Shown here in pieces: positions 1 to 64,000 of a stretch of DNA of 64,000 nt. The stretch comes from Cobetia amphilecti (GTDB lineage Bacteria; Pseudomonadota; Gammaproteobacteria; Pseudomonadales; Halomonadaceae), in contig NZ_CP084115.1 of NCBI RefSeq assembly GCF_020217465.1, forward strand, positions 62,001-126,000, read 5' to 3'. How positions within the stretch are numbered: the first letter of the stretch is position 1; every line of letters starts with the position of its first letter. Under the pieces are notes generated by a model, which had not been told where the DNA came from, searched no databases, and was given only the letters and a program-made list of their open reading frames with translations. The position numbers were made by a program, and so were the translations under genes.

Positions 1-1
1 G

Positions 2-385
2 ACGCCGGTCGAGCAGCGTCTCATCCCGCGCCGCGGTTGGGCCTTCGTGGCGCTTCTGTGTCTGTTGCTGATCCTGTTCGGCACGCTCTCCCCGGGCGTG
101 CCGCATCCGGAGCAGACCTTCCCCTGGGACAAGCTGCAGCATTTCTCCGCCTTCGCGTTGCTGGCGCTGACGACACGGCTGGCGGGCTTGACCAGCTTGA
201 TCATCCTGCCGCTCCTGCTGCTGCTGGGCGTCGCCATCGAATGTCTGCAGCTGGCGATTCCCTATCGCGGCGCTGAGGTGCTGGATGCGCTGGCGGACCT
301 CGCCGGCATCCTCATCGGGCTGGGAGTGTTTCAGTGCGTCAGACTGATTCTCCATCTGGTCCGCCTCGGACCGGCCTCTCGCTGA
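2..385 (+). CDS. VanZ-like membrane protein, 5' end cut by window edge
   Basis: The frame is open to the first base of the window, so the true start lies upstream. A GTG at 47 would begin the recognisable part, but the residues before it (ending RRGWAF) look coding. The visible protein has three hydrophobic segments and the motif WDKLQHF, followed by the acidic/aromatic pattern typical of VanZ-like proteins. VanZ itself lowers teicoplanin binding, but the role of most chromosomal homologues is unknown. A hairpin follows the stop codon, so this is probably the last gene of its unit. Family assignment is moderately sure; the function is not. Confidence 0.6.
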   Translation, partial: TPVEQRLIPRRGWAFVALLCLLLILFGTLSPGVPHPEQTFPWDKLQHFSAFALLALTTRLAGLTSLIILPLLLLLGVAIECLQLAIPYRGAEVLDALADLAGILIGLGVFQCVRLILHLVRLGPASR

Positions 386-397
386 GCCTCTCCCCCG

Positions 398-422
398 GGC
401 CGCGTGTCATCGATACGCGGCC
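398..422. terminator. Hairpin after VanZ-like gene
   Basis: GGCCGCGT pairs with ACGCGGCC around a 9-base loop, 13 bases after the stop codon. There is no clear T-run, so it may be a weak terminator or an mRNA 3' stabiliser. The rest of the gap to speE (423-672) shows no further gene. Confidence 0.4.
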
Positions 423-672
423 TGTCTGAAATTGTCATGCATCAACACTTTCCACTCCGGCCGTCTTTGGCTATGGTGCAGCGCCTGCGCCATGTTGGCG
501 CTTGCCCGGCATGTCGCGTATCACGACATCACGCCGCGTGGGCGTCATGCGGGCCGTGAACTGCCGGCCTGACGCTGGCGCAGTGCTGATTGGCGCAATT
601 TCCGATGGCCATCGTGCCGTCTCTATCCATACCTTGATATCCCGTCTGTGATATCCAATGCGAGGGTCCCCC

Positions 673-1536
673 ATGACCGAACGTCTCGATGGCTCCTGGT
701 TTACCGAAATCTTCGATCGCCACGGCAGCGCCTTCTCGCTCAAGGTCAGCCACAAGCTGCATGACGAGCAGACCCCTTATCAGCACCTCGAAGTCTATGC
801 CACCGAGACCTACGGCAACCTGATGGTGCTGGACGGCTGCGTGATGCTGACTGACCGTGACAACTTCCTCTATCACGAGATGATGTCGCACCCGGCGCTG
901 TTCGCTCATGCAGACCCCAAGCGTGTCGTCATCATCGGCGGTGGCGATTGCGGCACTCTGCGTGAGGTGCTCAAGCACCCGGGCGTGGAGAAGGTCACCC
1001 AGATCGATATCGATCCGGCGGTCACGCGTGCCTCCGAGCAATTCTTCCCGGCACTGGTCGAGTCCAATGACGACCCGCGCGCCGAGCTGCTGTTCGAGGA
1101 TGGCGTCAAGTGGGTCGACAACTGCCCGGACGAGAGCATCGACGTACTGATCGTCGATTCCACCGACCCGGTCGGCCCGGCGGAAGGTCTGTTCAAGACC
1201 GACTTCCTCAAGCGCTGCCATCGTATCCTCAAGCAGGGCGGCCTGATGGTGCAGCAGAGCGAGTCCCCGCTCTATCACACCGATTCCATCATCAAGGACC
1301 TGCGCAACGACATGGGCGAAGCGGGCTTTGATAGCGTCGCGACCCTGCCGTTCCCGCAGCCGGTGTATCCGTCCGGCTGGTGGAGCTGCACCCTGGCGGG
1401 CAAGGGCTGTGACGTGAAGTCCTTCCGCGAGGAAGATGCCGCTGCCGCCACCTTCGCGCGTGACTTCTATACCGTCGAAGGCCATCGCGCCGCCCTGGTG
1501 CTGCCGCCCTTCATGCAGCGCCTGCTGGAGAAGTGA
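673..1536 (+). CDS. speE: Spermidine synthase (polyamine aminopropyltransferase)
   Basis: The enzyme moves an aminopropyl group from decarboxylated S-adenosylmethionine to putrescine in the cytosol. The 287-residue protein has the family layout: a small N-terminal beta domain (LEVYATETYGNLMVLDG, YHEMMSHPAL) and a Rossmann methyltransferase-like domain with the glycine-rich loop VVIIGGGDCGTLREVLKH. The catalytic motif is VLIVDSTDPVGPAEGLF. The start at 673 is chosen because GAGGG precedes it at proper spacing and MTERLDGSWFTE matches family N-termini; an upstream ATG at 658 lacks a ribosome site. No speD is adjacent. Two inverted repeats follow the gene. Confidence 0.95.
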   Translation: MTERLDGSWFTEIFDRHGSAFSLKVSHKLHDEQTPYQHLEVYATETYGNLMVLDGCVMLTDRDNFLYHEMMSHPALFAHADPKRVVIIGGGDCGTLREVLKHPGVEKVTQIDIDPAVTRASEQFFPALVESNDDPRAELLFEDGVKWVDNCPDESIDVLIVDSTDPVGPAEGLFKTDFLKRCHRILKQGGLMVQQSESPLYHTDSIIKDLRNDMGEAGFDSVATLPFPQPVYPSGWWSCTLAGKGCDVKSFREEDAAAATFARDFYTVEGHRAALVLPPFMQRLLEK

Positions 1537-1670
1537 TCTGCATGCACCTTGCGGTGGCACGGGAGTCCCATCAGGCACGAAAACGTGCCTGACGGGATGA
1601 ACAAGCGTTGAGTCAGGCAGACCGAGACATTGGTCGCAATCTGCCACTCGCGCCACATCGCTGCACCGCC

Positions 1671-1707
1671 AACGGCCGTTTCGCAATGAAACGGCCGTTT
1701 TTATTTT
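1671..1707 (+). terminator. Rho-independent terminator downstream of speE
   Basis: A perfect 12-bp stem (AACGGCCGTTTC with its complement) and a 5-base loop are followed by TTTTTATTTT. A second inverted repeat, TCAGGCACG-AAAA-CGTGCCTGA, lies 80 bases earlier at 1571-1592 without a T-run. The remaining part of the 430-base gap before aapJ holds the aapJ promoter region. Confidence 0.85.
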
Positions 1708-1862
1708 GCACCGATATGAGGCGAACTGGTCTCGCCATGAGCCTAACTGCGCGGCAATCGCGCGGAATGATCCGCCGCCCCACTCCGAGGCTTTGGCCTA
1801 TATCACTGGGTTTTAGCGCTTTTTTCAGCGTTGAACGCAGCGGATCACGCGATAGGCGGAAA

Positions 1863-1880
1863 TTGGAACGCGGCTTGCTA
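1863..1880 (+). promoter_or_regulatory. Sigma-54-type promoter of aapJ, with palindrome just downstream
   Basis: TTGGAACGCGGCTTGCTA has GG and GC separated by exactly 10 bases, the -24/-12 spacing needed by RpoN. Transcription would start near 1890, about 75 bases before the aapJ ATG. A near-palindrome (GGTGC-N13-GCACC, 1890-1912) covers that start point and could bind a regulator. Sigma-54 control fits a nitrogen-source transporter. The site is read by eye from the consensus and is untested. Confidence 0.6.
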
Positions 1881-1966
1881 TTGTCGGTAGGTGCCATGCA
1901 ATGCATTGCACCACTTCTGACTCGAGGCTGATCGAGCGGACTCCAGACTTTCGCGAGGGAATCACG

Positions 1967-2992
1967 ATGCATAACAACAAGAAGCCACTGCTGATCGCTA
2001 GCGCCGCTGTCCTGGCCGCCTCCATGGCGACAGGCGCCAGTGCCGCGACCCTGGATAGCGTCAAGGAAAAGGGCTTTGTCCAGTGTGGCGTCAGCACCGG
2101 CTTGCCGGGCTTCTCGGCACCGGATGACGCCGGTAACTGGCAGGGCCTCGATGTCGATGTCTGCCGCGGCGTCGCCGCCGCCGTGCTGGGCGATGCCAGC
2201 AAGGTGCGCTATGTACCGCTGACGGCCAAGGAGCGTTTCACCGCGCTGCAGTCCGGCGAGATTGATGTCCTGTCCCGCAACACCACCTGGACGGCGACCC
2301 GTGACACCTCACTGGGCCTCAACTTCGCTGGCGTGAACTATTACGACGGCCAGGGCTTCATGGTCAGCAAGGACCTGGGCGTCGCCAGTGCCAAGGAGCT
2401 GGACGGTGCCGCCGTCTGCATCCAGTCCGGCACCACCACCGAGCTCAACCTGGCGGACTACTTCCGCCTGAACGACATGTCCTTCGAGCCGGTCGTCTTC
2501 GATACCTCCGACCAGACCGTCAAGGGTTTCGAAGCCGGTCGTTGTGACGTCCTGACCTCCGACCAATCCCAGCTCTACGCGCTGCGTATCAAGCTCTCCG
2601 ATCCGGCGTCCGCGATGGTGCTGCCGGAAGTCATCTCCAAGGAACCGCTGGGCCCCGTCGTCCGTCAGGGCGATGACCAGTGGTTCAACATCGTCAAATG
2701 GACCCTGTTCGCGCAGATCAACGCCGAAGAGATGGGTCTGAGCTCCGACAACATCGAAGAGAAGAAGTCGGACACCAACCCGAACGTCGCGCGCCTGGTC
2801 GGTGCCGATGGCAACTACGGGGAAGCCATGGGGCTGCCGGCTGACTGGGCCTACCAGGTCATCAAGCAGGTCGGTAACTACGGTCAGATGTTCGAGCGCA
2901 ACGTCGGTACCGGTTCCGCACTGGGGATCGAGCGCGGCTTGAACGCACTGTGGACCGATGGCGGCGTCCAGTACGCCCCGCCGGTTCGCTGA
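1967..2992 (+). CDS. aapJ: General L-amino acid ABC transporter, periplasmic binding protein
   Basis: This is a 341-residue class 3 solute-binding protein that captures a broad range of L-amino acids in the periplasm and delivers them to AapQM. A signal peptide (basic MHNNKKP, hydrophobic core, cleavage after ASA) precedes LDSVKEKGFVQCGVSTGLPGF, the family start. AapJ hallmarks such as LSRNTTWTATRD are present, and the length matches AapJ (about 340). ATG 1967 is chosen because GAGGGA precedes it and the signal peptide begins there. It is the first gene of aapJQMP, separated from aapQ by a 268-base gap with a stable stem-loop. Confidence 0.95.
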   Translation: MHNNKKPLLIASAAVLAASMATGASAATLDSVKEKGFVQCGVSTGLPGFSAPDDAGNWQGLDVDVCRGVAAAVLGDASKVRYVPLTAKERFTALQSGEIDVLSRNTTWTATRDTSLGLNFAGVNYYDGQGFMVSKDLGVASAKELDGAAVCIQSGTTTELNLADYFRLNDMSFEPVVFDTSDQTVKGFEAGRCDVLTSDQSQLYALRIKLSDPASAMVLPEVISKEPLGPVVRQGDDQWFNIVKWTLFAQINAEEMGLSSDNIEEKKSDTNPNVARLVGADGNYGEAMGLPADWAYQVIKQVGNYGQMFERNVGTGSALGIERGLNALWTDGGVQYAPPVR

Positions 2993-3050
2993 TGCGCGGG
3001 CTCGCCCTGTACTGCGGGTGGGCCTTGCCCCTCATGACAGGCTGAGCAAG

Positions 3051-3102
3051 GACGCTGGCCAGGGGAAGTGAGCGCCTTGCTCCACTTCCTCTGGCCAGCG
3101 TC
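3051..3102 (+). promoter_or_regulatory. Long stem-loop between aapJ and aapQ
   Basis: GACGCTGGCCAG pairs with CTGGCCAGCGTC, and inside it GAAGTG pairs with CACTTC, giving a stem of about 20 bp without a T-run. Such stem-loops between binding-protein and permease genes commonly protect the upstream mRNA and lower permease expression. A 14-bp tandem duplication (GAGTCCCAGCCTGT) lies at about 3135-3162. No gene is seen in 2993-3260. Confidence 0.6.
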
Positions 3103-3260
3103 ATGTGGGGCCCGGCAACAAGAAGTCCTACATGAGTCCCAGCCTGTGAGTCCCAGCCTGTTCCTCATGACCCATTCATCGAGTGCCGAGAGATAACTGA
3201 TCTGCCGTTCGATAGGACGGCAGGCGGAAGTCGCATAGCTTTCCGGCGGAGATTGCCTGT

Positions 3261-4451
3261 ATGACACAACCTGCTTCTCGCCCGCCGGCCACGGTCAAGC
3301 CGCCATTCTGGCGTGACCCGGCCAAGCGGGCACTGATCTTCCAGCTATTGATGCTGGCAGGCGTGTTCGGTGTGTTGGCGATCATCGTCAGCAATACCCT
3401 GACCAACCTCGAAAGCCGTGGCATCACCACCGGCTTTGCCTTTCTGGACAACACCGCAGGCTTTGGCATCCTGCAGAGCCTGATCGACTATTCCGAGCAA
3501 TCCACCTATGGCGATACCTTCATCGTCGGCCTGCTCAATACCTTGTTGATATCCGCACTGGGTGTCATCGCCGCGACCGTGATCGGCTTCGTCATGGGGG
3601 TCGCGCGTCTGTCCCCCAACTGGCTGATCTCGCGGCTGGCGGCGGTCTATATCGAAGTCTTCCGCAACATCCCGCTGCTGCTGCAGATCTTCTTCTGGTA
3701 TTTCGCCGTCCTGAGAACCCTGCCGAGTCCGCGTGGCTCGCTGTCGCTGGGCGAGGCGTTCTTCCTCAACGTGCGCGGTCTGTTCGTGCCGGCTCCCATC
3801 ACTTCCAGCGGTTTCTCGGTGGTGATTGCGGTGTTCGTGCTGGCCGTCGTCGCCAGCGGCATCTTCAGCTACTGGAACCGCCAGCGTCAGGCCCGTACCG
3901 GTCAGCGCCTGCCGGCGGGCTGGATCTCGCTCGGTCTGATCATCGTGGCGCCGCTGCTGGCCTACTTCGCGATGGGCATGCCGCTGAGCTGGGAGCTGCC
4001 GGAACTCAAGGGCTTCAACTTCCGTGGCGGCATCACGGTCGTCCCCGAGTTCCTCGCCCTGTGGGTCGCGCTGTCGGTCTATACCGCAGCCTTCATCGCC
4101 GAGATCGTGCGTTCCGGCATCGAAGCGGTACCGCACGGCCAGACCGAAGCGTCACGGGCGCTGTCGCTGTCCGGTGGCATGACACTGCGTCTGGTGGTGG
4201 TGCCGCAGGCGCTGCGCGTCATCATCCCGCCGCTGACCAGCCAGTATCTGAACCTGATCAAGAACTCGTCGCTGGCCACGGCCATCGGCTATCCCGATCT
4301 GGTCTCGGTCTTCGCGGGTACCACGCTCAACCAGACCGGTCAGGCCATCGAGGTGATCGCCATGACGATGCTGGTCTATCTGACCATCAGTCTGCTGGTC
4401 TCCATGTTCATGAACTGGTTCAACGCCCGCATGGCGTTGGTCGAGCGCTGA
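3261..4451 (+). CDS. aapQ: General L-amino acid ABC transporter permease AapQ
   Basis: This is an inner-membrane permease of 396 residues, close to the usual AapQ size. It belongs to the polar amino-acid permease (HisMQ) family but carries the long extra hydrophobic insertion typical of AapQ/BztB, roughly residues 165-255. The C-terminal half has the ATPase-coupling loop EASRALSLSGGMTLRLVVVPQALRVI (EAA motif). It pairs with AapM to form the channel. The ATG is preceded by GGCGGAG. The stop codon lies 10 bases before aapM, so the two genes are co-translated from one message. Confidence 0.95.
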   Translation: MTQPASRPPATVKPPFWRDPAKRALIFQLLMLAGVFGVLAIIVSNTLTNLESRGITTGFAFLDNTAGFGILQSLIDYSEQSTYGDTFIVGLLNTLLISALGVIAATVIGFVMGVARLSPNWLISRLAAVYIEVFRNIPLLLQIFFWYFAVLRTLPSPRGSLSLGEAFFLNVRGLFVPAPITSSGFSVVIAVFVLAVVASGIFSYWNRQRQARTGQRLPAGWISLGLIIVAPLLAYFAMGMPLSWELPELKGFNFRGGITVVPEFLALWVALSVYTAAFIAEIVRSGIEAVPHGQTEASRALSLSGGMTLRLVVVPQALRVIIPPLTSQYLNLIKNSSLATAIGYPDLVSVFAGTTLNQTGQAIEVIAMTMLVYLTISLLVSMFMNWFNARMALVER

Positions 4452-4461
4452 GGGTCTGCCC

Positions 4462-5586
4462 ATGTCGATTGAAAAGACCCTGTCACGGGTCACCGAGAAG
4501 ATGATCGATTCCCGTCCGGCGCCGAGCGACAGCATCGGCGCGGTGGCCTGGTTGCGCAGCAATCTGTTCGCCGGACCGATCAATACGTTGTTCACGCTGT
4601 TCGCGCTGTATCTGGTCTATCTGCTGGTGGTGCCCAGCCTGCAGTGGGCGCTGATCGATGCCAGCTGGAGCGGCACCTCACGAGAGGACTGCACGGGGGA
4701 GGGCGCCTGCTGGGTCTTCATCAGTGCGCGTCTCGATCAGTTCATCTACGGCTTCTACCCGAGCGAGGAAACCTGGCGGGTCGATATCGTCTTCGCCGTC
4801 TTTGCGGCTCTGATCGCCTGGCTGGCGATTCCGAAGCTGCCGGCCAAGGGCTGGGTCGCCATCGTCAGCCTGGCGGTGTTCCCCTTCATCGCCTACTTCC
4901 TGCTGCATGGCGGCAGCTTCGGCCTCGAGATCGTCGGTACCCACGAGTGGGGCGGTCTGATGCTGACACTGGTGCTGGCGGTGGTGGGTATCGTGGCGGC
5001 ACTGCCGCTGGGGATCCTGCTGGCGCTGGGGCGTCGCTCCGAGATGCCGATCGTGAAGAGCATCTGTGTGGTGTTCATCGAGTTCTGGCGCGGTGTGCCG
5101 CTCATCACGGTGCTGTTCATGGCCTCGGTGATGCTGCCGCTGTTCGTGCCTGGCGAGGTCAATCTCGACAAGCTGGTGCGCGCGCTGATCGGCATCACCC
5201 TGTTCCAGAGTGCCTACATGGCGGAAGTGGTGCGTGGTGGCCTGCAGGCGATCCCCAAGGGGCAGACCGAGGCCGGCATGGCGCTGGGGCTGGGCTACTG
5301 GCGCAACATGGGGCTGATCGTCCTGCCCCAGGCGCTCAAGCTGATGATTCCCGGCATCGTGAACACCTTCATCGCCCTGTTCAAGGACACCTCGCTGGTA
5401 CTGATCATCGGGCTCTTCGATCTGCTCGCCATCGTGCAGGCCGGTCTCGCCGACCCCAAATGGCTGGGCTACTCCATCGAGGGCTACGCCTTCGTGGCGC
5501 TGGTCTTCTGGGTCTTCTGCTTCAGCATGTCGCGCTACAGCCAGTATCTCGAGCGCCTGCTGCATACCGGTCACAAGAAGCGCTGA
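4462..5586 (+). CDS. aapM: General L-amino acid ABC transporter permease AapM
   Basis: This is the partner permease of AapQ, 374 residues with about eight membrane segments. The N-terminal half has the long AapM-specific region with a soluble loop (SREDCTGEGACWVF). The C-terminal half has the EAA coupling loop TEAGMALGLGYWRNMGLIVLPQALK. It follows aapQ by 10 bases and precedes aapP by 24 bases, so it belongs to the operon. Substrates are inferred from the operon, not from this protein alone. Confidence 0.95.
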   Translation: MSIEKTLSRVTEKMIDSRPAPSDSIGAVAWLRSNLFAGPINTLFTLFALYLVYLLVVPSLQWALIDASWSGTSREDCTGEGACWVFISARLDQFIYGFYPSEETWRVDIVFAVFAALIAWLAIPKLPAKGWVAIVSLAVFPFIAYFLLHGGSFGLEIVGTHEWGGLMLTLVLAVVGIVAALPLGILLALGRRSEMPIVKSICVVFIEFWRGVPLITVLFMASVMLPLFVPGEVNLDKLVRALIGITLFQSAYMAEVVRGGLQAIPKGQTEAGMALGLGYWRNMGLIVLPQALKLMIPGIVNTFIALFKDTSLVLIIGLFDLLAIVQAGLADPKWLGYSIEGYAFVALVFWVFCFSMSRYSQYLERLLHTGHKKR

Positions 5587-5610
5587 TCACGGCGCCAAGG
5601 AATCTTCATC

Positions 5611-6393
5611 ATGACAACGACAACATCCGCCTCGCAGGGCAACACCGGCGCCGATGAGCGCCCGATGATCGAGCTCAAGGGTCTCAACAAGTGGTACGGC
5701 GACTTCCACGTGCTGCGTGACATCAACCTGAGCGTGCGCAAGGGCGAACGTATCGTCATCTGTGGCCCTTCGGGGTCCGGCAAGTCGACGATGATCCGCT
5801 GCATCAATCATCTTGAGGAGCATCAGGAAGGCGATATCGTGGTCAACGGCATGCCGCTGACCCAGGACATCAAGCAGATCGAGGCGATCCGTCGCAACGT
5901 CGGCATGGTGTTCCAGCACTTCAACCTGTTCCCGCACCTGACGGTGCTCGAGAACTGCTGTCTGGCGCCGATCTGGGTGCAGAAGCGGCCGCGCCGCGAG
6001 GCGGAAGCCGAAGCCATGAAGTACCTGGAGCGCGTGCGCATCGCCGATCAGGCCCACAAGTTCCCCGGTCAGCTGTCCGGTGGCCAGCAGCAGCGTGTCG
6101 CGATCGCGCGCTCGCTGTGTCTGAGCCCGGAGGTGATGCTGTTCGATGAGCCGACCTCGGCGCTGGACCCGGAGATGATCAAGGAAGTGCTGGATGTCAT
6201 GGTCGAACTGGCCAATGAAGGCATGACCATGCTGTGCGTGACCCACGAGATGGGCTTCGCCAAGACCGTCGCCGACCGCGTCATCTTCATGGATCAGGGC
6301 CAGATCATCGAAGAGAACGCGCCGGAACCGTTCTTCAACAATCCGCAGTCCGAGCGGACCCAGCTGTTCCTCAGCCAGATTCTGGGGCATTGA
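5611..6393 (+). CDS. aapP: General L-amino acid ABC transporter ATP-binding protein
   Basis: This is the 260-residue cytoplasmic ATPase that powers AapQM. Walker A is GPSGSGKST (near residue 51), the Q-loop lies in [16 protein letters not shown], the signature is [15 protein letters not shown], Walker B is [14 protein letters not shown], and the switch histidine is in VTHEMGF. It is the closest type to GlnQ/HisP. AAGGAA stands before the ATG. It is the last gene of aapJQMP, with a strong hairpin after it. Confidence 0.96.
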
Positions 6394-6431
6394 GGCCACG
6401 GACTGATCGGATGCTGTAAGCCGAAAAAGAC

Positions 6432-6465
6432 AACGCCCCGCGTGATTTCCATCACGCGGGGCGTT
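6432..6465. terminator. Terminator after aapP (convergent genes)
   Basis: AACGCCCCGCGTGA pairs perfectly with TCACGCGGGGCGTT around a six-base loop. It lies between the convergent aapP and the DUF4282-like gene and could serve both strands. Confidence 0.75.
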
Positions 6466-6536
6466 GTCGTGTGTGAGCCGAAAGGCAATCAGTGGGTGCT
6501 CACTATCAACTCATTCCGCTGAATAAAGAGGCTCGC

Positions 6537-7085
6537 CTAGAGGCTGGGCTCGGTGCGGCGTACTTCGCTGCTGTTGGTGTCTGGCAGCTCTTCATCGCTG
6601 CCCAGGCTTGGCTCCTGCGGCTTGGCCGCGGCCTTGGGCGAGGCAGCGGCAGGTGTATCGGCAGATGTCGCCGTCGCCGCTGTGGCAGCGGGGGCTTCTT
6701 CGCCTTCGCGCGGCCAGGTGACGCTGCGTGGCTTGCCGACCCAGCTGTCGTCATTGTCGTGCACCGCCGGACGGCGCGAGATGGAGCGCGTCACCAGCGC
6801 CGCGGCATCCAGGGTGTGGTTGCCCCCGCGAATGCTCAGCAGGTGATGCGGCGCCATCAGCAACTCGAACAGCAGGCGCGTCATCACGAAGGCCAGCAGG
6901 AAGCCGCCGACACCTTGCGCCAGTACCGGCCACTGCGCGACCAGCGAATTGTCAGGCCCGATGGGCGTCAAGTGCTGCAGCGTCCAGCCGCTGGCAGCCG
7001 CCAGCAATCCCAGCTGCAGCATCAGGTGAGCGGTGACCAGCACGCGCCGGGGCAGCGGGCGGCGCATCAGGAGCAGATTGCGCAT
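6537..7085 (-). CDS. Small membrane protein, DUF4282-like
   Basis: The 182-residue protein has two membrane segments in its first 90 residues (AHLMLQLGLLAAASGWTL; GVGGFLLAFVMTRLLFELLM), then a charged, alanine/proline-rich tail that looks disordered. The paired helices ending in an RLLFELL motif resemble DUF4282 proteins, whose role is unknown. The start at 7085 is chosen because a GGAGAAG ribosome site precedes it; longer readings run into low-quality sequence. It is divergent from the chemoreceptor gene. In the 335 bases between them I see nothing beyond likely promoters. Confidence 0.6.
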   Translation of the reverse strand: MRNLLLMRRPLPRRVLVTAHLMLQLGLLAAASGWTLQHLTPIGPDNSLVAQWPVLAQGVGGFLLAFVMTRLLFELLMAPHHLLSIRGGNHTLDAAALVTRSISRRPAVHDNDDSWVGKPRSVTWPREGEEAPAATAATATSADTPAAASPKAAAKPQEPSLGSDEELPDTNSSEVRRTEPSL

Positions 7086-7420
7086 CGAAACTTCTCCGAG
7101 AAAAGACCACAGGATGAGGGGAGCGGTGGCAGACGGGCAGGCGGCACCCCGCGTTGGGCGGATGTTAGCACGCACTTCGCCATCGACGTCATGTCCGGGA
7201 GTCGCGACGCCAGTGTCGGTTCCGGCGACGATGGAGGAGCGTTGCATGTGGCTGGCGGGGTAAAGGAAAGGCCGGGCATGCCGATACAGAGGGCGGCACG
7301 TACCGATGATGACGCCGGTACACCGCATGCCTGCATGCCTTGCCACCGAGGGGCAGACCGACGCGCTCTGCGCTGGCGCCCCCGGCCCCCTTCCCGATGG
7401 ATTTGAACCAAGGAGTGGCG

Positions 7421-9364
7421 ATGTTTGCCTCGTTACGTGCGCGCATCACGTTAGCCTGTGTGGCGATAGTGCTGGTGGCGCTGGTGGTCGTCAGCAGCCT
7501 GAATGCCTGGACCACGTTCCGCAATACGCATGCCGATGAGAGCGACTACCAGCAACAGTTGCTGAGATCGAACGCCGCCCAGCTGAGCCAGTGGTTCAGC
7601 GTGCATATCAACGCGGTGAGCGGCATCGCGGCCAGTAGCCTCGAGAACTTCCCCGATGCCGCCTTGACCCAGGCGATGAAGCAGGGTGACTTCAGCAAGA
7701 CCTATGTCGGCTTCCCGGATGGTCGCTTCCGTTACTTCGATGGGCGCCCGGGGCGGGCAGGTTATGACCCGCGCCAACGTGGCTGGTATCAGGCGGCGGT
7801 GGCGACCGGTAAGCCCGTCATCACGGCACCCTATGTCGGTGCCACCAGTGGCGAACTGGAAATCAGCGTGGCGGCGCCGGTCTATCGCGGCTCACGGCTG
7901 GTCGCCGTGGTCAGTGGTGATCTGCCGCTGGCGTTCATCACCCGCACGGTCGCCGAACTCTCGCCGACGCCCAACAGCTTCGCCTTCCTGATCGACGATA
8001 CCGGCACGCTGATCGCCCACCCGGATGATGCCCTGGTGCTCAAGCCGATGAGTGCACTCGCATCGGCCCTGACGCCCGAGACCCTGGCCAGCAGCAATCG
8101 CCTGGTGGCCGCTGGCCAGTCGGCACTGGTGGTCGATATCCAGCAGCGTGATTACCGCATGTTCAGTGCCGAGCTGGATTCGGCAGGGCTGGGAGACACC
8201 GGTTGGCGTCTGGCGCTGGCCCTGGATGTGGCCGACTCGGATGCACCGCTTTATGCCCAGCTGTGGACCACGCTGGCCATGACGCTGCTGGTGTTGCTGG
8301 GGGCGGCCGCCGTGATGTCGTGGATCGCCAGCCGCAGTCTGCGCGGCCTGGCACTGGTGCGTGATGCGCTGGTGGATATCGCTGCAGGCGAGGGCGATCT
8401 CACGCGGCGCATTCAAGTCAGCGGGCGTGATGAAGTCGCCGAGATCGGCAATGCCTTCAATCGCTTCGTCTCGACCCTCAATGGCGTGCTCAGCGAGATT
8501 CGTCTCGCCAGTGGTGCGGTGCAGACCGCCGCCGCCGAGATCAGCCAGGGCAGTCAGGATCTGTCGTCACGTACCGAGCAGGCGGCGGCCAATCTGCAGG
8601 AAACCTCGGCCTCGATGGAGCAGATTTCCGGCACCGTCGCCCAGTCCGCGGACTCCGCACATGAAGCTGACGGGCTGGCCAAGTCGGCCAGTGAGGTCGC
8701 GCGTCGCGGCGGCGAGGTGATCGGAGAGGTCGTCACCACCATGCAGGGCATCGATGACGACTCGCGCAAGATCACCGAGATCGTCAGTGTCATGGACTCC
8801 ATCGCCTTCCAGACCAACCTGCTGGCATTGAATGCCTCCGTCGAGGCGGCCCGCGCCGGCGAGCAGGGGCGTGGCTTCGCGGTGGTGGCCGGTGAGGTGC
8901 GTACCCTCGCCCAGCGCTCTTCCGAGGCCTCGCGGGAAATCGCCACGCTGATCAGCTCCGCCAACGAGCGCACGCGCAATGGTGCCGAACAGGTCAGGGT
9001 GGCCGGCAGCACCATGAACGAGATCGTCGCCAGCGTGATGCGTGTCAGTGAGGTGATCGGCGAGATCAGCCATGCCACCCAGGAGCAGAATCACGGTGTC
9101 GGACAGGTCTCCAGCGCCGTGGCCGAGCTGGACCAGGTGACACAGCAGAATGCGGCACTGGTGGAGGAATCCGCCGCGGCAGCGGATGCGCTCTCCGAGC
9201 AGTCGGCGCGTCTGGCCGAGATGGTGGGCCGCTTCCGTCTGGATGGCCCTGCGCAGCCGCCCGCAATGGCGCCGCGTAGCGCAGGCACCCTGTCCGCACA
9301 GGGCTCCAGTCCCCGTGCTGCCAGGCCCGTCGCATCGGAGGAGCTGGATTGGCAAGCCTGGTAA
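7421..9364 (+). CDS. Methyl-accepting chemotaxis protein with periplasmic Cache sensor
   Basis: This 647-residue chemoreceptor has TM1 at about 8-28, a dCache-type periplasmic ligand domain at about 35-275 ([20 protein letters not shown] is typical), TM2 at about 283-305, a HAMP linker, and a long cytoplasmic coiled-coil signalling domain. The kinase-control tip is present ([20 protein letters not shown]). The C-terminus ends ...LDWQAW, resembling the xWxxF-type tail that tethers CheR/CheB in some receptors. AGGAG before ATG 7421 fixes the start. The ligand cannot be read from sequence. A strong terminator follows. Confidence 0.93.
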
Positions 9365-9410
9365 GGCCGTCAGCACGCGAGCCTGTCAGTCGCCAGTGAC
9401 AGGCATCAGA

Positions 9411-9447
9411 CGCCAGGGCCGCCCTTCGGGGCGGCCCTGGCGTTTTT
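9411..9447 (+). terminator. Rho-independent terminator after chemoreceptor gene
   Basis: CGCCAGGGCCGC and GCGGCCCTGGCG form a 12-bp stem around CCTTCGGG, followed by TTTTT. No gene is seen between here and 9620. Confidence 0.9.
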
Positions 9448-9619
9448 GGTTATCTGCTTGCCTGTCGACCTTCAGGCGTCGGGCTGGCGGGGTGGTGTGC
9501 GGGAAATGAGCGGCAAGGGTTGAATGTGCGCAAGGGTGCCAGCATGTAGTCAATTGAAAGCGAAGCGATGATCGTCATTCTTCATCAACGACGCCTCACG
9601 AGAGACAGGGAGTGTGTAA

Positions 9620-10048
9620 ATGGTTACTTACATCGTTGCTGCCGACGCCGCACGTGCACGTATCTTTGCCCGTGCCGCTGGCAAGGTCACCGAAGTGGAA
9701 AGCCTTGTACATCCTGAAAGCCGCCAGCATACCGGTGACCTGAGAACCGGTGGCAAGGGTGAATCCAGCGGCGGGCACGGTAGCCTGCATCAGACTGGCG
9801 ATGATGGCGCGACCTCCGACAAGCATCAGGACTTCTTCGCCAAGGAAGTCGCGCAATACCTCAAGCAGACGGCCAATGACGGCAAGTTCGATCAGCTGAT
9901 CATCGCCGCCGCGCCCAAGTTCCTGGGGGCGCTGCGCGACAAGCTCGACAAGCCGGTCGCCAAGCTGGTGACGGAAACCGTCGACAAGGACCTCTCCCAC
10001 GAGAGCGCTGATGAGATCAAGGCGCGTTTCACCGGCCTGACTCACTGA
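9620..10048 (+). CDS. Host attachment family protein
   Basis: This is a 142-residue soluble protein. The opening VTYIVAADAARARIFA and the central FAKEVAQYL..., FDQLIIAAAPKFLGALRDKL are the hallmarks of the 'host attachment protein' family, named after an Agrobacterium locus needed to attach to plant cells. The fold resembles the eRF1/Pelota middle domain and the biochemical role is unknown. The glycine/histidine-rich stretch at about residues 45-65 is probably flexible. A ribosome site (CAGGGAG) precedes the ATG. The gene stands alone with its own terminator. Confidence 0.8.
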   Translation: MVTYIVAADAARARIFARAAGKVTEVESLVHPESRQHTGDLRTGGKGESSGGHGSLHQTGDDGATSDKHQDFFAKEVAQYLKQTANDGKFDQLIIAAAPKFLGALRDKLDKPVAKLVTETVDKDLSHESADEIKARFTGLTH

Positions 10049-10074
10049 TCACTCCCCCGTCATCCAGAGACCAG

Positions 10075-10104
10075 GACGCCGCCAGCGGAAACGCTGGCGG
10101 CGTC
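10075..10104 (+). terminator. Hairpin terminator
   Basis: GACGCCGCCAGCG-GAAA-CGCTGGCGGCGTC is a 13-bp perfect stem with a GNRA-type loop. It lies between convergent genes. The T-run is weak (TGTGTG). Confidence 0.7.
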
Positions 10105-10225
10105 TGTGTGTGAGTGGTCACTATTCTTATTGTTCCCGTGATAATAGGGATGGTGTCTCAAGGCTATGGTGTCATTCAGGGCTGGTGACAGCAGGCTCGG
10201 TTGCTGAAGGCCGTGAATATGCGAA

Positions 10226-11173
10226 TCACGGCACCTGCGGCAGGATGATCTCGTCACTGCGTGAGGCGCTGCCGCTCAGGTTGCGGCAACCGGCGACGAA
10301 TTCGCGCATTGCCTGGGTGATGAAGCGATCACGATGGTGGACGAAGCGATAGGCGCGCGTCAGCTCCAGCCATGGAGTGGGCAGCTCGACGAGGCTGCCG
10401 CGCCGAAAGGCATCTCTCAGCGCGAGGCGCGAGATGCAGCCGATGCCGAGCCCCGCTTCCACGGCGCGCTTGATGGCTTCGGTATGTTCCAGCTCCAGCA
10501 TGATGTCGAGGCGCTGGGAGACGCTGGTCGAAGGCCCGTCCAGATGTGGGCGCAATGCCTGCTCGAAGGTGCCGCGTGTGCCGGAGCCACGCTCGCGCAT
10601 GATCCAGCGAGCCGCCAGCAGGCGCTCAAGCGTGACCTCGCCCTGTGCCAGCGGGTGTGACGGCGCACAGAAGATGCTCAGCCGATCACTGACCCAGTGG
10701 GTCGCCTCCAGCAGCGGGTGCTCCACCTCGCCTTCCACCAGCCCGATGTCCAGTTCGAAGTGCACCAGCTTGTCGATCAGCTGATGGGTGTTGTGCACGT
10801 GCAGCTCGACGCGGCTGGCGGGGTGATGATGCAGAAAGTCACCGATGATCTGAGGCGCCAGATAGTTGCCGATGGTCAGCGTCGCGCCAATCTCCAGCGA
10901 GCCGGTGGCGTCCTGCTGGCCGAGCAGCTGCTCCAGCTCCTCGGCCTGGTCCAGCAGCGCGATCGCCTTGGGCAGCAGCTCACGCCCCAGGCCATTGAGC
11001 CGCAGGCGCTTGCCATGGCGATCGAACAGCCGGCAATCGAACTGACGCTCCAGCTCGGCCAGTGCCGTGCTGGCCGCTGATTGCGACATGGCCAGACTGT
11101 CGGCGGCCAGCGAGACATTGTCATGCCGCGCGACCGCCACGAAGACGGCCAGCTGGCGAAGGCTGTAGCGCAT
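10226..11173 (-). CDS. finR: LysR-type regulator, FinR-like
   Basis: This is a 315-residue LysR-family regulator: winged helix-turn-helix at 1-62 (ADSLAMSQSAASTALAELERQF) and an effector domain from about 90. It is divergent from fpr, 286 bases away. In Pseudomonas the same arrangement is FinR-FprA, where FinR activates the ferredoxin-NADP reductase gene under superoxide or sulfite stress. The gene name rests on this synteny plus family, so it is an inference. The AT-rich 286-base gap would hold both promoters and the binding site. Confidence 0.75.
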   Translation of the reverse strand: MRYSLRQLAVFVAVARHDNVSLAADSLAMSQSAASTALAELERQFDCRLFDRHGKRLRLNGLGRELLPKAIALLDQAEELEQLLGQQDATGSLEIGATLTIGNYLAPQIIGDFLHHHPASRVELHVHNTHQLIDKLVHFELDIGLVEGEVEHPLLEATHWVSDRLSIFCAPSHPLAQGEVTLERLLAARWIMRERGSGTRGTFEQALRPHLDGPSTSVSQRLDIMLELEHTEAIKRAVEAGLGIGCISRLALRDAFRRGSLVELPTPWLELTRAYRFVHHRDRFITQAMREFVAGCRNLSGSASRSDEIILPQVP

Positions 11174-11459
11174 TCGACCTCCCGGGGCATGCAGTGAAGG
11201 GGCAGAGATGAGGAGGCGAAAGTGAACGCAACGCAGGATTCGCCGTCAGAGCGGGCGGACCCTGCACGATCAAGGTTGAAATGCGATTCATTCGCAACCA
11301 ATATTGGTAAACTAGATAACCTATATCCAGATAAACCATTTAACGCATAACCCTACAGTGACTACAATCGCTGCATAGTTCATTGGGTCATAAGCTGTTA
11401 TTTGTTTATGCCAATAGAGAATATCGAATTCGAGGGGCCACGCCCCGGGAGGCCATCAG

Positions 11460-12236
11460 GTGAGCAGTCTGACCACAACCGAAGTCATCGACGTCCATCA
11501 CTGGAACGATTCGCTGTTCAGCTTCCGCACTCAGCGTGAAGACAGCCTGCGCTTCAAGAACGGCCAGTTCGTGATGATCGGCCTGGAAGTCGAAGGCAAG
11601 CCGCTGATGCGTGCCTACTCGATCGCCAGCCCGAACTACGAGGAGCACCTCGAGTTCTTCTCCATCAAGGTGCAGGATGGCCCGCTGACCTCACGCCTGC
11701 AGCACCTGCAGCCGGGCGATCAGATCATGGTCTCTCGCAAGCCGACAGGCACGCTGGTACTGGACGACCTGCTGCCGGGCGAGAACCTTTACCTGTTCTC
11801 CACCGGCACTGGCCTGGCGCCGTTCCTGAGCGTCATCCAGGACCCGGAAACCTATGAGCGCTATGACAAGATCATCCTGATGCACGGCGTGCGCCATGTC
11901 TCCGAGCTGGCCTATGCCGACATGATCGCGGAAGAGCTGCCCAAGCACGAGTATCTGGGCGAAGAGATCGCCGAGAAGCTGATCTACTACCCGACCGTGA
12001 CGCGCGAGGAGTTCCGCAACCAGGGCCGCATCACGGATCTGGTCGAGAACGGCAAGCTGTTCGAGGATATCGGCCTGCCGCCGCTGGACCCGAAGCGTGA
12101 CCGCGCCATGATCTGTGGCAGCCCGGCGATGCTCGACGACATCAGCGCCATGCTGGATGCGCGCGGCTTCGCCATCTCGCCGAAGATGGGCGTGCCGGGT
12201 GACTACGTGATCGAGCGTGCCTTCGTCGAGAAGTGA
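11460..12236 (+). CDS. fpr: Ferredoxin-NADP(+) reductase
   Basis: This 258-residue flavoprotein swaps electrons between NADPH and ferredoxin or flavodoxin. The FAD-binding motif is RAYSIASPNYEEHLEFF, the NADP-binding stretch is LFSTGTGLAPFLSVIQDPETY, and CGSPAMLDD lies near the end. The C-terminus is extended (GDYVIERAFVEK), as in bacterial subclass I Fpr. It starts with GTG, giving the expected N-terminus SSLTTTEVIDVHHW. The neighbour finR is the likely regulator. Confidence 0.93.
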   Translation: MSSLTTTEVIDVHHWNDSLFSFRTQREDSLRFKNGQFVMIGLEVEGKPLMRAYSIASPNYEEHLEFFSIKVQDGPLTSRLQHLQPGDQIMVSRKPTGTLVLDDLLPGENLYLFSTGTGLAPFLSVIQDPETYERYDKIILMHGVRHVSELAYADMIAEELPKHEYLGEEIAEKLIYYPTVTREEFRNQGRITDLVENGKLFEDIGLPPLDPKRDRAMICGSPAMLDDISAMLDARGFAISPKMGVPGDYVIERAFVEK

Positions 12237-12274
12237 TCCGCGAGCAGCACGCATGAGCGACAAGTGCTGAAACG

Positions 12275-12307
12275 AAAAAACCGCAGGCCGATGGCCTGCG
12301 GTTTTTT
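12275..12307. terminator. Bidirectional terminator between fpr and PII gene
   Basis: AAAAAACCGCAGGCC..GGCCTGCGGTTTTTT has A-run and T-run on opposite sides of an 11-bp stem, so it works on both strands. fpr (+) and the PII gene (-) converge here. Confidence 0.9.
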
Positions 12308-12367
12308 GTGTGCTCATGTCACCCGTCGGGGCAGCACGTCACAGTGCCAGGGGCTTGCACCAGAGGC

Positions 12368-12790
<423 letters not shown>

Positions 12791-12794
12791 TCAG

Positions 12795-12827
12795 GAAAAA
12801 AGACTCCCGCCAGGTGGCGGGAGTCTT
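12795..12827 (-). terminator. Terminator after amtB
   Basis: On the minus strand AAGACTCCCGCC pairs with GGCGGGAGTCTT and is followed by TTTTTT. It separates amtB from the second PII gene. Confidence 0.9.
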
Positions 12828-12855
12828 GATGCTGCAGGTGCTGTCGCGTCCAGGC

Positions 12856-14103
12856 TTACTTGCGGCTGGAGGTGAATTCCGGATAGGCCTCCATACCACA
12901 TTCGGCCAGATCCACACCTTCGTACTCTTCTTCCTCGCTGACGCGAATCCCCATGATGGCCTTGATGATCAGCCACACCACGAAGCTTGCGATGAACACC
13001 CAGGCGAAGATGGAGGCGGCGCCCAGCAGCTGTGCGGAGAAGGTGGCATCGTCATTGGTCAGCGGCACGGCCAGCAGACCCCAGAGACCGACCACACCGT
13101 GCACGGAGATGGCGCCGACCGGATCATCGATCTTCAGCTTGTCGAGACCGACGATGGAGAACACGACCAGCAGACCGCCGACGGCACCGATCAGGGTGGC
13201 AGCACCGACGCTCGGTGCCAGCGGACCCGCAGTGATGGCGACCAGGCCAGCCAGTGCGCCGTTGAGGGCCATGGTCAGGTCAGCCTTGCGGAACCACAGA
13301 CGTGCGAGGATCAGCGCGGCGATGACACCACCACAGGCAGCGGCATTGGTGTTGACGAAGACCTGAGCGACCGCGTTGGCCTCATCGATGTTGGACAGCA
13401 CCAGCTCGGAGCCGCCGTTGAAGCCCAACCATCCCAGCCACAGGATGAAGGTACCCAGCGTGGCCAGCGGCAGGTTGGCGCCCGGGATGGCATTGATCTC
13501 GCCATTCTTGCCGTACTTGCCCTTGCGAGCGCCCAGCAGCAGCACGCCTGCCAGTGCGGCGGAAGCGCCGGCCATGTGCACGATGCCGGAACCGGCGAAG
13601 TCGCTGAAGCCCGCTGCGCTCAGGAAGCCGCCACCCCAGGTCCAGTAACCCTGCACCGGATAGATGACGCCGGTCATGACTACGGCGAAGGCCAGGAAGG
13701 CCCACAGCTTCATGCGCTCGGCGACCGCACCGGAGACGATGGACATGGCGGTAGCCACGAACACCACCTGGAAGAAGAAGTCGGAACGTGCGCTGTAGTA
13801 GATGTCGCCACCGGAAGCGAGCGCTTCCTCAGCGGTATTCTCGGCACCGATCAGGAAGCCCAGGCTCGGCAGGAAGCCGCCTTCGGCGCTCGAGTACATG
13901 ATGTGATACCCGACGACCATGTACATGGTGCAGGCGATGGCGAACAGCGCCACGTTCTTGGTCAGGATCTCGGTGGTGTTCTTGGCGCGGACCAGACCGG
14001 CCTCGAGCATGGCAAAGCCGGCTGCCATCCATAGCACCAGGGCGCCACAGACCAGGAAGTAGAAGGTATCAAGTGCGTACTTGACCTCGATGATCTCGTT
14101 CAT
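12856..14103 (-). CDS. amtB: Ammonium transporter
   Basis: This 415-residue inner-membrane channel-type ammonium transporter has about eleven hydrophobic segments. Family signatures include FYFLVCGALVLWMAAGFAMLEAG at the start, a first conserved histidine in DFAGSGIVHMAGASAAL, and a second in AISVHGVVGLWGLLAV (the twin-His pore). The cytoplasmic C-terminal tail has the regulatory GIRVSEEEEYEGVDL stretch, which contacts GlnK. It lies 31 bases after the first PII gene, in the classic glnK-amtB order. The mature protein probably lacks a cleaved signal sequence. Confidence 0.96.
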   Translation of the reverse strand: MNEIIEVKYALDTFYFLVCGALVLWMAAGFAMLEAGLVRAKNTTEILTKNVALFAIACTMYMVVGYHIMYSSAEGGFLPSLGFLIGAENTAEEALASGGDIYYSARSDFFFQVVFVATAMSIVSGAVAERMKLWAFLAFAVVMTGVIYPVQGYWTWGGGFLSAAGFSDFAGSGIVHMAGASAALAGVLLLGARKGKYGKNGEINAIPGANLPLATLGTFILWLGWLGFNGGSELVLSNIDEANAVAQVFVNTNAAACGGVIAALILARLWFRKADLTMALNGALAGLVAITAGPLAPSVGAATLIGAVGGLLVVFSIVGLDKLKIDDPVGAISVHGVVGLWGLLAVPLTNDDATFSAQLLGAASIFAWVFIASFVVWLIIKAIMGIRVSEEEEYEGVDLAECGMEAYPEFTSSRK

Positions 14104-14134
14104 GCGGGGTTCTCCTTGTTATTGTGCGCGGGGC

Positions 14135-14524
<390 letters not shown>

Positions 14525-14561
14525 TCAGATGAGCTGGCGGCCTGTTCCTGACAAGTGCATC

Positions 14562-14576
14562 GCACGAGATGTGCCA
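14562..14576 (-). promoter_or_regulatory. Sigma-54 promoter of glnK-amtB
   Basis: On the minus strand TGGCACATCTCGTGC has GG and GC 10 bases apart and matches the strongly conserved -24 half TGGCAC. It lies about 90 bases upstream of the glnK ATG. No competing sigma-70 box is obvious. Confidence 0.7.
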
Positions 14577-14673
14577 TGCGGCTGAAAATCCTTGTAACTC
14601 ATCTGGTTATCGCAGGATGGCTGACAGTCTTTCGGCCTGTGCAAAGATGGCTGAATCCGAAGGTCACCTGGCA

Positions 14674-14690
14674 TGCACCGTAATGGTGCT
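14674..14690 (-). promoter_or_regulatory. NtrC-type activator site upstream of glnK
   Basis: TGCACC-GTAA-TGGTGC is a clean inverted repeat matching the NtrC consensus TGCACCA-N-TGGTGCA. It is about 100 bases upstream of the sigma-54 promoter, a normal enhancer distance. A weaker copy, TGCTAATGTGGTGCA, lies at 14720-14734. Confidence 0.65.
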
Positions 14691-14910
14691 GTTTCTGCGC
14701 CTTTGGGTGTGGGGGCAAGTGCTAATGTGGTGCAGGTGTGTGCCTGCCGATGAGGATTGGTTGGTGCAGGACGATGCGGGGCATGCACCCGACTCCAGGG
14801 TTGCGTATCCTTGCAGCAGGACACGACGGCCCCATGTACAGGGGTGTCATCATTTTCTGACCGGCAGTCCGCACGACGCGGCCGCCGGCCCGCAACGGCT
14901 GAGGTGCAGC

Positions 14911-15285
14911 ATGTTCAAGAATGACGTCATCGGGCGTATGGCCCAGCAGATCGGTGAGCGCCTGCAGGATGCCTCGCATGGTCCGGAAGAGCTGCAGAAG
15001 TCCGTGCAAGGGGTGATGCGCGGTGCCTTCGACCGCATGGAACTGGTCTCGCGTGAAGACTTCGACATCATGATGGATGTGCTGACGCGTACGCGCAGCC
15101 GCGTCGAGTCGCTGGAAAAGCAGGTCATCGCCCTCGAGGCACTGCTGGAAAAGCAGGGGCTGGTAGCGGCCAATGCGCCGGCTGCCGAGGCCACTACGCC
15201 AGTGGATGACGAGGGGGAAGCCGCGGTAGCGAAGCGTGAAGCCGCCAGTCACGCCGCGGAAATCGAGCGCCAGCGCGACGCCTGA
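14911..15285 (+). CDS. ubiK: Ubiquinone biosynthesis accessory factor UbiK
   Basis: This is a 124-residue protein of the YqiC/BMFP family. The core FDRMELVSREDFDIMMDVL... is followed by a coiled coil (RSRVESLEKQVIALEALLEK), then a variable acidic/alanine tail. In E. coli UbiK binds UbiJ and lipids to support ubiquinone synthesis. ATG 14911 is chosen because the family begins MFKNDVIGRMAQQI. The neighbourhood amtB-glnK / ubiK / comM is also known from Pseudomonas. Confidence 0.9.
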   Translation: MFKNDVIGRMAQQIGERLQDASHGPEELQKSVQGVMRGAFDRMELVSREDFDIMMDVLTRTRSRVESLEKQVIALEALLEKQGLVAANAPAAEATTPVDDEGEAAVAKREAASHAAEIERQRDA

Positions 15286-15307
15286 TTCCCTCAGGTGACG
15301 GCTGAAC

Positions 15308-15345
15308 CAAAACCGCCACGCCCTTTCGGGGCGTGGCGGTTTTTT
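15308..15345. terminator. Bidirectional terminator after ubiK
   Basis: AAAACCGCCACGCC..GGCGTGGCGGTTTTTT forms a long GC stem between A- and T-runs. It lies between convergent ubiK and the CBU_0592-type gene. Confidence 0.9.
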
Positions 15346-15379
15346 GCGTCATGGGCGCCGCTGATTCTGAGGGGCGGCC

Positions 15380-15658
15380 TCAGGCAGTCTGGGGACGAGT
15401 GCCCAGCATCCAGCGCACCAGACCTACCACTGAGGCGATGATCCAGAAGATCTCGATCACGAAGCTGGCGAGGTTGAAATTGATGCACAGGCTGATCAAC
15501 AGCAGGATCGCCCCGCTCAGATTCATCAGGTTGTAGGTCAGGCTGCGGGCATCGAGTCTGCCTATCTGCAGCAGGAAGAAGGCGCCGACGACCAGAGTGG
15601 TGCCTAGCATGCCGATCACATCCGCCAGGGATGCCAGCGGGGCAAGCATGTCTTGCAT
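15380..15658 (-). CDS. Small membrane protein, CBU_0592 family type
   Basis: This 92-residue hydrophobic protein has three membrane segments. The pattern VIGMLGTTLVVGAFFLLQ, YNLMNLSGAILLLISL and IEIFWIIASVVGLVRW matches the uncharacterised CBU_0592-type membrane proteins. The role is unknown. The start at 15658 is supported by a GGAGCA ribosome site; a longer reading to 15904 would add non-conserved sequence. Confidence 0.7.
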   Translation of the reverse strand: MQDMLAPLASLADVIGMLGTTLVVGAFFLLQIGRLDARSLTYNLMNLSGAILLLISLCINFNLASFVIEIFWIIASVVGLVRWMLGTRPQTA

Positions 15659-16785
15659 GGGTAGTGCTCCTGAAACAAGCCGAAGTCGTCCTGAATGGCT
15701 GGCCCTTTCCGTGGGTTGGACGATTCTCTGCCGCGCATCGGCGGCGTTCCGTGAGACAGCTTGGCGGTCATCCCGGCAAGGCCGGGACAACCGATCAAAT
15801 ATACAGCAGTCCCCGTCCGGCGGCACTCTTGTGGCTCTCTCGAGGGCGCTATCGCCCCTGTATGAGCACTTTCTTGGTGCAGGCAGGTCTCGAGCTGGTC
15901 TCACACCTTGCCCATGTGACGAATGGTGGCGCTGAAATGCGCCAAAACAGGCGCTTTTGCGTGGAAAATGCTGCCAAAACCGCTACTTTTAACTCGCCGC
16001 GAGCGTTTGTCGGCAATGCCGGCAGCGTAAGCATCATGGCGGTGAGCGATACGCAGATGCAGATGCAGATGCAGGGCACCAGACGCTCTCAATCACCAGA
16101 CAGCAATAAGCCGTCACCCAGCGCCAGGCCCTCAGGCGCCAACCCCCGGCATCAACGACCCGATGCTCGTGCAAAGTCCTCGAACGCAGCGCATGCACCT
16201 TCTCTGACTCCTCTCCGCCAGGCGCCTCATGAGCTCCTCTGGCTCAATCTGATCTCTGACATGGCTTTCATCACTCGACTGAGTCGATCGTCGAAGCACC
16301 CTGCCTGCAGTTATTTAGTTTAATTTCTGTTGGTTGGTGCCTGTGAGTTGAGATCGGGCTGTTGGTGTCCTGGTCCGACGTTGGCTCGCTTGATCATCGA
16401 TGGTATCAGTGCCTTGAATGATGAAGTTTTGAGCGCTCAAAAAATGTCCACAAGCGATGATTATGTAATGTTATCCACAGTCTGTCTGTTTGTTACGTAT
16501 CCAGTAATTGCGGGAGCCTGGGGCGTAAGGGAATTTACGTTATAGACGCGAGAATCGTCACCTGAACACGTATTTCCAGGCGGCGCATGGCAGTGTCGTG
16601 GGGGTATGCGAAGCCTTGCGGCAATTGTCGAGCGCCCGAGCGTTGAGGCGCTCGCCTTCTGGGGAGTATGAGGTTTGCCATGCTGGGAGGGTTGGCAGCG
16701 GTGTGTGCCTTCGCGCTCATGGCAGGCCGGTGCCTGCTCCGATTGCGCCGTGCAACTGAGAGGCGGCATCACGCAGGGAAGGCTC
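15659..16785. other. Gene-poor 1.1-kb stretch before comM
   Basis: No convincing gene is seen. Open frames on either strand have no ribosome site and no family motifs. The stretch holds a short AGATGC microsatellite (about 16054-16075), an AT-rich patch near 16310-16330, and one perfect DnaA-type box TTATCCACA at 16471-16479 with a weaker one at 16444. Confidence 0.5.
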
Positions 16786-17430
16786 ATGTCATTGGCAATG
16801 TTGCGCACGCGCGCGTCACTTGGTCTCGAGGCACCGGAAGTTCAGGTGGAGGTACACCTTTCCAACGGCTTGCCGGGGCTGTCCATCGTCGGCTTGCCGG
16901 AAGCGGCGGTGAAGGAGAGTCGCGAGCGGGTGCGCAGTGCGCTGCTCAATGCCGGGTTCGAGTTTCCGGCGCGCCGTATCACCCTCAATCTGGCGCCAGC
17001 GGACCTCCCCAAGGAAGGCGGGCGCTTCGATCTGCCCATTGCGCTGGGGATTCTGGTTGCCTCCGGGCAGATACCGGAAGAGGCCGTGGCAGCGATGGAG
17101 TGCCTCGGCGAGCTGGCGCTCGATGGCAGCATCCGTGCCGTGACCGGTGTGCTGCCAGCCGCGCTCTGCTGTCGCAAGGCGGGGCGGACGCTGGTGGTGC
17201 CGCGCGGCAATGCCGACGAGGCGGCACTCGCCGAGGAGTTGGAAGTACTGGCGGTGGGCCATCTGCTGGAGCTGGTGGCTCACCTGCTGGGGCGCGAGCG
17301 CCTCACGCCGCATGTGTGCTCGATCATTCCCCAGGCGCGCCTGCCGGAGCCCGACCTGAGCGAGGTGCGTGGCCAGCATCAGGCACGCAGGGCATTGGAG
17401 ATCGCCGCGGCCGGCGGCCACAATCTGCTA
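16786..17430 (+). pseudogene. comM: comM (yifB) N-terminal fragment
   Basis: These are the first 215 codons of ComM, a hexameric AAA+ helicase that promotes branch migration during natural transformation. The fragment has the complete N-terminal domain (VEVHLSNGLPGLSIVGLPEAA, LNLAPADLPKEGGRFDLPIA) and stops inside ...EIAAAGGHNLL, just before the Walker A loop. The frame then runs into foreign sequence. The start MSLAMLRTRASLGLE fits E. coli YifB, with AGGGAAGG before the ATG. The rest of the gene lies at 22200-22400 and 42916-43614. No ATPase function can come from this piece. Confidence 0.95.
17418..17430. other. attL core of the serine-recombinase element
   Basis: CCACAATCTGCTA at the left comM junction matches CCACAACCTGCTA at 22187-22199 with one mismatch. 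Comparison with the ComM protein (GGHNLLFAGPPGTGKT) puts the junction inside this 13-bp shared core. Confidence 0.7.
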
Positions 17431-17433
17431 GCG

Positions 17434-18261
17434 TTATGTGTCTGGAGACCCATTGTGTGCGCGGAATCTCAGAACAGGGTCTGATAAGGGATTGTCCTTG
17501 AGAGGCCCAAACTCTTGGGACATCCACTCCATCGCAGAGGTGCAGTTTCCGTTACTGATAGATGTAAAAGAAGCTCTATGTCTCTTGGTGTCAGGGGCGG
17601 AGTACCATAGTTTCATTTCACATTTGAGGTCATTGCTCATGCCCGCGCTAAGGTTCAAGTTGCTGATGCTGAAAGGTTCTTCTCCATCGCTGAAATTCCA
17701 ATCAGCCCAGTTGGCTTGGTGAGAGTCATATCTGATGTTGATGGTCTGATTCGAGGAAGGGGGGAGCGGGACGGGAGTCTCTAGACTGAAGTATGCGTGT
17801 CCCTCATGTAACGTGCTGCGTTCGAGGTAAGTGCTCAAGTCAACGGCAGTCAAGATGGTAGGGGCTTCGCCATAGTTATATACGAGAAAGCTGAAGCCTT
17901 CGTCAGTGTATGCAATCACTTGGGCGTCCAGTTTCGGGGAAGCCGGTGGAGGGTTGTTGGCCTTCCATGCAACTACGAATGAGCCTAGGGCTATAATAAT
18001 CGACACAGTTGAGACTGCTACGGAGGGATGAGCTAAGAACCAGTGCCTCTTCTTCTGAGGCTGTTGGCAGCTTGAACACATATAGGCACTCGGCTGAATC
18101 TCCTTCTTGCACCATCTACACGTCCTGCTTTGACTGGGCTGTACACACCATTTGTATGCCTTGTTTCGGCTAAGCAGCTTGCGCCACTTGCGCTCCTTGC
18201 GTTGGCTAGGCTGCTTCAGCTTGCTGTTGAACTGCTTCAGCCGCTTGAGCTTCTCTTCCAT
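17434..18261 (-). CDS. Zinc-ribbon membrane protein of unknown function
   Basis: This is a 275-residue protein I do not recognise. A very basic N-terminus (residues 1-40) is followed by a four-cysteine zinc ribbon, CRWCKKEIQPSAYMCSSCQQ (about 47-66), one membrane helix (VAVSTVSIIIALGSFVVAW, about 80-100), and a soluble domain of about 170 residues on the far side with no known motif. Its stop codon lies only four bases inside the left end of the element. It is likely element-borne cargo. Sensor or defence roles are possible but nothing in the sequence proves either. Confidence 0.7.
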   Translation of the reverse strand: MEEKLKRLKQFNSKLKQPSQRKERKWRKLLSRNKAYKWCVQPSQSRTCRWCKKEIQPSAYMCSSCQQPQKKRHWFLAHPSVAVSTVSIIIALGSFVVAWKANNPPPASPKLDAQVIAYTDEGFSFLVYNYGEAPTILTAVDLSTYLERSTLHEGHAYFSLETPVPLPPSSNQTINIRYDSHQANWADWNFSDGEEPFSISNLNLSAGMSNDLKCEMKLWYSAPDTKRHRASFTSISNGNCTSAMEWMSQEFGPLKDNPLSDPVLRFRAHNGSPDT

Positions 18262-19240
18262 GAGCTTCTTCTTCCCTTGGCGATTCTATGAGCAGCCTTG
18301 TTGTCAGGCTGTCTGGTCTGCTATCCGCTGAGAGCTTCTGTGCGCCTCTCTGAGCTTCACTATGCCATGGCTGGTGTGATTGGGCAGGTAAGGATGATCA
18401 ACTCTCATGGCTCCACACAGCGCCACACAGTGACTGTCGATTCGTGCCCATTCATGGAGAAGAGCGCTTCGCCTCTCCCTCCGTGCCCCTCTGTGTGCCT
18501 CCCTGAGAGCCTCCCTGAGCCAGCGATGGACGTTATCCCCATCATGGATACCCACCCCTGAGAGCGCCTGTGAGAGAAGCCCTGAGACGCCCGTGTGACG
18601 TGAGCTAGCGATTAGTGCCCATTCACGGGGGAAACAAAAGGCCAACCTGTTTGTTACCTATGAGAGAGCAGAGAGATTCCTCTTCTAGTCCATCTGCTAG
18701 TTCACCTCCTTGCTTTCCCTTAGTGCCTCTCTGGGGAGTATCACCCTCCATGTACATACCTCTCATGAGCCTCCCTCAGTGAGTCCCACGGTAGGCGCTT
18801 CGCTTGGCTGACACTCGGCCCAGAGAGAAAGGCTCCATCGAGGGAAGGTGGTATTGGATGATCCCACCACTCACCGGCAACGCACCGACAGCACAGCGAC
18901 AGCCAACAGCCTCGGCTCAAGACGGCCTTGAAGGCTCACCACTCGCGCTCTCTCGCTCAATCGGCAAGGCGAAGGCCCAGGATCTCTCATGGATTTCACA
19001 CAGCGACGCCTCTCAGCCCCAGCTGGCGGGCATCACAGCGCAGCAGCACCAGAAGAACAGCACATCGAACATCTCTAGGTCGGATGCTTACGGACTCACT
19101 CACCGTTGGCACCGGCCTATTTTTTTGGCGCACATCTCTGAGCCGATATCTATGGGGGTGAACGCGCACAGCTACCCCGTTAGCCCCGTCTTCGTTCGTC
19201 GTTAGCCACCCACCCATGGCCACCCACTGTGCTTGTTCAT
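18262..19240. other. Non-coding, repeat-like stretch in the serine-recombinase element
   Basis: About 1 kb without a convincing gene. It is rich in short iterated words, mainly GCCTCYCTGAG variants (for example near 18340, 18498, 18515 and 18768). Open frames at 18298-18561 and 18804-19205 have no ribosome site, and their translations look random. It leads into the hairpin array. Confidence 0.45.
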
Positions 19241-19470
19241 CGCCAGCCTCGTTGCTTCCCTCGCTAACGCGGGATTTCACGCATTACCTACCAGCCAGCC
19301 TCGTTGCTGCTCCTCTTGCTAACTTAGGCTTTTCTAAGTTTCCAGCCAGCCTCGTTGCTCTCACTGCTTCTCGCTTAGTCAGGATATCCTGACTTTGCCG
19401 CCAGCCAGCCTCGCTGCTCCTCTCACTGCCTAACGCGGGACATCCCGCATTCCCTACCAGCCAGCCAAGC
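19241..19470. repeat. Array of conserved 18-bp blocks alternating with different hairpins
   Basis: The block CCAGCCAGCCTCGTTGCT or a close variant recurs at about 19242, 19291, 19342, 19401 and 19457, with spacing of 51-59 bases. Between blocks lie palindromes with different sequences but similar form: TAACGCG..CGCATTA (19265-19286), AACTTAG-GCTTTT-CTAAGTT (19321-19340), AGTCAGGATATCCTGACT (19377-19394) and GCGGGA-CA-TCCCGC (19435-19448). The stems change while pairing is kept, which points to selection on structure. The array lies 200 bases before the resolvase gene. It does not match CRISPR, attC or known res sites. Confidence 0.75.
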
Positions 19471-19600
19471 CGAGAGCCTCGCTACTCCTCGCCGTGTTCC
19501 CTCTGTCCGTCACGTCCGCCAGCCCTGCCGCCAGCTTAGATCAGAAGGTACACCCTGAGAGCCATGCTAGGGAGTTACCATCATCATGGATCAATAGTGT

Positions 19601-19629
19601 TTGACATGCCAATGAGCCACTCATAGTAT
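19601..19629 (+). promoter_or_regulatory. Sigma-70 promoter of the resolvase gene
   Basis: TTGACA, 17 bases, then TAGTAT, 40 bases before the resolvase ATG. The surrounding sequence has an outer inverted pair (GGATCA at 19589 and TGATCC at about 19648), so resolvase binding sites may overlap the promoter. Confidence 0.65.
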
Positions 19630-19669
19630 TGAGCCATAGATTGTGATCCACCAAGGAAGGTAACCAACC

Positions 19670-20296
19670 ATGGCAGCAACCATCGCTTACCTGCGCGTTA
19701 GCACTGACGACCAGACCACAGCCACACAGCGAGCCTCCATCGAGGAGAAGTACAAGATCGATACGTGGTTCACCGATGAGGCAACCTCGGGAGCGATCAA
19801 GGCAGAGCAACGTGAAGGGCTGAGCAAGCTCCTCCAGTACGTGCGCAAGGGTGACACCGTCGTGGTCTATGCGATTGATCGCCTTGGCCGTAACACCATC
19901 GATGTGCTGGAGACAGTCGAAGCGCTGGCCGCGAAGGAAGTCGCTGTGATCTCGACTCGTGAAGGCTTCGATCTCTCAACGCCCATGGGAAAGATGATGC
20001 TGACAATGCTCGCCGGTATGGCTGAGCTGGAGAGGAGCAACATCAAGGCGCGGCAGATGGCAGGGATCGAACGGGCGAGGACTGAGGGTCGAGCGCTGGG
20101 CAGAGAGAAGACCATCGATGACGCTCAGGTGGCTCAGTGGCGTAGTGAGAACAGCGCCAGCATCAAGGCCACAGCAGAGCACTTCGACATCTCAACGGCA
20201 TCAGTGAAGCGTGCCTGTAGAGCAGCTGGTGGAGGAGAAAGCAAAGCCACTATGGCAATGAAGAGCGCCATGGCTTGGCCTTCAGAGAAGCAGTAG
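19670..20296 (+). CDS. Small serine recombinase (resolvase/invertase family)
   Basis: This 208-residue recombinase has the catalytic serine in AYLRVSTDDQTTATQ (residue 12), the active-site stretch VVVYAIDRLGRNTIDVLE, and GKMMLTMLAGMAELERSNIKAR as the E-helix. A helix-turn-helix follows near the end (IKATAEHFDISTASVKRAC). The size and layout fit Tn3-type resolvases and DNA invertases. AAGGAAGG precedes the ATG. A terminator follows. It could resolve multimers of the circular element or act on the nearby repeats; neither is shown. Confidence 0.92.
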   Translation: MAATIAYLRVSTDDQTTATQRASIEEKYKIDTWFTDEATSGAIKAEQREGLSKLLQYVRKGDTVVVYAIDRLGRNTIDVLETVEALAAKEVAVISTREGFDLSTPMGKMMLTMLAGMAELERSNIKARQMAGIERARTEGRALGREKTIDDAQVAQWRSENSASIKATAEHFDISTASVKRACRAAGGGESKATMAMKSAMAWPSEKQ

Positions 20297-20342
20297 GGCA
20301 GCTGTAGAACGGCAGTAGTAGGGCTATCCGCTTAACATCCTG

Positions 20343-20377
20343 GCCATCCTTGTGACGACTCGCAGGGATGGCTTTTT
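20343..20377 (+). terminator. Terminator after resolvase gene
   Basis: GCCATCC pairs with GGATGGC around a loop of about 16 bases, then TTTTT. The gap on to 20517 shows no gene. Confidence 0.75.
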
Positions 20378-20516
20378 GCATCAGGGAACAGCAGTGGGTA
20401 GATGTATTTTTGTGATCACCCACCCCAGAGACAGCGCCTGTAGATATACATGCCCCTCAGTGGATCACACAGGCTTTGTGAGGGGCTGTACGTACGTCGA
20501 TGAGTGTATGTTCGTC

Positions 20517-22127
20517 TTAGGCTAGGTGGCTCTCATGTGGCTTCTGTGAGGCTTCTCTAGGGTCTACCCATTCTTCATCGAGGAAGGTGTAAGTGATCAG
20601 GGTTTCCTCACCGCCTTGCTGCCAGTGAAACTCCAGTAGCCCTGTAGTGAAGTCGACGACCACCTTGGAGAAGCACCCACGCATGAGCGTGTTGATCTGT
20701 GCCTTGTCCTCCCAGTTCTCCTGTACTGCTGCCACTAGCTTCTGTGCTCGTCTCTGAGCCACGTCATTGTTGAAGCTGATCCTTTGTTGCCCCATCTGAT
20801 CGATCTCTTCCTTGAGGGCTTCCTGTTGCTCCTGTAGAGCAGTGAGACGCTCACCGATGGCAGGGTGCTTGCTTGGATCAAGACCATTCTCGATAGAGGT
20901 TACGATGTTATGAATCAGTCCCTCGACACCTTCGAGCTGCCCAGTGAGGTCATCGAAGCGCTCATCAAAGTCGTCGTCACCAACAGGGCAATGAGCAGCG
21001 ATGTAGGAGATGTTTTCTTGAATGAGAGGCTCGACCATGTCCACTCTCACAGCGTTGTAGACGCAGCCAGCTCCTTGCTTGGCTCGGTGGCAGACGAGGT
21101 AGACCCATCCCTTGGCCTTGTTCTTAGTGACCCTGATCATCCTGCTATCACATAGAGGGCAGACAGCTATGCCACCAACGATGTTCTGTACTGGTGACGA
21201 TGAATGTCGTCCTCTCCTCGGGGAAGCACTGGCCTTGAGCATCTGGACAGCCTCGAAGGTCTCCCTGTCGATCACCGCTGGGTAGTAGCCCTCGATTGGC
21301 TCACAGGCTTCCCTGTGCTCCTTCCTGTCGGCACGGCTGGTGAAGGGAGTGAGTGTTCCGTAGGTGGCAGTGTTGGTGAGGATCTTGCTCACGTAGCTGG
21401 TGTGCCACAGCTTCCCTCTACCGAAGATCGGAGCGCCTTCCCTGTTGAGCCTCGCAGCGATGGACTGCTTGCCTGTGCCTTCCAGTGTCCACTTGAAGAT
21501 GTTCCTGACCACCTCGCCACGCTCAGGGATGATGTCGAAGCTCACACCGTCATCGGATGGCTTGAGCCACTGAGGAGCGCGAGAGGTGAGGCGTACAGGC
21601 TTACCCTCAGCGATCATCTTCCTCTTGCTCTCCCACACAGAGCGAAGCCGCTTGGCCTTGGTGGCTGACTCCTCGTTGGCTCGCTGGAAGGTGACTACGG
21701 CCTGTAAGAAAGTCATCGGGTCTTGCGATAAGGTCTCTCTGCTGTAGACCCTCTCATCGAACAAGGTCACGACGTTGACGCCCATCTCACAGATGCTGCT
21801 GAGGACGCTGGCGGCCTTGTGGGGTGACTGTCGGGAGATCCTGTCGAGTGACTCCACTAGCAGGTAGGAGCCTTCAGCGATGATCTCGTCCTCCACAGCA
21901 CGGAGGAAGATCCCTAGTGAGCCTGTCTGTCTGTTCTTGCCTTGGTAAGCGGAGATACCTAGATCGTGGAAGCTGTGATCGTCCAATGTGAGGCCGAGCT
22001 TCTGGGCGTAGTCCTTGGCTAGCTTGGTCTGTCTTCGGAAGCTGTCACCCTTCATCTGCTCTGGTGTGGAGAAGCGAAGGTAGCTGTAAGCCTTGATGGC
22101 TGGGGCTTTGGGCTGCTCGGGGGTCAT
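20517..22127 (-). CDS. Large serine recombinase (integrase)
   Basis: This is a 536-residue large serine integrase. The N-terminal catalytic domain (about 10-160) begins AYSYLRFSTPEQMKGDS with the nucleophile serine, and has LLVESLDRISRQ as the active-site arginine region. A 'recombinase' domain follows (GEVVRNIFKWTLEGTGKQSIAARLN), then a zinc ribbon (CPLCDSRMIRV...CHRAKQGAGC) and a coiled-coil segment (about 400-460). The start at 22127 lies 60 bases from attR, the usual position for such integrases. It most likely inserted this element into comM. Confidence 0.94.
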   Translation of the reverse strand: MTPEQPKAPAIKAYSYLRFSTPEQMKGDSFRRQTKLAKDYAQKLGLTLDDHSFHDLGISAYQGKNRQTGSLGIFLRAVEDEIIAEGSYLLVESLDRISRQSPHKAASVLSSICEMGVNVVTLFDERVYSRETLSQDPMTFLQAVVTFQRANEESATKAKRLRSVWESKRKMIAEGKPVRLTSRAPQWLKPSDDGVSFDIIPERGEVVRNIFKWTLEGTGKQSIAARLNREGAPIFGRGKLWHTSYVSKILTNTATYGTLTPFTSRADRKEHREACEPIEGYYPAVIDRETFEAVQMLKASASPRRGRHSSSPVQNIVGGIAVCPLCDSRMIRVTKNKAKGWVYLVCHRAKQGAGCVYNAVRVDMVEPLIQENISYIAAHCPVGDDDFDERFDDLTGQLEGVEGLIHNIVTSIENGLDPSKHPAIGERLTALQEQQEALKEEIDQMGQQRISFNNDVAQRRAQKLVAAVQENWEDKAQINTLMRGCFSKVVVDFTTGLLEFHWQQGGEETLITYTFLDEEWVDPREASQKPHESHLA

Positions 22128-22186
22128 GACTCAGCTCTGTTACTGCGTGTGTTGATGGCGGCAGCCTACATTGTAGGTCTTCACGT

Positions 22187-22199
22187 CCACAACCTGCTA
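22187..22199. other. attR core of the serine-recombinase element
   Basis: CCACAACCTGCTA, one base different from attL. comM resumes in frame right after it with TTCGCTGGTCCG (F A G P). Confidence 0.7.
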
Positions 22200-22400
22200 T
22201 TCGCTGGTCCGCCGGGCACCGGCAAGACGATGCTGGCCAGTCGCCTGTCCGGCATCTTGCCGCCACTGGGCGAAGGAGAAGCACTGGAAGTCGCGGCGGT
22301 GCGCTCGGTATGTGGTCTGCCGATCATGGAGCGCTGGGGGCAGCGGCCATTCCGTGCCCCGCACCACACGGCCAGTGGGGTCGCGCTGGTGGGAGGTGGC
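22200..22400 (+). pseudogene. comM: comM middle fragment (Walker A region)
   Basis: These 67 codons encode FAGPPGTGKTMLASRLSGILPP through APHHTASGVALVGGG, so they contain the Walker A loop of ComM. The fragment is stranded between the two mobile elements, with no start or stop of its own. It ends in GGT GGC, where the Tn7-like element begins. Confidence 0.95.
22396..22400. repeat. Target site duplication, left copy (GTGGC)
   Basis: GTGGC directly precedes the left end and is repeated exactly after the right end at 42911-42915. Five-base duplications are the rule for Tn7-like transposons. Confidence 0.92.
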
Positions 22401-22445
22401 TGTCATTTCCAACAATTGTTGCGACTAAACAATAATTACTGCGAC
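22401..22445. repeat. Left end: terminal inverted repeat and second TniA-type site
   Basis: The terminal repeat TGTCATTT..CAATTGTTGCGAC is at 22401-22425. A second copy of its inner half, AATAATTACTGCGAC, is at 22431-22445. Such repeated sites near the ends bind the TnsB/TniA transposase. Confidence 0.85.
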
Positions 22446-22480
22446 AATCTCTATGTTGAGTTTACATAGAGCACGCCCTT

Positions 22481-24250
22481 GTGACCGTTTCTCTCAAACA
22501 ATGCAGAACCTTTAGCTTTCAAGATGGCACCCTTAAAGACGAAACTGAGCGCTTGGTCGTTTGGTGGTACGGGCCTATCTTCAAAAATATCCGCTCACAA
22601 AGCGTCCCTAAAATTTATGTATTTTTAAGACCTATTGATCAGGAGAACAAATTAGGAGATGTGATTAAGCGAACGACGGTCTTAACGCATGTCGGGCTAT
22701 TGAGAATCGGCTCCGTCTGGGAAAAGGGCGTGAGCAACTCCCGCATCGCATTTGAGGAGAAAACATTCCCTGTTTCGTTCTCTCCGGGCGGCTGGCGGAT
22801 TGTCTCCTTAGACGACTTACACAAAGCAGGGCGCAGCCTCTATACCTCCTTTCATGAGGCAAGCTATTTACCGCTGGACAGAAAACACAAATCGTACCTG
22901 ATTGAATTTTACCTCCCAGGTGGCAAACATCTGCTCATCCCTTGCACCGAATTTTTTGCACGCGTTTACGGTCGATCATCTGAAATCAAGCGGGTGCTCG
23001 CCACTTACCCTTGGGAAGAAGTAAAAGAGCGTCTTTATCGACCGCTTAACGCGCCTGCATCCCCAGGTACGTGGCCTGTCAAATTTACGTATCGTGTTCA
23101 TAAACACGATGCTATTTTGCTCGCGCATATGCTGTACGATCCCTATGCTGAACAGGCTGCCAGAAGCATTTACTCACAGATTGAAGCCCGCTTCCCCGCA
23201 GATAGGATACTTTTTGAGGTCACGCCTTGGTTCCAGGGCAGCGGGGAAATCTCTGTTTCTGGCGTTCCGATTGATGGTGGCAACACATTTCTAGGATTGC
23301 AGATATTAGGCTGTACGCAGCCCGACGGTGCCACGATCCACCGCGAAAGAGAGAAGTCAACGACAGTACCAGCCACCGATGGCGATGATGCTCCCACTCA
23401 ATTTCCCTATCATCAGCTTCAAGACATCCCCGATGTCATTGACCTGACGGATGATGAAGAGCCCGACCATGGCTCTTCTTGGCTAGACCTTCCTGAGGAC
23501 GAATTCGTTATTTTAGGTAAGCCTCGCGCTGTCTTGGATAAACGATATACTCGAAAAAATGTGCCCGATACACGAGGCGTCCCCGTTCCGGGTGACGAAA
23601 CCATTTTCTCCACTGGGGAGCCACATGGATCAGGAAAAGGGGTCGGACAGGCCTCTATTCATGCTCCTATTACACTGGAATCACAGGGCTTTCTACGTGA
23701 TATGTGGAATGCGCTTCTCTATTTACAATCGGCCTATCCCGCAACGATTCGTGGCGTTAGCTGGTTTACCTTTGAAGACGGCTTTAGCACTTCCCCCGAC
23801 CCTCGGTTGATCAGCCTCGAACCTTTCGAAATAGACGAGGAGGTGAAAACGACAGTCGCTAATTGGGTTTACATTGATACTCAGACCAAGCTACCTCGCG
23901 GGGTGCTCGTCATTAGGGTGCATGTGTTAGATCAAACACTCTATCTCATGGAGATTCAACGACGCCCTCCAAAACCCAGAGCTGGCGGTAGCGAGGAGGC
24001 ATCCAAGCCTCCTTCCTATAAAGGTTTGGTCTTCACGCTGAGCCACCAAGGCAGCTTCGAGCAGTGGTTACGCCAAGTGCTGTCTAACGTGCGGCACGTA
24101 GAAGGTGTTGTCCAAAAACTAGTTCGTCACTGCCCAGGATTCGCCGATACGTTTAAGCACCCTAAATCCAAAAAGGAACAGATACCCTGCGAAGCCTCTG
24201 TGTTAAATGCTTTTAGCAAGGTCAGTATTGGTCGCAGTGACTTAGCGTAG
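22481..24250 (+). CDS. TnsE-like transposition protein
   Basis: This 589-residue protein begins (GTG) 80 bases from the left end of the transposon and reads inward. I see no catalytic motif. Overall layout and several local features resemble Tn7 TnsE: a similar length, an acidic linker in the middle (about 320-345), a basic stretch after it, and a C-terminal region ending ...WLRQVLSNVRHVEGVVQKL..FKHPKSKKE where TnsE has ..WPNSLFDQLYG..VNHPKGLGE. TnsE guides Tn7 to replicating DNA and conjugal plasmids through the beta clamp. Start codon is uncertain because no good ribosome site precedes it. Confidence 0.65.
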   Translation: MTVSLKQCRTFSFQDGTLKDETERLVVWWYGPIFKNIRSQSVPKIYVFLRPIDQENKLGDVIKRTTVLTHVGLLRIGSVWEKGVSNSRIAFEEKTFPVSFSPGGWRIVSLDDLHKAGRSLYTSFHEASYLPLDRKHKSYLIEFYLPGGKHLLIPCTEFFARVYGRSSEIKRVLATYPWEEVKERLYRPLNAPASPGTWPVKFTYRVHKHDAILLAHMLYDPYAEQAARSIYSQIEARFPADRILFEVTPWFQGSGEISVSGVPIDGGNTFLGLQILGCTQPDGATIHREREKSTTVPATDGDDAPTQFPYHQLQDIPDVIDLTDDEEPDHGSSWLDLPEDEFVILGKPRAVLDKRYTRKNVPDTRGVPVPGDETIFSTGEPHGSGKGVGQASIHAPITLESQGFLRDMWNALLYLQSAYPATIRGVSWFTFEDGFSTSPDPRLISLEPFEIDEEVKTTVANWVYIDTQTKLPRGVLVIRVHVLDQTLYLMEIQRRPPKPRAGGSEEASKPPSYKGLVFTLSHQGSFEQWLRQVLSNVRHVEGVVQKLVRHCPGFADTFKHPKSKKEQIPCEASVLNAFSKVSIGRSDLA

Positions 24251-24296
24251 GTACTATTTGTAACCTTATAAGTAGGCGGTATCTGTTTTGTCGGTA

Positions 24297-24331
24297 AGAG
24301 CAACCAGTACACACCGTGTGCAGGTTGCTCT
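24297..24331. terminator. Hairpin between the TnsE-like gene and the BASS gene
   Basis: AGAGCAACC pairs with GGTTGCTCT across a 17-base loop, between two convergent genes. Confidence 0.6.
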
Positions 24332-24360
24332 TCTGACGGAGAACCGATACGGCCATCCCT

Positions 24361-25281
24361 TCAGTGACGGGCGAGAATCTTCGCTGCGATGGGCGAAGTG
24401 ATCATTTGAATCACGGCAAAAAAAGCGGCTGGAATCGCGATTTCTGATGGCAAACCGGAAGCAGCGACAAACGCTGCGGCAATGCTGAATTCCTTTTTAC
24501 TGACCGTGAAAAGATAGGTAATCACCTCTTTGCGATCAGAGGTGAGTAACCGTGAGGACATACCTACCAGGTAGCCAATCAAATTGAGGCACAGGGCCGC
24601 GCCCGCAATCACAAACGCATACCAGCCATAGCCAATGATCGTGGTGGCATTCGGCCCGACCACGGCGAGTAGGATCAGCAGATACAGAATTGACCCTATC
24701 CCTGCATACGCTGAATCATGCCGTGCAAAGAAAGCCGAAAACTTTGTCCGCAAGCTGACCCCAATCACGGTAGGAACAAGCACGATTAGTGTTAATTCAA
24801 GAATAATTGAACCAAGCGGCACGTCCAACTGGAGGCCGGTGAGCCATAAAAACAGGAAGGGGACAATGAACGGACATAACGCGGTGTTGACTGCGTTGAA
24901 AACAGCGGCAAGCGCCACATTGCCTTTCGCCATCAGTACCAAAAGAGGAGAGGACACATCCGTCGGCAGAGTGCCGAGCAAGATTTGGCCAGCAGCCAGT
25001 GGGCCGCTTCCAAAAAATAGACGGCCCGTTAGCCACCCGGCAATCGACATCGGCCCATAGACCAGCCCCAATGCCAACAACTGCCGTGACGGCTTACGGA
25101 ACACGATGCGCACTGCATGCGCATCGAATGTGAGGCTGATGATCAACATCAGTAATGCCAGTAATGGCCCAATCGCGAACTCAAGCATTATTCCGGTGGC
25201 CGGAAAGAGTAAGCCTACCCCCGCGACGACGATTACAAACCAGACAAGGTGCGCCTCGACAAAATAAATGAATCTACTCAT
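24361..25281 (-). CDS. BASS-family (bile acid:sodium symporter type) transporter
   Basis: This 306-residue membrane protein has about ten hydrophobic segments. The pattern ILLGTLPTDVSSPLLVLMAKGNVALAAVFNAVNTALCPF and the later FTVSKKEFSIAAAFVAASGLPSEIAIPAAFF fit the BASS superfamily, whose members carry organic anions; the ACR3 arsenite exporters are distant relatives. ACR3's signature cysteine region is not clearly present, so arsenic export should not be assumed. It stands next to the CDF exporter in the metal cargo and is transcribed away from it. Confidence 0.75.
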   Translation of the reverse strand: MSRFIYFVEAHLVWFVIVVAGVGLLFPATGIMLEFAIGPLLALLMLIISLTFDAHAVRIVFRKPSRQLLALGLVYGPMSIAGWLTGRLFFGSGPLAAGQILLGTLPTDVSSPLLVLMAKGNVALAAVFNAVNTALCPFIVPFLFLWLTGLQLDVPLGSIILELTLIVLVPTVIGVSLRTKFSAFFARHDSAYAGIGSILYLLILLAVVGPNATTIIGYGWYAFVIAGAALCLNLIGYLVGMSSRLLTSDRKEVITYLFTVSKKEFSIAAAFVAASGLPSEIAIPAAFFAVIQMITSPIAAKILARH

Positions 25282-25421
25282 GGTGGATTGGACGTTACCG
25301 GTTGAAGTGGATTGAGCCCCGCACCTAAAACATGATCACTTCGGCCCAGCACGCCATGACTTGCTTGGGAGCAAGGGACGCTCTTCCCAATCCAGCGATG
25401 CAAATAGACAATGCTCAAGGG

Positions 25422-25452
25422 TTGAAGCTTTAGTTGCTAGAGGTTTTATAGT
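25422..25452 (+). promoter_or_regulatory. MerR-type promoter/operator of the CDF exporter gene
   Basis: TTGAAG and TATAGT are separated by 19 bases, two more than normal, which is the hallmark of promoters that MerR-family proteins activate by twisting DNA. The spacer holds the imperfect palindrome CTTTAG-TTG-CTAGAG. It closely resembles the site before cadA (29584-29614), so the regulator at 29103 probably controls both. Confidence 0.8.
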
Positions 25453-25485
25453 ACCAAGAACAGATAATTCGAGAGAAGGTAACAG

Positions 25486-26400
25486 ATGGGACATCATCAT
25501 GATCATCCTCACATTGATCCTGCCTCTGGCGACCGGCGCGTCAGCATCTCCATATGGGCCAATGGGCTCTTAACCATCGCTCAAATCGTCGGTGGCATTA
25601 TGGCGGGAAGCTTATCGCTGATCGCTGATGCGTTACATAACTTTTCAGACATGGCAGCGTTAGTCATTGCTTTTTCCGCTCGTAAAATCGCCAGACGGCC
25701 CGCCGATGCGCATATGACCTTTGGCTATGGCCGCATCGAGATAGTGGCAGCACTCATCAATTACACCACCCTCATTATTGTCGGCGTCTACCTGATTTAC
25801 GAAGGCGCTATGCGGATGATCGATCCCCCTGAGATAGAGGGATGGACGATCGTGATTATTGGTGGCGTCGCGCTCGTCGTCGATGCCCTTACCGCCATGC
25901 TCACGTGGTCAATGCAAAAAGAGAGTGTCAATATCCGCGCCCTTTTTCTGCATAACTTATCGGATGCGTTTGCCTCCATCGCTGTGATTATCGGTGGTTC
26001 GCTTATTTTACTGTACGACATGCGCTGGGTAGACCCCGCCATCACGATAGGGATTGCGCTATATATTCTTTACCTTGCCTTCTCTGAAATTGGTGGCCCT
26101 ATCCGTACGCTAATGCTGGGGTCTCCCCCGGAAATTGACGGGCAGGCAGTCGTTGATACCGTCCGAAATATCGAGGGAGTCCAGGATATTCACCATGTGC
26201 ATCTATGGCAGATGCAGGAAAACATGGCAGCCCTTGACTGCCACGTGGTTCTGACAGAAACCGGCTGGCAGCAGCTTGAATCCGTCAAAGCAGAGATCAA
26301 GGAGCAGCTTAAAATGCGCTTCAGTATTGCTCATTCTAGCCTAGAGTTTGAGCATAGTGATCACGCGCATCAAAATGCCAATCTATATGGGCACGAGTGA
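25486..26400 (+). CDS. czcD: Cation diffusion facilitator, CzcD-type metal exporter
   Basis: This 304-residue inner-membrane antiporter exports divalent metals (Zn, Cd, Co) in exchange for protons. It has six membrane segments, and the metal site residues appear as the HxxxD pairs SLIADALHNFSDM (TM2) and LFLHNLSDAFAS (TM5). The N-terminus MGHHHDHPH and C-terminus HSDHAHQN..GHE are histidine-rich, as usual in CzcD/ZitB types. GAAGG precedes the ATG, and the MerR-type promoter lies 34 bases upstream. Exact metal range cannot be read from sequence. Confidence 0.92.
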   Translation: MGHHHDHPHIDPASGDRRVSISIWANGLLTIAQIVGGIMAGSLSLIADALHNFSDMAALVIAFSARKIARRPADAHMTFGYGRIEIVAALINYTTLIIVGVYLIYEGAMRMIDPPEIEGWTIVIIGGVALVVDALTAMLTWSMQKESVNIRALFLHNLSDAFASIAVIIGGSLILLYDMRWVDPAITIGIALYILYLAFSEIGGPIRTLMLGSPPEIDGQAVVDTVRNIEGVQDIHHVHLWQMQENMAALDCHVVLTETGWQQLESVKAEIKEQLKMRFSIAHSSLEFEHSDHAHQNANLYGHE

Positions 26401-26513
26401 CAGACCGAGGCCGACTCCCGGCTCAGGTAGGTAGCGATCGACTTACTCCCATAGCGATTGGCTTATTTTTCAACCCTACTTTTCCACCCCATCGTTGAGA
26501 CAGAGAGAGAAAC

Positions 26514-27191
26514 ATGTTCAAAAAAGCGTCTTTTATATTAGCTGGTACGTTAATGCTGACCGCTGCAATCGTCGCCGTATCGAAGCCTGCCCTCTTAGAC
26601 ATGCAAGCTCAGGCAGCAAAAGAGAGCGGTGTCCAGGCCGAGGACTCCTTGGTGCGTCCACACTCCCCCATCTTGGGACGAGAAGACGCGCCGGTGACGA
26701 TTGTGGAATTCTTCGATCCGGCTTGCGAAGCCTGCCGTGCCTTCTACCCACTGACAAAAAGTATTCTGGAAACCTACCCAGAAAAAGTGCGGCTCATCGT
26801 GCGCTACACTCCTTTCCACGGCGACGTATCGGACAAGGCCATTCGGGTATTAGAAGTTGCTCGTCGTCAGGGCGTCTTTGAACCGGTACTGGAGAGGCTG
26901 CTGGCTCGCCAGGATCAATGGGCTTCACATGGCAGTTTTGATGAATCCGCCATCCTCGATATCGCGAGCCAAGGAGGCCTTGATTTAGCGGCTGCCGAAG
27001 AGCAACTGACTTCTGCTGAGGTGCAGGCGGTGATTGACCAAGACATGGCGGATGTCAGAGCCAATCAGATTCGCCAAACACCCACCTTTTTTGTCAATGG
27101 CGAGCCTTTAGACCCCTTTGGTATGCAAGAGCTGATTGATGCCGTCGAGAGTGAAGTAGCGGAGATCTCTGGGGAAGGGGATGGCCAGTGA
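26514..27191 (+). CDS. DsbA-like periplasmic thioredoxin-fold protein
   Basis: This 225-residue protein has an N-terminal signal or membrane anchor (SFILAGTLMLTAAIVAVS) and a thioredoxin fold. VTIVEFFDPACEACRAFYP holds the CEAC redox motif, and RQTPTFFVNGEPL supplies the cis-proline loop. The set resembles the DsbA/DsbG-like proteins that accompany metal-resistance cargo. It probably acts on periplasmic cysteines exposed to soft metals. It overlaps or abuts the M23 peptidase gene, so the two are co-translated. Confidence 0.85.
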   Translation: MFKKASFILAGTLMLTAAIVAVSKPALLDMQAQAAKESGVQAEDSLVRPHSPILGREDAPVTIVEFFDPACEACRAFYPLTKSILETYPEKVRLIVRYTPFHGDVSDKAIRVLEVARRQGVFEPVLERLLARQDQWASHGSFDESAILDIASQGGLDLAAAEEQLTSAEVQAVIDQDMADVRANQIRQTPTFFVNGEPLDPFGMQELIDAVESEVAEISGEGDGQ

Positions 27192-28180
27192 TGCAGCGCT
27201 GGTGGTTATTAGGCTTGGTGGGCTTTTACCCCTTGCTAGCCGAAGCCAATTGGCAAACGCATCTGCCATTGCCGCCGTCTGAACTTAGCCCTGTCAAGTT
27301 ACAGGCGGCTAGCGAGCAAGAAGGCACATTACCGCTCGATAGCGTTGATACCCTAACCTTTGGGCGTGATGTCGTCATTGATACCACCCTCTACGAGGCC
27401 TTGGCTGCAGAAGGTGTCCCAACGCGTTTCGCCACTAAACTGGAAACACTGCTCAGCGAGTTTATCGAAGCGCCGTTGGAGTTTTCTGGCAGTGAACGTA
27501 TTCAATTAGTGTGGGAGGAAGATCGACGCCAGGACGGCACCCGTGTTGGGCCACCACGCCTCAGTTATGCCGCTCTGCCTGATCAGGCAGAGCCCTTGGA
27601 GGTCATTTGGCCGGTCACCCAAAAGGGGGACGTAGCTCTTTTCAAAAGCGACACCCTGCTAGGCACGTTGCGGTTGCCCGTGCTTAGTGCCCGCTTAACG
27701 TCTCGCTTTGGGAATCGGCGACATCCTGTGTATGGAGGGATGCGTCCTCATAATGGAATTGACTTGGCTGCGCCGACAGGAACGCCGGTCATTGCCACCG
27801 CACCTGGGCGCGTATCCTTTATGGGTCGCCAAGGGGGATATGGGCAGGTGATCGAGGTGGAGCACGACACAGGGGCAATCAGTCGCTACACACACCTTAG
27901 CCGATTTTCCCCACAGTTAGTGGTTGGGAATTTAGTCAATGCGGGAGAGTCGCTCGGAGAGGTAGGTGCCTCTGGGGTCGCCACGGGGCCCAACCTGCAT
28001 TACGAAGTGAGAGTCAATAACCAGCCTGTTGACCCCCTTGGTCAAGGTCAACGCATCATGCTAGGCGAACAGCCGACTCAAAGTGAATATCAAGCGTCAC
28101 TTTACGAGGCAAGAGATCGCTTAGAACAAGCTATCGGTACGGCGTCACTTTATGACTTGATCTCGTTTAACGAGCCGTAA
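27191..28180 (+). CDS. M23 family (LytM-type) peptidase
   Basis: This 329-residue periplasmic protein has an N-terminal signal peptide (WLLGLVGFYPLLAEA) and a C-terminal zinc endopeptidase domain. The metal ligands are seen in RPHNGIDLAAPTGTPV (HxxxD) and LHYEVRVNNQ (HxH-like), with YGQVIEVEHDTGAISRYTHLSR between them. It would cut peptide cross-links in the cell wall. Its start (ATG 27191, or GTG 27188) overlaps the stop of the dsbA-like gene. Confidence 0.88.
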   Translation: MQRWWLLGLVGFYPLLAEANWQTHLPLPPSELSPVKLQAASEQEGTLPLDSVDTLTFGRDVVIDTTLYEALAAEGVPTRFATKLETLLSEFIEAPLEFSGSERIQLVWEEDRRQDGTRVGPPRLSYAALPDQAEPLEVIWPVTQKGDVALFKSDTLLGTLRLPVLSARLTSRFGNRRHPVYGGMRPHNGIDLAAPTGTPVIATAPGRVSFMGRQGGYGQVIEVEHDTGAISRYTHLSRFSPQLVVGNLVNAGESLGEVGASGVATGPNLHYEVRVNNQPVDPLGQGQRIMLGEQPTQSEYQASLYEARDRLEQAIGTASLYDLISFNEP

Positions 28181-28291
28181 CCACTCGTGCTTAACAACGT
28201 TGCATGGGGGTTAGTAACGTGAAAGTGCGCTTGTCTCGTTATGGAACCCAAGCCGTGTAATCACTCATCTATCACAACACAGGTAATCGGT

Positions 28292-29074
28292 ATGGAAGAG
28301 GTTTCTCCCGTCACCATGGGGGTATTGGCAAGCCTTGCGGCGGGCTTGATGACGGCTGTAGGGGCGCTTCCTGTCTTGTTTACCAAAACACCGAATCGTG
28401 GTGTTCGCGATTTAGCGTTGGGGTTCGCCGCTGGTGTCATGCTAGCGGCCTCTTTCTTCTCACTGATCATACCCTCCTTAGAAGCCTCGGAGCTGCGTTA
28501 TGGCGGTAGCGTTGTGCCGGCTGCCATTGCTTGTGCGGCCATTTTGCTAGGGATTGGAATGGTCGCACTACTGAACGAGCTCTTACCTCATGAGCACTTC
28601 GAATAGGGGCGAGAAGGGCCAGAGGCTGCCTCACTACGCCGTATCTGGTTGTTTATTATTGCCATTACGATACACAACCTGCCAGAAGGGCTGGCCGTTG
28701 GCGTGGCCTTTGGCGCAGGGGGAAGCGAAGGAGGCATGCCGCTAGCGATTGGCATTGGACTTCAGAATGCCCCAGAAGGACTGGCCGTAGCAGTATCACT
28801 GCTAAGCGTGGGCTATTCACGTTGGCGGTCATGGACGATTGCCGCCCTTACGGGGCTTGTTGAGCCGTTGGGTGGCTTATTAGGCGCTGGAGTCATCAGC
28901 ATGTCACAAGCGCTACTGCCCTGGGGGTTGGCCTTTGCAGTGGGGGCGATGTTGTATGTGATCAGTCATGAGATTATTCCCGAAACTCATCGTAGCGGGC
29001 ACCAAAAAAAGGCCACGCTGGGCCTCTCCATCGGATTGGTGCTCATGCTGTTTTTGGATGTCTCGCTGGGCTAA
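28292..29074 (+). pseudogene. ZIP-family metal transporter interrupted by an in-frame TAG
   Basis: The two halves lie in the same frame: 28292-28603 encodes TM1-3 (GFAAGVMLAASFFSLIIPSLE), and 28607-29074 encodes the metal-binding helices TM4-5 (AITIHNLPEGLAVGVAFG, GLQNAPEGLAVAVSLLS) to the end. A single TAG at 28604-28606, in the loop HEHFE-stop-GREGPEAA, separates them. All other family features are intact, so this is a recent nonsense change. ZIP proteins import zinc and related metals, so loss could be selected on a metal-efflux island. ATG 28241 is an alternative start. Confidence 0.85.
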
Positions 29075-29102
29075 CCATGGGGCGTGGGGCGTAGCGTTAG
29101 TG

Positions 29103-29561
29103 CTAACCCAAGTCGTGAGCCCCTCCATGCGAGTTTTCAGTGATACAGAGCTGATGATCACTAATGACCTCAATGATTCGACAGCTTTCCACTTTGCCAC
29201 CGGCACACTGCGTGACCATCCGTTGAAGCTCCTCACGCAGTGCGGAGAGTCGTTGAAGGCGAGACTCCACTTGCTTTAGGTGATGCGTGGCGATGGCATC
29301 GACTTCTTGGCAAGGCATATCAGGTTGATCTGACATGGCCAAAAGCTCTCGCACTGACTCCACCGAAAAGCCAAAGTCTCGGGCATGACGAATAAAGGTC
29401 AAACGCCGCACAGCGTCGTCTCCATAGCGGCGCTGTCCTCCGCCGGTTCGGGTCGCATCGCGCAGCAACCCAATACGCTCGTAATAACGAACTGTTTCAG
29501 GTTTGCAATCAGCTCGTCGTGCTAACTCACCAATGCTGATACTTTGGCCGATCATCGACAT
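29103..29561 (-). CDS. MerR-family metal regulator, PbrR/CadR type
   Basis: This is a 152-residue MerR-type activator. The winged helix has ISIGELARRADCKPETVRYYERIGLL, with a cysteine where PbrR has Cys14. The dimerisation helix begins after MPCQEVDAI (Cys79 equivalent), followed by CAGGKVESC and a last cysteine in SDHQLC. This cysteine set fits Pb/Cd/Zn sensors of the PbrR/CadR group. AAGGAG precedes the start at 29561. It is divergent from cadA, and the shared operator lies between them. Confidence 0.9.
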   Translation of the reverse strand: MSMIGQSISIGELARRADCKPETVRYYERIGLLRDATRTGGGQRRYGDDAVRRLTFIRHARDFGFSVESVRELLAMSDQPDMPCQEVDAIATHHLKQVESRLQRLSALREELQRMVTQCAGGKVESCRIIEVISDHQLCITENSHGGAHDLG

Positions 29562-29583
29562 GGTAAAACTCCTTAGGCAGGGC

Positions 29584-29614
29584 TTGAAGCTGTAGTTGCT
29601 ACAAGGTTTACACT
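29584..29614 (+). promoter_or_regulatory. MerR-type promoter/operator of cadA
   Basis: TTGAAG-N19-TACACT, with palindrome CTGTAG-TTG-CTACAAG in the spacer. It is nearly the same as the site before czcD. The over-long spacer is the diagnostic feature. Confidence 0.85.
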
Positions 29615-29647
29615 TCAAAACCATAGCCCATTGGCAGGAGAGGCACC

Positions 29648-31834
29648 ATGAAAACATCGACGCCGACAACAGCGCCTACCGTCTTGACGCTGCGTGTTGA
29701 AGGCATGGACTGCGGCGGTTGTGAGCGCAAGGTTGTGTCGGCGCTAGAGCGGCTGGACGGCATTGAGGAAGTCACAGCAAGCTCGGTCACGGGATCGGTG
29801 AAGATTCACCACCGCGATCAGGGTGGCCCCTCTCAACAGACCATTGAGGGCATCCTGAACGAACTAGGCTATCAAGTGACTTCCCCTGCAGGCCAAACAC
29901 GCGCATCTGATGCTTCATCCCCTTGGTGGCAAACCGCTAAAGGGCGCTTGGTCATTATCACAGGCAATCTGCTGATCGTAGCCTTCGCGCTTCGTTTAGC
30001 ATGGCCTGCGCTGGGTAATGTGCCGTTCATTCTGGCCACGCTGGTCGGCTTAATGCCCATTGCGCAGAGTGCCTGGGGCGCCCTCAAAATGCGCAACCCC
30101 TTTACTATCGAAATGCTGATGTGCATCGCTGCGCTTGGTGCATTGGCTATCGATGCTGCTGCTGAAGCCGCGATGGTCGTATTCTTGTTCGCCGTAGGTG
30201 AGCTACTCGAAGGGGTAGCTGCGTCACGGGCGCGCCGCAGTATCTCAGCCTTGGCAAATTTAACACCCTCAACGGCAAGGCTGATGGACAATGGCCATCT
30301 GCGTGACGTCTCGGCGGAGTCACTTAAACTCGGTCAGCGTGTGCTGGTGCGGCCCGGTGATCGCGTTCCTTGCGATGGACGTATCCTGGTGGGCACGTCC
30401 GACCTTGATGAGTCGCCGGTAAACGGCGAGTCCATCCCCCGTTCGCGCTCGCCTGGTGATGACATTTTTGCTGGCACAGTGAATCTTGATGCCGCCCTGG
30501 AGGTGGAGGTAACACGAGGCGCTGATGACAATACAATCGCACGCGTTATTCGCCTGGTTGAAGAAGCACAAGCCGCCAAGGCACCCATAGCACGCTTTAT
30601 TGATCGTTTTGCGTATTACTATATGCCCGCCGTCGTCTTACTCGCCCTACTGATGGCGATAGTGCCACCGCTGGTATCGACCATGGCATGGTCGGAGTCG
30701 ATTTACCGTGCGTTAGCATTGCTGTTAATCGCATGCCCCTGCGCGTTGGTCATTTCCACCCCAGCCGCCATCGCCGCCGGTCTCTCGGCGGGCGCTCGGC
30801 GCGGCCTACTGATCAAAGGGGGAGCCGTTCTTGAACAGTTAGGTAAGCTTCGCTTGGTGGCATTAGACAAAACGGGCACCCTCACTGCGGGTACCCCAAG
30901 AGTCACAGATGTGGAGTCTTGGATTGCTGAGGAAGACGATAACAGCGTATTGCGGCTCGCCGCCGCAATAGAGCGGGATTCCAGTCACCCTATCGCCACG
31001 GCTATCGTTGAGCATGCTCGACAGTCGGGCATCAACCTCCCCACCGTCACCGGCAGCCGCGCTCTGGCGGGGCGCGGTGTTTCCGGCCAGGTGGAGGGTC
31101 GCGAGCTGAGCTTAATGACGCCTCGCCACCTTCACGAGCAGGTCATCCTTGAGGAAAGTCTCAGTGCTCGGATTGTCGCGTTAGAAGAAGCCGGTAAGAG
31201 CCTCGCTCTCCTCGTCGAAGGCGAGCATTTGTTGGGCTTGATCGCGGTTCGCGATGAGCCACGCGAAGATGCCATTGAAGGCCTAGCGGCGCTATCCCGT
31301 TTAGGCGTACAGGCGGTCATGCTCAGCGGTGATAATGCCCGCACCGTCGCTGCCACGGGGGGGCGCTTAGGCATTGAAGCGTACGGCGAACTAATGCCTG
31401 AAGACAAGGCAGCGTATGTTCGAGACTGGCAAGCGGCAGGCCGTGGCCCCGTCGGTAAAGTAGGCGATGGCATCAACGATGCACCGGCACTCGCGGCAGC
31501 CGATGTCGGTATCGCGATGGGAGGCGGCACGGATGTGGCGTTGGAAACCGCCGATGCAGCCTTGCTCAAGAACCGCGTTACCGGCATCGCTGAGCTGATA
31601 GACCTCTCTCGTGCCACGCTGCGCAATGTGAAAACCAACGTTGTTCTCGCGCTCGGCTTAAAAGCCATTTTCCTGGTCACCACAGCTCTGGGTATTACCG
31701 GCATGTGGATTGCGGTGATGGCCGATACCGGTGCTACCGTCCTGGTGACGTTGAACGCCATGCGACTGCTGGGTTACCGCTTTTCGCCCAGTACCGCAAT
31801 GACAGGCCTGTCACAAGGAAAAGTAACCTCATGA
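29648..31834 (+). CDS. cadA: Heavy-metal translocating P-type ATPase (Cd/Zn/Pb exporter)
   Basis: This 728-residue P1B ATPase has an N-terminal HMA domain with GMDCGGCERKV (GMxCxxC), then eight membrane helices. The metal-site motif is CPC (IACPCALVISTPAAIAAG), the phosphorylation site DKTGTLTAGTP, the nucleotide-binding HP motif SSHPIATAIV, and the hinge VGDGINDAPALAAADVGIAMG. The CPC motif with a single HMA domain fits Zn/Cd/Pb exporters (P1B-2). AGGAGAGG precedes the ATG. The stop overlaps lspA by four bases (ATGA), as in pbrA-pbrC type operons of lead resistance. Confidence 0.95.
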   Translation: MKTSTPTTAPTVLTLRVEGMDCGGCERKVVSALERLDGIEEVTASSVTGSVKIHHRDQGGPSQQTIEGILNELGYQVTSPAGQTRASDASSPWWQTAKGRLVIITGNLLIVAFALRLAWPALGNVPFILATLVGLMPIAQSAWGALKMRNPFTIEMLMCIAALGALAIDAAAEAAMVVFLFAVGELLEGVAASRARRSISALANLTPSTARLMDNGHLRDVSAESLKLGQRVLVRPGDRVPCDGRILVGTSDLDESPVNGESIPRSRSPGDDIFAGTVNLDAALEVEVTRGADDNTIARVIRLVEEAQAAKAPIARFIDRFAYYYMPAVVLLALLMAIVPPLVSTMAWSESIYRALALLLIACPCALVISTPAAIAAGLSAGARRGLLIKGGAVLEQLGKLRLVALDKTGTLTAGTPRVTDVESWIAEEDDNSVLRLAAAIERDSSHPIATAIVEHARQSGINLPTVTGSRALAGRGVSGQVEGRELSLMTPRHLHEQVILEESLSARIVALEEAGKSLALLVEGEHLLGLIAVRDEPREDAIEGLAALSRLGVQAVMLSGDNARTVAATGGRLGIEAYGELMPEDKAAYVRDWQAAGRGPVGKVGDGINDAPALAAADVGIAMGGGTDVALETADAALLKNRVTGIAELIDLSRATLRNVKTNVVLALGLKAIFLVTTALGITGMWIAVMADTGATVLVTLNAMRLLGYRFSPSTAMTGLSQGKVTS

Positions 31835-32334
31835 GAACAGTGCAACACGATAGCCCTTCACGTCGCTGGCCATGGTTCATATTAGCTTGCGTGATGGCTC
31901 TAGCCGATCAACTGGTCAAGGAAATTGTGCATGCCCAGATGTCGTTTGGCCAAGTCATTCCGCTAACGCCGTTTTTTAACTGGGTTTATACCGGGAATAC
32001 AGGAGCCGCTTTCAGCTTTCTCGCAGAAGCAGGGGGGTGGCAGCGCTACCTCTTTCTAGGTTTAGCGTTGGTGGTCGCCATTGTATTGATGGTGCAGCTA
32101 TGCAAACCCCTGCCGCGTTTGGAAGCCTGTGCGTACAGTCTGATTCTTGGCGGCGCGCTCGGTAATACCGTTGATCGCTTAGCGCGAGGGTACGTCGTCG
32201 ACTATCTGGACATTTACTGGGGCGAATGGCATTGGCCCGCCTTTAACATGGCCGATATCGCGCTATTTGCCGGTGTGTTGATGTTCGCGGTGGCGTTATG
32301 GCGTGAAAGTCCTGTTTTTAAGCGCTCTGAGTAA
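31831..32334 (+). CDS. lspA: Signal peptidase II (lipoprotein signal peptidase), plasmid/transposon type
   Basis: This 167-residue, four-helix membrane protease removes signal peptides from prolipoproteins. The two catalytic aspartates are in GNTVDRLARGYVVDYLDIY and FNMADIALFAGV. NTGAAFSFL is the conserved periplasmic loop. It overlaps cadA by ATGA, so it is translationally coupled to the metal pump. PbrC of the Cupriavidus lead operon is also an LspA, so the pairing is known. It is presumably a second copy beside a chromosomal lspA. Confidence 0.93.
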   Translation: MRTVQHDSPSRRWPWFILACVMALADQLVKEIVHAQMSFGQVIPLTPFFNWVYTGNTGAAFSFLAEAGGWQRYLFLGLALVVAIVLMVQLCKPLPRLEACAYSLILGGALGNTVDRLARGYVVDYLDIYWGEWHWPAFNMADIALFAGVLMFAVALWRESPVFKRSE

Positions 32335-32338
32335 CGCT

Positions 32339-33865
32339 ATGGATGTGGTCGATCAAGATAAAGAATATACGCTTTTTGCTGGGCGACTCTCACCAATAAT
32401 CGATTGCGTTGTAGCGCTCGCCGCTGGGGTACTGACCACCTTGAGTGCCGCCCCCTTTTCCCTATGGTGGCTTGGCCCAGTGGCCGTGGCACTGGTCTAT
32501 TGGAAGATACAGTCGCTAACGCCCGTCATGGCCACCCTGCGTGGGTGGTGCTATGGGGTAGGCCTGTTCGGTTCAGGCACGTCGTGGGTCTTCGTTGCTA
32601 TTCACGATTTCAGTGGCACCGGGGCCTTGGTGGCGATGTTCCTCACCACTCTTTTTGTCAGCGTCCTGGCGCTCTTCTTTGCAGTCCCCTTTGGGCTCTA
32701 TCGACGCATCACGGGGCCACGGTTCGCCTTTCTTAGCTTTGCCGGTATGTGGGTGGTGAGCGAATGGCTACGCACCTGGTTGCTCACCGGCTTCCCCTGG
32801 TTATTGTTAGGCACCTCTCAGATAGATTCTCCACTAGCCCCATGGGCACCCGTTGGTGGTGTGTACTTGCTGTCACTTATGACCGCGCTGACAGGTACGT
32901 TAGGGGTAGAGGTACTGCGTCGCCGCTGGAGTTGCCTTGTCCCAATGGCCGCCTTGTGGGTCGTTCCATTCTTATTGCCCGCCCAATGGACAACCCCGGC
33001 TGGCAAGCCCATCCGGGTGGCATTGCTGCAAGGGAATCTTGACCAACGCATTAAGTGGACTGCCCAAGGGCAGCGCGAGGCGGTCAATATCTACACAACA
33101 ATGACACAAGAGCAAGCAAGGGACATCGATCTCATCGTTTGGCCCGAGGCAGCCCTTCCCATGCTTGAGCAGGAAGCACAGCGAATACTGGAGCAAGTAG
33201 CGTCCGACCTGGGGCCTAACACCGCCTTGTTGACCGGCATTTTGCAACGCGACAGTGAAGGGCGCTCTTATAACAGCGTCATAGGGCTAAATGATGTGCA
33301 AGGCGAATACCAAAAAGCGCATTTAGTACCCTTTGGCGAGTATTTGCCATTCCAAAGCCTCCTCGCTGACACCCTTGCTTTTTTCGACTTGCCAACACCC
33401 CGGCTGACCCCTGGTTCAGACGTACAGGCTCCGTTACACGTGGCTGGCACTACCATTGGCACTGCCATCTGTTACGAGATCATTTTCGCCGATCATGTCG
33501 CCCAACAGGCGCGTAATGCCGAGCTGCTATTAACGGTTTCCAACGATACGTGGTTTGGGCGTTCCATTGGCCCACACCAACATCTTCAAATGGCGCGTTT
33601 ACGTGCCTTAGAAAATGGTCGTCACCTACTTCGAGCTACCAGTAATGGCGTGACGGCCATCATCGATTCACAAGGTCACGTCACAGCCCGTGCCCCACAG
33701 TTTGAACAGGCCAGTTTAACTGGCGAGGTGACCCCGATGCAGGGCCTAACTCCTTTCACACGCACCGGTAGTGGCCCCGCTTGGATACTCGCTGCCTTGC
33801 TGACACTGCTCGGGTTACAACTGAACTTATCTCGATCAAAAAACGACGCATTAGATGAAAAATGA
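32339..33865 (+). CDS. lnt: Apolipoprotein N-acyltransferase
   Basis: This 508-residue membrane enzyme adds the third acyl chain to lipoproteins. It has about six to seven N-terminal membrane helices followed by a nitrilase-type domain. The catalytic Glu, Lys and Cys are visible in LIVWPEAALP, KAHLVPFGEYLPF and AICYEIIF. ATG 32339 lies five bases after the lspA stop; GTG 32303 is a longer alternative that overlaps lspA. Together with LspA it gives two of the three lipoprotein-maturation enzymes on the transposon. Confidence 0.92.
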   Translation: MDVVDQDKEYTLFAGRLSPIIDCVVALAAGVLTTLSAAPFSLWWLGPVAVALVYWKIQSLTPVMATLRGWCYGVGLFGSGTSWVFVAIHDFSGTGALVAMFLTTLFVSVLALFFAVPFGLYRRITGPRFAFLSFAGMWVVSEWLRTWLLTGFPWLLLGTSQIDSPLAPWAPVGGVYLLSLMTALTGTLGVEVLRRRWSCLVPMAALWVVPFLLPAQWTTPAGKPIRVALLQGNLDQRIKWTAQGQREAVNIYTTMTQEQARDIDLIVWPEAALPMLEQEAQRILEQVASDLGPNTALLTGILQRDSEGRSYNSVIGLNDVQGEYQKAHLVPFGEYLPFQSLLADTLAFFDLPTPRLTPGSDVQAPLHVAGTTIGTAICYEIIFADHVAQQARNAELLLTVSNDTWFGRSIGPHQHLQMARLRALENGRHLLRATSNGVTAIIDSQGHVTARAPQFEQASLTGEVTPMQGLTPFTRTGSGPAWILAALLTLLGLQLNLSRSKNDALDEK

Positions 33866-33917
33866 ACCTAGCGATACTCCTGGCAAAGAACGCAGTAATA
33901 CTTAAGAGATTCCTCCC

Positions 33918-34979
33918 ATGGCCAATGCAGATCGGCTTCATCGTGAGTGTGGTGGTTTCGTTTCTGGCATGGCCCACTGTCGCCATGGAGACACAACCCG
34001 ACACAACCCGACACAACCCGACACGACCCAGGAGACGGAATGGCCCAAAGGGCATTACCCGCTACCAGAGGAAGGTAATATTATCGGAGAGGCTGACACC
34101 TTTATCGTAAAGGATTACGACGATACCTTGATAGATATTGCCAGGCGTCACAACCTTGGCTATTTGGAGATGATCCGTGCAAACCCAGAGGTTAGCATCT
34201 GGGTTCCAGGGGTGGGCACGGAAGTGACTATTCCGGGACGTTTTATTCTGCCGAATGTGGAGCGTACTGGGATCGTTATCAATATCGCCGAGCTGCGGCT
34301 TTACTACTACCCAGATGTCAAAAACGGTGAGACACCGCGTGTTGAGACCTATCCTATTGGCATTGGTCGCGAAGGGTTTGATACTCCTCTAGGCGTGACC
34401 GAGACCACCATGAACATTAAAAACCCCGCGTGGTACCCGCCTGAGTCGGTAAAACGCGAAGCGGAAGCACGCGGTGAAACCGCGCCCAGCGTTGTGCCAC
34501 CCGGCCCCGATAACCCGCTAGGAGACCATGCCATCATCCTAGGCTTCGATGGCTATTTGATTCACGGCACCAACCAGCCCGATGGCATTGGCATGCGCGC
34601 AAGCCGAGGCTGTATCCGCATGTTACCCAAAGACATCGAATCTATATTTGACCGCATTCCACCCGGCACCCAAGTCAACATCATCAATCAGTCGATCAAG
34701 ATAGGTTGGGAAGGCGGTCAGCCGCTGATTCAAGCCTTTCCGCCGCTTGGAGAAGAAGAGCACAGTATGACCGCACTCACAGAGACCATGACACGCCTAA
34801 ACCAATACAATGTCGATAACGTAAACCTCGATTACGAGCAGCTCAGCGATGTCCTGTCACTCTCTAACGGGCTTATAACCCCCCTACATCCAAATCAGGA
34901 ACAGGAACAGGAACAGGAACCACAGCGCCACAGCCCAGAAGAGAAGTCTATCAAGGCATTTATGAAGACCTGGATCTGA
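33918..34979 (+). CDS. L,D-transpeptidase with LysM-like domain; signal peptide in another frame
   Basis: The main frame encodes a LysM-like domain (ADTFIVKDYDDTLIDIARRH) and a YkuD catalytic domain with HGTNQPDGIGMRASRGCIRM, whose cysteine is the nucleophile. Such ErfK/YbiS-type enzymes make 3-3 wall cross-links or attach Braun lipoprotein. In this frame the N-terminus lacks a signal peptide. A clear one, MQIGFIVSVVVSFLAWPTVA, starts at 33925 in a different frame and runs into four copies of a 10-bp repeat (33991-34030). Gaining one repeat, or losing two, would join them. As written, export is probably off. A (CAGGAA)4 tract near the 3' end gives (QE)n. Confidence 0.82.
   Translation: MANADRLHRECGGFVSGMAHCRHGDTTRHNPTQPDTTQETEWPKGHYPLPEEGNIIGEADTFIVKDYDDTLIDIARRHNLGYLEMIRANPEVSIWVPGVGTEVTIPGRFILPNVERTGIVINIAELRLYYYPDVKNGETPRVETYPIGIGREGFDTPLGVTETTMNIKNPAWYPPESVKREAEARGETAPSVVPPGPDNPLGDHAIILGFDGYLIHGTNQPDGIGMRASRGCIRMLPKDIESIFDRIPPGTQVNIINQSIKIGWEGGQPLIQAFPPLGEEEHSMTALTETMTRLNQYNVDNVNLDYEQLSDVLSLSNGLITPLHPNQEQEQEQEPQRHSPEEKSIKAFMKTWI
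33991..34030 (+). repeat. 10-bp tandem repeat controlling the L,D-transpeptidase frame
   Basis: ACACAACCCG is repeated three times exactly, plus ACACGACCCA. The unit length is not a multiple of three, so copy-number change shifts the reading frame between the signal peptide and the enzyme. Confidence 0.9.
34896..34919 (+). repeat. Hexanucleotide repeat (CAGGAA)4
   Basis: Four copies encode Gln-Glu repeats near the C-terminus of the L,D-transpeptidase. Copy changes here keep the frame. Confidence 0.9.
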
Positions 34980-35163
34980 TGTCATCTCAACGGTCATGAC
35001 ACGCCTTCTGGCACACCGTTGAGCCCTGGCATATAGGTAGAGAGCCATAGCCCCGTCCAAACGGCGGGGCGACATTCGCGCGGAGCCCTCCCCCCACTGT
35101 CACGCTAGTTGGAGTATCAGCGGCTGTTAGACTCTGAACCATATGGGGCGTGATGAGGTTCCG

Positions 35164-35655
35164 ATGAAGTACTCCGACGAGCGCCGGGAGGCCATCCTCA
35201 AGAAGCTGCTCCCGCCGCACAACCGCACGGTGGCAGAAGTGGCCCAGGAAGAAGGCATCTCCGCTGCGACACTGTACAACTGGCGCAAGAAGGCTCGGCA
35301 AGCAGGCCGTTTGCTACCTGACCAGAGCGATGATCCCGAAGGCTGGAGCTCGCAGGACAAGTTCCACGCCGTTCTGGAGACAGCGGCCCTCAGCGAGGCT
35401 GAGCGTGCCGAATACTGCCGGCAGCGTGGCCTCTATCCCGAACAGGTCCAGCGCTGGCGTGCGAGCTGTGAAGGCGCTAACGGCCGAAGCGATGCCGCCA
35501 CCAAGCAGCAGAGTGAGGCACGCAAGGCGGAGCGCCAGGAGAACAAGGAACTCAAGCGCGAGCTCCGCCGCAAGGAGGCCGCGCTGGCGGAAACCGCCGC
35601 ACTACTGACATTGCGAAAAAAGGCCCGAGCGATCTGGGGGGACGAGGACGAATGA
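35164..35655 (+). CDS. IS3-family transposase OrfA
   Basis: This is a 163-residue DNA-binding subunit. An N-terminal helix-turn-helix (VAEVAQEEGISAATLYNWRKKA) is followed by a second HTH-like region (YCRQRGLYPEQVQRWR) and a C-terminal leucine-rich coiled coil. ATG 35164 has GAGG before it; ATG 35143 is an alternative. The stop overlaps the OrfB start (ATGA), so OrfB may be made by re-initiation rather than by frameshifting. Confidence 0.85.
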   Translation: MKYSDERREAILKKLLPPHNRTVAEVAQEEGISAATLYNWRKKARQAGRLLPDQSDDPEGWSSQDKFHAVLETAALSEAERAEYCRQRGLYPEQVQRWRASCEGANGRSDAATKQQSEARKAERQENKELKRELRRKEAALAETAALLTLRKKARAIWGDEDE

Positions 35656-36716
35656 TCAGCACCACAGATCGCCAGGACGCCATACAGCTGATCGATGAGG
35701 GGCGTGCCCAAGGGGCACGCCTGCAGTCGGCATGCGCTGAACTCGGCATCGGCACCAACACGTATCGCCGCTGGGTGCGGGGCGATCAGGATCGCCGGCC
35801 TCAAGCGGTGCGGCCTGTCCCGCGTCATGCCCTATCGCCGGAAGAGCGTCAGCAGGTGCTGGAGATTTGCCATCGTCCTGAGTTCGCCAGCCTGCCGCCT
35901 GGGCAGATCGTGCCGCGGCTGCTGGACGAAGAAGGCCGCTACGTGGCGTCAGAGTCCAGCTACTACCGCATCCTCCGGGAGCATGGTGAGCAGCACCACC
36001 GTGGCCGCGCTCGCGCTCCACGTCCCAAGGGCGACCCCCAGCGACACCGGGTGACACGCCCCAATGCCTGTTGGAGCTGGGACGTGACCTACTTACCGAC
36101 CCAGGTGCGTGGTCAGTTCTACTACCTGTACATGATCGTCGACATCTACAGTCGCAAGATCGTCGATGCCGAGGTCTTCGACCAGGAGTCCATGGCCAAT
36201 AGCAGCGAGGTAATCCAGCGTGCCGTGCTGCGCGAAGGCTGCATCAACCAGCCACTGGTATTATACGCCGATAATGGCTCCGCCATGAAAGGCTCGACGC
36301 TTCAGGCGACGCTGCAGCGGTTAAATATCACTCCGTCGTACAGCCGCCCTCGGGTCTCCAATGACAACGCCTTCTCAGAGTCGCTGTTCAGGACCTGCAA
36401 GTACCGGCCCGACTACCCGATGGACGGATACGAGAACCTGTCAGCGGCGCAGCAGTGGGTGACGCGCTTCGTGCAGTGGTACAACCACGAACACCGCCAC
36501 AGCGCCATACGGTTCGTCACCCCGGGGGAGCGGCATGCCGGCCTGGATAACGAGGTGCTGGCAAGGCGAGACGCCATCTATGCCGAGGCGAAACGGCAAC
36601 ATCCCGGGCGGTGGAGCAGTGCCACCCGCAACTGGACACCGCGCCGGACAGTCTGGCTGAACCCCGACCAGGAAGACCCGCTGGTTCAACAGGATCAGCG
36701 ATTAGAAGCCGCCTGA
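35652..36716 (+). CDS. IS3-family transposase OrfB (DDE integrase core)
   Basis: This 354-residue protein has an N-terminal helix-turn-helix region and an rve-type integrase core. The DDE triad is seen in CWSWDVTYLPTQVRGQFYYL, VLYADNGSAMKGSTL and VSNDNAFSESLFRTCKYR. The C-terminal YNHEHRHSAIRFVTPGERH is typical for IS3-family OrfB. It looks full length, so the IS may still be active. Confidence 0.9.
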   Translation: MISTTDRQDAIQLIDEGRAQGARLQSACAELGIGTNTYRRWVRGDQDRRPQAVRPVPRHALSPEERQQVLEICHRPEFASLPPGQIVPRLLDEEGRYVASESSYYRILREHGEQHHRGRARAPRPKGDPQRHRVTRPNACWSWDVTYLPTQVRGQFYYLYMIVDIYSRKIVDAEVFDQESMANSSEVIQRAVLREGCINQPLVLYADNGSAMKGSTLQATLQRLNITPSYSRPRVSNDNAFSESLFRTCKYRPDYPMDGYENLSAAQQWVTRFVQWYNHEHRHSAIRFVTPGERHAGLDNEVLARRDAIYAEAKRQHPGRWSSATRNWTPRRTVWLNPDQEDPLVQQDQRLEAA

Positions 36717-36776
36717 TTACAGGTTCCAACAAGCTTGACAGACATCGCCTCCAAGTGACTGCGCGCTATCAGTGTC

Positions 36777-38246
36777 TTAGCACTCAATATCCAGAGGCAG
36801 CCAGTAGGTAACGTCACTCATTACCACCTGTATCCCGTCTGTCGTCCGCTCTACGGTCTGTTGTCGAAGCATTTTCTGCGTTACTTTTGTGTCATGGAAA
36901 TACTCCATGGCAGCAACGATCCATGCCTCCCTCCAGGCCTCTCCTTGATCAGCACACCGGGCCATCGTCATCAGGGTGCGGGCTAGTGTTTCTTTTCGCC
37001 GCTTTCTTGCCCGTTTTACATCCACCCGAGGAGCCAACGTGGTGGCATGTTGGCGATTCAAGAAATTAGTAAACCCCGTCACCGAGGCTGCTTGTCCAGG
37101 CACCGCCTGCAAATAGTTGTCCACATCGCCCTGTTGAGGCAGTCGCTGCCCCTCCCGGTCAGTAGCGAGTAGCAATGCGGCTGCCGCTCTTAGTGCAAGT
37201 CGTGCGGAGGTGTGGGACGTTTTGCCCGCCTCTATACGGGTTTCTAATTGCTGCCAATAAGCATGCAGCGCTTTTTCTGATAAAGAAGCGGACGGCATAG
37301 ACCTGAGACACGCTTTGATACGTCGTTTCTCTGAGTCGATCTTCTTTGCTTGGTGATCCGGCTCTACCCCTTGCTCTTCATGCAGCCATCGCATAAGAAG
37401 TCTTACACGCCGCAACCCCTCCGCCCCGAAGTGATGAAGCAGCTCCGAATAGCTCGGTATCCGTGACCATGCCTGGTCGATCTCAAGGAAGAACGAGAAG
37501 AAATGATTGATCTTGAGGGCAGCCTTATGCGGCCCTGTGGTACGAATCAGCCATTCACCAAATTCCCCAAAGGCCTCACTTAACGCTTGGGTAGTGATAC
37601 CGGCTTGGCCAATGGTGATGCGTTTACGGCATGTTCGCGTCCAATAGCAGGGCTCACAGGCATCGCCTCGACCCGCTGGCATGGGATTGCCACACAATGG
37701 ACAGGCAATTTTCCCTTGCTCATAACAGACGTTGCACAATGCGTCACCGCTGGATGTCATGACCAATAAGCGATGTCGACGACACGCGGAACAGGTACCG
37801 TGATCTGCCGTCGCACAGCGTGGACATAAGCGATGATCATGCCCCATACGCGTCACTCGGGTAAGACGTTGAGAGGGTTCCCCACACTCCTCGCAGGACT
37901 CTGACTCTCTGAAATAGGGAGCGCAGGCGATACAGACAGGGCCGTAGGGAGTGACCTTGCCGATGTTGTAGTCTGAACTGGCTTTTCCACATCGTGCACA
38001 CGGTTTGTCGACTTCGCACTGACGACAGACGGCGTCTGGGTCATTCTTAGGCAAACGAGCTAACTCACCACATCGTGGGCACATCCGCTGCTTAAACTCA
38101 CGAGCATAGCAAGTTGAGCAGTAACCATGCCCCTTATGGCGTCGCCACAATTTGGAGACTTCTCGACCACACTCATCGCAGTCTACCGTTTTGTGTTGCT
38201 TCAAGAGGTTGGCTCCGCTTTCATTCTCCGTTTTAAACGCGCCCAT
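36777..38246 (-). CDS. Zinc-ribbon-rich transposition accessory protein (TniE-like by position)
   Basis: This is a 489-residue protein. The first 215 residues hold about a dozen CxxC pairs (CDECG, CSTC, CPRCG, CRQC, CARCG, CIAC, CEECG, CPRC, CSAC, CNVC, CPLCG, CEPC), giving about six zinc ribbons in a row. The rest is helical and includes a region resembling the core-binding domain of tyrosine recombinases, without catalytic residues. It overlaps tniQ by 46 bases and lies where tniE lies in Tn6022. Function is unknown; DNA or TniQ contact is plausible. Confidence 0.7.
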   Translation of the reverse strand: MGAFKTENESGANLLKQHKTVDCDECGREVSKLWRRHKGHGYCSTCYAREFKQRMCPRCGELARLPKNDPDAVCRQCEVDKPCARCGKASSDYNIGKVTPYGPVCIACAPYFRESESCEECGEPSQRLTRVTRMGHDHRLCPRCATADHGTCSACRRHRLLVMTSSGDALCNVCYEQGKIACPLCGNPMPAGRGDACEPCYWTRTCRKRITIGQAGITTQALSEAFGEFGEWLIRTTGPHKAALKINHFFSFFLEIDQAWSRIPSYSELLHHFGAEGLRRVRLLMRWLHEEQGVEPDHQAKKIDSEKRRIKACLRSMPSASLSEKALHAYWQQLETRIEAGKTSHTSARLALRAAAALLLATDREGQRLPQQGDVDNYLQAVPGQAASVTGFTNFLNRQHATTLAPRVDVKRARKRRKETLARTLMTMARCADQGEAWREAWIVAAMEYFHDTKVTQKMLRQQTVERTTDGIQVVMSDVTYWLPLDIEC

Positions 38247-39289
38247 GAGGCTCTCACTGCGCGTTCCGACATGGGGCGATGAGCCGGTAGAGCACGGCGG
38301 CGATGCGGCCCATGAGGGTGATGAGATAACCGTGATAACAACGGCAACAATATAACGGGGGGTGACTTTCGGGAATCATGAAGCGCACTCGTTTTGACAT
38401 TACAAGCGACCAGAGCGCTAAACGTTTCTTCAAGGCCTATACTTAGCAAACGCTCCACCGCCGCTAATAAAGCACAACGCTCGTTGACAGGCAGAAGCTC
38501 AAACGCCAACCCAGACACAGGCATTCGGCTATCCGTAATCGAAATGCCCAATGTTAGAAGCGCATCTGCGAGGGGTGACGCAGGCCGCCGACTTGCACGC
38601 CGAACAACGCCAACAAAGAAAGTCACCATAGAAAACCAATCGGCGGGTGCGATAGGGGCCTCCCTAAACGTCACGTTGCTTCTTGTTAAAGCACGATCAG
38701 CCATCACTTGGAAACTGAACGCTTCTGGTAAAGGCGACGTGCATACCGCCTTTCTAAAATCGTTATAACACCGGCTGCACTGAGCTAAATGTTGATCTTC
38801 TGCTGACAGGCGATGAGGCTCTATAGGGGCCTTGCATACCGGGCACTCATCTATCAGTTGCACCCCATGAAAGCGGCACCCAGTGTGCCAAGCGAATCGC
38901 CAGTGTCGGCGCAAGTAGGGGGCTGAGTCCTCTGCCAAACACAATGCACAAATCTGTTGTCCTCCATGGCGAGTTCGATTTCGGCTACCAAGGGCTAACA
39001 ACCAGGGCCAAGTCCGCGTTTCCGGTAATGAGTAACCGGCCACTTTCTCACAATCGTCCCGCATCCCAGCTTTCTGAAACTCAGCGGACGATATCCCCGA
39101 TGCATTGACTAATGGGCGCATTCTTACGAGGGGAATTTCCCTATCAATATCCCTTGTCCATATACGCCATGTTGGCCAGATAGCCCCGGTGAGCGACAAA
39201 GGATCACACCCCTGTCTCAACGCCGCCCGTACCAGCCATGAAGAAAGCGACTCTTCAGGCAACAGAGGCACACTCAGCGCCCAAGGCAT
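38201..39289 (-). CDS. tniQ: TniQ/TnsD-family target-site selection protein
   Basis: This 362-residue TniQ protein would recognise the attachment site, here comM. The family start LSVPLLPEESLSSWLVRAAL is present, and the zinc ribbon is ICALCLAEDSAPYLRRHW..HGVQLIDECPVCKAPIEPH followed by CSRC. It overlaps the zinc-ribbon gene on one side and abuts tniB on the other, so all are one transcript. In Tn6022 this position is called tniD. Confidence 0.88.
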   Translation of the reverse strand: MPWALSVPLLPEESLSSWLVRAALRQGCDPLSLTGAIWPTWRIWTRDIDREIPLVRMRPLVNASGISSAEFQKAGMRDDCEKVAGYSLPETRTWPWLLALGSRNRTRHGGQQICALCLAEDSAPYLRRHWRFAWHTGCRFHGVQLIDECPVCKAPIEPHRLSAEDQHLAQCSRCYNDFRKAVCTSPLPEAFSFQVMADRALTRSNVTFREAPIAPADWFSMVTFFVGVVRRASRRPASPLADALLTLGISITDSRMPVSGLAFELLPVNERCALLAAVERLLSIGLEETFSALVACNVKTSALHDSRKSPPVILLPLLSRLSHHPHGPHRRRALPAHRPMSERAVRASWARLKRRMKAEPTS

Positions 39290-40173
39290 TACAGCATCAC
39301 CTCCCTAATGCCACGGGTAGGTCGCACCCATGATTTACTCTGAATAATTTTCTCATCGATACGTTCAGCCCCGGACAAAATAGCGGCATTGGCACACTCA
39401 ATCAGCAGCCGGTGCAGGTCGCCAAAATTGCCGCCAGAGATCGCGTGAAGCTGGGTCGCCAATTGTGGCTCATGCAGTTGGGAAGGATGTTTGAGCGGTA
39501 ATATCTTCTCAAAGCCAGCGAGCAGCTTCTGAAACTCCTGATTGAGCTCCCACTTCGGTAATGCAACCACATCAAAGCGACTCGCATGCTGCGGATCTGA
39601 ATGCAGTACACGCACAGCATCCTGCGTACCCACACCAACGATGGGAATCATTAACTCATTGCATAGGAGCTTAATGGCATTCATCGTTTCGCGCTGCTTG
39701 ACGGCACCACCGGTTAACAGTGAGTGGAACTCATCAATGATCAACAAGCGGGTATGGCAAGCCCGCAGTTGATGAATCACTTGGTAGCGCAGCTTAGGTA
39801 CCGGGTCTGAAGGCCGATAGGGAGCCCAAAAGCTCTCTAACACTGCGATATACAGACTTTTCTCATCGGCACTCGGTGGGGCTTGAGTGACGATCACTGG
39901 TTTCACCGGTTCTACGTCTTCATTCACGTAGCCCTCACCGTACTGTTTACGAAACCGTTGAACGATGGTTGTCTTTCCGTTGTTGGAGTCACCCACGAGC
40001 AAGAGGTTAGGCATACGAGGACGACTAGGCTTCTCCATCAGCCCACGCATGACCTCAATGACACGATTGGCCAATGGATACCCCAACCATCGCGGTTGAT
40101 CCATAAACTCCATTCGCTCTCTAGCGGACAGCCCCAAGACATGACGAAGATCAGGATGAAGGTGTGTGCTCAT
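39289..40173 (-). CDS. tniB: TniB/TnsC-type AAA+ ATPase
   Basis: This 294-residue regulator bridges the target-selection protein and the transposase. Walker A is LLLVGDSNNGKTTIVQRF, Walker B is RLLIIDEFHSLLTG, and sensor-1 lies in ELMIPIVGVGTQDAVRVL. The size matches TniB of Tn6022, shorter than Tn7 TnsC. It overlaps tniA by four bases. Confidence 0.92.
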   Translation of the reverse strand: MSTHLHPDLRHVLGLSARERMEFMDQPRWLGYPLANRVIEVMRGLMEKPSRPRMPNLLLVGDSNNGKTTIVQRFRKQYGEGYVNEDVEPVKPVIVTQAPPSADEKSLYIAVLESFWAPYRPSDPVPKLRYQVIHQLRACHTRLLIIDEFHSLLTGGAVKQRETMNAIKLLCNELMIPIVGVGTQDAVRVLHSDPQHASRFDVVALPKWELNQEFQKLLAGFEKILPLKHPSQLHEPQLATQLHAISGGNFGDLHRLLIECANAAILSGAERIDEKIIQSKSWVRPTRGIREVML

Positions 40174-42098
40174 GATATGTCCCAGTTCACATCGATATCA
40201 CCCGATAAGAGACCATCTTCCTGAGTGGGTGACTCTTGGGGGGCCGCGGTTGAGGGCGCATGTAAAAGGGGATCTGCAGGCGTCACCTTCTTCTCATGCT
40301 CTTTACGTCGTTGTGCCTGACGGCGACTTCGCTTGGTACGTGCTTGCGACTCCTCCACATGAGTTCGCAGTTCACTAATAGCGCGTAGGATTTCAGACTC
40401 ATTGACCGAACTCCTGCCTTCCTGGCGAAGGCGCGCTTTGGCCTGGGCATGCTCCCAAACACTCATCGAGGGGAGGGCGAGATTTGCAAAGGGCACGCGA
40501 AAATAGTGCCCGAGCTCCGGGTCTTTGAACCAAACGACGCTAATGTCACGAGGGTCACGCCGAAACACAAAGGTGCGTTTCTTGCTTGGCGTATCTGGAT
40601 CTTTGGCATTGATCCATGGCCTTAGCGCCTCATCGTAATAGTTCATGCCATCGATGGTCACACCAAAGGTCTGGATCGTGCGCTGAAAGCTGGGCAAAAA
40701 ATCGAGCAATACAGAAAGTCTATCAGCAGGCCGTGGCGCTAAGCCAACTCCCTGCACGTCAGCATTGCCAAACACACCGATTTCCCATTTCCGCACCGGT
40801 GACATACCAATTCCAGAATGAAGACGCTGGTGGTAAACCTTACAAATCAACGTCACCAGCCACTCTTCAAACTCGCTTTTCGTCATGGCCGCGTGCTTCT
40901 CTGGATCGTACCCCTCTTTCTCTTTAATGGAGGAGAAGGTCGTCCCAGGCAGGTTATGGATTTCTTTGAGAATAGAGCCCAGCACCCGCTCAATATGGCC
41001 ACCATAACGAGGCTGCTTAACAGGCCGAAACTCAAGGTTGATCCCATAGGCTAGGCATGAGCGCCGAAACGTCTCTGAGCGAAAATCTGGGCCGTTATCG
41101 ACATGAATCGTGGCGGGTGTGCCCCATACCGGCCACTCAGCCTCCACATTATGCAGTAGCAACCACTCATCTTTAGGAAGCATGGAGTGCGCCACACACA
41201 TGCCGACAGATGTTTCAGAGGGCGGGTCAAACGACAAGTAATACCCCGTGACCACACGGGTAAACACGTCCATGGCCAACGTAATCCATGGGCGACCAAT
41301 CGGCTTGCGATACACGTCATCGACCAAAATAATATCGGCAGGCGTGTGGTCAATCTGCATGACCGCTAGCGGATAGTCAGCATTGGGAAACTTCCCGGCT
41401 GCTGGCTGGAACTTGTTAATGGCTTTGTCTCTAAAACCATGGCCACGCAACCGGTCACGCTCTGGGATATCACGCAGACGAGCACGAACGGTACCAGGGC
41501 TCGGCGGGTCGATGCGCCGTTCATGGCAACGCCGCATCACTTCCTGTACCGCCTTTTGTGCGGACGGACGCTGCAGCGTCAAATACACCTCTTTGATGAC
41601 TTCCTGAATCACTGCCTCGGCATGCGCGGGAATACGCGACTTTCCCTTCTTCCACCCTGGCTTTTGAGGAATCAATGCGAGCACCGAGCCCGTCGCTTTA
41701 TACCGCTTTAACCAACGGTAAATCGTAGCCGTATCAACCCCCGTTTGTTTCGCACGCTCCTCCGCTGCATCCCGCCCCACCGTACGGCGATCCACCAAGG
41801 GCTTAATGATCGAAAAGCGATGCTCGGCCTCTTGCCAATCGGCATCCCCAATCTCGGATATATCCTGATCAGGGAGCACAGACCCGCTATTGAGAGGCGC
41901 TAGTTCTTTGATGCGAAGCGGGCAACTACGCCCGGACTCAACGGCAATGCCAATGACTGTCTCAAAATCAAGCACCTGGGAAATTCGGTAAACGGTGCCA
42001 TCTTTCTGAACCTGCTCACCCACCATGATCTGCAAGTGTTGGCGTGTTTGAGCGACGCCGCTATTGGGCTCAGTTGTGTTGCCACGATGATTATTCAT
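40170..42098 (-). CDS. tniA: TniA/TnsB-type DDE transposase
   Basis: This is the 642-residue transposase that cuts and joins the 3' ends. An N-terminal helix-turn-helix (TIYRWLKRYKATGSVLALIP) binds end repeats. The DDE residues are seen in YPLAVMQIDHTPADIILVDD, ATIHVDNGPDFRSETFRR and GGHIERVLGSILKEIHNLPG. A Mu-type beta-barrel domain follows, then a basic C-terminal tail (TKRSRRQAQRRKEHEKK), as in proteins that contact TniB/TnsC. It overlaps the tnsA-like gene by eight bases. Confidence 0.94.
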   Translation of the reverse strand: MNNHRGNTTEPNSGVAQTRQHLQIMVGEQVQKDGTVYRISQVLDFETVIGIAVESGRSCPLRIKELAPLNSGSVLPDQDISEIGDADWQEAEHRFSIIKPLVDRRTVGRDAAEERAKQTGVDTATIYRWLKRYKATGSVLALIPQKPGWKKGKSRIPAHAEAVIQEVIKEVYLTLQRPSAQKAVQEVMRRCHERRIDPPSPGTVRARLRDIPERDRLRGHGFRDKAINKFQPAAGKFPNADYPLAVMQIDHTPADIILVDDVYRKPIGRPWITLAMDVFTRVVTGYYLSFDPPSETSVGMCVAHSMLPKDEWLLLHNVEAEWPVWGTPATIHVDNGPDFRSETFRRSCLAYGINLEFRPVKQPRYGGHIERVLGSILKEIHNLPGTTFSSIKEKEGYDPEKHAAMTKSEFEEWLVTLICKVYHQRLHSGIGMSPVRKWEIGVFGNADVQGVGLAPRPADRLSVLLDFLPSFQRTIQTFGVTIDGMNYYDEALRPWINAKDPDTPSKKRTFVFRRDPRDISVVWFKDPELGHYFRVPFANLALPSMSVWEHAQAKARLRQEGRSSVNESEILRAISELRTHVEESQARTKRSRRQAQRRKEHEKKVTPADPLLHAPSTAAPQESPTQEDGLLSGDIDVNWDIS

Positions 42099-42786
42099 AA
42101 TCGGGTACCCACACCTCTGATAGAGGACTGAAAGATTGAGCCATATCGCAATCTAGCTGTCGGGTCGCCAGCAGATGCCATAAATGCGCAATCCCCTCTG
42201 CCCGATAAATATCGCCCATGAAGTGCCGAGACAGCAGGTAATCCAAAGTCGCCACCCCCATCTCCCTCACGGTGTTGAGGACTGCCTGGCTTTCGACAGA
42301 AGGAAACACCATCCGCTTATAGCGCGCTAGGAAGGTAATGTTGTCCAAGGTCTTATCACGAATGCGGCTTTCATCATGAATGCGAAACGCCCAGCCCTCG
42401 TTGTTGGCATGCCGTATCGCCGCCTTCCATTTAGGCGACCATTCACGCCAATGTGCTTGCCACTTTTCCCGTGGTTTGACCTCCACCAGGAGAGGTTTTG
42501 GGTAATCCCTGTAATGACGGTTACCGAGACGGTAATACACCAAATAGTCAGGTGTGTAGGTGTAGCGCCTACCGGTCACGGGATGATGAAACGGGATCTC
42601 GCACGGCTGGGAAATCACACCAAGGACGCTCACATCAAAGTCAGCCTTGATGAGGAAATCACGTTCGAGCGTCGACTCGAACGCAATAGACTCCTCCCCG
42701 CGAAAGGCATAGTAGCCAGACACACTTCGTCGCGTAGGGCCGATTTTACGAACGGATGTAGGCAGTGGCATGGGCAGTCGCACCAA
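42091..42786 (-). CDS. TnsA-like endonuclease (TniC)
   Basis: This 231-residue restriction-type endonuclease cuts the 5' ends of the transposon. The catalytic residues appear in AFESTLERDFL (Glu), YTPDYLVYY (Asp) and KPLLVEVKPREKW (ExK). A winged-helix C-terminal domain follows. Its presence predicts cut-and-paste movement rather than replicative cointegrates. It is the first gene of the transposition operon, 125 bases from the right end. In Tn6022 it is named tniC. Confidence 0.9.
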   Translation of the reverse strand: MVRLPMPLPTSVRKIGPTRRSVSGYYAFRGEESIAFESTLERDFLIKADFDVSVLGVISQPCEIPFHHPVTGRRYTYTPDYLVYYRLGNRHYRDYPKPLLVEVKPREKWQAHWREWSPKWKAAIRHANNEGWAFRIHDESRIRDKTLDNITFLARYKRMVFPSVESQAVLNTVREMGVATLDYLLSRHFMGDIYRAEGIAHLWHLLATRQLDCDMAQSFSPLSEVWVPDYE

Positions 42787-42807
42787 ATGTTGAATAAAAC
42801 AAGGCCT

Positions 42808-42910
42808 GTCGCATCAATTGCTATTAATTCTGTCGCACTCAATCCTGTACAGACTACCATAATAGCCCGATATTACGCGCTGAGGGTCGCATCAATTGCT
42901 GAAAATGACA
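42808..42910. repeat. Right end: terminal inverted repeat and two more TniA-type sites
   Basis: GTCGCATCAATTGCT occurs at 42886-42900 within the terminal repeat and again exactly at 42808-42822. A weaker copy, GTCGCACTCAATCCTG, lies at 42832-42847. The right end therefore has more sites than the left, the usual asymmetry of Tn7-like ends. Confidence 0.85.
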
Positions 42911-42915
42911 GTGGC
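42911..42915. repeat. Target site duplication, right copy (GTGGC)
   Basis: Exact match to 22396-22400. Deleting one copy with the transposon restores GGA GGT GGC TCC AAG in comM. Confidence 0.92.
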
Positions 42916-43614
42916 TCCAAGCCGCGTCCGGGCGAGGTGTCGCTGGCGCATCATGGCGTGCTGTTTCTGGATGAGCTGGCGGAGTTCGACCGTGGCGTGC
43001 TGGAAGTGATGCGCGAGCCGCTGGAGAGTGGCCGTATCCTGATCTCGCGCGCCAGCCATCAACGCCGTTTCCCGGCGCGCTTCCAGCTGGTCGCGGCGAT
43101 GAATCCCTGCCCCTGCGGCTACCTCGGTGACAGTCGCCGCAATTGCAGCTGCACCCCGGCGCAGATCCAGCGCTATCAGGCGCGTCTGTCCGGCCCGTTG
43201 CTGGACCGCATCGACCTGCAGGTCGAGGTGCCGGGCCTGCCCGCCGAGGAGCTGACATCCGCCACTCCCGGCGAGGCCTCGGCCGGCGTGCGCGAACGAG
43301 TGCTGGCCGCTCGCGCGCGCCAATTGGCACGCGGCGGCCTGAATGCTCATCTGGATACCCACGCGCTGGAAGCCGCCTGTCAGCTGGAAGACGGCGAGCG
43401 CCAGTGGTTGGCCGGCGTACTGTCACGCCTCAATCTCTCGGCGCGCGCCTATCACCGGGTGCTGCGTGTCGCGCTGACACTCAGTGATCTGATCGACCAG
43501 GACGGTGTGCAGCGGCCACAGCTGATGGAGGCCATCGGCTATCGCCAGCTGGACCGCATGATGGGCAGGGACCCGGCTCGCCTGGGCGCCAGTTCCCAGC
43601 AGCGCAGCGCCTGA
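42916..43614 (+). pseudogene. comM: comM C-terminal fragment
   Basis: These are the last 232 codons of ComM plus the stop. They contain Walker B (GVLFLDELAEFDR), the sensor region FQLVAAMNPCPCGYLG with the zinc cysteines CPCGY..NCSCTP, the arginine-finger part GPLLDRIDLQVEVPG, and the C-terminal Mg-chelatase-like helical domain. It is not translated from its own start as far as I can see. With the other two fragments it gives about 514 residues, the normal ComM length. Confidence 0.95.
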
Positions 43615-43648
43615 TGTCGGCGGATCAGGATGTCAGCGCTGCTCGGGC

Positions 43649-44734
43649 TCAGTAGGAAGGTCTGTCCGCGCCGGGAATGCCTGCACGAATCAGGTGTGAG
43701 AAGTCGCCGTCCGGATGCTCATCGGCGGCGATGGCGGCGGGATTGATCAGGCTGCTGGCCTTGAGTTCCGCGAAGGGCGCAGCATCACTGAGGGCGTCCT
43801 GGTCCGCGACATATTCCGGCAGATAGCCGGAGAGCAGCAGACGGTAGTCCAGCGGCAGACCGTCGGTCAGGCGCGTCATCATCGCGTAGACGAGGGTGGT
43901 GCAGTTGCTGGTGGCGGTATTGTAGAAGCGTGGCTGAGTGCGCAATGTCTCGGCTTCGTCGACGTAGGCCAGCAACAGCTCGCGGATCATTTCGCGCGGC
44001 ATCTGCACCCGATAGAGGTGTACCTGCTCGCCGCGCACGTTGCTGCGCACGCGGATGATGTCGCGTTCGTCGGCGGCGATCACCGCCAGTTCGTACTGCT
44101 TGAACATGCCGCCGAGGGTCGAGAACTGCTCGGTGCGCTCCTTGCGGATCTCCACCGAGAAGGCCAGATAGCGGCCATCGGCAAAGCCGAAGCTGACCAG
44201 CGTATGGGCGATCTGCGGGCCCATCCAGTGACTGGTCAGCAGGTCCACCGAGGTCAGCTCCTCCAGCGGATAGTCGCGGCTTTCCCAGCGCGGCGTGTAA
44301 TCCTCGGCGCTGTGCCACACGAAGTTGCGTACCTGCTCGAGATGCAGCACTTCCCCCTGTGTGGCAGCCTCGGCCCTGGCGCTTGCCGGCGATGCCTCGT
44401 CCCGTGCTGGCGTGACCATCTGCCCCTCGACCAGATGTGCCACCTCCGGCGCCCAGTCGCGGTCCGCCCGTGGCGTGATGCTGGCCCACCAGGCAAGGCT
44501 TGCGACCAGCAGCATCAGGTAGCTGCCCATCAGCCGCCAGCGAATCGCGCTGGCCTGCGGCCACCACAGGACAATCACGCACACGAGGCCCAGCACCGCT
44601 GCGAGAGCCGCCACGGTGGTGCGCAGCCCTTCCGGCCCCGGCAGGCGGAACCATAGTGCGGGCACCAGCCAGAGGCTCGCGCCCACCACGGCGAGGCTGC
44701 TCAAGGCACGGGCCGCGAGGCTGACCAGCGTCAT
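43649..44734 (-). CDS. DUF4105 membrane/periplasmic protein
   Basis: This 361-residue protein has three N-terminal hydrophobic segments (about 10-90) followed by a periplasmic domain. WMGPQIAHTLVSFGFADGRYLAFSVEIRKE and FYNTATSNCTTLVYAMM are hallmarks of DUF4105. The conserved Asn-Cys-Thr suggests a cysteine-peptidase-like active site, but no activity is known to me. It lies 25 bases upstream of the aminotransferase gene region on the same strand, so co-transcription is possible. Confidence 0.85.
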   Translation of the reverse strand: MTLVSLAARALSSLAVVGASLWLVPALWFRLPGPEGLRTTVAALAAVLGLVCVIVLWWPQASAIRWRLMGSYLMLLVASLAWWASITPRADRDWAPEVAHLVEGQMVTPARDEASPASARAEAATQGEVLHLEQVRNFVWHSAEDYTPRWESRDYPLEELTSVDLLTSHWMGPQIAHTLVSFGFADGRYLAFSVEIRKERTEQFSTLGGMFKQYELAVIAADERDIIRVRSNVRGEQVHLYRVQMPREMIRELLLAYVDEAETLRTQPRFYNTATSNCTTLVYAMMTRLTDGLPLDYRLLLSGYLPEYVADQDALSDAAPFAELKASSLINPAAIAADEHPDGDFSHLIRAGIPGADRPSY

Positions 44735-44758
44735 CGCGAGGCCCTCACGATAAATCGT

Positions 44759-45910
44759 TCATGAACGGCGCTCTTCGGCGATGGCCTGCTCGAGACGCGC
44801 GAGACGGCCCGGCACCAGGCTGTCTTCGAGTGTCGAGATGCGCAGGATATGGCCAAGCGAAGGATGCGGGGAGCGAGTGATCAGCACGCCTTGAGCCATC
44901 AATTGCTGCTGCACCTGTGCTGCCAGTTCGGCGCTCTTGAGGCGCACGCAGAGGAAGTTGGTCGCGCTGGGCAGCACTTCCGCGCCCAGCGAGCGCAGGT
45001 GCTCGGCGAGACGATCGCGACAGTCGATCACGCCGGCGACGTGCGCTGCCGCCTCTTCAGGGTGCGCCAGCAGCAGCTCACCTGCCGCCATTGCCGGGGC
45101 GCTGACCGCGAAGTGAATCCGCACCTTGGTCAGCATGGCGACATCGTCAGGCTCGGCGATCATGAAGCCGAGACGCAGGCCCGCCAGCCCATAGGCCTTG
45201 GAGAAGGTGCGCAGGCGGAAGGTGCGTGCCATCGGCGCATGGTCGGCGTGGGCGGCGTCCGGGCGGAAGTCGTGATAGGCCTCATCCAGCAGCAGGCTGC
45301 AGTTCTCCGGCAGGGCGTCGCGCAGAGCACGCACATCGGCGTCAGAATGCAGGTGGCCGCTGGGGTTATCGGGGTTGGCGAGATAGACGACGCGGGCATC
45401 GTGCTGCCTTGCCGCGGCGAGCAGCGCCGCGAGGTCCGGGGCCAGTCGCGACGATGAGGCGTCATCGGCCGTGGCGAAGCTCTCGCTGTAGGGTACCTCG
45501 ATGACCTCGGCACCCAGCCCGCGGGCGAAGTACGCCAGGGTCGGATAGGTGCCGGCGCTGGTGATCACGCGCTCGCCCGCACAGACGGTGGCGCGCATCA
45601 CCAGTGCCAGCAGGCTGTCGGCACCGGCATCGACCAGCAGGTTCTCGTAGGCGACTCCCAGACGCTCAGCCAGTTGCTGGCGCAGTTGCCAGGCATCGGC
45701 GTCGGCATAGCTGCGGCTCAGGTCGGCCAGGGCAGTGCCCAGCGCGCCGCCCAGCGTGTGGTGGGGCATGTCGAGCCCTTCGTTGGAGCCATACTGATAC
45801 GGCAGCGCGTGTCCCAGTCTGCGTTCCAGCGCCTTGATGCCGGGGAACGGGTTATGCGGCCCATCCTGATAGAGGTGGGCAAGAAAGCGACGGGGACTGG
45901 CGGTGGTCAT
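44759..45910 (-). CDS. PLP-dependent aminotransferase, histidinol-phosphate aminotransferase type
   Basis: This is a 383-residue fold type I aminotransferase. The PLP lysine is in RTFSKAYGLAGLRLGF, the pyridine-ring aspartate in YLANPDNPSGH, and a C-terminal arginine in LGHILRIST fits class I/II. The closest overall type is HisC, but nothing histidine-related is nearby. It could be a paralogue for aromatic amino acids or cobalamin precursor synthesis. The start at 45910 gives a normal N-terminus. Confidence 0.85.
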   Translation of the reverse strand: MTTASPRRFLAHLYQDGPHNPFPGIKALERRLGHALPYQYGSNEGLDMPHHTLGGALGTALADLSRSYADADAWQLRQQLAERLGVAYENLLVDAGADSLLALVMRATVCAGERVITSAGTYPTLAYFARGLGAEVIEVPYSESFATADDASSSRLAPDLAALLAAARQHDARVVYLANPDNPSGHLHSDADVRALRDALPENCSLLLDEAYHDFRPDAAHADHAPMARTFRLRTFSKAYGLAGLRLGFMIAEPDDVAMLTKVRIHFAVSAPAMAAGELLLAHPEEAAAHVAGVIDCRDRLAEHLRSLGAEVLPSATNFLCVRLKSAELAAQVQQQLMAQGVLITRSPHPSLGHILRISTLEDSLVPGRLARLEQAIAEERRS

Positions 45911-46008
45911 GTTGGCTCCGGAAAAGCAGAAAACGATAAAGGGTGTATCAGGGGTGGCGGGGACCTCGGCGCAGCTGGGCGCAAGACTCTGGGCTCAAGA
46001 CTCGGATC

Positions 46009-46536
46009 TCAGGGCGCGGGGTGATTGCGCGCCAGCGACTCGAGGGCCGCCTGGTCGAAGGCGCCGCTCAGGGTGAAGGTGCGCGTCTCATTGCGCTCGG
46101 CACTGGCGCTGCGGACCAGTGTCAGCTGCAGCTGATACGGCTGCAGCGTTCGGTCTGACAGGGTCAGTGCGACGCCACTGGCCTCGAGAGTGGTCTCGAG
46201 ACGCCACTGGCGGCTATCGACGGCGGGGCGGTCAGTGCTCCAGTTGAGCACCTGAGGCCCGTTCTTGAGCGCCAGCAGGGCGCGGGTCAGCGCCTCGTTC
46301 AGCGCGCCCGGGTTGGCCTGCAGCGTGGCATCCACCTCGGGCGGCGCGAGCAGCAATACCTGTTGCTCGAGCGGGGGTGTCCAGGGTTGCTCGGCGATCA
46401 GACGCGCCGCGCTCTGGCCGAGACCATAGATGGGGTCGCGTTCGGCACGCGGCACCTGGTCCAGGCTCATGCAGCCCGCCAGCGTGGAGAGTAGCAGGGT
46501 CGCGGCCAGCATGCGCAGGCGATGCATGGCCATCAT
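46009..46536 (-). CDS. Predicted lipoprotein of unknown function
   Basis: This is a 175-residue protein with a lipoprotein signal: MLAATLLLSTLAGCMSLDQ, where LAGC is the lipobox and position +2 is Met, predicting the outer membrane. The mature part of about 150 residues shows no motif I recognise. It overlaps the hydrolase gene by four bases, so the two are co-translated. Confidence 0.8.
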   Translation of the reverse strand: MMAMHRLRMLAATLLLSTLAGCMSLDQVPRAERDPIYGLGQSAARLIAEQPWTPPLEQQVLLLAPPEVDATLQANPGALNEALTRALLALKNGPQVLNWSTDRPAVDSRQWRLETTLEASGVALTLSDRTLQPYQLQLTLVRSASAERNETRTFTLSGAFDQAALESLARNHPAP

Positions 46537-47525
46537 GCCGTGCGCCCCTGCTGCGGCAGGTCTGACGGGCGCTGCGACAGGGCATCGAGAAAGGCGTCCA
46601 GCTCGGCAAACAGTTCCTTGCGAATCGGCTCGGCTTCATTGACCAGGTGGTGCTGGGCCTCGGGATGGCGGTAGATGCGCGCATTGGGGAACTTGCTCGC
46701 CAACACGCCGAGGTTCCATTGCCAATCGACGGTGGTGTCCTGCTCGCCCTGCAGGATCAGGGTCGGCAGTGAGCAGGGGGGCAGGGCGCGGAGACGGGGG
46801 ATCCACTCCCGCATCGCCGTCACCCACTTCACCGCGAGGCGATCGGCCTGCAGCGGATCATTGGTGCTGAGAAACTCGTAGAAGGCCACATCATTGGTAT
46901 TCGCGCGGTACTTGCGCGGAATGGAGTCGATGAAGGGGCGCGCCATGCTGTGCAGCCAGCGTGACTGCGACCAGCCCCATGGCCGTACCAGCGGTGCGAG
47001 CAGGGCGATTCCCTGCCAGCGCGATTCATCGCCGCGCATCAGGGCGTCGGTGGCCAGCACCGAGCCGCCGGTGCTCTGGCCGATGCCGAACCACGGGTGC
47101 GGCGCCAGGCTGTGGTCTTCCAGGTAATCCTGGAAGGCCTGCAGGCAGCCGACATAGTCGCCGAAGTCATCGATGGAGGCGGGCTCGCCGGATGACAGGC
47201 CATGGCCCGGCAGGTCCCACAAGGCGACCTGCCAGCCGTTGCGCAGCAGGTGCGCCAGCAGATGACGATAGAGGGCGAGGTGATCGAAGTAGCCGTGGAC
47301 CACGAAGACCGTGCCGCGCGGCTTGCGCGGTGTCCACAGCTGGGCCCACAGGCGAAAGCCCCCGGCCTCCAGGTGGCCGGCATGCACGGCGATGTCCTCG
47401 CTGCGCAGCGCATCGAGACCATAATGGCCCAGGTAACGCTCCAGTGGACTGGACGTCTGGCCCGGCAGCATGTCAGGCAGGCGGATAAAGGGGCCGTGGT
47501 CGAGCAGTTCACTGAAATCGGGCAT
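46533..47525 (-). CDS. Alpha/beta hydrolase (lysophospholipase-like)
   Basis: This is a 330-residue alpha/beta hydrolase. VFVVHGYFDHLALYRHLL is the oxyanion region, WFGIGQSTGGSVLATDAL holds the nucleophile (GQSTG), ILQGEQDTTVDW the acid, and PEAQHHLVNEAEPIR the histidine. The type resembles PldB and monoacylglycerol lipases. ATG 47525 is chosen because GGAG stands six bases before it; ATGs at 47531 and 47537 are alternatives. Substrate is unknown. Confidence 0.87.
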   Translation of the reverse strand: MPDFSELLDHGPFIRLPDMLPGQTSSPLERYLGHYGLDALRSEDIAVHAGHLEAGGFRLWAQLWTPRKPRGTVFVVHGYFDHLALYRHLLAHLLRNGWQVALWDLPGHGLSSGEPASIDDFGDYVGCLQAFQDYLEDHSLAPHPWFGIGQSTGGSVLATDALMRGDESRWQGIALLAPLVRPWGWSQSRWLHSMARPFIDSIPRKYRANTNDVAFYEFLSTNDPLQADRLAVKWVTAMREWIPRLRALPPCSLPTLILQGEQDTTVDWQWNLGVLASKFPNARIYRHPEAQHHLVNEAEPIRKELFAELDAFLDALSQRPSDLPQQGRTA

Positions 47526-47932
47526 GGTCATCTCCATAATGCTGCCATGCTAGCGGCTGGCGCGGCTGCGAGCTACACAAAGAACAGTGTTTCTTCACTG
47601 TTTTCCCCGCCTGTCGCCGAGCAACAACAGCGACGCGGAATCAACGCTGGGCGGGTAATCGGGCTCCATGAGCTTGTTCATTGGTCATAGCAGTCCTTTC
47701 GCCGGCCTCGCCATCGGGTATGGTGATGGGATTCGTCCCCGCCCGGCAGGTGACAGCGTCTTCCTGCCCGGCGTCTCGATGGCTCACGCTTGTCGGGCAG
47801 TCGCGCGTCAGCAGACGCGTCAAGCGCCGTGCCAGTGAGTGCCGTCTGGCGAAAATCCTTTTGAACACCACTGCTTGCAGTGTTGTCAGCCGTGAGGGTT
47901 TCCAGCGATTCGTTTTCAGGGAGAGCAAACGC

Positions 47933-50113
47933 ATGACCGACCGTATTCAACTTCAGCGCCTGGCCATCGACGCCAGCCTGCACCGCTTCATCGAGCAGGA
48001 AGCGCTGCCGGGCACAGGGATCGCGCCGGAGACCTTCTGGGCGGGTGTCGATTCACTGCTGCACGAACTGGCACCGCGCAACCGCGAACTGCTGGCGACC
48101 CGCGAGCAGCTGCAGGGCGAGATCGATGCCTGGCACCGCGAGCATCCGGGCAAGGTAGACCTCGAGGCCTACAAGGCGTTTCTGCACGAGATCGGCTATC
48201 TGCTGCCGGAGCCGAATACGGTCGAAGCCAGCACCGCCTTCGTGGATAGCGAGATCTGTCAGCAGGCCGGCCCGCAGCTGGTGGTGCCGGTGATGAATGC
48301 CCGCTACGCCCTGAATGCCGCCAATGCGCGCTGGGGCTCCCTCTATGATGCGCTCTACGGCACCGACGCGATCAGCGAAGAAGATGGCGCCGAGCGTGGC
48401 AAGGACTACAACCCGGCGCGCGGCGCCAAGGTCGTCGCCTATGCGCGCCAGGTGCTGGATACCATCGCGCCGCTGGCCGGCGGCAGTCACCACGACAGCG
48501 AAGGCTACACGATTCGTGATGGTCATCTGCTGGTGCGTGCCGGAGGACGTGACCTCAGCCTCAAGTCGCCGGAACGCTTCCTCGGCTATCGCGGCGATGA
48601 AAGCGCGCCGAGCGCGATCATCTTCGCCCACAACGGTCTGCACGCCGAGCTCGTGATCGATGCCGAGCACCCCATCGGCAAGACCGACCCCGCCAATGTC
48701 AGTGACCTGATCATGGAGGCCGCGCTCTCCACCATCATGGACTGCGAGGACTCGGTGGCCGCCGTCGATGCCGAAGACAAGGTGACGGTCTATCGCAACT
48801 GGCTGGGCCTGATGAAGGGCGACCTGACCGAGACGCTGGAGAAGAATGGCCGCAGCATGACGCGCAAGCTGAATGCGGACCGCGAATACACCGGCGCCGA
48901 TGGCACCACGCGCGTGCTGCATGGTCGTTCGCTGATGCTGATTCGCAACGTCGGTCATCTGATGACCAACCCGGCCATCCTGCTCGAGGACGGCAGCGAA
49001 GCGCCGGAAGGCATCATGGATGCCATCTTCACCAGCCTGATCGCGCTGCACGACCTCAAGGGCGACAAGCAGGACCGCGGTGGCATCTGCAACTCGCGCA
49101 CCGGCTCCGTCTACATCGTCAAGCCCAAGATGCATGGCCCCGAGGAAGTCGCCTTCGCCGATGAGCTGTTCGCGCGGGTCGAGCAGCTGCTCGGCCTGCC
49201 GGACTCCACGCTCAAGATGGGCATCATGGACGAGGAGCGCCGCACCACCGTCAACCTCAAGGCCTGCATCGCGGCTGCCAGTTCCCGCGTGGCCTTCATC
49301 AACACCGGCTTCCTGGACCGCACCGGTGACGAGATGCACACCTCGATGGAAGCCGGCCCGATGCTGCGCAAGGGCGACATGAAGGGCGCCGCCTGGATTC
49401 AGGCCTACGAGAAATGGAACGTGGATGTCGGCCTGGAATGTGGCCTGCGCGGTCGTGCCCAGATCGGCAAGGGCATGTGGGCCATGCCCGACCTGATGGC
49501 CGCGATGCTCGAGCAGAAGATCGGCCATCCGCGCGCCGGTGCCAACACCGCCTGGGTGCCGTCACCGACCGCCGCCGTGCTGCATGCGCTGCACTATCAC
49601 CAGGTCTCGGTGAAGGACGTGCAGCATGATCTGCTCAGTCGTCCGCGTGCCAGCCTCGATGACCTGCTGACCATCCCGCTGGAGCTCGACCCCCAGTGGA
49701 GTGCCGAGGAGATCCAGGCCGAGCTGGACAACAATGCCCAGGGGATTCTCGGCTATGTGGTGCGCTGGATCGATCACGGTACCGGCTGCTCCAAGGTGCC
49801 GGACATCCATGATGTCGGCCTGATGGAAGACCGCGCCACGCTGCGCATCTCCAGCCAGCACATCGCCAACTGGCTGCATCACGGCATCGTCGACAGCGCC
49901 CAGGTGCAGGACACGCTGGAGCGCATGGCTGGCGTGGTGGACCGCCAGAATGCCGCGGACCCCAGCTATCAGGCGATGACGGATGACCTCGAGGGCTCCA
50001 TCGCCTTCCAGGCCGCCTGCGAGCTGGTCTTCCAGGGTCGTGTGCAGCCGAGTGGCTACACCGAGCCGGTCCTGCATCGCCGTCGTCTCGAGAAAAAGCA
50101 GCAGGCGCGCTGA
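47933..50113 (+). CDS. glcB: Malate synthase G
   Basis: This 726-residue enzyme condenses glyoxylate with acetyl-CoA to malate in the glyoxylate bypass. The length matches isoform G. Signature stretches are [61 protein letters not shown] and [24 protein letters not shown] 47933 is chosen because GGGAGAG precedes it and the family begins [13 protein letters not shown]. The 395-base gap before it shows only a GC hairpin near 47740-47780. No glc or ace gene is adjacent. Confidence 0.96.
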
Positions 50114-50146
50114 TCGCAGGGCGGTTGGCTTGAGGAAACACTGAAC

Positions 50147-50179
50147 ACGACAACGGCGACCCTGGGTCGCCGTTGTCGT
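50147..50179 (+). terminator. Hairpin after glcB
   Basis: ACGACAACGGCGACCC pairs with GGGTCGCCGTTGTCGT, a stem of about 14 bp with a tight loop. The T-run is weak. Confidence 0.6.
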
Positions 50180-50310
50180 CTGTCGCCGAGCAGGAATTGC
50201 CCGGCCACTATTTTGCCAGGCGCATGTTTCCCGAGACCGCATTTGCCGCTAGCCTTGCCCCAGAAACCGCGTAACCGCGCGATCGGACCCAGTGTGTCGA
50301 GGAGAATGTC

Positions 50311-50727
50311 ATGCCCGTGATGAGCGCCGCCGCCATCGAGGATTTCCTCGATGAAGTCTTCCCCCAGCGTCTGGGTACCATCGAGGCCGTCGGCGATCGC
50401 TGGGCGACCATGGGGTTGGCCATCGAGGACGAGCATCTGCGTCCCGGCAGCTGCGTGTCCGGGCCGACGATGATGGCGCTGGCGGATGTCTGCCTGTATG
50501 TCGCGATTCTCGGCGAGATCGGCCCGGAGCCGATGGCCGTCACCAGTGACCTCAGCATCCACTTCCTGCGTCGCGCGCGCGGCGACCGCGACCTGATGGC
50601 CACCGCGCGTATCCGCAAGCTGGGCCGGCGACTGGCCGTCGGCGAGATCGAGCTTTTCAGCCACGGAGACACCGACCCGGTCGCCATCGTGACCGCGACC
50701 TATACCTTGCCGGACAGCGATGACTGA
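50311..50727 (+). CDS. PaaI-type hotdog-fold thioesterase
   Basis: This 138-residue single hotdog domain has GSCVSGPTMMALADVCLYVAILGEIG as the active-site helix and VTSDLSIHFLRRARGDRDLMATARI as the strands. Such proteins hydrolyse acyl-CoA thioesters, often of aromatic or dicarboxylic acids; the substrate here is unknown. An internal ATG at 50320 is an alternative start. Confidence 0.85.
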   Translation: MPVMSAAAIEDFLDEVFPQRLGTIEAVGDRWATMGLAIEDEHLRPGSCVSGPTMMALADVCLYVAILGEIGPEPMAVTSDLSIHFLRRARGDRDLMATARIRKLGRRLAVGEIELFSHGDTDPVAIVTATYTLPDSDD

Positions 50728-50765
50728 CCCCGGGGCGGTCGTGGGCCACGCCTTGGGCCAGTCCG

Positions 50766-51191
50766 CTACAGCTTGTTGATATCCTTCTCTTCGCTGCCGC
50801 GCTGACGCCAGCCGGTGACGGCCAGGCTCAGCCAGCCGGCGATCAGCAGCAGGCCGCCGATGGGCGTGATGATGCCCAGCTGGGTGCGCGCCGTGGTCGC
50901 CAGGGCATACAGCGACCCCGAGAACATCAGGATGCCGGCGGCCCACAGCCCCAGCGTCAGCATCTGGCCGCGCAGCGGCTGCACCGAGCGCCAGGCGAGT
51001 ACCCCGACCGCCGCCAGCACGTGCCACATCTGATAGCGTACGCCGGTCTCGAACACGCGCAGCATGTCCGCGCTCAGGGTGCCACGCAGGCCATGACTGG
51101 CGAAGGCGCCCAGCGCGACGGTGGACATGCCGGCCAGTCCCATGGCCAGCCACCAGTGGCGGGAGTGGGAGTCGTTGTGACGCATAGACAA
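50766..51191 (-). CDS. DUF423 small membrane protein
   Basis: This 141-residue protein has four membrane segments. LGAFASHGLRGTLSADMLRVFETGVRYQMWHVLAA is the DUF423 (YgdD) signature, and ILMFSGSLYALATT follows. No function is known. It is divergent from thiS. The order of DUF423, thiS, thiG and trmB is also common in pseudomonads. Confidence 0.9.
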   Translation of the reverse strand: MSMRHNDSHSRHWWLAMGLAGMSTVALGAFASHGLRGTLSADMLRVFETGVRYQMWHVLAAVGVLAWRSVQPLRGQMLTLGLWAAGILMFSGSLYALATTARTQLGIITPIGGLLLIAGWLSLAVTGWRQRGSEEKDINKL

Positions 51192-51284
51192 TAATTCCTT
51201 GAGGGCAGGTGGCGCGGCACGATGTGCCTACGCCTGTCCACGTAAAGCCGCTACAATAGCGGCCTCTTTTCGCGGGAGGACAGC

Positions 51285-51485
51285 ATGCAGATACAGCTCA
51301 ACGGTGAAGACCACGTGGTGACGGACGACACGACGATTGCCGCCCTGGTCGAGAGTCTCGGTCTCCAGGGCCGCCGACTGGCAGTGGAACGCAATGAAGA
51401 CATCGTGCCACGTAGCGCGCACGCCGACACCCGTCTGCATGCCGGTGACCGCATCGAGATCGTCCATGCCATCGGTGGTGGCTGA
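51285..51485 (+). CDS. thiS: Sulfur carrier protein ThiS
   Basis: This 66-residue ubiquitin-fold protein ends in ...AIGGG, the Gly-Gly tail that is adenylated and thiocarboxylated to donate sulfur for the thiazole ring of thiamine. It begins MQIQLNGEDHVV, as usual, with GGGAGGA before the ATG. It lies 79 bases before thiG. Confidence 0.95.
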   Translation: MQIQLNGEDHVVTDDTTIAALVESLGLQGRRLAVERNEDIVPRSAHADTRLHAGDRIEIVHAIGGG

Positions 51486-51564
51486 TCCGTCCTGTTTCCA
51501 GGATTGACACTTTTCACTACTCGCTCGCGCTCAGCGCTTTCACGTCCAGCTCGATGAGGTCATC

Positions 51565-52398
51565 ATGACAGACAGTTCTGCCCCGACATTGAACAACCCC
51601 GTCACCCAGGTCGCCGGCGACAGCCCGTTGATCGTCGCCGGCCGCGAGTTCTCTTCGCGCCTGCTGGTCGGTACCGGCAAGTACAAGGACATGGACGAGA
51701 CACGCTCCGCCATCGAGACGTCCGGCGCGGAAGTGGTCACCTTTGCGGTCCGCCGTACCAATCTGGGTCAGAACGCTGACGAGCCGAACCTGCTCGACGT
51801 GCTGTCACCGGATCGCTATACCTTCCTGCCCAACACCGCCGGCTGCTACAACGCGCGTGACGCGGTGCGTACCTGCAAGCTGGCCCGTGAACTGCTGGAT
51901 GGCCACAACCTGGTCAAGCTGGAAGTGCTGGGCGATCAGGACACGCTGTATCCCAATATCGTCGAGACGCTCAAGGCCGCTGAAGAGCTGGTCGCCGATG
52001 GCTTCGACGTGATGGTGTATACCTCCGACGACCCCATCGTCGCGCGCCAGCTCGAGGAGATCGGCTGCTGCGCCATCATGCCGCTGGGCTCGCTGATCGG
52101 CTCCGGCCTCGGCATTCTCAACCCGCACACCCTATCGCTGATCATCGAGCGCGCCAATGTGCCGGTGCTGGTCGATGCCGGTCTGGGTACGGCGTCAGAA
52201 GCCGCCTTCGCCATGGAGCTGGGCTGTGATGGCGTACTGATGAACAGCGCCATCGCCCACGCGCGCCAGCCGCTGTTGATGGCAGATGCCATGCGTCAGG
52301 CCGTGATTTCCGGCCGTGGCGCCTTCCTGGCCGGCCGCATGCCGACTCGCCTGACGGCACGTGCTTCTTCACCGGGCGCTGGCCTGATCACCGGCTGA
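51565..52398 (+). CDS. thiG: Thiazole synthase
   Basis: This 277-residue TIM-barrel enzyme builds the thiazole phosphate moiety of thiamine from deoxyxylulose phosphate, dehydroglycine and ThiS-thiocarboxylate. Signatures are [34 protein letters not shown] (Schiff-base lysine), [17 protein letters not shown] and [22 protein letters not shown]. The first 18 residues are an extra N-terminal stretch compared with E. coli ThiG. Confidence 0.96.
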
Positions 52399-52458
52399 GC
52401 CCTGAAACATTCGAATCCGATGCACGCGCATCGTTCATGCAAAGACCAAGACGACCCC

Positions 52459-53298
52459 ATGACTGACGAGACTTCCAAGCCGCAGGACGACACGTCCACT
52501 TCTGCTCCCGCTGACGATGCGCAGCAAGAAAGTGTGCAGAACGAGCGCGCGCAGCCCGAGAGCGTGCAGACCGAAAGCGCGCCAGCGACCCCTTCCGTTG
52601 CCGATGAAGCCGTCGCCCGCAAGCGTGGCATCAAGAGCTACGTGATTCGTGGTGGCCGCATGACCCAGGCCCAGACTCGCGGGCTGGAAGAGGTCTTCCC
52701 GCGCCTTGGCCTGCGTCACGAGCAGGGCGAGCTGGATCTCGACGCGCTGTTCGGGCGTCGGGCACCGCTGGTGATCGAAGTCGGCTTCGGCATGGGCAAG
52801 TCACTGTGTGAACAGGCCCAGGCCAACCCGGACACCGACTTCATCGGCATCGAAGTGCACGCGCCGGGCGTCGGCAAGCTGCTGGATGATGTCGACAAGC
52901 TGGGTCTGACCAACCTGCGTGTCTATCGTCACGACGCGCTGGAAGTGCTGGCGGATTGCGTGCCGGCCGGTTGCGCCGACACCTTCCAGCTGTTCTTCCC
53001 GGACCCGTGGCCGAAGAAGAAGCACCACAAGCGTCGTATCGTTCAGCCGGCCTTCGTCGAGCTGGTGCGTCGTGTGCTCAAGCCGGGCGGCCACTTCCAC
53101 ATGGCCACCGACTGGGCCAACTACGCCGAAGCGATGGCGGAAGAGATGGCCGAAGCGCCGGGCTTTGCCAACACCGCTCCGGCGGAAACCGCGCCCTACG
53201 TGCCGCGTCCGGACTTCCGTCCGCTGACCAAGTTCGAACAGCGCGGCGAGCGTCTCGGCCACGGCGTGTGGGACCTGATCTTCGTCAAGCAGGACTGA
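52459..53298 (+). CDS. trmB: tRNA (guanine-N7-)-methyltransferase
   Basis: This 279-residue SAM-dependent enzyme makes m7G46 in tRNA. The glycine-rich loop is LVIEVGFGMGKSLCEQA, and QLFFPDPWPKKKHHKRRIVQ is the family hallmark. The first 50 residues are Gln/Ser/Glu-rich and likely disordered, longer than in E. coli. ATG 52459 follows thiG closely, consistent with one operon. Confidence 0.95.
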   Translation: MTDETSKPQDDTSTSAPADDAQQESVQNERAQPESVQTESAPATPSVADEAVARKRGIKSYVIRGGRMTQAQTRGLEEVFPRLGLRHEQGELDLDALFGRRAPLVIEVGFGMGKSLCEQAQANPDTDFIGIEVHAPGVGKLLDDVDKLGLTNLRVYRHDALEVLADCVPAGCADTFQLFFPDPWPKKKHHKRRIVQPAFVELVRRVLKPGGHFHMATDWANYAEAMAEEMAEAPGFANTAPAETAPYVPRPDFRPLTKFEQRGERLGHGVWDLIFVKQD

Positions 53299-53487
53299 TC
53301 AGCGCCTCGTGCGCAGTGGCGGTGTCTTCATGACGCTGCATCGCGGCCGCCTTCGGGTGGCCGCTTGCGTGTGAGGCCCATCGCCATGGCGCGGTTCTGC
53401 GTGCCAAGGCCATCTGCCTGCGTGGCGGTCTGTGCCGCTTGCCGTGTTTGCTGTCCCTTTCTTTCCTCGTCCCGAGAGTTGCTGACC

Positions 53488-54405
53488 ATGACGACGCCTA
53501 CCGCCGACTCGGCTGATCGCCCGACCATGACCCCGCTGACGGCCCTGACCTGTCCGCTGGATGCCCAGCCGCTGGTACGTGATGGCCAGAGCTGGTGCTG
53601 TGCCGACGGGCATCGCTTCGATATCGCACGCCAGGGGCATGTCAATCTGCTGCCGGTGCAGCGCAAGCGCAGCCTGGACCCCGGCGACAGCAAGGCGATG
53701 GTGAGCGCTCGTCAGCGCCTGTTCGCCCTCGGCGGCTATCAGCCTCTTGCATCAGCCCTGGCCAGTCGTGTGCTGGCATTGGCAGCGGCCCAGACGACTC
53801 AGGCGCCGCTGGCCGTGCTGGATGCCGGCTGCGGCGAAGGTTTCTATCTGCGTCAGCTGGCGTGCGCTGCCGGTGAGCAGAATCTCTCGCTGACGGCGGC
53901 GGGGCTGGATATCTCTAAGCACGCGGTGCTGGCCGCGGCGAAGCAGTCACGTGATGCCGCCTGGCTGGTGGGCACCAACGCCGCCCTGCCGCTGGAAGAT
54001 GCATGTGTGGATGTCGTCATCTGCGCCTTCGGCTTCCCTGTCTGGCAGGAGTTCGCACGTGTCCTCAAGCCCGGTGGCCACGTCGTGCTGCTGGAAGCGG
54101 GGGCCGAGCATCTGCTGGCGTTGCGCAAGATTCTCTACCGCGAGCTGAAGCCCGCGCGCGGTGAAGGCGGGCTGAGCGCTGCCGAGTCCGCTGGCTTTGC
54201 CATCAGCGGCGAGGTCGAGCATCTGCATGCGGGGCTGTCATTGACCAGCAATGAGCAGATTCGGGACCTGCTGACCATGACCCCGCACCTGTATCGCGCC
54301 GAGCGTGATGGCCTTGCGCGTGCGGAAGCCATGACGGCGTTGGAGGTCGAATTGCATGCGGAACTGAGGGTGTTCTCGCTCGAGGGTGCACAAGATAAAT
54401 CTTAA
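53488..54405 (+). CDS. rlmA: 23S rRNA (guanine-N1)-methyltransferase, RlmA type
   Basis: This is a 305-residue protein. The N-terminal zinc motif is CPLDAQPL..WCCADGHRFD (C-x-C-H), followed by ARQGHVNLLPVQRKRSLDPGDSKAMVSAR, the RlmA signature, and a SAM-binding fold with VLDAGCGEGFYLRQLA. RlmA methylates G745 of 23S rRNA in E. coli. ATG 53488 fits the family start. A Fur-box-controlled small RNA candidate lies right after it. Confidence 0.9.
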   Translation: MTTPTADSADRPTMTPLTALTCPLDAQPLVRDGQSWCCADGHRFDIARQGHVNLLPVQRKRSLDPGDSKAMVSARQRLFALGGYQPLASALASRVLALAAAQTTQAPLAVLDAGCGEGFYLRQLACAAGEQNLSLTAAGLDISKHAVLAAAKQSRDAAWLVGTNAALPLEDACVDVVICAFGFPVWQEFARVLKPGGHVVLLEAGAEHLLALRKILYRELKPARGEGGLSAAESAGFAISGEVEHLHAGLSLTSNEQIRDLLTMTPHLYRAERDGLARAEAMTALEVELHAELRVFSLEGAQDKS

Positions 54406-54427
54406 ATAGAAATTCTTCGCATTTGCC

Positions 54428-54456
54428 TTGCAAAATCAAATGAGAATGATTATCTT
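54428..54456 (+). promoter_or_regulatory. Sigma-70 promoter overlapped by a Fur box
   Basis: TTGCAA, 17 bases, TATCTT. The Fur box TGAGAAT-G-ATTATCT (54441-54455) matches the 7-1-7 consensus TGATAATNATTATCA with two mismatches and covers the spacer and -10, so iron-loaded Fur would block transcription. It lies in the otherwise gene-free gap after rlmA. Confidence 0.8.
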
Positions 54457-54462
54457 GTATGT

Positions 54463-54590
54463 GCGGTGTCCGGGCAGACATCGCAGGGCGCAAGCCCAGC
54501 CGTAGCGGCGGAGTCAGGCCCCCGCTACGGTGTTTCTCCTCATCAAGCTAGTCACGGTCTTGGGCATCCTCATCTGGGGATGCCCTTTTT
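54463..54590 (+). ncRNA. Iron-regulated small RNA candidate, PrrF-like
   Basis: Downstream of the Fur-controlled promoter is about 128 bases with no reading frame. A perfect 9-bp hairpin (CCGTAGCGG / CCGCTACGG, 54500-54530) comes first, then an open stretch containing CTCCTCATCAAGCTAGTCACGG, and a terminator (GGGCATCC / GGATGCCC, then TTTTT, 54562-54590). The open stretch resembles, from memory, the conserved pairing region of Pseudomonas PrrF RNAs, which repress iron-using proteins when iron is low. Promoter, operator, structure and terminator agree; the PrrF relationship still needs alignment. Confidence 0.72.
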
Positions 54591-54704
54591 CTTGTGCGCT
54601 TTGCGCATTTTGTTGTGCGCTGCGCACACTGCGCGCTCTCACGTCGCGTTCGGATGTGCGGTCGTCAGCTCGACAGCTCGACAGGAGCTCAGGTCGACAG
54701 GAGC

Positions 54705-55634
54705 TCAGTTCGCCAGCCACAGGGGCAGGGTCAGCATCGCCAGCAGCGTCTGGGCGGTGATCAACGCCGCCATCAGCTCGGCATTGCCGCCCAGCTGGCG
54801 GGCCAGAATATAGGCGGAGGTCGCGGTGGGCAGCGCCGCGAACAGAATCGCCACATCGCGCGCCACTCCTTCAAGGCCGAACCACCGGCAGAGCACGACC
54901 ACCAATGCCGGCATCGCCAGCAGCTTCAGCAGGCTCGCCAGCCACGCCACGCTGCCACTGCTCACCAGCACACGCGGGCGCAGCGCCACGCCCACCGCGA
55001 CCAGGCCGAGCGGCAAGGCGGCGCGTCCCAGCAGGCTGATGGCGTCGCCACTCCAGCCCGGCAAGCCGATGCCGCTCAGGTTGAGCGCCGTGCCGGCCAG
55101 ACACGCCAGCACCAGCGGATTGCGGGTCAGTGCCTTGAGCGAGCGCAGCAGGCCGCCTTCGCCCAGGGTGCCTGCCCCGATGAAGGCCATCACGCACAGC
55201 AGGTTGGCGGCAGGCACCATCAGCGCCAGCGCCACGGCCGCGACGGTCGCCCCGGCACTGCCATGCAGCGCTGCTGCCCCGGCCACGCCGACATAGCTGT
55301 TGAAGCGGATGCTGCCCTGGAAGAGCGAGGTAAAGGAGGCGGCGTCGCCCATATGACGGCTCAGCCAGTCCGGCGCGTGACGCCAGCTCAGCCATAGCGC
55401 GGCGGCGAACAGCAGCATCGCGCCCAGCATCACGCTGGCCAGTGCCACGACTGGCACGCTGGCCATGTCGGCACGTGCCAGCGTGGACACCAGCATGGCG
55501 GGGAACAGCACGTAATAGATCAGGCGTTCCAGTTCGCTCCAGAAGCCTTCGCCGGGGAAGCGCTTCCACCCGAGTAGCGCCCCCGCGAGGATCAACAGGA
55601 AGAGGGGGCCGAGCGCCTGCTGTACACTTGCCAT
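54705..55634 (-). CDS. AEC-family transporter
   Basis: This 309-residue membrane protein has ten hydrophobic segments. LFLLILAGALLGWKR, FPAMLVSTLARAD, FNSYVGVAGAAALHG and AALPTATSAYILARQLGG fit the auxin-efflux-carrier family, which exports small organic anions such as malate or malonate. The substrate is unknown. Short iterated sequences (GCTCGACAG, GCGCTTTGCGC) lie between it and the small RNA gene. Confidence 0.87.
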   Translation of the reverse strand: MASVQQALGPLFLLILAGALLGWKRFPGEGFWSELERLIYYVLFPAMLVSTLARADMASVPVVALASVMLGAMLLFAAALWLSWRHAPDWLSRHMGDAASFTSLFQGSIRFNSYVGVAGAAALHGSAGATVAAVALALMVPAANLLCVMAFIGAGTLGEGGLLRSLKALTRNPLVLACLAGTALNLSGIGLPGWSGDAISLLGRAALPLGLVAVGVALRPRVLVSSGSVAWLASLLKLLAMPALVVVLCRWFGLEGVARDVAILFAALPTATSAYILARQLGGNAELMAALITAQTLLAMLTLPLWLAN

Positions 55635-55901
55635 GCTGACTCCTTGTCGGGGCTGAGTGCGAATGCCTTGAGAGCGATGTGGCGTGCGCGTGACATGATG
55701 TCTCGCCTGCTGCCGCGGTGAGGCGGGCTGGTAAGCTTGTCATGACTCGCTCAGCGCTGCACTTGGACTCAGGTCTTGTTCGCCGGTCACGCGCTGGCGT
55801 CATGTCGTGGCTGAGCGCAGACCATTCCCATCACGTCACTTTCTTTCCCATTCGGGGCGCCTTGCCTGTCGATGCGCTGCCGGACCGTTGCCGGAACTGC
55901 C

Positions 55902-56495
55902 ATGTATCGCGTAGAAGAAGACAATGCCCGCCCGCGGCTGCTCAATCTGCTGATCATCGTCACGCTGATCACCATCGTGGTCTCGCTGTATTACCTGATC
56001 GACTATTACCTGGTACGCGACGGCAGCAACGGCAAGGTGACCTGGTTTGCGCCCAATCAGTCCTGCGAGCTCAATCATGCCCCCTGTACTGCCGAGCTGG
56101 GCCGCTTCGGGCGTATTACCCTGGCGCTGGAGGGCGATATCAGTCCGCTGACGCCGCTGGGCATTCGCGTGATGACGGAAGGCGTCTCACCGGAGGGGGT
56201 CGAGGTGGACTTCATCGGCCGCCACATGGACATGGGCGTGAAGCGCAGCGTGCTGAACACCACCGATGCCCAGAGCCTCGAGCGCCAGCATTGGCAGGGG
56301 GAAGGGCAGCTGGGGTTCTGCAGCAGCGCGACCATGGCGTGGCGTGCGCAGGTGATCGTGACCACCGAGCGTGGCCGACTGGGCAGCTGGTTCGATTTCG
56401 ATAGCCACCCGCAGGCCACCACGGCGGAGCAGCTCGAAAGCTCGGTCGATCAATTGTTTCGCAGTGATACCCGCCCGACGCATCAGGGCAGCTAG
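55902..56495 (+). CDS. Single-pass membrane protein, FixH/YtkA-like by context
   Basis: This 197-residue protein has one N-terminal membrane helix (LLNLLIIVTLITIVVSLYYLI) and a periplasmic beta-rich domain with GRHMDMGVKRSVLN and a cysteine pair near the start (SCELNHAPC). It lies 63 bases before a SCO1-like gene, suggesting a role in copper delivery or respiratory oxidase assembly. I do not recognise the family with confidence. The start MYRVEEDN is chosen by the membrane topology. Confidence 0.65.
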   Translation: MYRVEEDNARPRLLNLLIIVTLITIVVSLYYLIDYYLVRDGSNGKVTWFAPNQSCELNHAPCTAELGRFGRITLALEGDISPLTPLGIRVMTEGVSPEGVEVDFIGRHMDMGVKRSVLNTTDAQSLERQHWQGEGQLGFCSSATMAWRAQVIVTTERGRLGSWFDFDSHPQATTAEQLESSVDQLFRSDTRPTHQGS

Positions 56496-56558
56496 CCGCT
56501 GGCGCTGAGCCCGGCCGGCAGGGACGTCGTTTCAGGCAGAAGGCATCGGGAGGCAGGG

Positions 56559-57305
56559 ATGGGCGCAGAGCGAAAGTCACAGGACGGGCAGGCAAGCACT
56601 CGCCGACAAGAGAGCCATCAGCTGGACAATAGTCGACAAGAAAGCCATCAGCTGGACAAGGGCGTCGCCAGACGCTGGTGGTTGCTGGGTGCCGTCGGCC
56701 TGGCGGCCGTGATCGGTGCCGGTGTCGCCTGGCAGCAGGCGCAGCGGGATCTGGCACCGGTCGCGGGAATGCAGGCCTGGGCCAGTCTGGGCGGCCCCAT
56801 CCAGCTCGAATCACAGCAGGGCGACTTCACGCTCGCGGAGGTGACGATGGGCGAGGCCGCAGATGCGCAGGCCACGCCGGTCGTCGCGCTCTACTTCGGC
56901 TATACCCAGTGCCCGGATGTCTGCCCGATGACGCTGGCGGCGCTGCGTCAGGTGATGTCTGAACTGCCACCGCAGGCGGCGGCGCGCGTGGTGCCGGTGA
57001 TGGTCTCGCTGGACCCCGAGCGCGACACCCCTGCCCGGCTGGCCGAATACACCGGGCACTTCGGGCCGCGCTTTCAGGGCATCACCGGCAGTCAGGCGGC
57101 ACTCGCCGATGTGGCGCGGCGCTATGGCGTCAGCTATCGGCGTGTCGAGGCACAGGACTCCGCGCTGGGTTACACCATCGATCATGGCGCCGCGCTCTAT
57201 CTCGTCTCTGCCCAGGGGCGCATCTACGATCGCATTCCATTCACGCCGGGGCCGGCCGGTGTTCGCGCTGGCGTGACGCGTGTCCTGAGCGCGACCGCTG
57301 ATTGA
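56559..57305 (+). CDS. SCO1/SenC-type copper chaperone
   Basis: This 248-residue protein has an N-terminal membrane anchor (WWLLGAVGLAAVIGAGVAW, about 40-58) and a periplasmic thioredoxin-like domain. YFGYTQCPDVCPMTLAAL carries the CxxxC copper site, and the third ligand histidine is in YTIDHGAALYLV. SCO proteins load Cu into cytochrome oxidase. The cytoplasmic N-terminus contains two tandem copies of RQESHQLD from a 30-bp duplication at 56604-56660. Confidence 0.9.
   Translation: MGAERKSQDGQASTRRQESHQLDNSRQESHQLDKGVARRWWLLGAVGLAAVIGAGVAWQQAQRDLAPVAGMQAWASLGGPIQLESQQGDFTLAEVTMGEAADAQATPVVALYFGYTQCPDVCPMTLAALRQVMSELPPQAAARVVPVMVSLDPERDTPARLAEYTGHFGPRFQGITGSQAALADVARRYGVSYRRVEAQDSALGYTIDHGAALYLVSAQGRIYDRIPFTPGPAGVRAGVTRVLSATAD
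56604..56660 (+). repeat. 30-bp tandem duplication in the SCO1-like gene
   Basis: Two units starting CGACAAGAGAGCCATCAG (56604) and CGACAAGAAAGCCATCAG (56634). The duplication keeps the frame and lies before the membrane helix. Confidence 0.85.
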
Positions 57306-57368
57306 GCGCTGCGTGGCACCCGCTGAATGCGCCGCGCCTTGAGGCCTTTCTCAGCGGTGAAATACACA

Positions 57369-57612
57369 TTGTCCACAAGTTGGCAAGCGCTCAAGGAAAA
57401 TTTTGTGGATAATCATGACGCCTCGAACACGCAACGCAGTGCCGTCAAGTGCTGATTTATAAAGACTAGTAAAAACAAACTGTTACGAGATGTCGACTAA
57501 AAATATCAAGTCAGTGGTTGCTTTGCGTTCAACCAGCATCACTGCCGCGACAGGCACCGGAAAGGCCGGTTGTCAACCTGTGGTCAATAGCTTCCCCACA
57601 GATTTATCCACA
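57369..57612. other. Cluster of DnaA-type boxes with AT-rich core
   Basis: In the 538-base gap between the SCO1-like gene and the FKBP gene are TTGTCCACA (57369), TGTGGATAA (57404, perfect on the minus strand), TGTGGTCAA (57579), TTCCCCACA (57592) and TTATCCACA (57604, perfect). Between them lies an AT-rich patch (about 57457-57515, TTTATAAAGACTAG..AAAAATATCAAG). This is the make-up of a replication origin or a DnaA-regulated or titrating site. Skew data would be needed. Confidence 0.45.
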
Positions 57613-57760
57613 GGCTGGCGGCGTCCGCACAGGGCCTTCTGGAGGGGAGAATCAGCGGACATCAGCCATTGCCGTAGTGATGGCATGCCCCGTTGTCCTG
57701 TGCGCAGCATGCGCCTAGATGAGCTTGCCGCTGGCCCTCATCCGGCCTTGCCAGAAACGC

Positions 57761-57787
57761 AAAGAGCCGCCCGATGGGCGGCTCTTT
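57761..57787 (-). terminator. Terminator of the FKBP gene
   Basis: AAAGAGCCGCC-CGAT-GGGCGGCTCTTT, a perfect 11-bp stem downstream of the minus-strand FKBP gene, with a moderately T-rich flank. Confidence 0.75.
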
Positions 57788-57843
57788 CGTTGCTACCGGC
57801 AGCAGTGCTTGCCGGTTACCAGCAGGGGAGGCTCACGCCGCCA

Positions 57844-58551
57844 TTACTGCTTGGCGTCGGCCTTGGTCACGTCGAGCAGCTCGACCTTGAAGGTCAGCGT
57901 CTCGTTCGGGCCGATCGGGCCGCCAGTGCCAGCCTTGCCGTAGGCAAGCTCGGCCGGGACGTAGAGCATCCAGGTGTCGCCGACGCTCATTTCCTGCAGT
58001 GCTTCCTGCCAACCCTTGATGACCTGGTTGACCTTGAAGCTGACCGGCTCGCCACGCTGATAGGAGCTGTCGAAGACGGTGCCGTCCAGCAGCTTGCCTT
58101 CGTAGTTCACCTTGACGGTATCTTCAGCGGACGGGGTCGCGCCGTCACCGGATTCCAGCACCTTGTACTGCAGGCCGGAATCCAGCGTCTTCACGCCGTC
58201 CTTCTTGGCGTTATCGGCGAGGAACTTGTCACCCTCTGCCTTGTTGTCGGTCGCTTCCTGCTCGACCATCTTCTTCTGCTCTTCCATCTTCTTCTGCTGG
58301 AAGCGGGAAAGCGAATCCGCGATTTCCTGGTCGCTCATCTTCATGTCGCCCTTGGCGTAGACATCACGCACGGCTTGAGTGAAGGCGTCGAGATCCAGAT
58401 CGGTGATGTCCTGGGAGAGGCTCTTGCCCAGAGTTGCACCGATGCCATAGCTGAGCTGTGCCTGCTCGTCTGCGAGGCTGTCATCGGCGGCAAAGCTGAA
58501 CGGGGTGACCAGGAGGGCGCCGAGCGCGACGGCACTGACCAGCTGTTTCAT
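57844..58551 (-). CDS. FKBP-type peptidyl-prolyl isomerase (FkpA/Mip type)
   Basis: This 235-residue periplasmic isomerase has a signal peptide (AVALGALLVTPFSFA), an N-terminal helical dimerisation domain with a long coiled coil (SLSRFQQKKMEEQKKMVEQEA), and a C-terminal FKBP domain with VKVNYEGKLLDGTVFDSSYQ, GWQEALQEMSVGDTWMLYVP and LTFKVELLDV. AAGGAG precedes the start at 58551. It helps fold envelope proteins. Confidence 0.93.
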   Translation of the reverse strand: MKQLVSAVALGALLVTPFSFAADDSLADEQAQLSYGIGATLGKSLSQDITDLDLDAFTQAVRDVYAKGDMKMSDQEIADSLSRFQQKKMEEQKKMVEQEATDNKAEGDKFLADNAKKDGVKTLDSGLQYKVLESGDGATPSAEDTVKVNYEGKLLDGTVFDSSYQRGEPVSFKVNQVIKGWQEALQEMSVGDTWMLYVPAELAYGKAGTGGPIGPNETLTFKVELLDVTKADAKQ

Positions 58552-58690
58552 GAAAACTCCTTCAGGATGGAATGGGCCTGAGACGGGCCCGAAACACGCA
58601 ATTGGCACCGAGGCGGCATGGCCTGCCTCGGGCACTAGTGTTACTCCGACTCTACCAGCCGCGTACAAGTTCCGCATCTCGCTGGCGTTG

Positions 58691-59296
58691 TCAGGCGCCG
58701 GCGGGCACGCGGGCCAGTGCCAGCCTGCGCAGGGCACGTGCCGACGGGTGGTCCCCCGCGGTGAGCGTCGTCTTGCCGCTCAGCAGGGCCAGCGATTGCT
58801 GAAAGGCCTGCAGCGGGTCCGCGACATGCGCGAAGGGCGCCCGCAGGCCGGTCGCGCCTTCGGCTGACGACAGCGCAGGACTCAGCTCTTCCAGCTGGGC
58901 GAGGGTCTCCTGCTCGGCGGAAAGCTCGCAGGCCTTGAGCTGCTGATAGAGGCGTTCCAGGCGTTGCACCGCGGCCGGGGCCTGGGTCGCGGGCAGCGTC
59001 GTCAGCTCCTGCTTCAGCTGGCGGCGCCGCTCGCGCAGCATGCCGGTCATCCAGCCCTGCCAGTCGCGCACACCTTCCAGCAGGCGAGTGGGCGAGGCGG
59101 CCAGGGCGATGCCGTGGGCGGACAGCCAGTGAATCCACAGCAGCTCGCAGACATCGAGGCCCGCCTCGTCCTGCAGCAGCAGGCAGGTACTCATCATGTC
59201 CGGCGTCGGCTGAGGGTTGCCCGCAGAGCCGACCTCGCCGGGCAGGACATACAGAGACAGCGCGTAGTCCCACAATCCGATAGAATATGCGCCCAT
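58691..59296 (-). CDS. TIGR02444-type protein of unknown function
   Basis: This is a 201-residue protein. LWDYALSLYVLPGEV, CLLLQDEAGLDVCELLWIHWLSAHGIAL and the following basic WQGWMTGMLRERRRQLK fit the TIGR02444 family, found next to ABC-F genes in many gammaproteobacteria. No function is known. The start at 59296 is uncertain because the frame continues upstream through a 24-bp tandem repeat that would encode EETSSV-type repeats. Confidence 0.8.
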   Translation of the reverse strand: MGAYSIGLWDYALSLYVLPGEVGSAGNPQPTPDMMSTCLLLQDEAGLDVCELLWIHWLSAHGIALAASPTRLLEGVRDWQGWMTGMLRERRRQLKQELTTLPATQAPAAVQRLERLYQQLKACELSAEQETLAQLEELSPALSSAEGATGLRAPFAHVADPLQAFQQSLALLSGKTTLTAGDHPSARALRRLALARVPAGA

Positions 59297-59313
59297 CAAG
59301 TCGGCCTCTTCGT

Positions 59314-59361
59314 GTGTCACGGATGATGTCTCTTCATGTGCCACCGATGATGTCTCTTCAC
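59314..59361. repeat. 24-bp tandem repeat at the 5' end of the TIGR02444 gene
   Basis: Two copies (59314-59337 and 59338-59361) share GATGATGTCTCTTCA. On the minus strand they encode HEETSSV repeats if translated. They lie between the TIGR02444 gene and the divergent ABC-F gene, so they may instead alter the promoter region. Confidence 0.8.
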
Positions 59362-59455
59362 GAGTCGCGTCCAGCAGCTTGCTGAGTCGTAGCGCTCGTG
59401 TCGGTGGCGGTGAACGGGAGCCCGACGTCCCCCGTATTTTCTGATCGAGGTTGTC

Positions 59456-61390
<1,935 letters not shown>

Positions 61391-61393
61391 GCC

Positions 61394-62158
61394 ATGCGGC
61401 TGGACCGCTGGCTGACACGTCAGCCACAGCTCAACCGTCGTCATGCGCTCTCGGCGCTGGCGGCGGGGCGTGTGCGGGTCAACGGCGCGACGATCAGCGA
61501 CCCGCTGCATGAGGTCGGCCCCTTCGATGACATCCACCTGTCAGCGCCTGACGCGACCGTCTGCCTGCAGATCGCGCGGCGTCCACGTCATATCCTGCTC
61601 AACAAGCCTGCCGGGGTCGTGACGGCCTGTCATGACCCCGAACTCCCCACCGTGATCGATGTGTTGCGTGACACGCTGAATGCACGCGGCGAGGACAGCG
61701 GCTGGCTGGCCGAGATCCACCATGTCGGGCGTCTCGACCGTGCGACGACCGGTGCCCTGCTGCTGACCAACGACGGCGATGTCTCGGCGCGCATCAGCGA
61801 TGCCGGGCTCGAGGGCCCCGCCAAGCGCTATCGCATGGGGCTGGAGCGGCCCCTGACGGAGGCCGAACAGGAAAGCGCCATCACACAGGTTCGTCAGGGG
61901 GTGCTGCTCGAACATGATCCGCGCCCGACACTGCCGGCACAGCTTGCGTTTCTCACCGCGGATCAGGCACGCCTGACGCTGCACGAGGGACGCCATCATC
62001 ACGTCAAGCGACTGTGGCGCAGCCTGGGCAATCGCGTGGTGTGGCTGCACCGTGAGTCGGTGGCGGGCTTGAGTCTCGAGGGGCTGGCGCCGGGGGAGTG
62101 GCGCGAGCTTACCCGCGAGGAGTGTTCACGGCTGGGGGCCGCGCAGCCTCGCGGGTGA
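61394..62158 (+). CDS. rsuA: Pseudouridine synthase, RsuA family
   Basis: This 254-residue protein has an N-terminal S4 RNA-binding domain (RLDRWLTRQPQLNRRHALSAL) and a catalytic domain with the aspartate in HHVGRLDRATTGALLLTNDGD. RsuA modifies U516 of 16S rRNA; paralogues RluB, E and F act on 23S rRNA and cannot be fully excluded. A short inverted repeat (GCCACCC / GGGTGGC) follows the stop. Confidence 0.85.
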   Translation: MRLDRWLTRQPQLNRRHALSALAAGRVRVNGATISDPLHEVGPFDDIHLSAPDATVCLQIARRPRHILLNKPAGVVTACHDPELPTVIDVLRDTLNARGEDSGWLAEIHHVGRLDRATTGALLLTNDGDVSARISDAGLEGPAKRYRMGLERPLTEAEQESAITQVRQGVLLEHDPRPTLPAQLAFLTADQARLTLHEGRHHHVKRLWRSLGNRVVWLHRESVAGLSLEGLAPGEWRELTREECSRLGAAQPRG

Positions 62159-62279
62159 GGCCACCCGGCGGGTGGCGTCTTGCCGACACCGGGTTATCCA
62201 CACCCGCCTGGTGCGCCGCCAGCGCGTGACGGCTGCGATGGGGTGTGGATAGATCGTTCTGAATCGTCGTCAGCGCTGC

Positions 62280-63512
62280 TCAGCTGCCGGTCGCCTGACT
62301 GGGCAGGTCCTCTGCCGTGATGCTCGCCTGGTCATCGTCGACGGGGCTGGCATCAGGCGTCGACAGGCTGACCAGCTCGCCCTCGGCGTTGCGCGTGAAG
62401 TTGCGCACGATGACCCCGATATCCTCCGGCAGCGGCGCAAACTGGCTGCAGCGGCTCAGCACTTCCTGCATGTCCTGATAGCCACTGTCGCGACGCGAGT
62501 CGATGGTCGCGCGCGAGAAGTCGATATCCTTCAGTGAGGTCTCGCCCGGGCGCGCCGAGGCCAGCAGACGCACCACGTTGATCGAGGGCTGCTGGGTCAT
62601 GGCGAGGATGCGCTGGATCTTCGGCGACTGGCGCAGCTCTTCCGGCAGATGGTCGGCGAGATTCTCGATTCCCATGCGCAGCGCCTGATTCTCTTCCAGC
62701 AGATTGAGGTGCTCGCCGGCACGGCTGGAATACTGGATGTCCTTCTCGCGCAGCTGCGCCTCCTGCAATGTCTCCGGCACCTTGCCATCGGCACTCCACA
62801 GGTCGATCACGTAGCAGTTGACCACCGTTTCGCCATGCGGTCGCTCCGACAGCACCCAACTGACGGGCGTATTGGAGTACAGGCCGCCATCCCAATAGGC
62901 TTCGCCATCGACCCACACCGGCGGGAAGGCCGGTGGCAGGGCGCCGCTGGCCAGAATATGGCGGTGGTCCAGCGCTTCATGCGAGGAGTCGAAGTAGCGC
63001 AGTGCGCCGGTGCCGATATTCACTGCCCCGACCGACAGGCGAACGTTCTCCGGATGGCGGGCATCGAGGCGCTCGAAGTCCACCAGCCGGTTGAGCGTGT
63101 CGCCCAGCGGCTCGGTGTCGTAGAGGCTGGGCGGCTCGCCGAAGAAGCTCTGCCAGATCGGTACCGTCCACAGTGGGCGCGGGCGGAAGAAGCCCGGAAT
63201 GCCCCACAGCATGGCAGAGGTGCGCGCGACACTGCGCTCCCACGGATGAAAGGCGGGACCCATGCTGGCAGCGGGTTGGGCGATGCCATACCAGAATGAC
63301 TCGAGGGCCTTGAGGCGCTCGCCCTCCGGATTGCCGGCGATCAGGGCACCATTGATGGCGCCGACCGAGGTGCCGACCACCCAGTCGGGCTGGATGCCGG
63401 CTTCGGCCAGCGCCTCGAAGATGCCGATCTGGTAGGCGCCGAGCGCGCCACCGCCTTGCAGCACCAGAATGTTGAGCGCATCGGCGCAGAAGTCGCAGGA
63501 TGTATCACGCAT
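62280..63512 (-). CDS. Patatin-like phospholipase with DUF3734-type C-terminus
   Basis: This 410-residue hydrolase has the oxyanion loop LVLQGGGALGAYQIG, the nucleophile in VVGTSVGAINGALIAG (GxSxG) and the aspartate in YWDGGLYSNTPVSW. The long C-terminal part (about 260-410) fits the DUF3734 extension. No signal peptide is seen, so it is cytosolic or membrane-attached, and it likely cleaves lipid acyl esters. Confidence 0.9.
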   Translation of the reverse strand: MRDTSCDFCADALNILVLQGGGALGAYQIGIFEALAEAGIQPDWVVGTSVGAINGALIAGNPEGERLKALESFWYGIAQPAASMGPAFHPWERSVARTSAMLWGIPGFFRPRPLWTVPIWQSFFGEPPSLYDTEPLGDTLNRLVDFERLDARHPENVRLSVGAVNIGTGALRYFDSSHEALDHRHILASGALPPAFPPVWVDGEAYWDGGLYSNTPVSWVLSERPHGETVVNCYVIDLWSADGKVPETLQEAQLREKDIQYSSRAGEHLNLLEENQALRMGIENLADHLPEELRQSPKIQRILAMTQQPSINVVRLLASARPGETSLKDIDFSRATIDSRRDSGYQDMQEVLSRCSQFAPLPEDIGVIVRNFTRNAEGELVSLSTPDASPVDDDQASITAEDLPSQATGS

Positions 63513-63854
63513 GAAACCTTCTCCTCTCTAGCAGTGCAGCACTCCGCCGGGGAATGCCCGAGGTCAGGGGGACCGTCGCGAGCGAGACGCCATGTGATGG
63601 GGGAGGCGTGGACTCGTGGAGGCGGCGAAAGGGTGACGAGGTGCATATCAAGGGCAATGAAGCACCTGATCAAGGCAATGAGGCACTGGTGAAAAGCAAT
63701 CGAAGTGCTTTTATTGTGCAGTGCAGCATGGCGCTTGTCAGCATAGCACGCATCCTCGCCTTGCGTGTCTGCGATCTCATTCAAGCGACTGACTGAGGCT
63801 GCAAGGGCAGTGGTAAAGGTGAGGGTGAGGACAGGAGCAGCGGCCGTGCGGCGG
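63513..63854. other. Gap between patatin-like gene and YqaA-like gene
   Basis: No gene is evident. A pair of imperfect direct repeats, ATCAAGGGCAATGAAGCAC and ATCAAGGCAATGAGGCAC, lies at about 63647-63690, likely in the promoter region of the patatin-like gene. Confidence 0.4.
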
Positions 63855-64000
63855 TCATTGGCACCAGGGCGTCAGCCACAGGTCGGCTGCCAGCAGCAAC
63901 AGGGCATAGCGTCCGCCCTTGGCGATCACGATCAGGACGATGCTCTTCCACCACGCCAGCCGGAAGACGCCTGCCAGCACCGTCAGCGGGTCGCCGATCA
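63855..64000 (-). CDS. YqaA-family membrane protein, C-terminal end only
   Basis: The last 48 residues are visible before the window ends: IGDPLTVLAGVFRLAWW, then ..LIVIAKGGRYALLLLAADLWL. This is the C-terminal half of the VTT-type core found in YqaA/DedA proteins. The stop (TGA) is at 63855-63857. The start lies outside the window. Confidence 0.65.
   Translation of the reverse strand, partial: IGDPLTVLAGVFRLAWWKSIVLIVIAKGGRYALLLLAADLWLTPWCQ

Follow-up and report, generated by a model that had tools for sequence, protein, structure and literature searches.

Two unrelated mobile elements split comM of Cobetia amphilecti, very probably in two independent and recent insertions

We report that comM of Cobetia amphilecti, a competence gene that assists in the uptake of foreign DNA, is broken at two sites by two unrelated mobile elements, and we consider it very probable that two independent, recent, site-specific insertions inactivated the gene. 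The window, i.e. the whole stretch of 64,000 nucleotides analysed here, is from a genome (G000) that forms a single contig and is 99.99% complete. The 514-residue ComM of a genome of the same genus with an intact gene (G005) was used as reference in a tblastn search against the window and matched three pieces:

16786 to 17430, plus strand: N-terminal piece of comM, codons 1-215, 100% identical in residues to G005 ComM, with a ChlI domain match
22197 to 22400, plus strand: middle piece of comM, codons 215-282 counted from the crossover, containing Walker A
42911 to 43614, plus strand: C-terminal piece of comM, with codon 283 starting at 42916, running to the stop codon

Aligned to the reference separately rather than as a joined sequence, the pieces cover codons 1-514 without a gap. 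In the tblastn matches, the middle piece spans codons 212-282 at 22188-22400 with 100% identity, and the C-terminal match covers codons 283-514 and ends at 43611, with 96.3% identity over a stretch that includes nine residues of the Tn7 end. As expected for the ComM family (TIGR00368), the three domains are present in order and the length equals that of intact relatives. The three pieces, together with the different domain content of the intervening elements, confirm the sequence-only reading that comM is split twice by unrelated elements at two sites and that the pieces amount to a ComM of ~514 residues. That reading placed the middle piece at 22200-22400, close to its position here, and called it a relic, which is too strong for a piece with zero amino-acid changes relative to the intact copy. 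Codons 218-225 read GPPGTGKT and LFLDEL begins at codon 298; we take these motifs to be Walker A and the Walker B region, respectively. The first element, which encodes a large serine recombinase (LSR), is at codon 215, just upstream of Walker A, while the second, a Tn7-like element, is at codon 282, i.e. 57 codons beyond the end of Walker A and 16 ahead of LFLDEL. Thus, the suggestion that both elements use the Walker A codons fits the LSR element but not the Tn7-like element.

The LSR element has the following features:

17430 to 22198: LSR integrative element of ~4.77 kb, bounded by attL and attR, with the same borders in two other genomes of the genus (G002 and G004)
17428 to 17429, plus strand: putative attL crossover dinucleotide CT in the Leu215 codon, placed by the attP dyad centre and the base switch
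17434 to 18261, minus strand: cargo ORF with no Pfam, PHROGs or NCBIfam match
19242 to 19480: imperfect array of ~55-bp repeats with changing small palindromes
19670 to 20296, plus strand: small serine recombinase (resolvase/invertase), PF00239, 3.3e-41
20517 to 22127, minus strand: LSR (integrase), PF00239, PF07508 and PF13408; PHROG integrase, 8.5e-73

Among the five ORFs of this 4.8-kb element, scanned with Pfam and in some cases also with PHROGs or NCBIfam, only the two recombinases gave family matches, and no structural, replication or transfer genes were found. The Resolvase, Recombinase and zinc-ribbon domains of the LSR were all matched by Pfam; a PDB comparison with the LSR profile gave no useful result. 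The small serine recombinase is matched in eight of the nine codon-215 elements, two of them weakly (27-35%), with no match in G015, and the cargo ORF has a 48% identical counterpart in G004 and none in G002.

The switch from host to element bases lies directly after the CT. In all four elements tested of the nine at codon 215, the best attP dyad is centred between the same C and T, with scores of 13-16 of 24 compared with 10-11 at the next centre. The att sequences are near-identical in three of these four; the fourth, in G218, differs in its arms and encodes an integrase of 38% identity. By eye, attB seemed to have a dyad around the crossover, but a script found none in the intact genes of G005 and G001. 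We suggest that the LSR would have recombined the attP of the element with comM at the CT of the Leu215 codon, the crossover zone at the observed borders. The LSR end of the element in G002 is 96.7-97.0% identical to that in G000 or G004, while their comM genes are only 80-81% identical. Thus, the LSR element moves: it was transferred and inserted separately at the same site. Relative to G002, its middle is only 89-92% identical and its left end fails to align, so the element was not transferred as a single unaltered unit.

The second element is organised as follows:

22396 to 22400: left 5-bp target duplication GTGGC
22401 to 42910: Tn6022-like Tn7 element, 20.5 kb, with ends TGTCATTT...AAATGACA and inverted terminal repeats
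22481 to 24250, plus strand: TnsE-like candidate, 589 residues, from its position and opposite strand
24361 to 34979: cargo with an SBF-like transporter, cation efflux, DsbA-like, M23 peptidase and ZIP pieces, as well as a ZntA-like P-type ATPase, signal peptidase II, an Lnt-like acyltransferase and a YkuD transpeptidase
35080 to 36747: insertion with HTH_Tnp_1 and rve, assigned to the IS3 family from this gene pair; an alignment gap, absent from the G250 and G262 copies
36777 to 38246, minus strand: TnsF candidate, 488 residues, with many CxxC motifs, adjoining tniQ
38201 to 39289, minus strand: TniQ, 361 residues, PF06527, 1.2e-18
39289 to 40173, minus strand: TnsC/TniB ATPase, PF05621, 4.9e-72
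40170 to 42098, minus strand: TnsB transposase, Mu-transpos_C and rve
42091 to 42786, minus strand: TnsA endonuclease, PF08722 and PF08721
42911 to 42915: right 5-bp target duplication GTGGC

AbaR insertion makes a 5-bp duplication, as seen for the window element. The proposed kinship with Tn6022 holds: TnsA, TnsB, TnsC and a short TniQ are present in order by Pfam, and the element is in comM near Walker B with a 5-bp duplication and inverted repeats. A TnsF was defined by a XerH-like fold and zinc fingers next to TniQ, and a TnsE by its place on the opposite strand. The two proteins are candidates for these roles by position, length, motifs and distant similarity to Acinetobacter plasmid ORFs (TnsF, 36-39% identity over 95-96%, with no Pfam match; TnsE, ~26-27% over 93-96%), a distance that, together with the metal-transport cargo, sets the window element apart from Tn6022. 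Structure predictions from single sequences were unusable (pLDDT 37 for the TnsF and 32 for the TnsE candidate), and phmmer against the PDB returned nothing useful for either. No drug-resistance genes were noticed among the Pfam matches of the element. The element entered comM at codon 282, making the 5-bp duplication; a TnsF/TniQ pair that recognises the Walker B region, as reported for Tn6022 of Acinetobacter, probably directed it there. Over long stretches, it is 89-96% identical to copies in another genus. The duplication is identical in 17 of 18 codon-282 junction pairs and off by one base in G242; in four of the 18 genomes (G228, G230, G246 and G185), the comM halves are on different contigs.

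Among the five other genomes of the genus, comM is intact in three (G001, G003 and G005), two (G002 and G004) have the LSR element alone, and none has the Tn7-like element, i.e. the LSR element is present in 3/6 and the Tn7-like element in 1/6 genomes. Sixteen genomes from other genera have the Tn7-like element but no codon-215 element, and in 15 other genomes comM is split by a Tn7-like element at codon 282, with no second site resolved. Each of the junctions is found again in other genomes, which makes chance an unreasonable explanation. A single insertion of one composite island carrying a comM fragment would explain why the middle piece sits between two mobile elements; we regard it as very improbable given the genomes with either element alone, the separate att and duplication borders, and the contiguous codons.

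In total, 34 of 275 family genomes have a resolved comM insertion at at least one of five sites. comM is doubly broken in three of the 275; G291 has the same two sites filled as the window, G167 is another double, and Geomonas limicola provides a fourth doubly broken comM. These doubles and the complete, single-contig genome leave a negligible probability that an assembly error joined unrelated contigs, and no evidence in favour of such an error was found. Enrichment of doubles is not supported (3 seen, 1.47 expected, P = 0.17, label shuffling over the 275 genomes with four site labels of 9, 18, 7 and 2 genomes, the codon-58 prophage being left out); they are about as frequent as independent insertion would give. 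The genomes followed up were those with a best comM match weaker than 1e-150, plus G119; G174, G236 and G259, with somewhat weak matches (1e-163 to 1e-179) that do not look split, were left out. G240, in which comM starts at codon 211, was rejected as a double, its upstream sequence being unlike the LSR attR and its N-terminal part not found, and was counted once, at codon 336. G299, whose comM pieces are broken around codon 60 and lie on separate contigs, was likewise not taken as a double. G279 and G286, which probably have the codon-282 insertion, and G134, G139, G140, G245, G253 and G288, with broken or partial comM, were left out of the counts.

Single ancestry of all comM-targeting LSRs was considered and rejected. 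A midpoint-rooted tree of 49 LSRs, with 13 open forks and several long branches, places the codon-317 group away from the codon-215 group; it clusters there, with good support, with the LSRs of three genomes that have an intact comM (G209, G200 and G094).

Both insertions look recent. The broken comM of G000 and the intact comM of G005 differ by 54 synonymous and 0 nonsynonymous changes over 494 codons, a count that omits codons 214-216 at the junction and the final 17 codons, which contain 2 amino-acid differences, while ~70% nonsynonymous changes would be expected under neutrality. Alternatively, recombination with intact copies could have kept the pieces fresh. The search for singly broken genes suggested earlier as a way to order the events settles the order only in part, both insertions looking recent. 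From the six genomes of the genus, the LSR element probably arrived first. The opposite order is the less likely one in view of the LSR element's wider presence in the genus; in its favour, both insertions look equally fresh, either target stays whole after the other insertion because the sites are 67 codons apart, and the Tn7-like element is common at codon 282 in other genera.

The same data bear on the idea that the LSR element locks transformation reversibly, its excision giving some cells a whole comM again, and that the Tn7-like insertion has made the lock permanent here. Prophages in comK are a precedent for such excision, the broken comM of G000, G002 and G004 has no excess of amino-acid changes, and the integrase frame is open and stop-free in all three. 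If so, excision would keep LSR insertions near-neutral, and comM would be under purifying selection though often split. We consider this unlikely: recent insertion accounts for the same data, the N-terminal comM piece of G223 is itself in two matches (by decay or sequencing error; the genome is 89% complete), and excision of the LSR element would not repair comM in the window, where the second insertion would remain.

That comM is a general landing pad holds and is already published, in the parts of the sources consulted, for Tn6022 and Tsy (Faure 2023, PMC10293859) and for LSRs, with comM-targeting LSRs making up 12.4% of predicted site-specific integrases (Durrant 2022, PMC10083194). As described in the former, the Tn6022 family (AbaR backbone, TnsABC-TniQ-TnsF-TnsE) resembles the window element in its position in comM near Walker B, in a TniQ of ~360-370 residues adjoining a zinc-finger-rich protein of ~490-500 residues, and in an opposite-strand ORF in the place of TnsE. 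Tsy, a tyrosine-recombinase transposon, is an unrelated element also in comM (PMC10293859, in part); no tyrosine recombinase is among the scanned ORFs of the two window elements. The LSRs of Durrant 2022 are of the same integrase kind with the same target gene by annotation, and, unlike here, codon positions and double insertions are not given in the portion consulted (PMC10083194). In Wolbachia phage WO, the serine recombinase sr1WO splits a magnesium chelatase gene, the same family by annotation, but belongs to a prophage, according to the section available (PMC9203015), unlike the 4.8-kb LSR element. In Acinetobacter baumannii, comM is inactivated in 22% of strains by AbaR and other elements, and the part of that survey consulted describes no gene in which two independent insertions were resolved (PMC11472951). 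Added here are the resolved double insertions, the shared crossover position and the evidence for recency. The double break is striking yet understandable, since comM is an established preferred target of such elements.

The attraction of comM for many integrases may reflect strong conservation of its ATPase codons and tolerance of its loss. ComEC and DprA are matched in the host above family cut-offs, and, judging from other species, loss of ComM probably lowers the recombination of foreign DNA in transformation. One gene shows unrelated mobile elements repeatedly and recently settling on neighbouring conserved ATPase codons. Because intact, singly broken and doubly broken comM genes are all present in one genus, the cost of ComM loss and any restoration of comM by integrases are directly testable.

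In the genome of the window, which consists of a single contig of 4.16 Mb, comM is present in three pieces corresponding to codons 1-215, 212-282 and 283-514 of the intact 514-residue ComM of G005, another genome of the genus. The first two pieces are each 100% identical to ComM of G005. The break of comM by two elements proposed in the sequence-only reading is real and clean, and that reading was correct in the main. Codons 212-215 are present twice, presumably because the recombination site (attP) of the large serine recombinase (LSR) element has the same core. The two elements are:

17430-22198, LSR element at codon 215, with a terminal LSR gene, a gene for a small serine recombinase and a cargo ORF of unknown function, plus a repeat array
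22401-42910, Tn7-like element at codon 282, with TnsA, TnsB, TnsC and TniQ

At the left border of the LSR element, about ten bases after CTGCT are identical in the window and in the congeneric genomes G002 and G004, while at the right border the base following CT is A, T or G across these genomes, as expected for host sequence. The best centre of dyad symmetry in the inferred attP lies exactly between C and T of CT in all four elements tested from the nine at codon 215; three of these four are near-identical, and the fourth, from G218, has an LSR only 38% identical to that of the window and different att arms. Together, the base switch at the borders and the position of the dyad place the crossover most likely in the Leu215 codon, just ahead of the Walker A motif at codon 218. 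The repeat array (19242-19480) consists of imperfect units of ~55 bp with a near-constant GCCAGCCTCGTTGCT and small palindromes that vary from unit to unit; in the corresponding regions of G002 and G004 the palindromes are partly different, and G004 has fewer units.

The Tn7-like element is flanked on both sides by a GTGGC duplication. Beside TniQ it encodes a 488-residue protein with many CxxC motifs, and a 589-residue ORF lies on the opposite strand. In Faure 2023 (PMC10293859), Tn6022 is described as encoding a TniQ of 369 residues, a TnsF of 498 residues with zinc fingers that reads the Walker B stretch of comM, and TnsE on the opposite strand. The gene set of the window element matches this description, with TnsF and TnsE as candidates only. 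Its cargo comprises genes for metal transport and envelope functions. A ZIP transporter gene in this cargo (28241-29074) is probably broken, as two ORFs match different parts of the ZIP family profile. Copies in G250 and G262, from another genus, share 96% identity with it along 12.7 kb and 93-95% along 6.2 kb, and those of G289 and G228 are 89-92% identical. An IS3-type element inside the window element (35080-36747) is missing from the G250 and G262 copies.

Across Halomonadaceae, 275 genomes were screened for comM, and 41 with a split or weak comM, the window aside, were followed up. Insertions were resolved in 33 of these, giving 37 insertions in 34 genomes with the window included:

Insertions in comM, by codon
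Codon 215: nine genomes; LSR (the window's own, seven 60-96% identical to it, one 38%)
Codon 282: 18 genomes; Tn7-like element
Codons 317-321: seven genomes; another LSR group
Codons 336-338: two genomes; third LSR group
Codons 58-64: one genome (G119, L070); prophage with tyrosine integrase

The stretch duplicated at the G119 prophage encodes FDFPNTR. An LSR match is present in 23 genomes of the family; it adjoins a comM piece in 18 of them, and comM is intact in the remaining five. At codon 282, a TnsA match lies at the right end in 18/18 genomes, and the 5-bp duplication is identical in 17 of the 18 genomes with both junctions read (G242 is one base off); the comM halves lie on separate contigs in four (G228, G230, G246 and G185). 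In G226 and G185, TniQ is only ~30% identical and the element ends differ as well, which argues that a second Tn7-like lineage inserts at the same position. In G219, G232, G284 and G242 (L101-L104), Tn6022-like transposase genes lie away from comM, which is intact in the first three; such genes may perhaps reflect a second target route.

Three family genomes carry two insertions each: the window, G291, split at codons 215 and 282 like the window, and G167, split at codons 282 and 336. Independent filling of sites would give 1.47 doubles (P = 0.17), and these three provide no clear sign of attraction or exclusion between insertions. Outside the family, comM of Geomonas limicola (L123, L150, L151) is split by a codon-215 LSR element and, at about codon 345, by a second element carrying a distinct LSR-like ORF. 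A contig search with the LSR alignment returned 39 loci, four from the family (G141, G090, G223 and G291) and 35 from outside; a comM piece was found in the flanks read at 29 of the 39, including 25 of the 35. These comM-flanked loci span Pseudomonadota and records labelled Gemmatimonadetes, Planctomycetota, Prosthecobacter and Geomonas. Of 27 genomes searched whole from among the 35 outside loci, 23 have a comM broken around profile position 215, with the pieces on separate contigs in some, and four have an intact one. In the Comamonadaceae genome G299 (L112, L148, L149), comM is broken at codon 215, with a possible second break near codon 60, and the pieces lie on different contigs.

Within the genus, identity at the LSR end of the element is 96.7% over 1.9 kb for the window against G002 and 97.0% over 2.7 kb for G002 against G004, whereas comM itself is just 80-81% identical in these comparisons. 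This disparity argues that the LSR portion has spread between lineages and inserted at one comM site on more than one occasion, while its cargo changed. The window and G002 share 89-92% identity across the middle of the element, and no alignment extends over its left end. For the left-end cargo ORF (17434-18261), the G004 counterpart shows 48% identity and G002 yields no match, while the LSR end is ~97% identical in both, pointing to cargo turnover at one end.

The breaks also appear recent. With codons 214-216 and 498-514 left out of the count (this tail has two amino-acid differences from G005), comM of the window differs from that of G005 by 54 synonymous and no nonsynonymous changes in 494 codons, and from that of G004 by 36 and three, while under neutral drift about 68-73% of changes would be nonsynonymous. 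As judged from these substitutions, comM has been under selection for nearly all the time since the three genomes parted. Thus, the window and G004 did not inherit their LSR insertions from one old event, unless comM was restored in between by excision or recombination. Of the six genomes of the genus, G001, G003 and G005 have an intact comM, G002 and G004 carry only the LSR insertion, and the window alone is doubly interrupted; no TniQ match was found in the five others. The sequence-only reading had looked to single insertions for the order of events. The LSR element does occur alone, none of the genus carries only the Tn7-like element, and the LSR element probably entered the window's comM first; six genomes cannot prove this order.

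In published work, comM is a target of Tn6022 and Tsy (PMC10293859), 12.4% of predicted site-specific LSRs go into a gene annotated as magnesium chelatase/ATP-dependent protease, with competence genes enriched among the targets (PMC10083194), and phage WO inserts in a magnesium chelatase gene (PMC9203015). Several kinds of element inactivate comM in A. baumannii, affecting 22% of strains (PMC11472951), and loss of ComM reduces transformation (PMC11472951, PMC8787482). A narrow literature search found no publication on comM with a serine integrase, or on comM with two insertions and Tn7. The underlying phenomenon is already known, and what is added here are the well-resolved double insertions and the dating argument.
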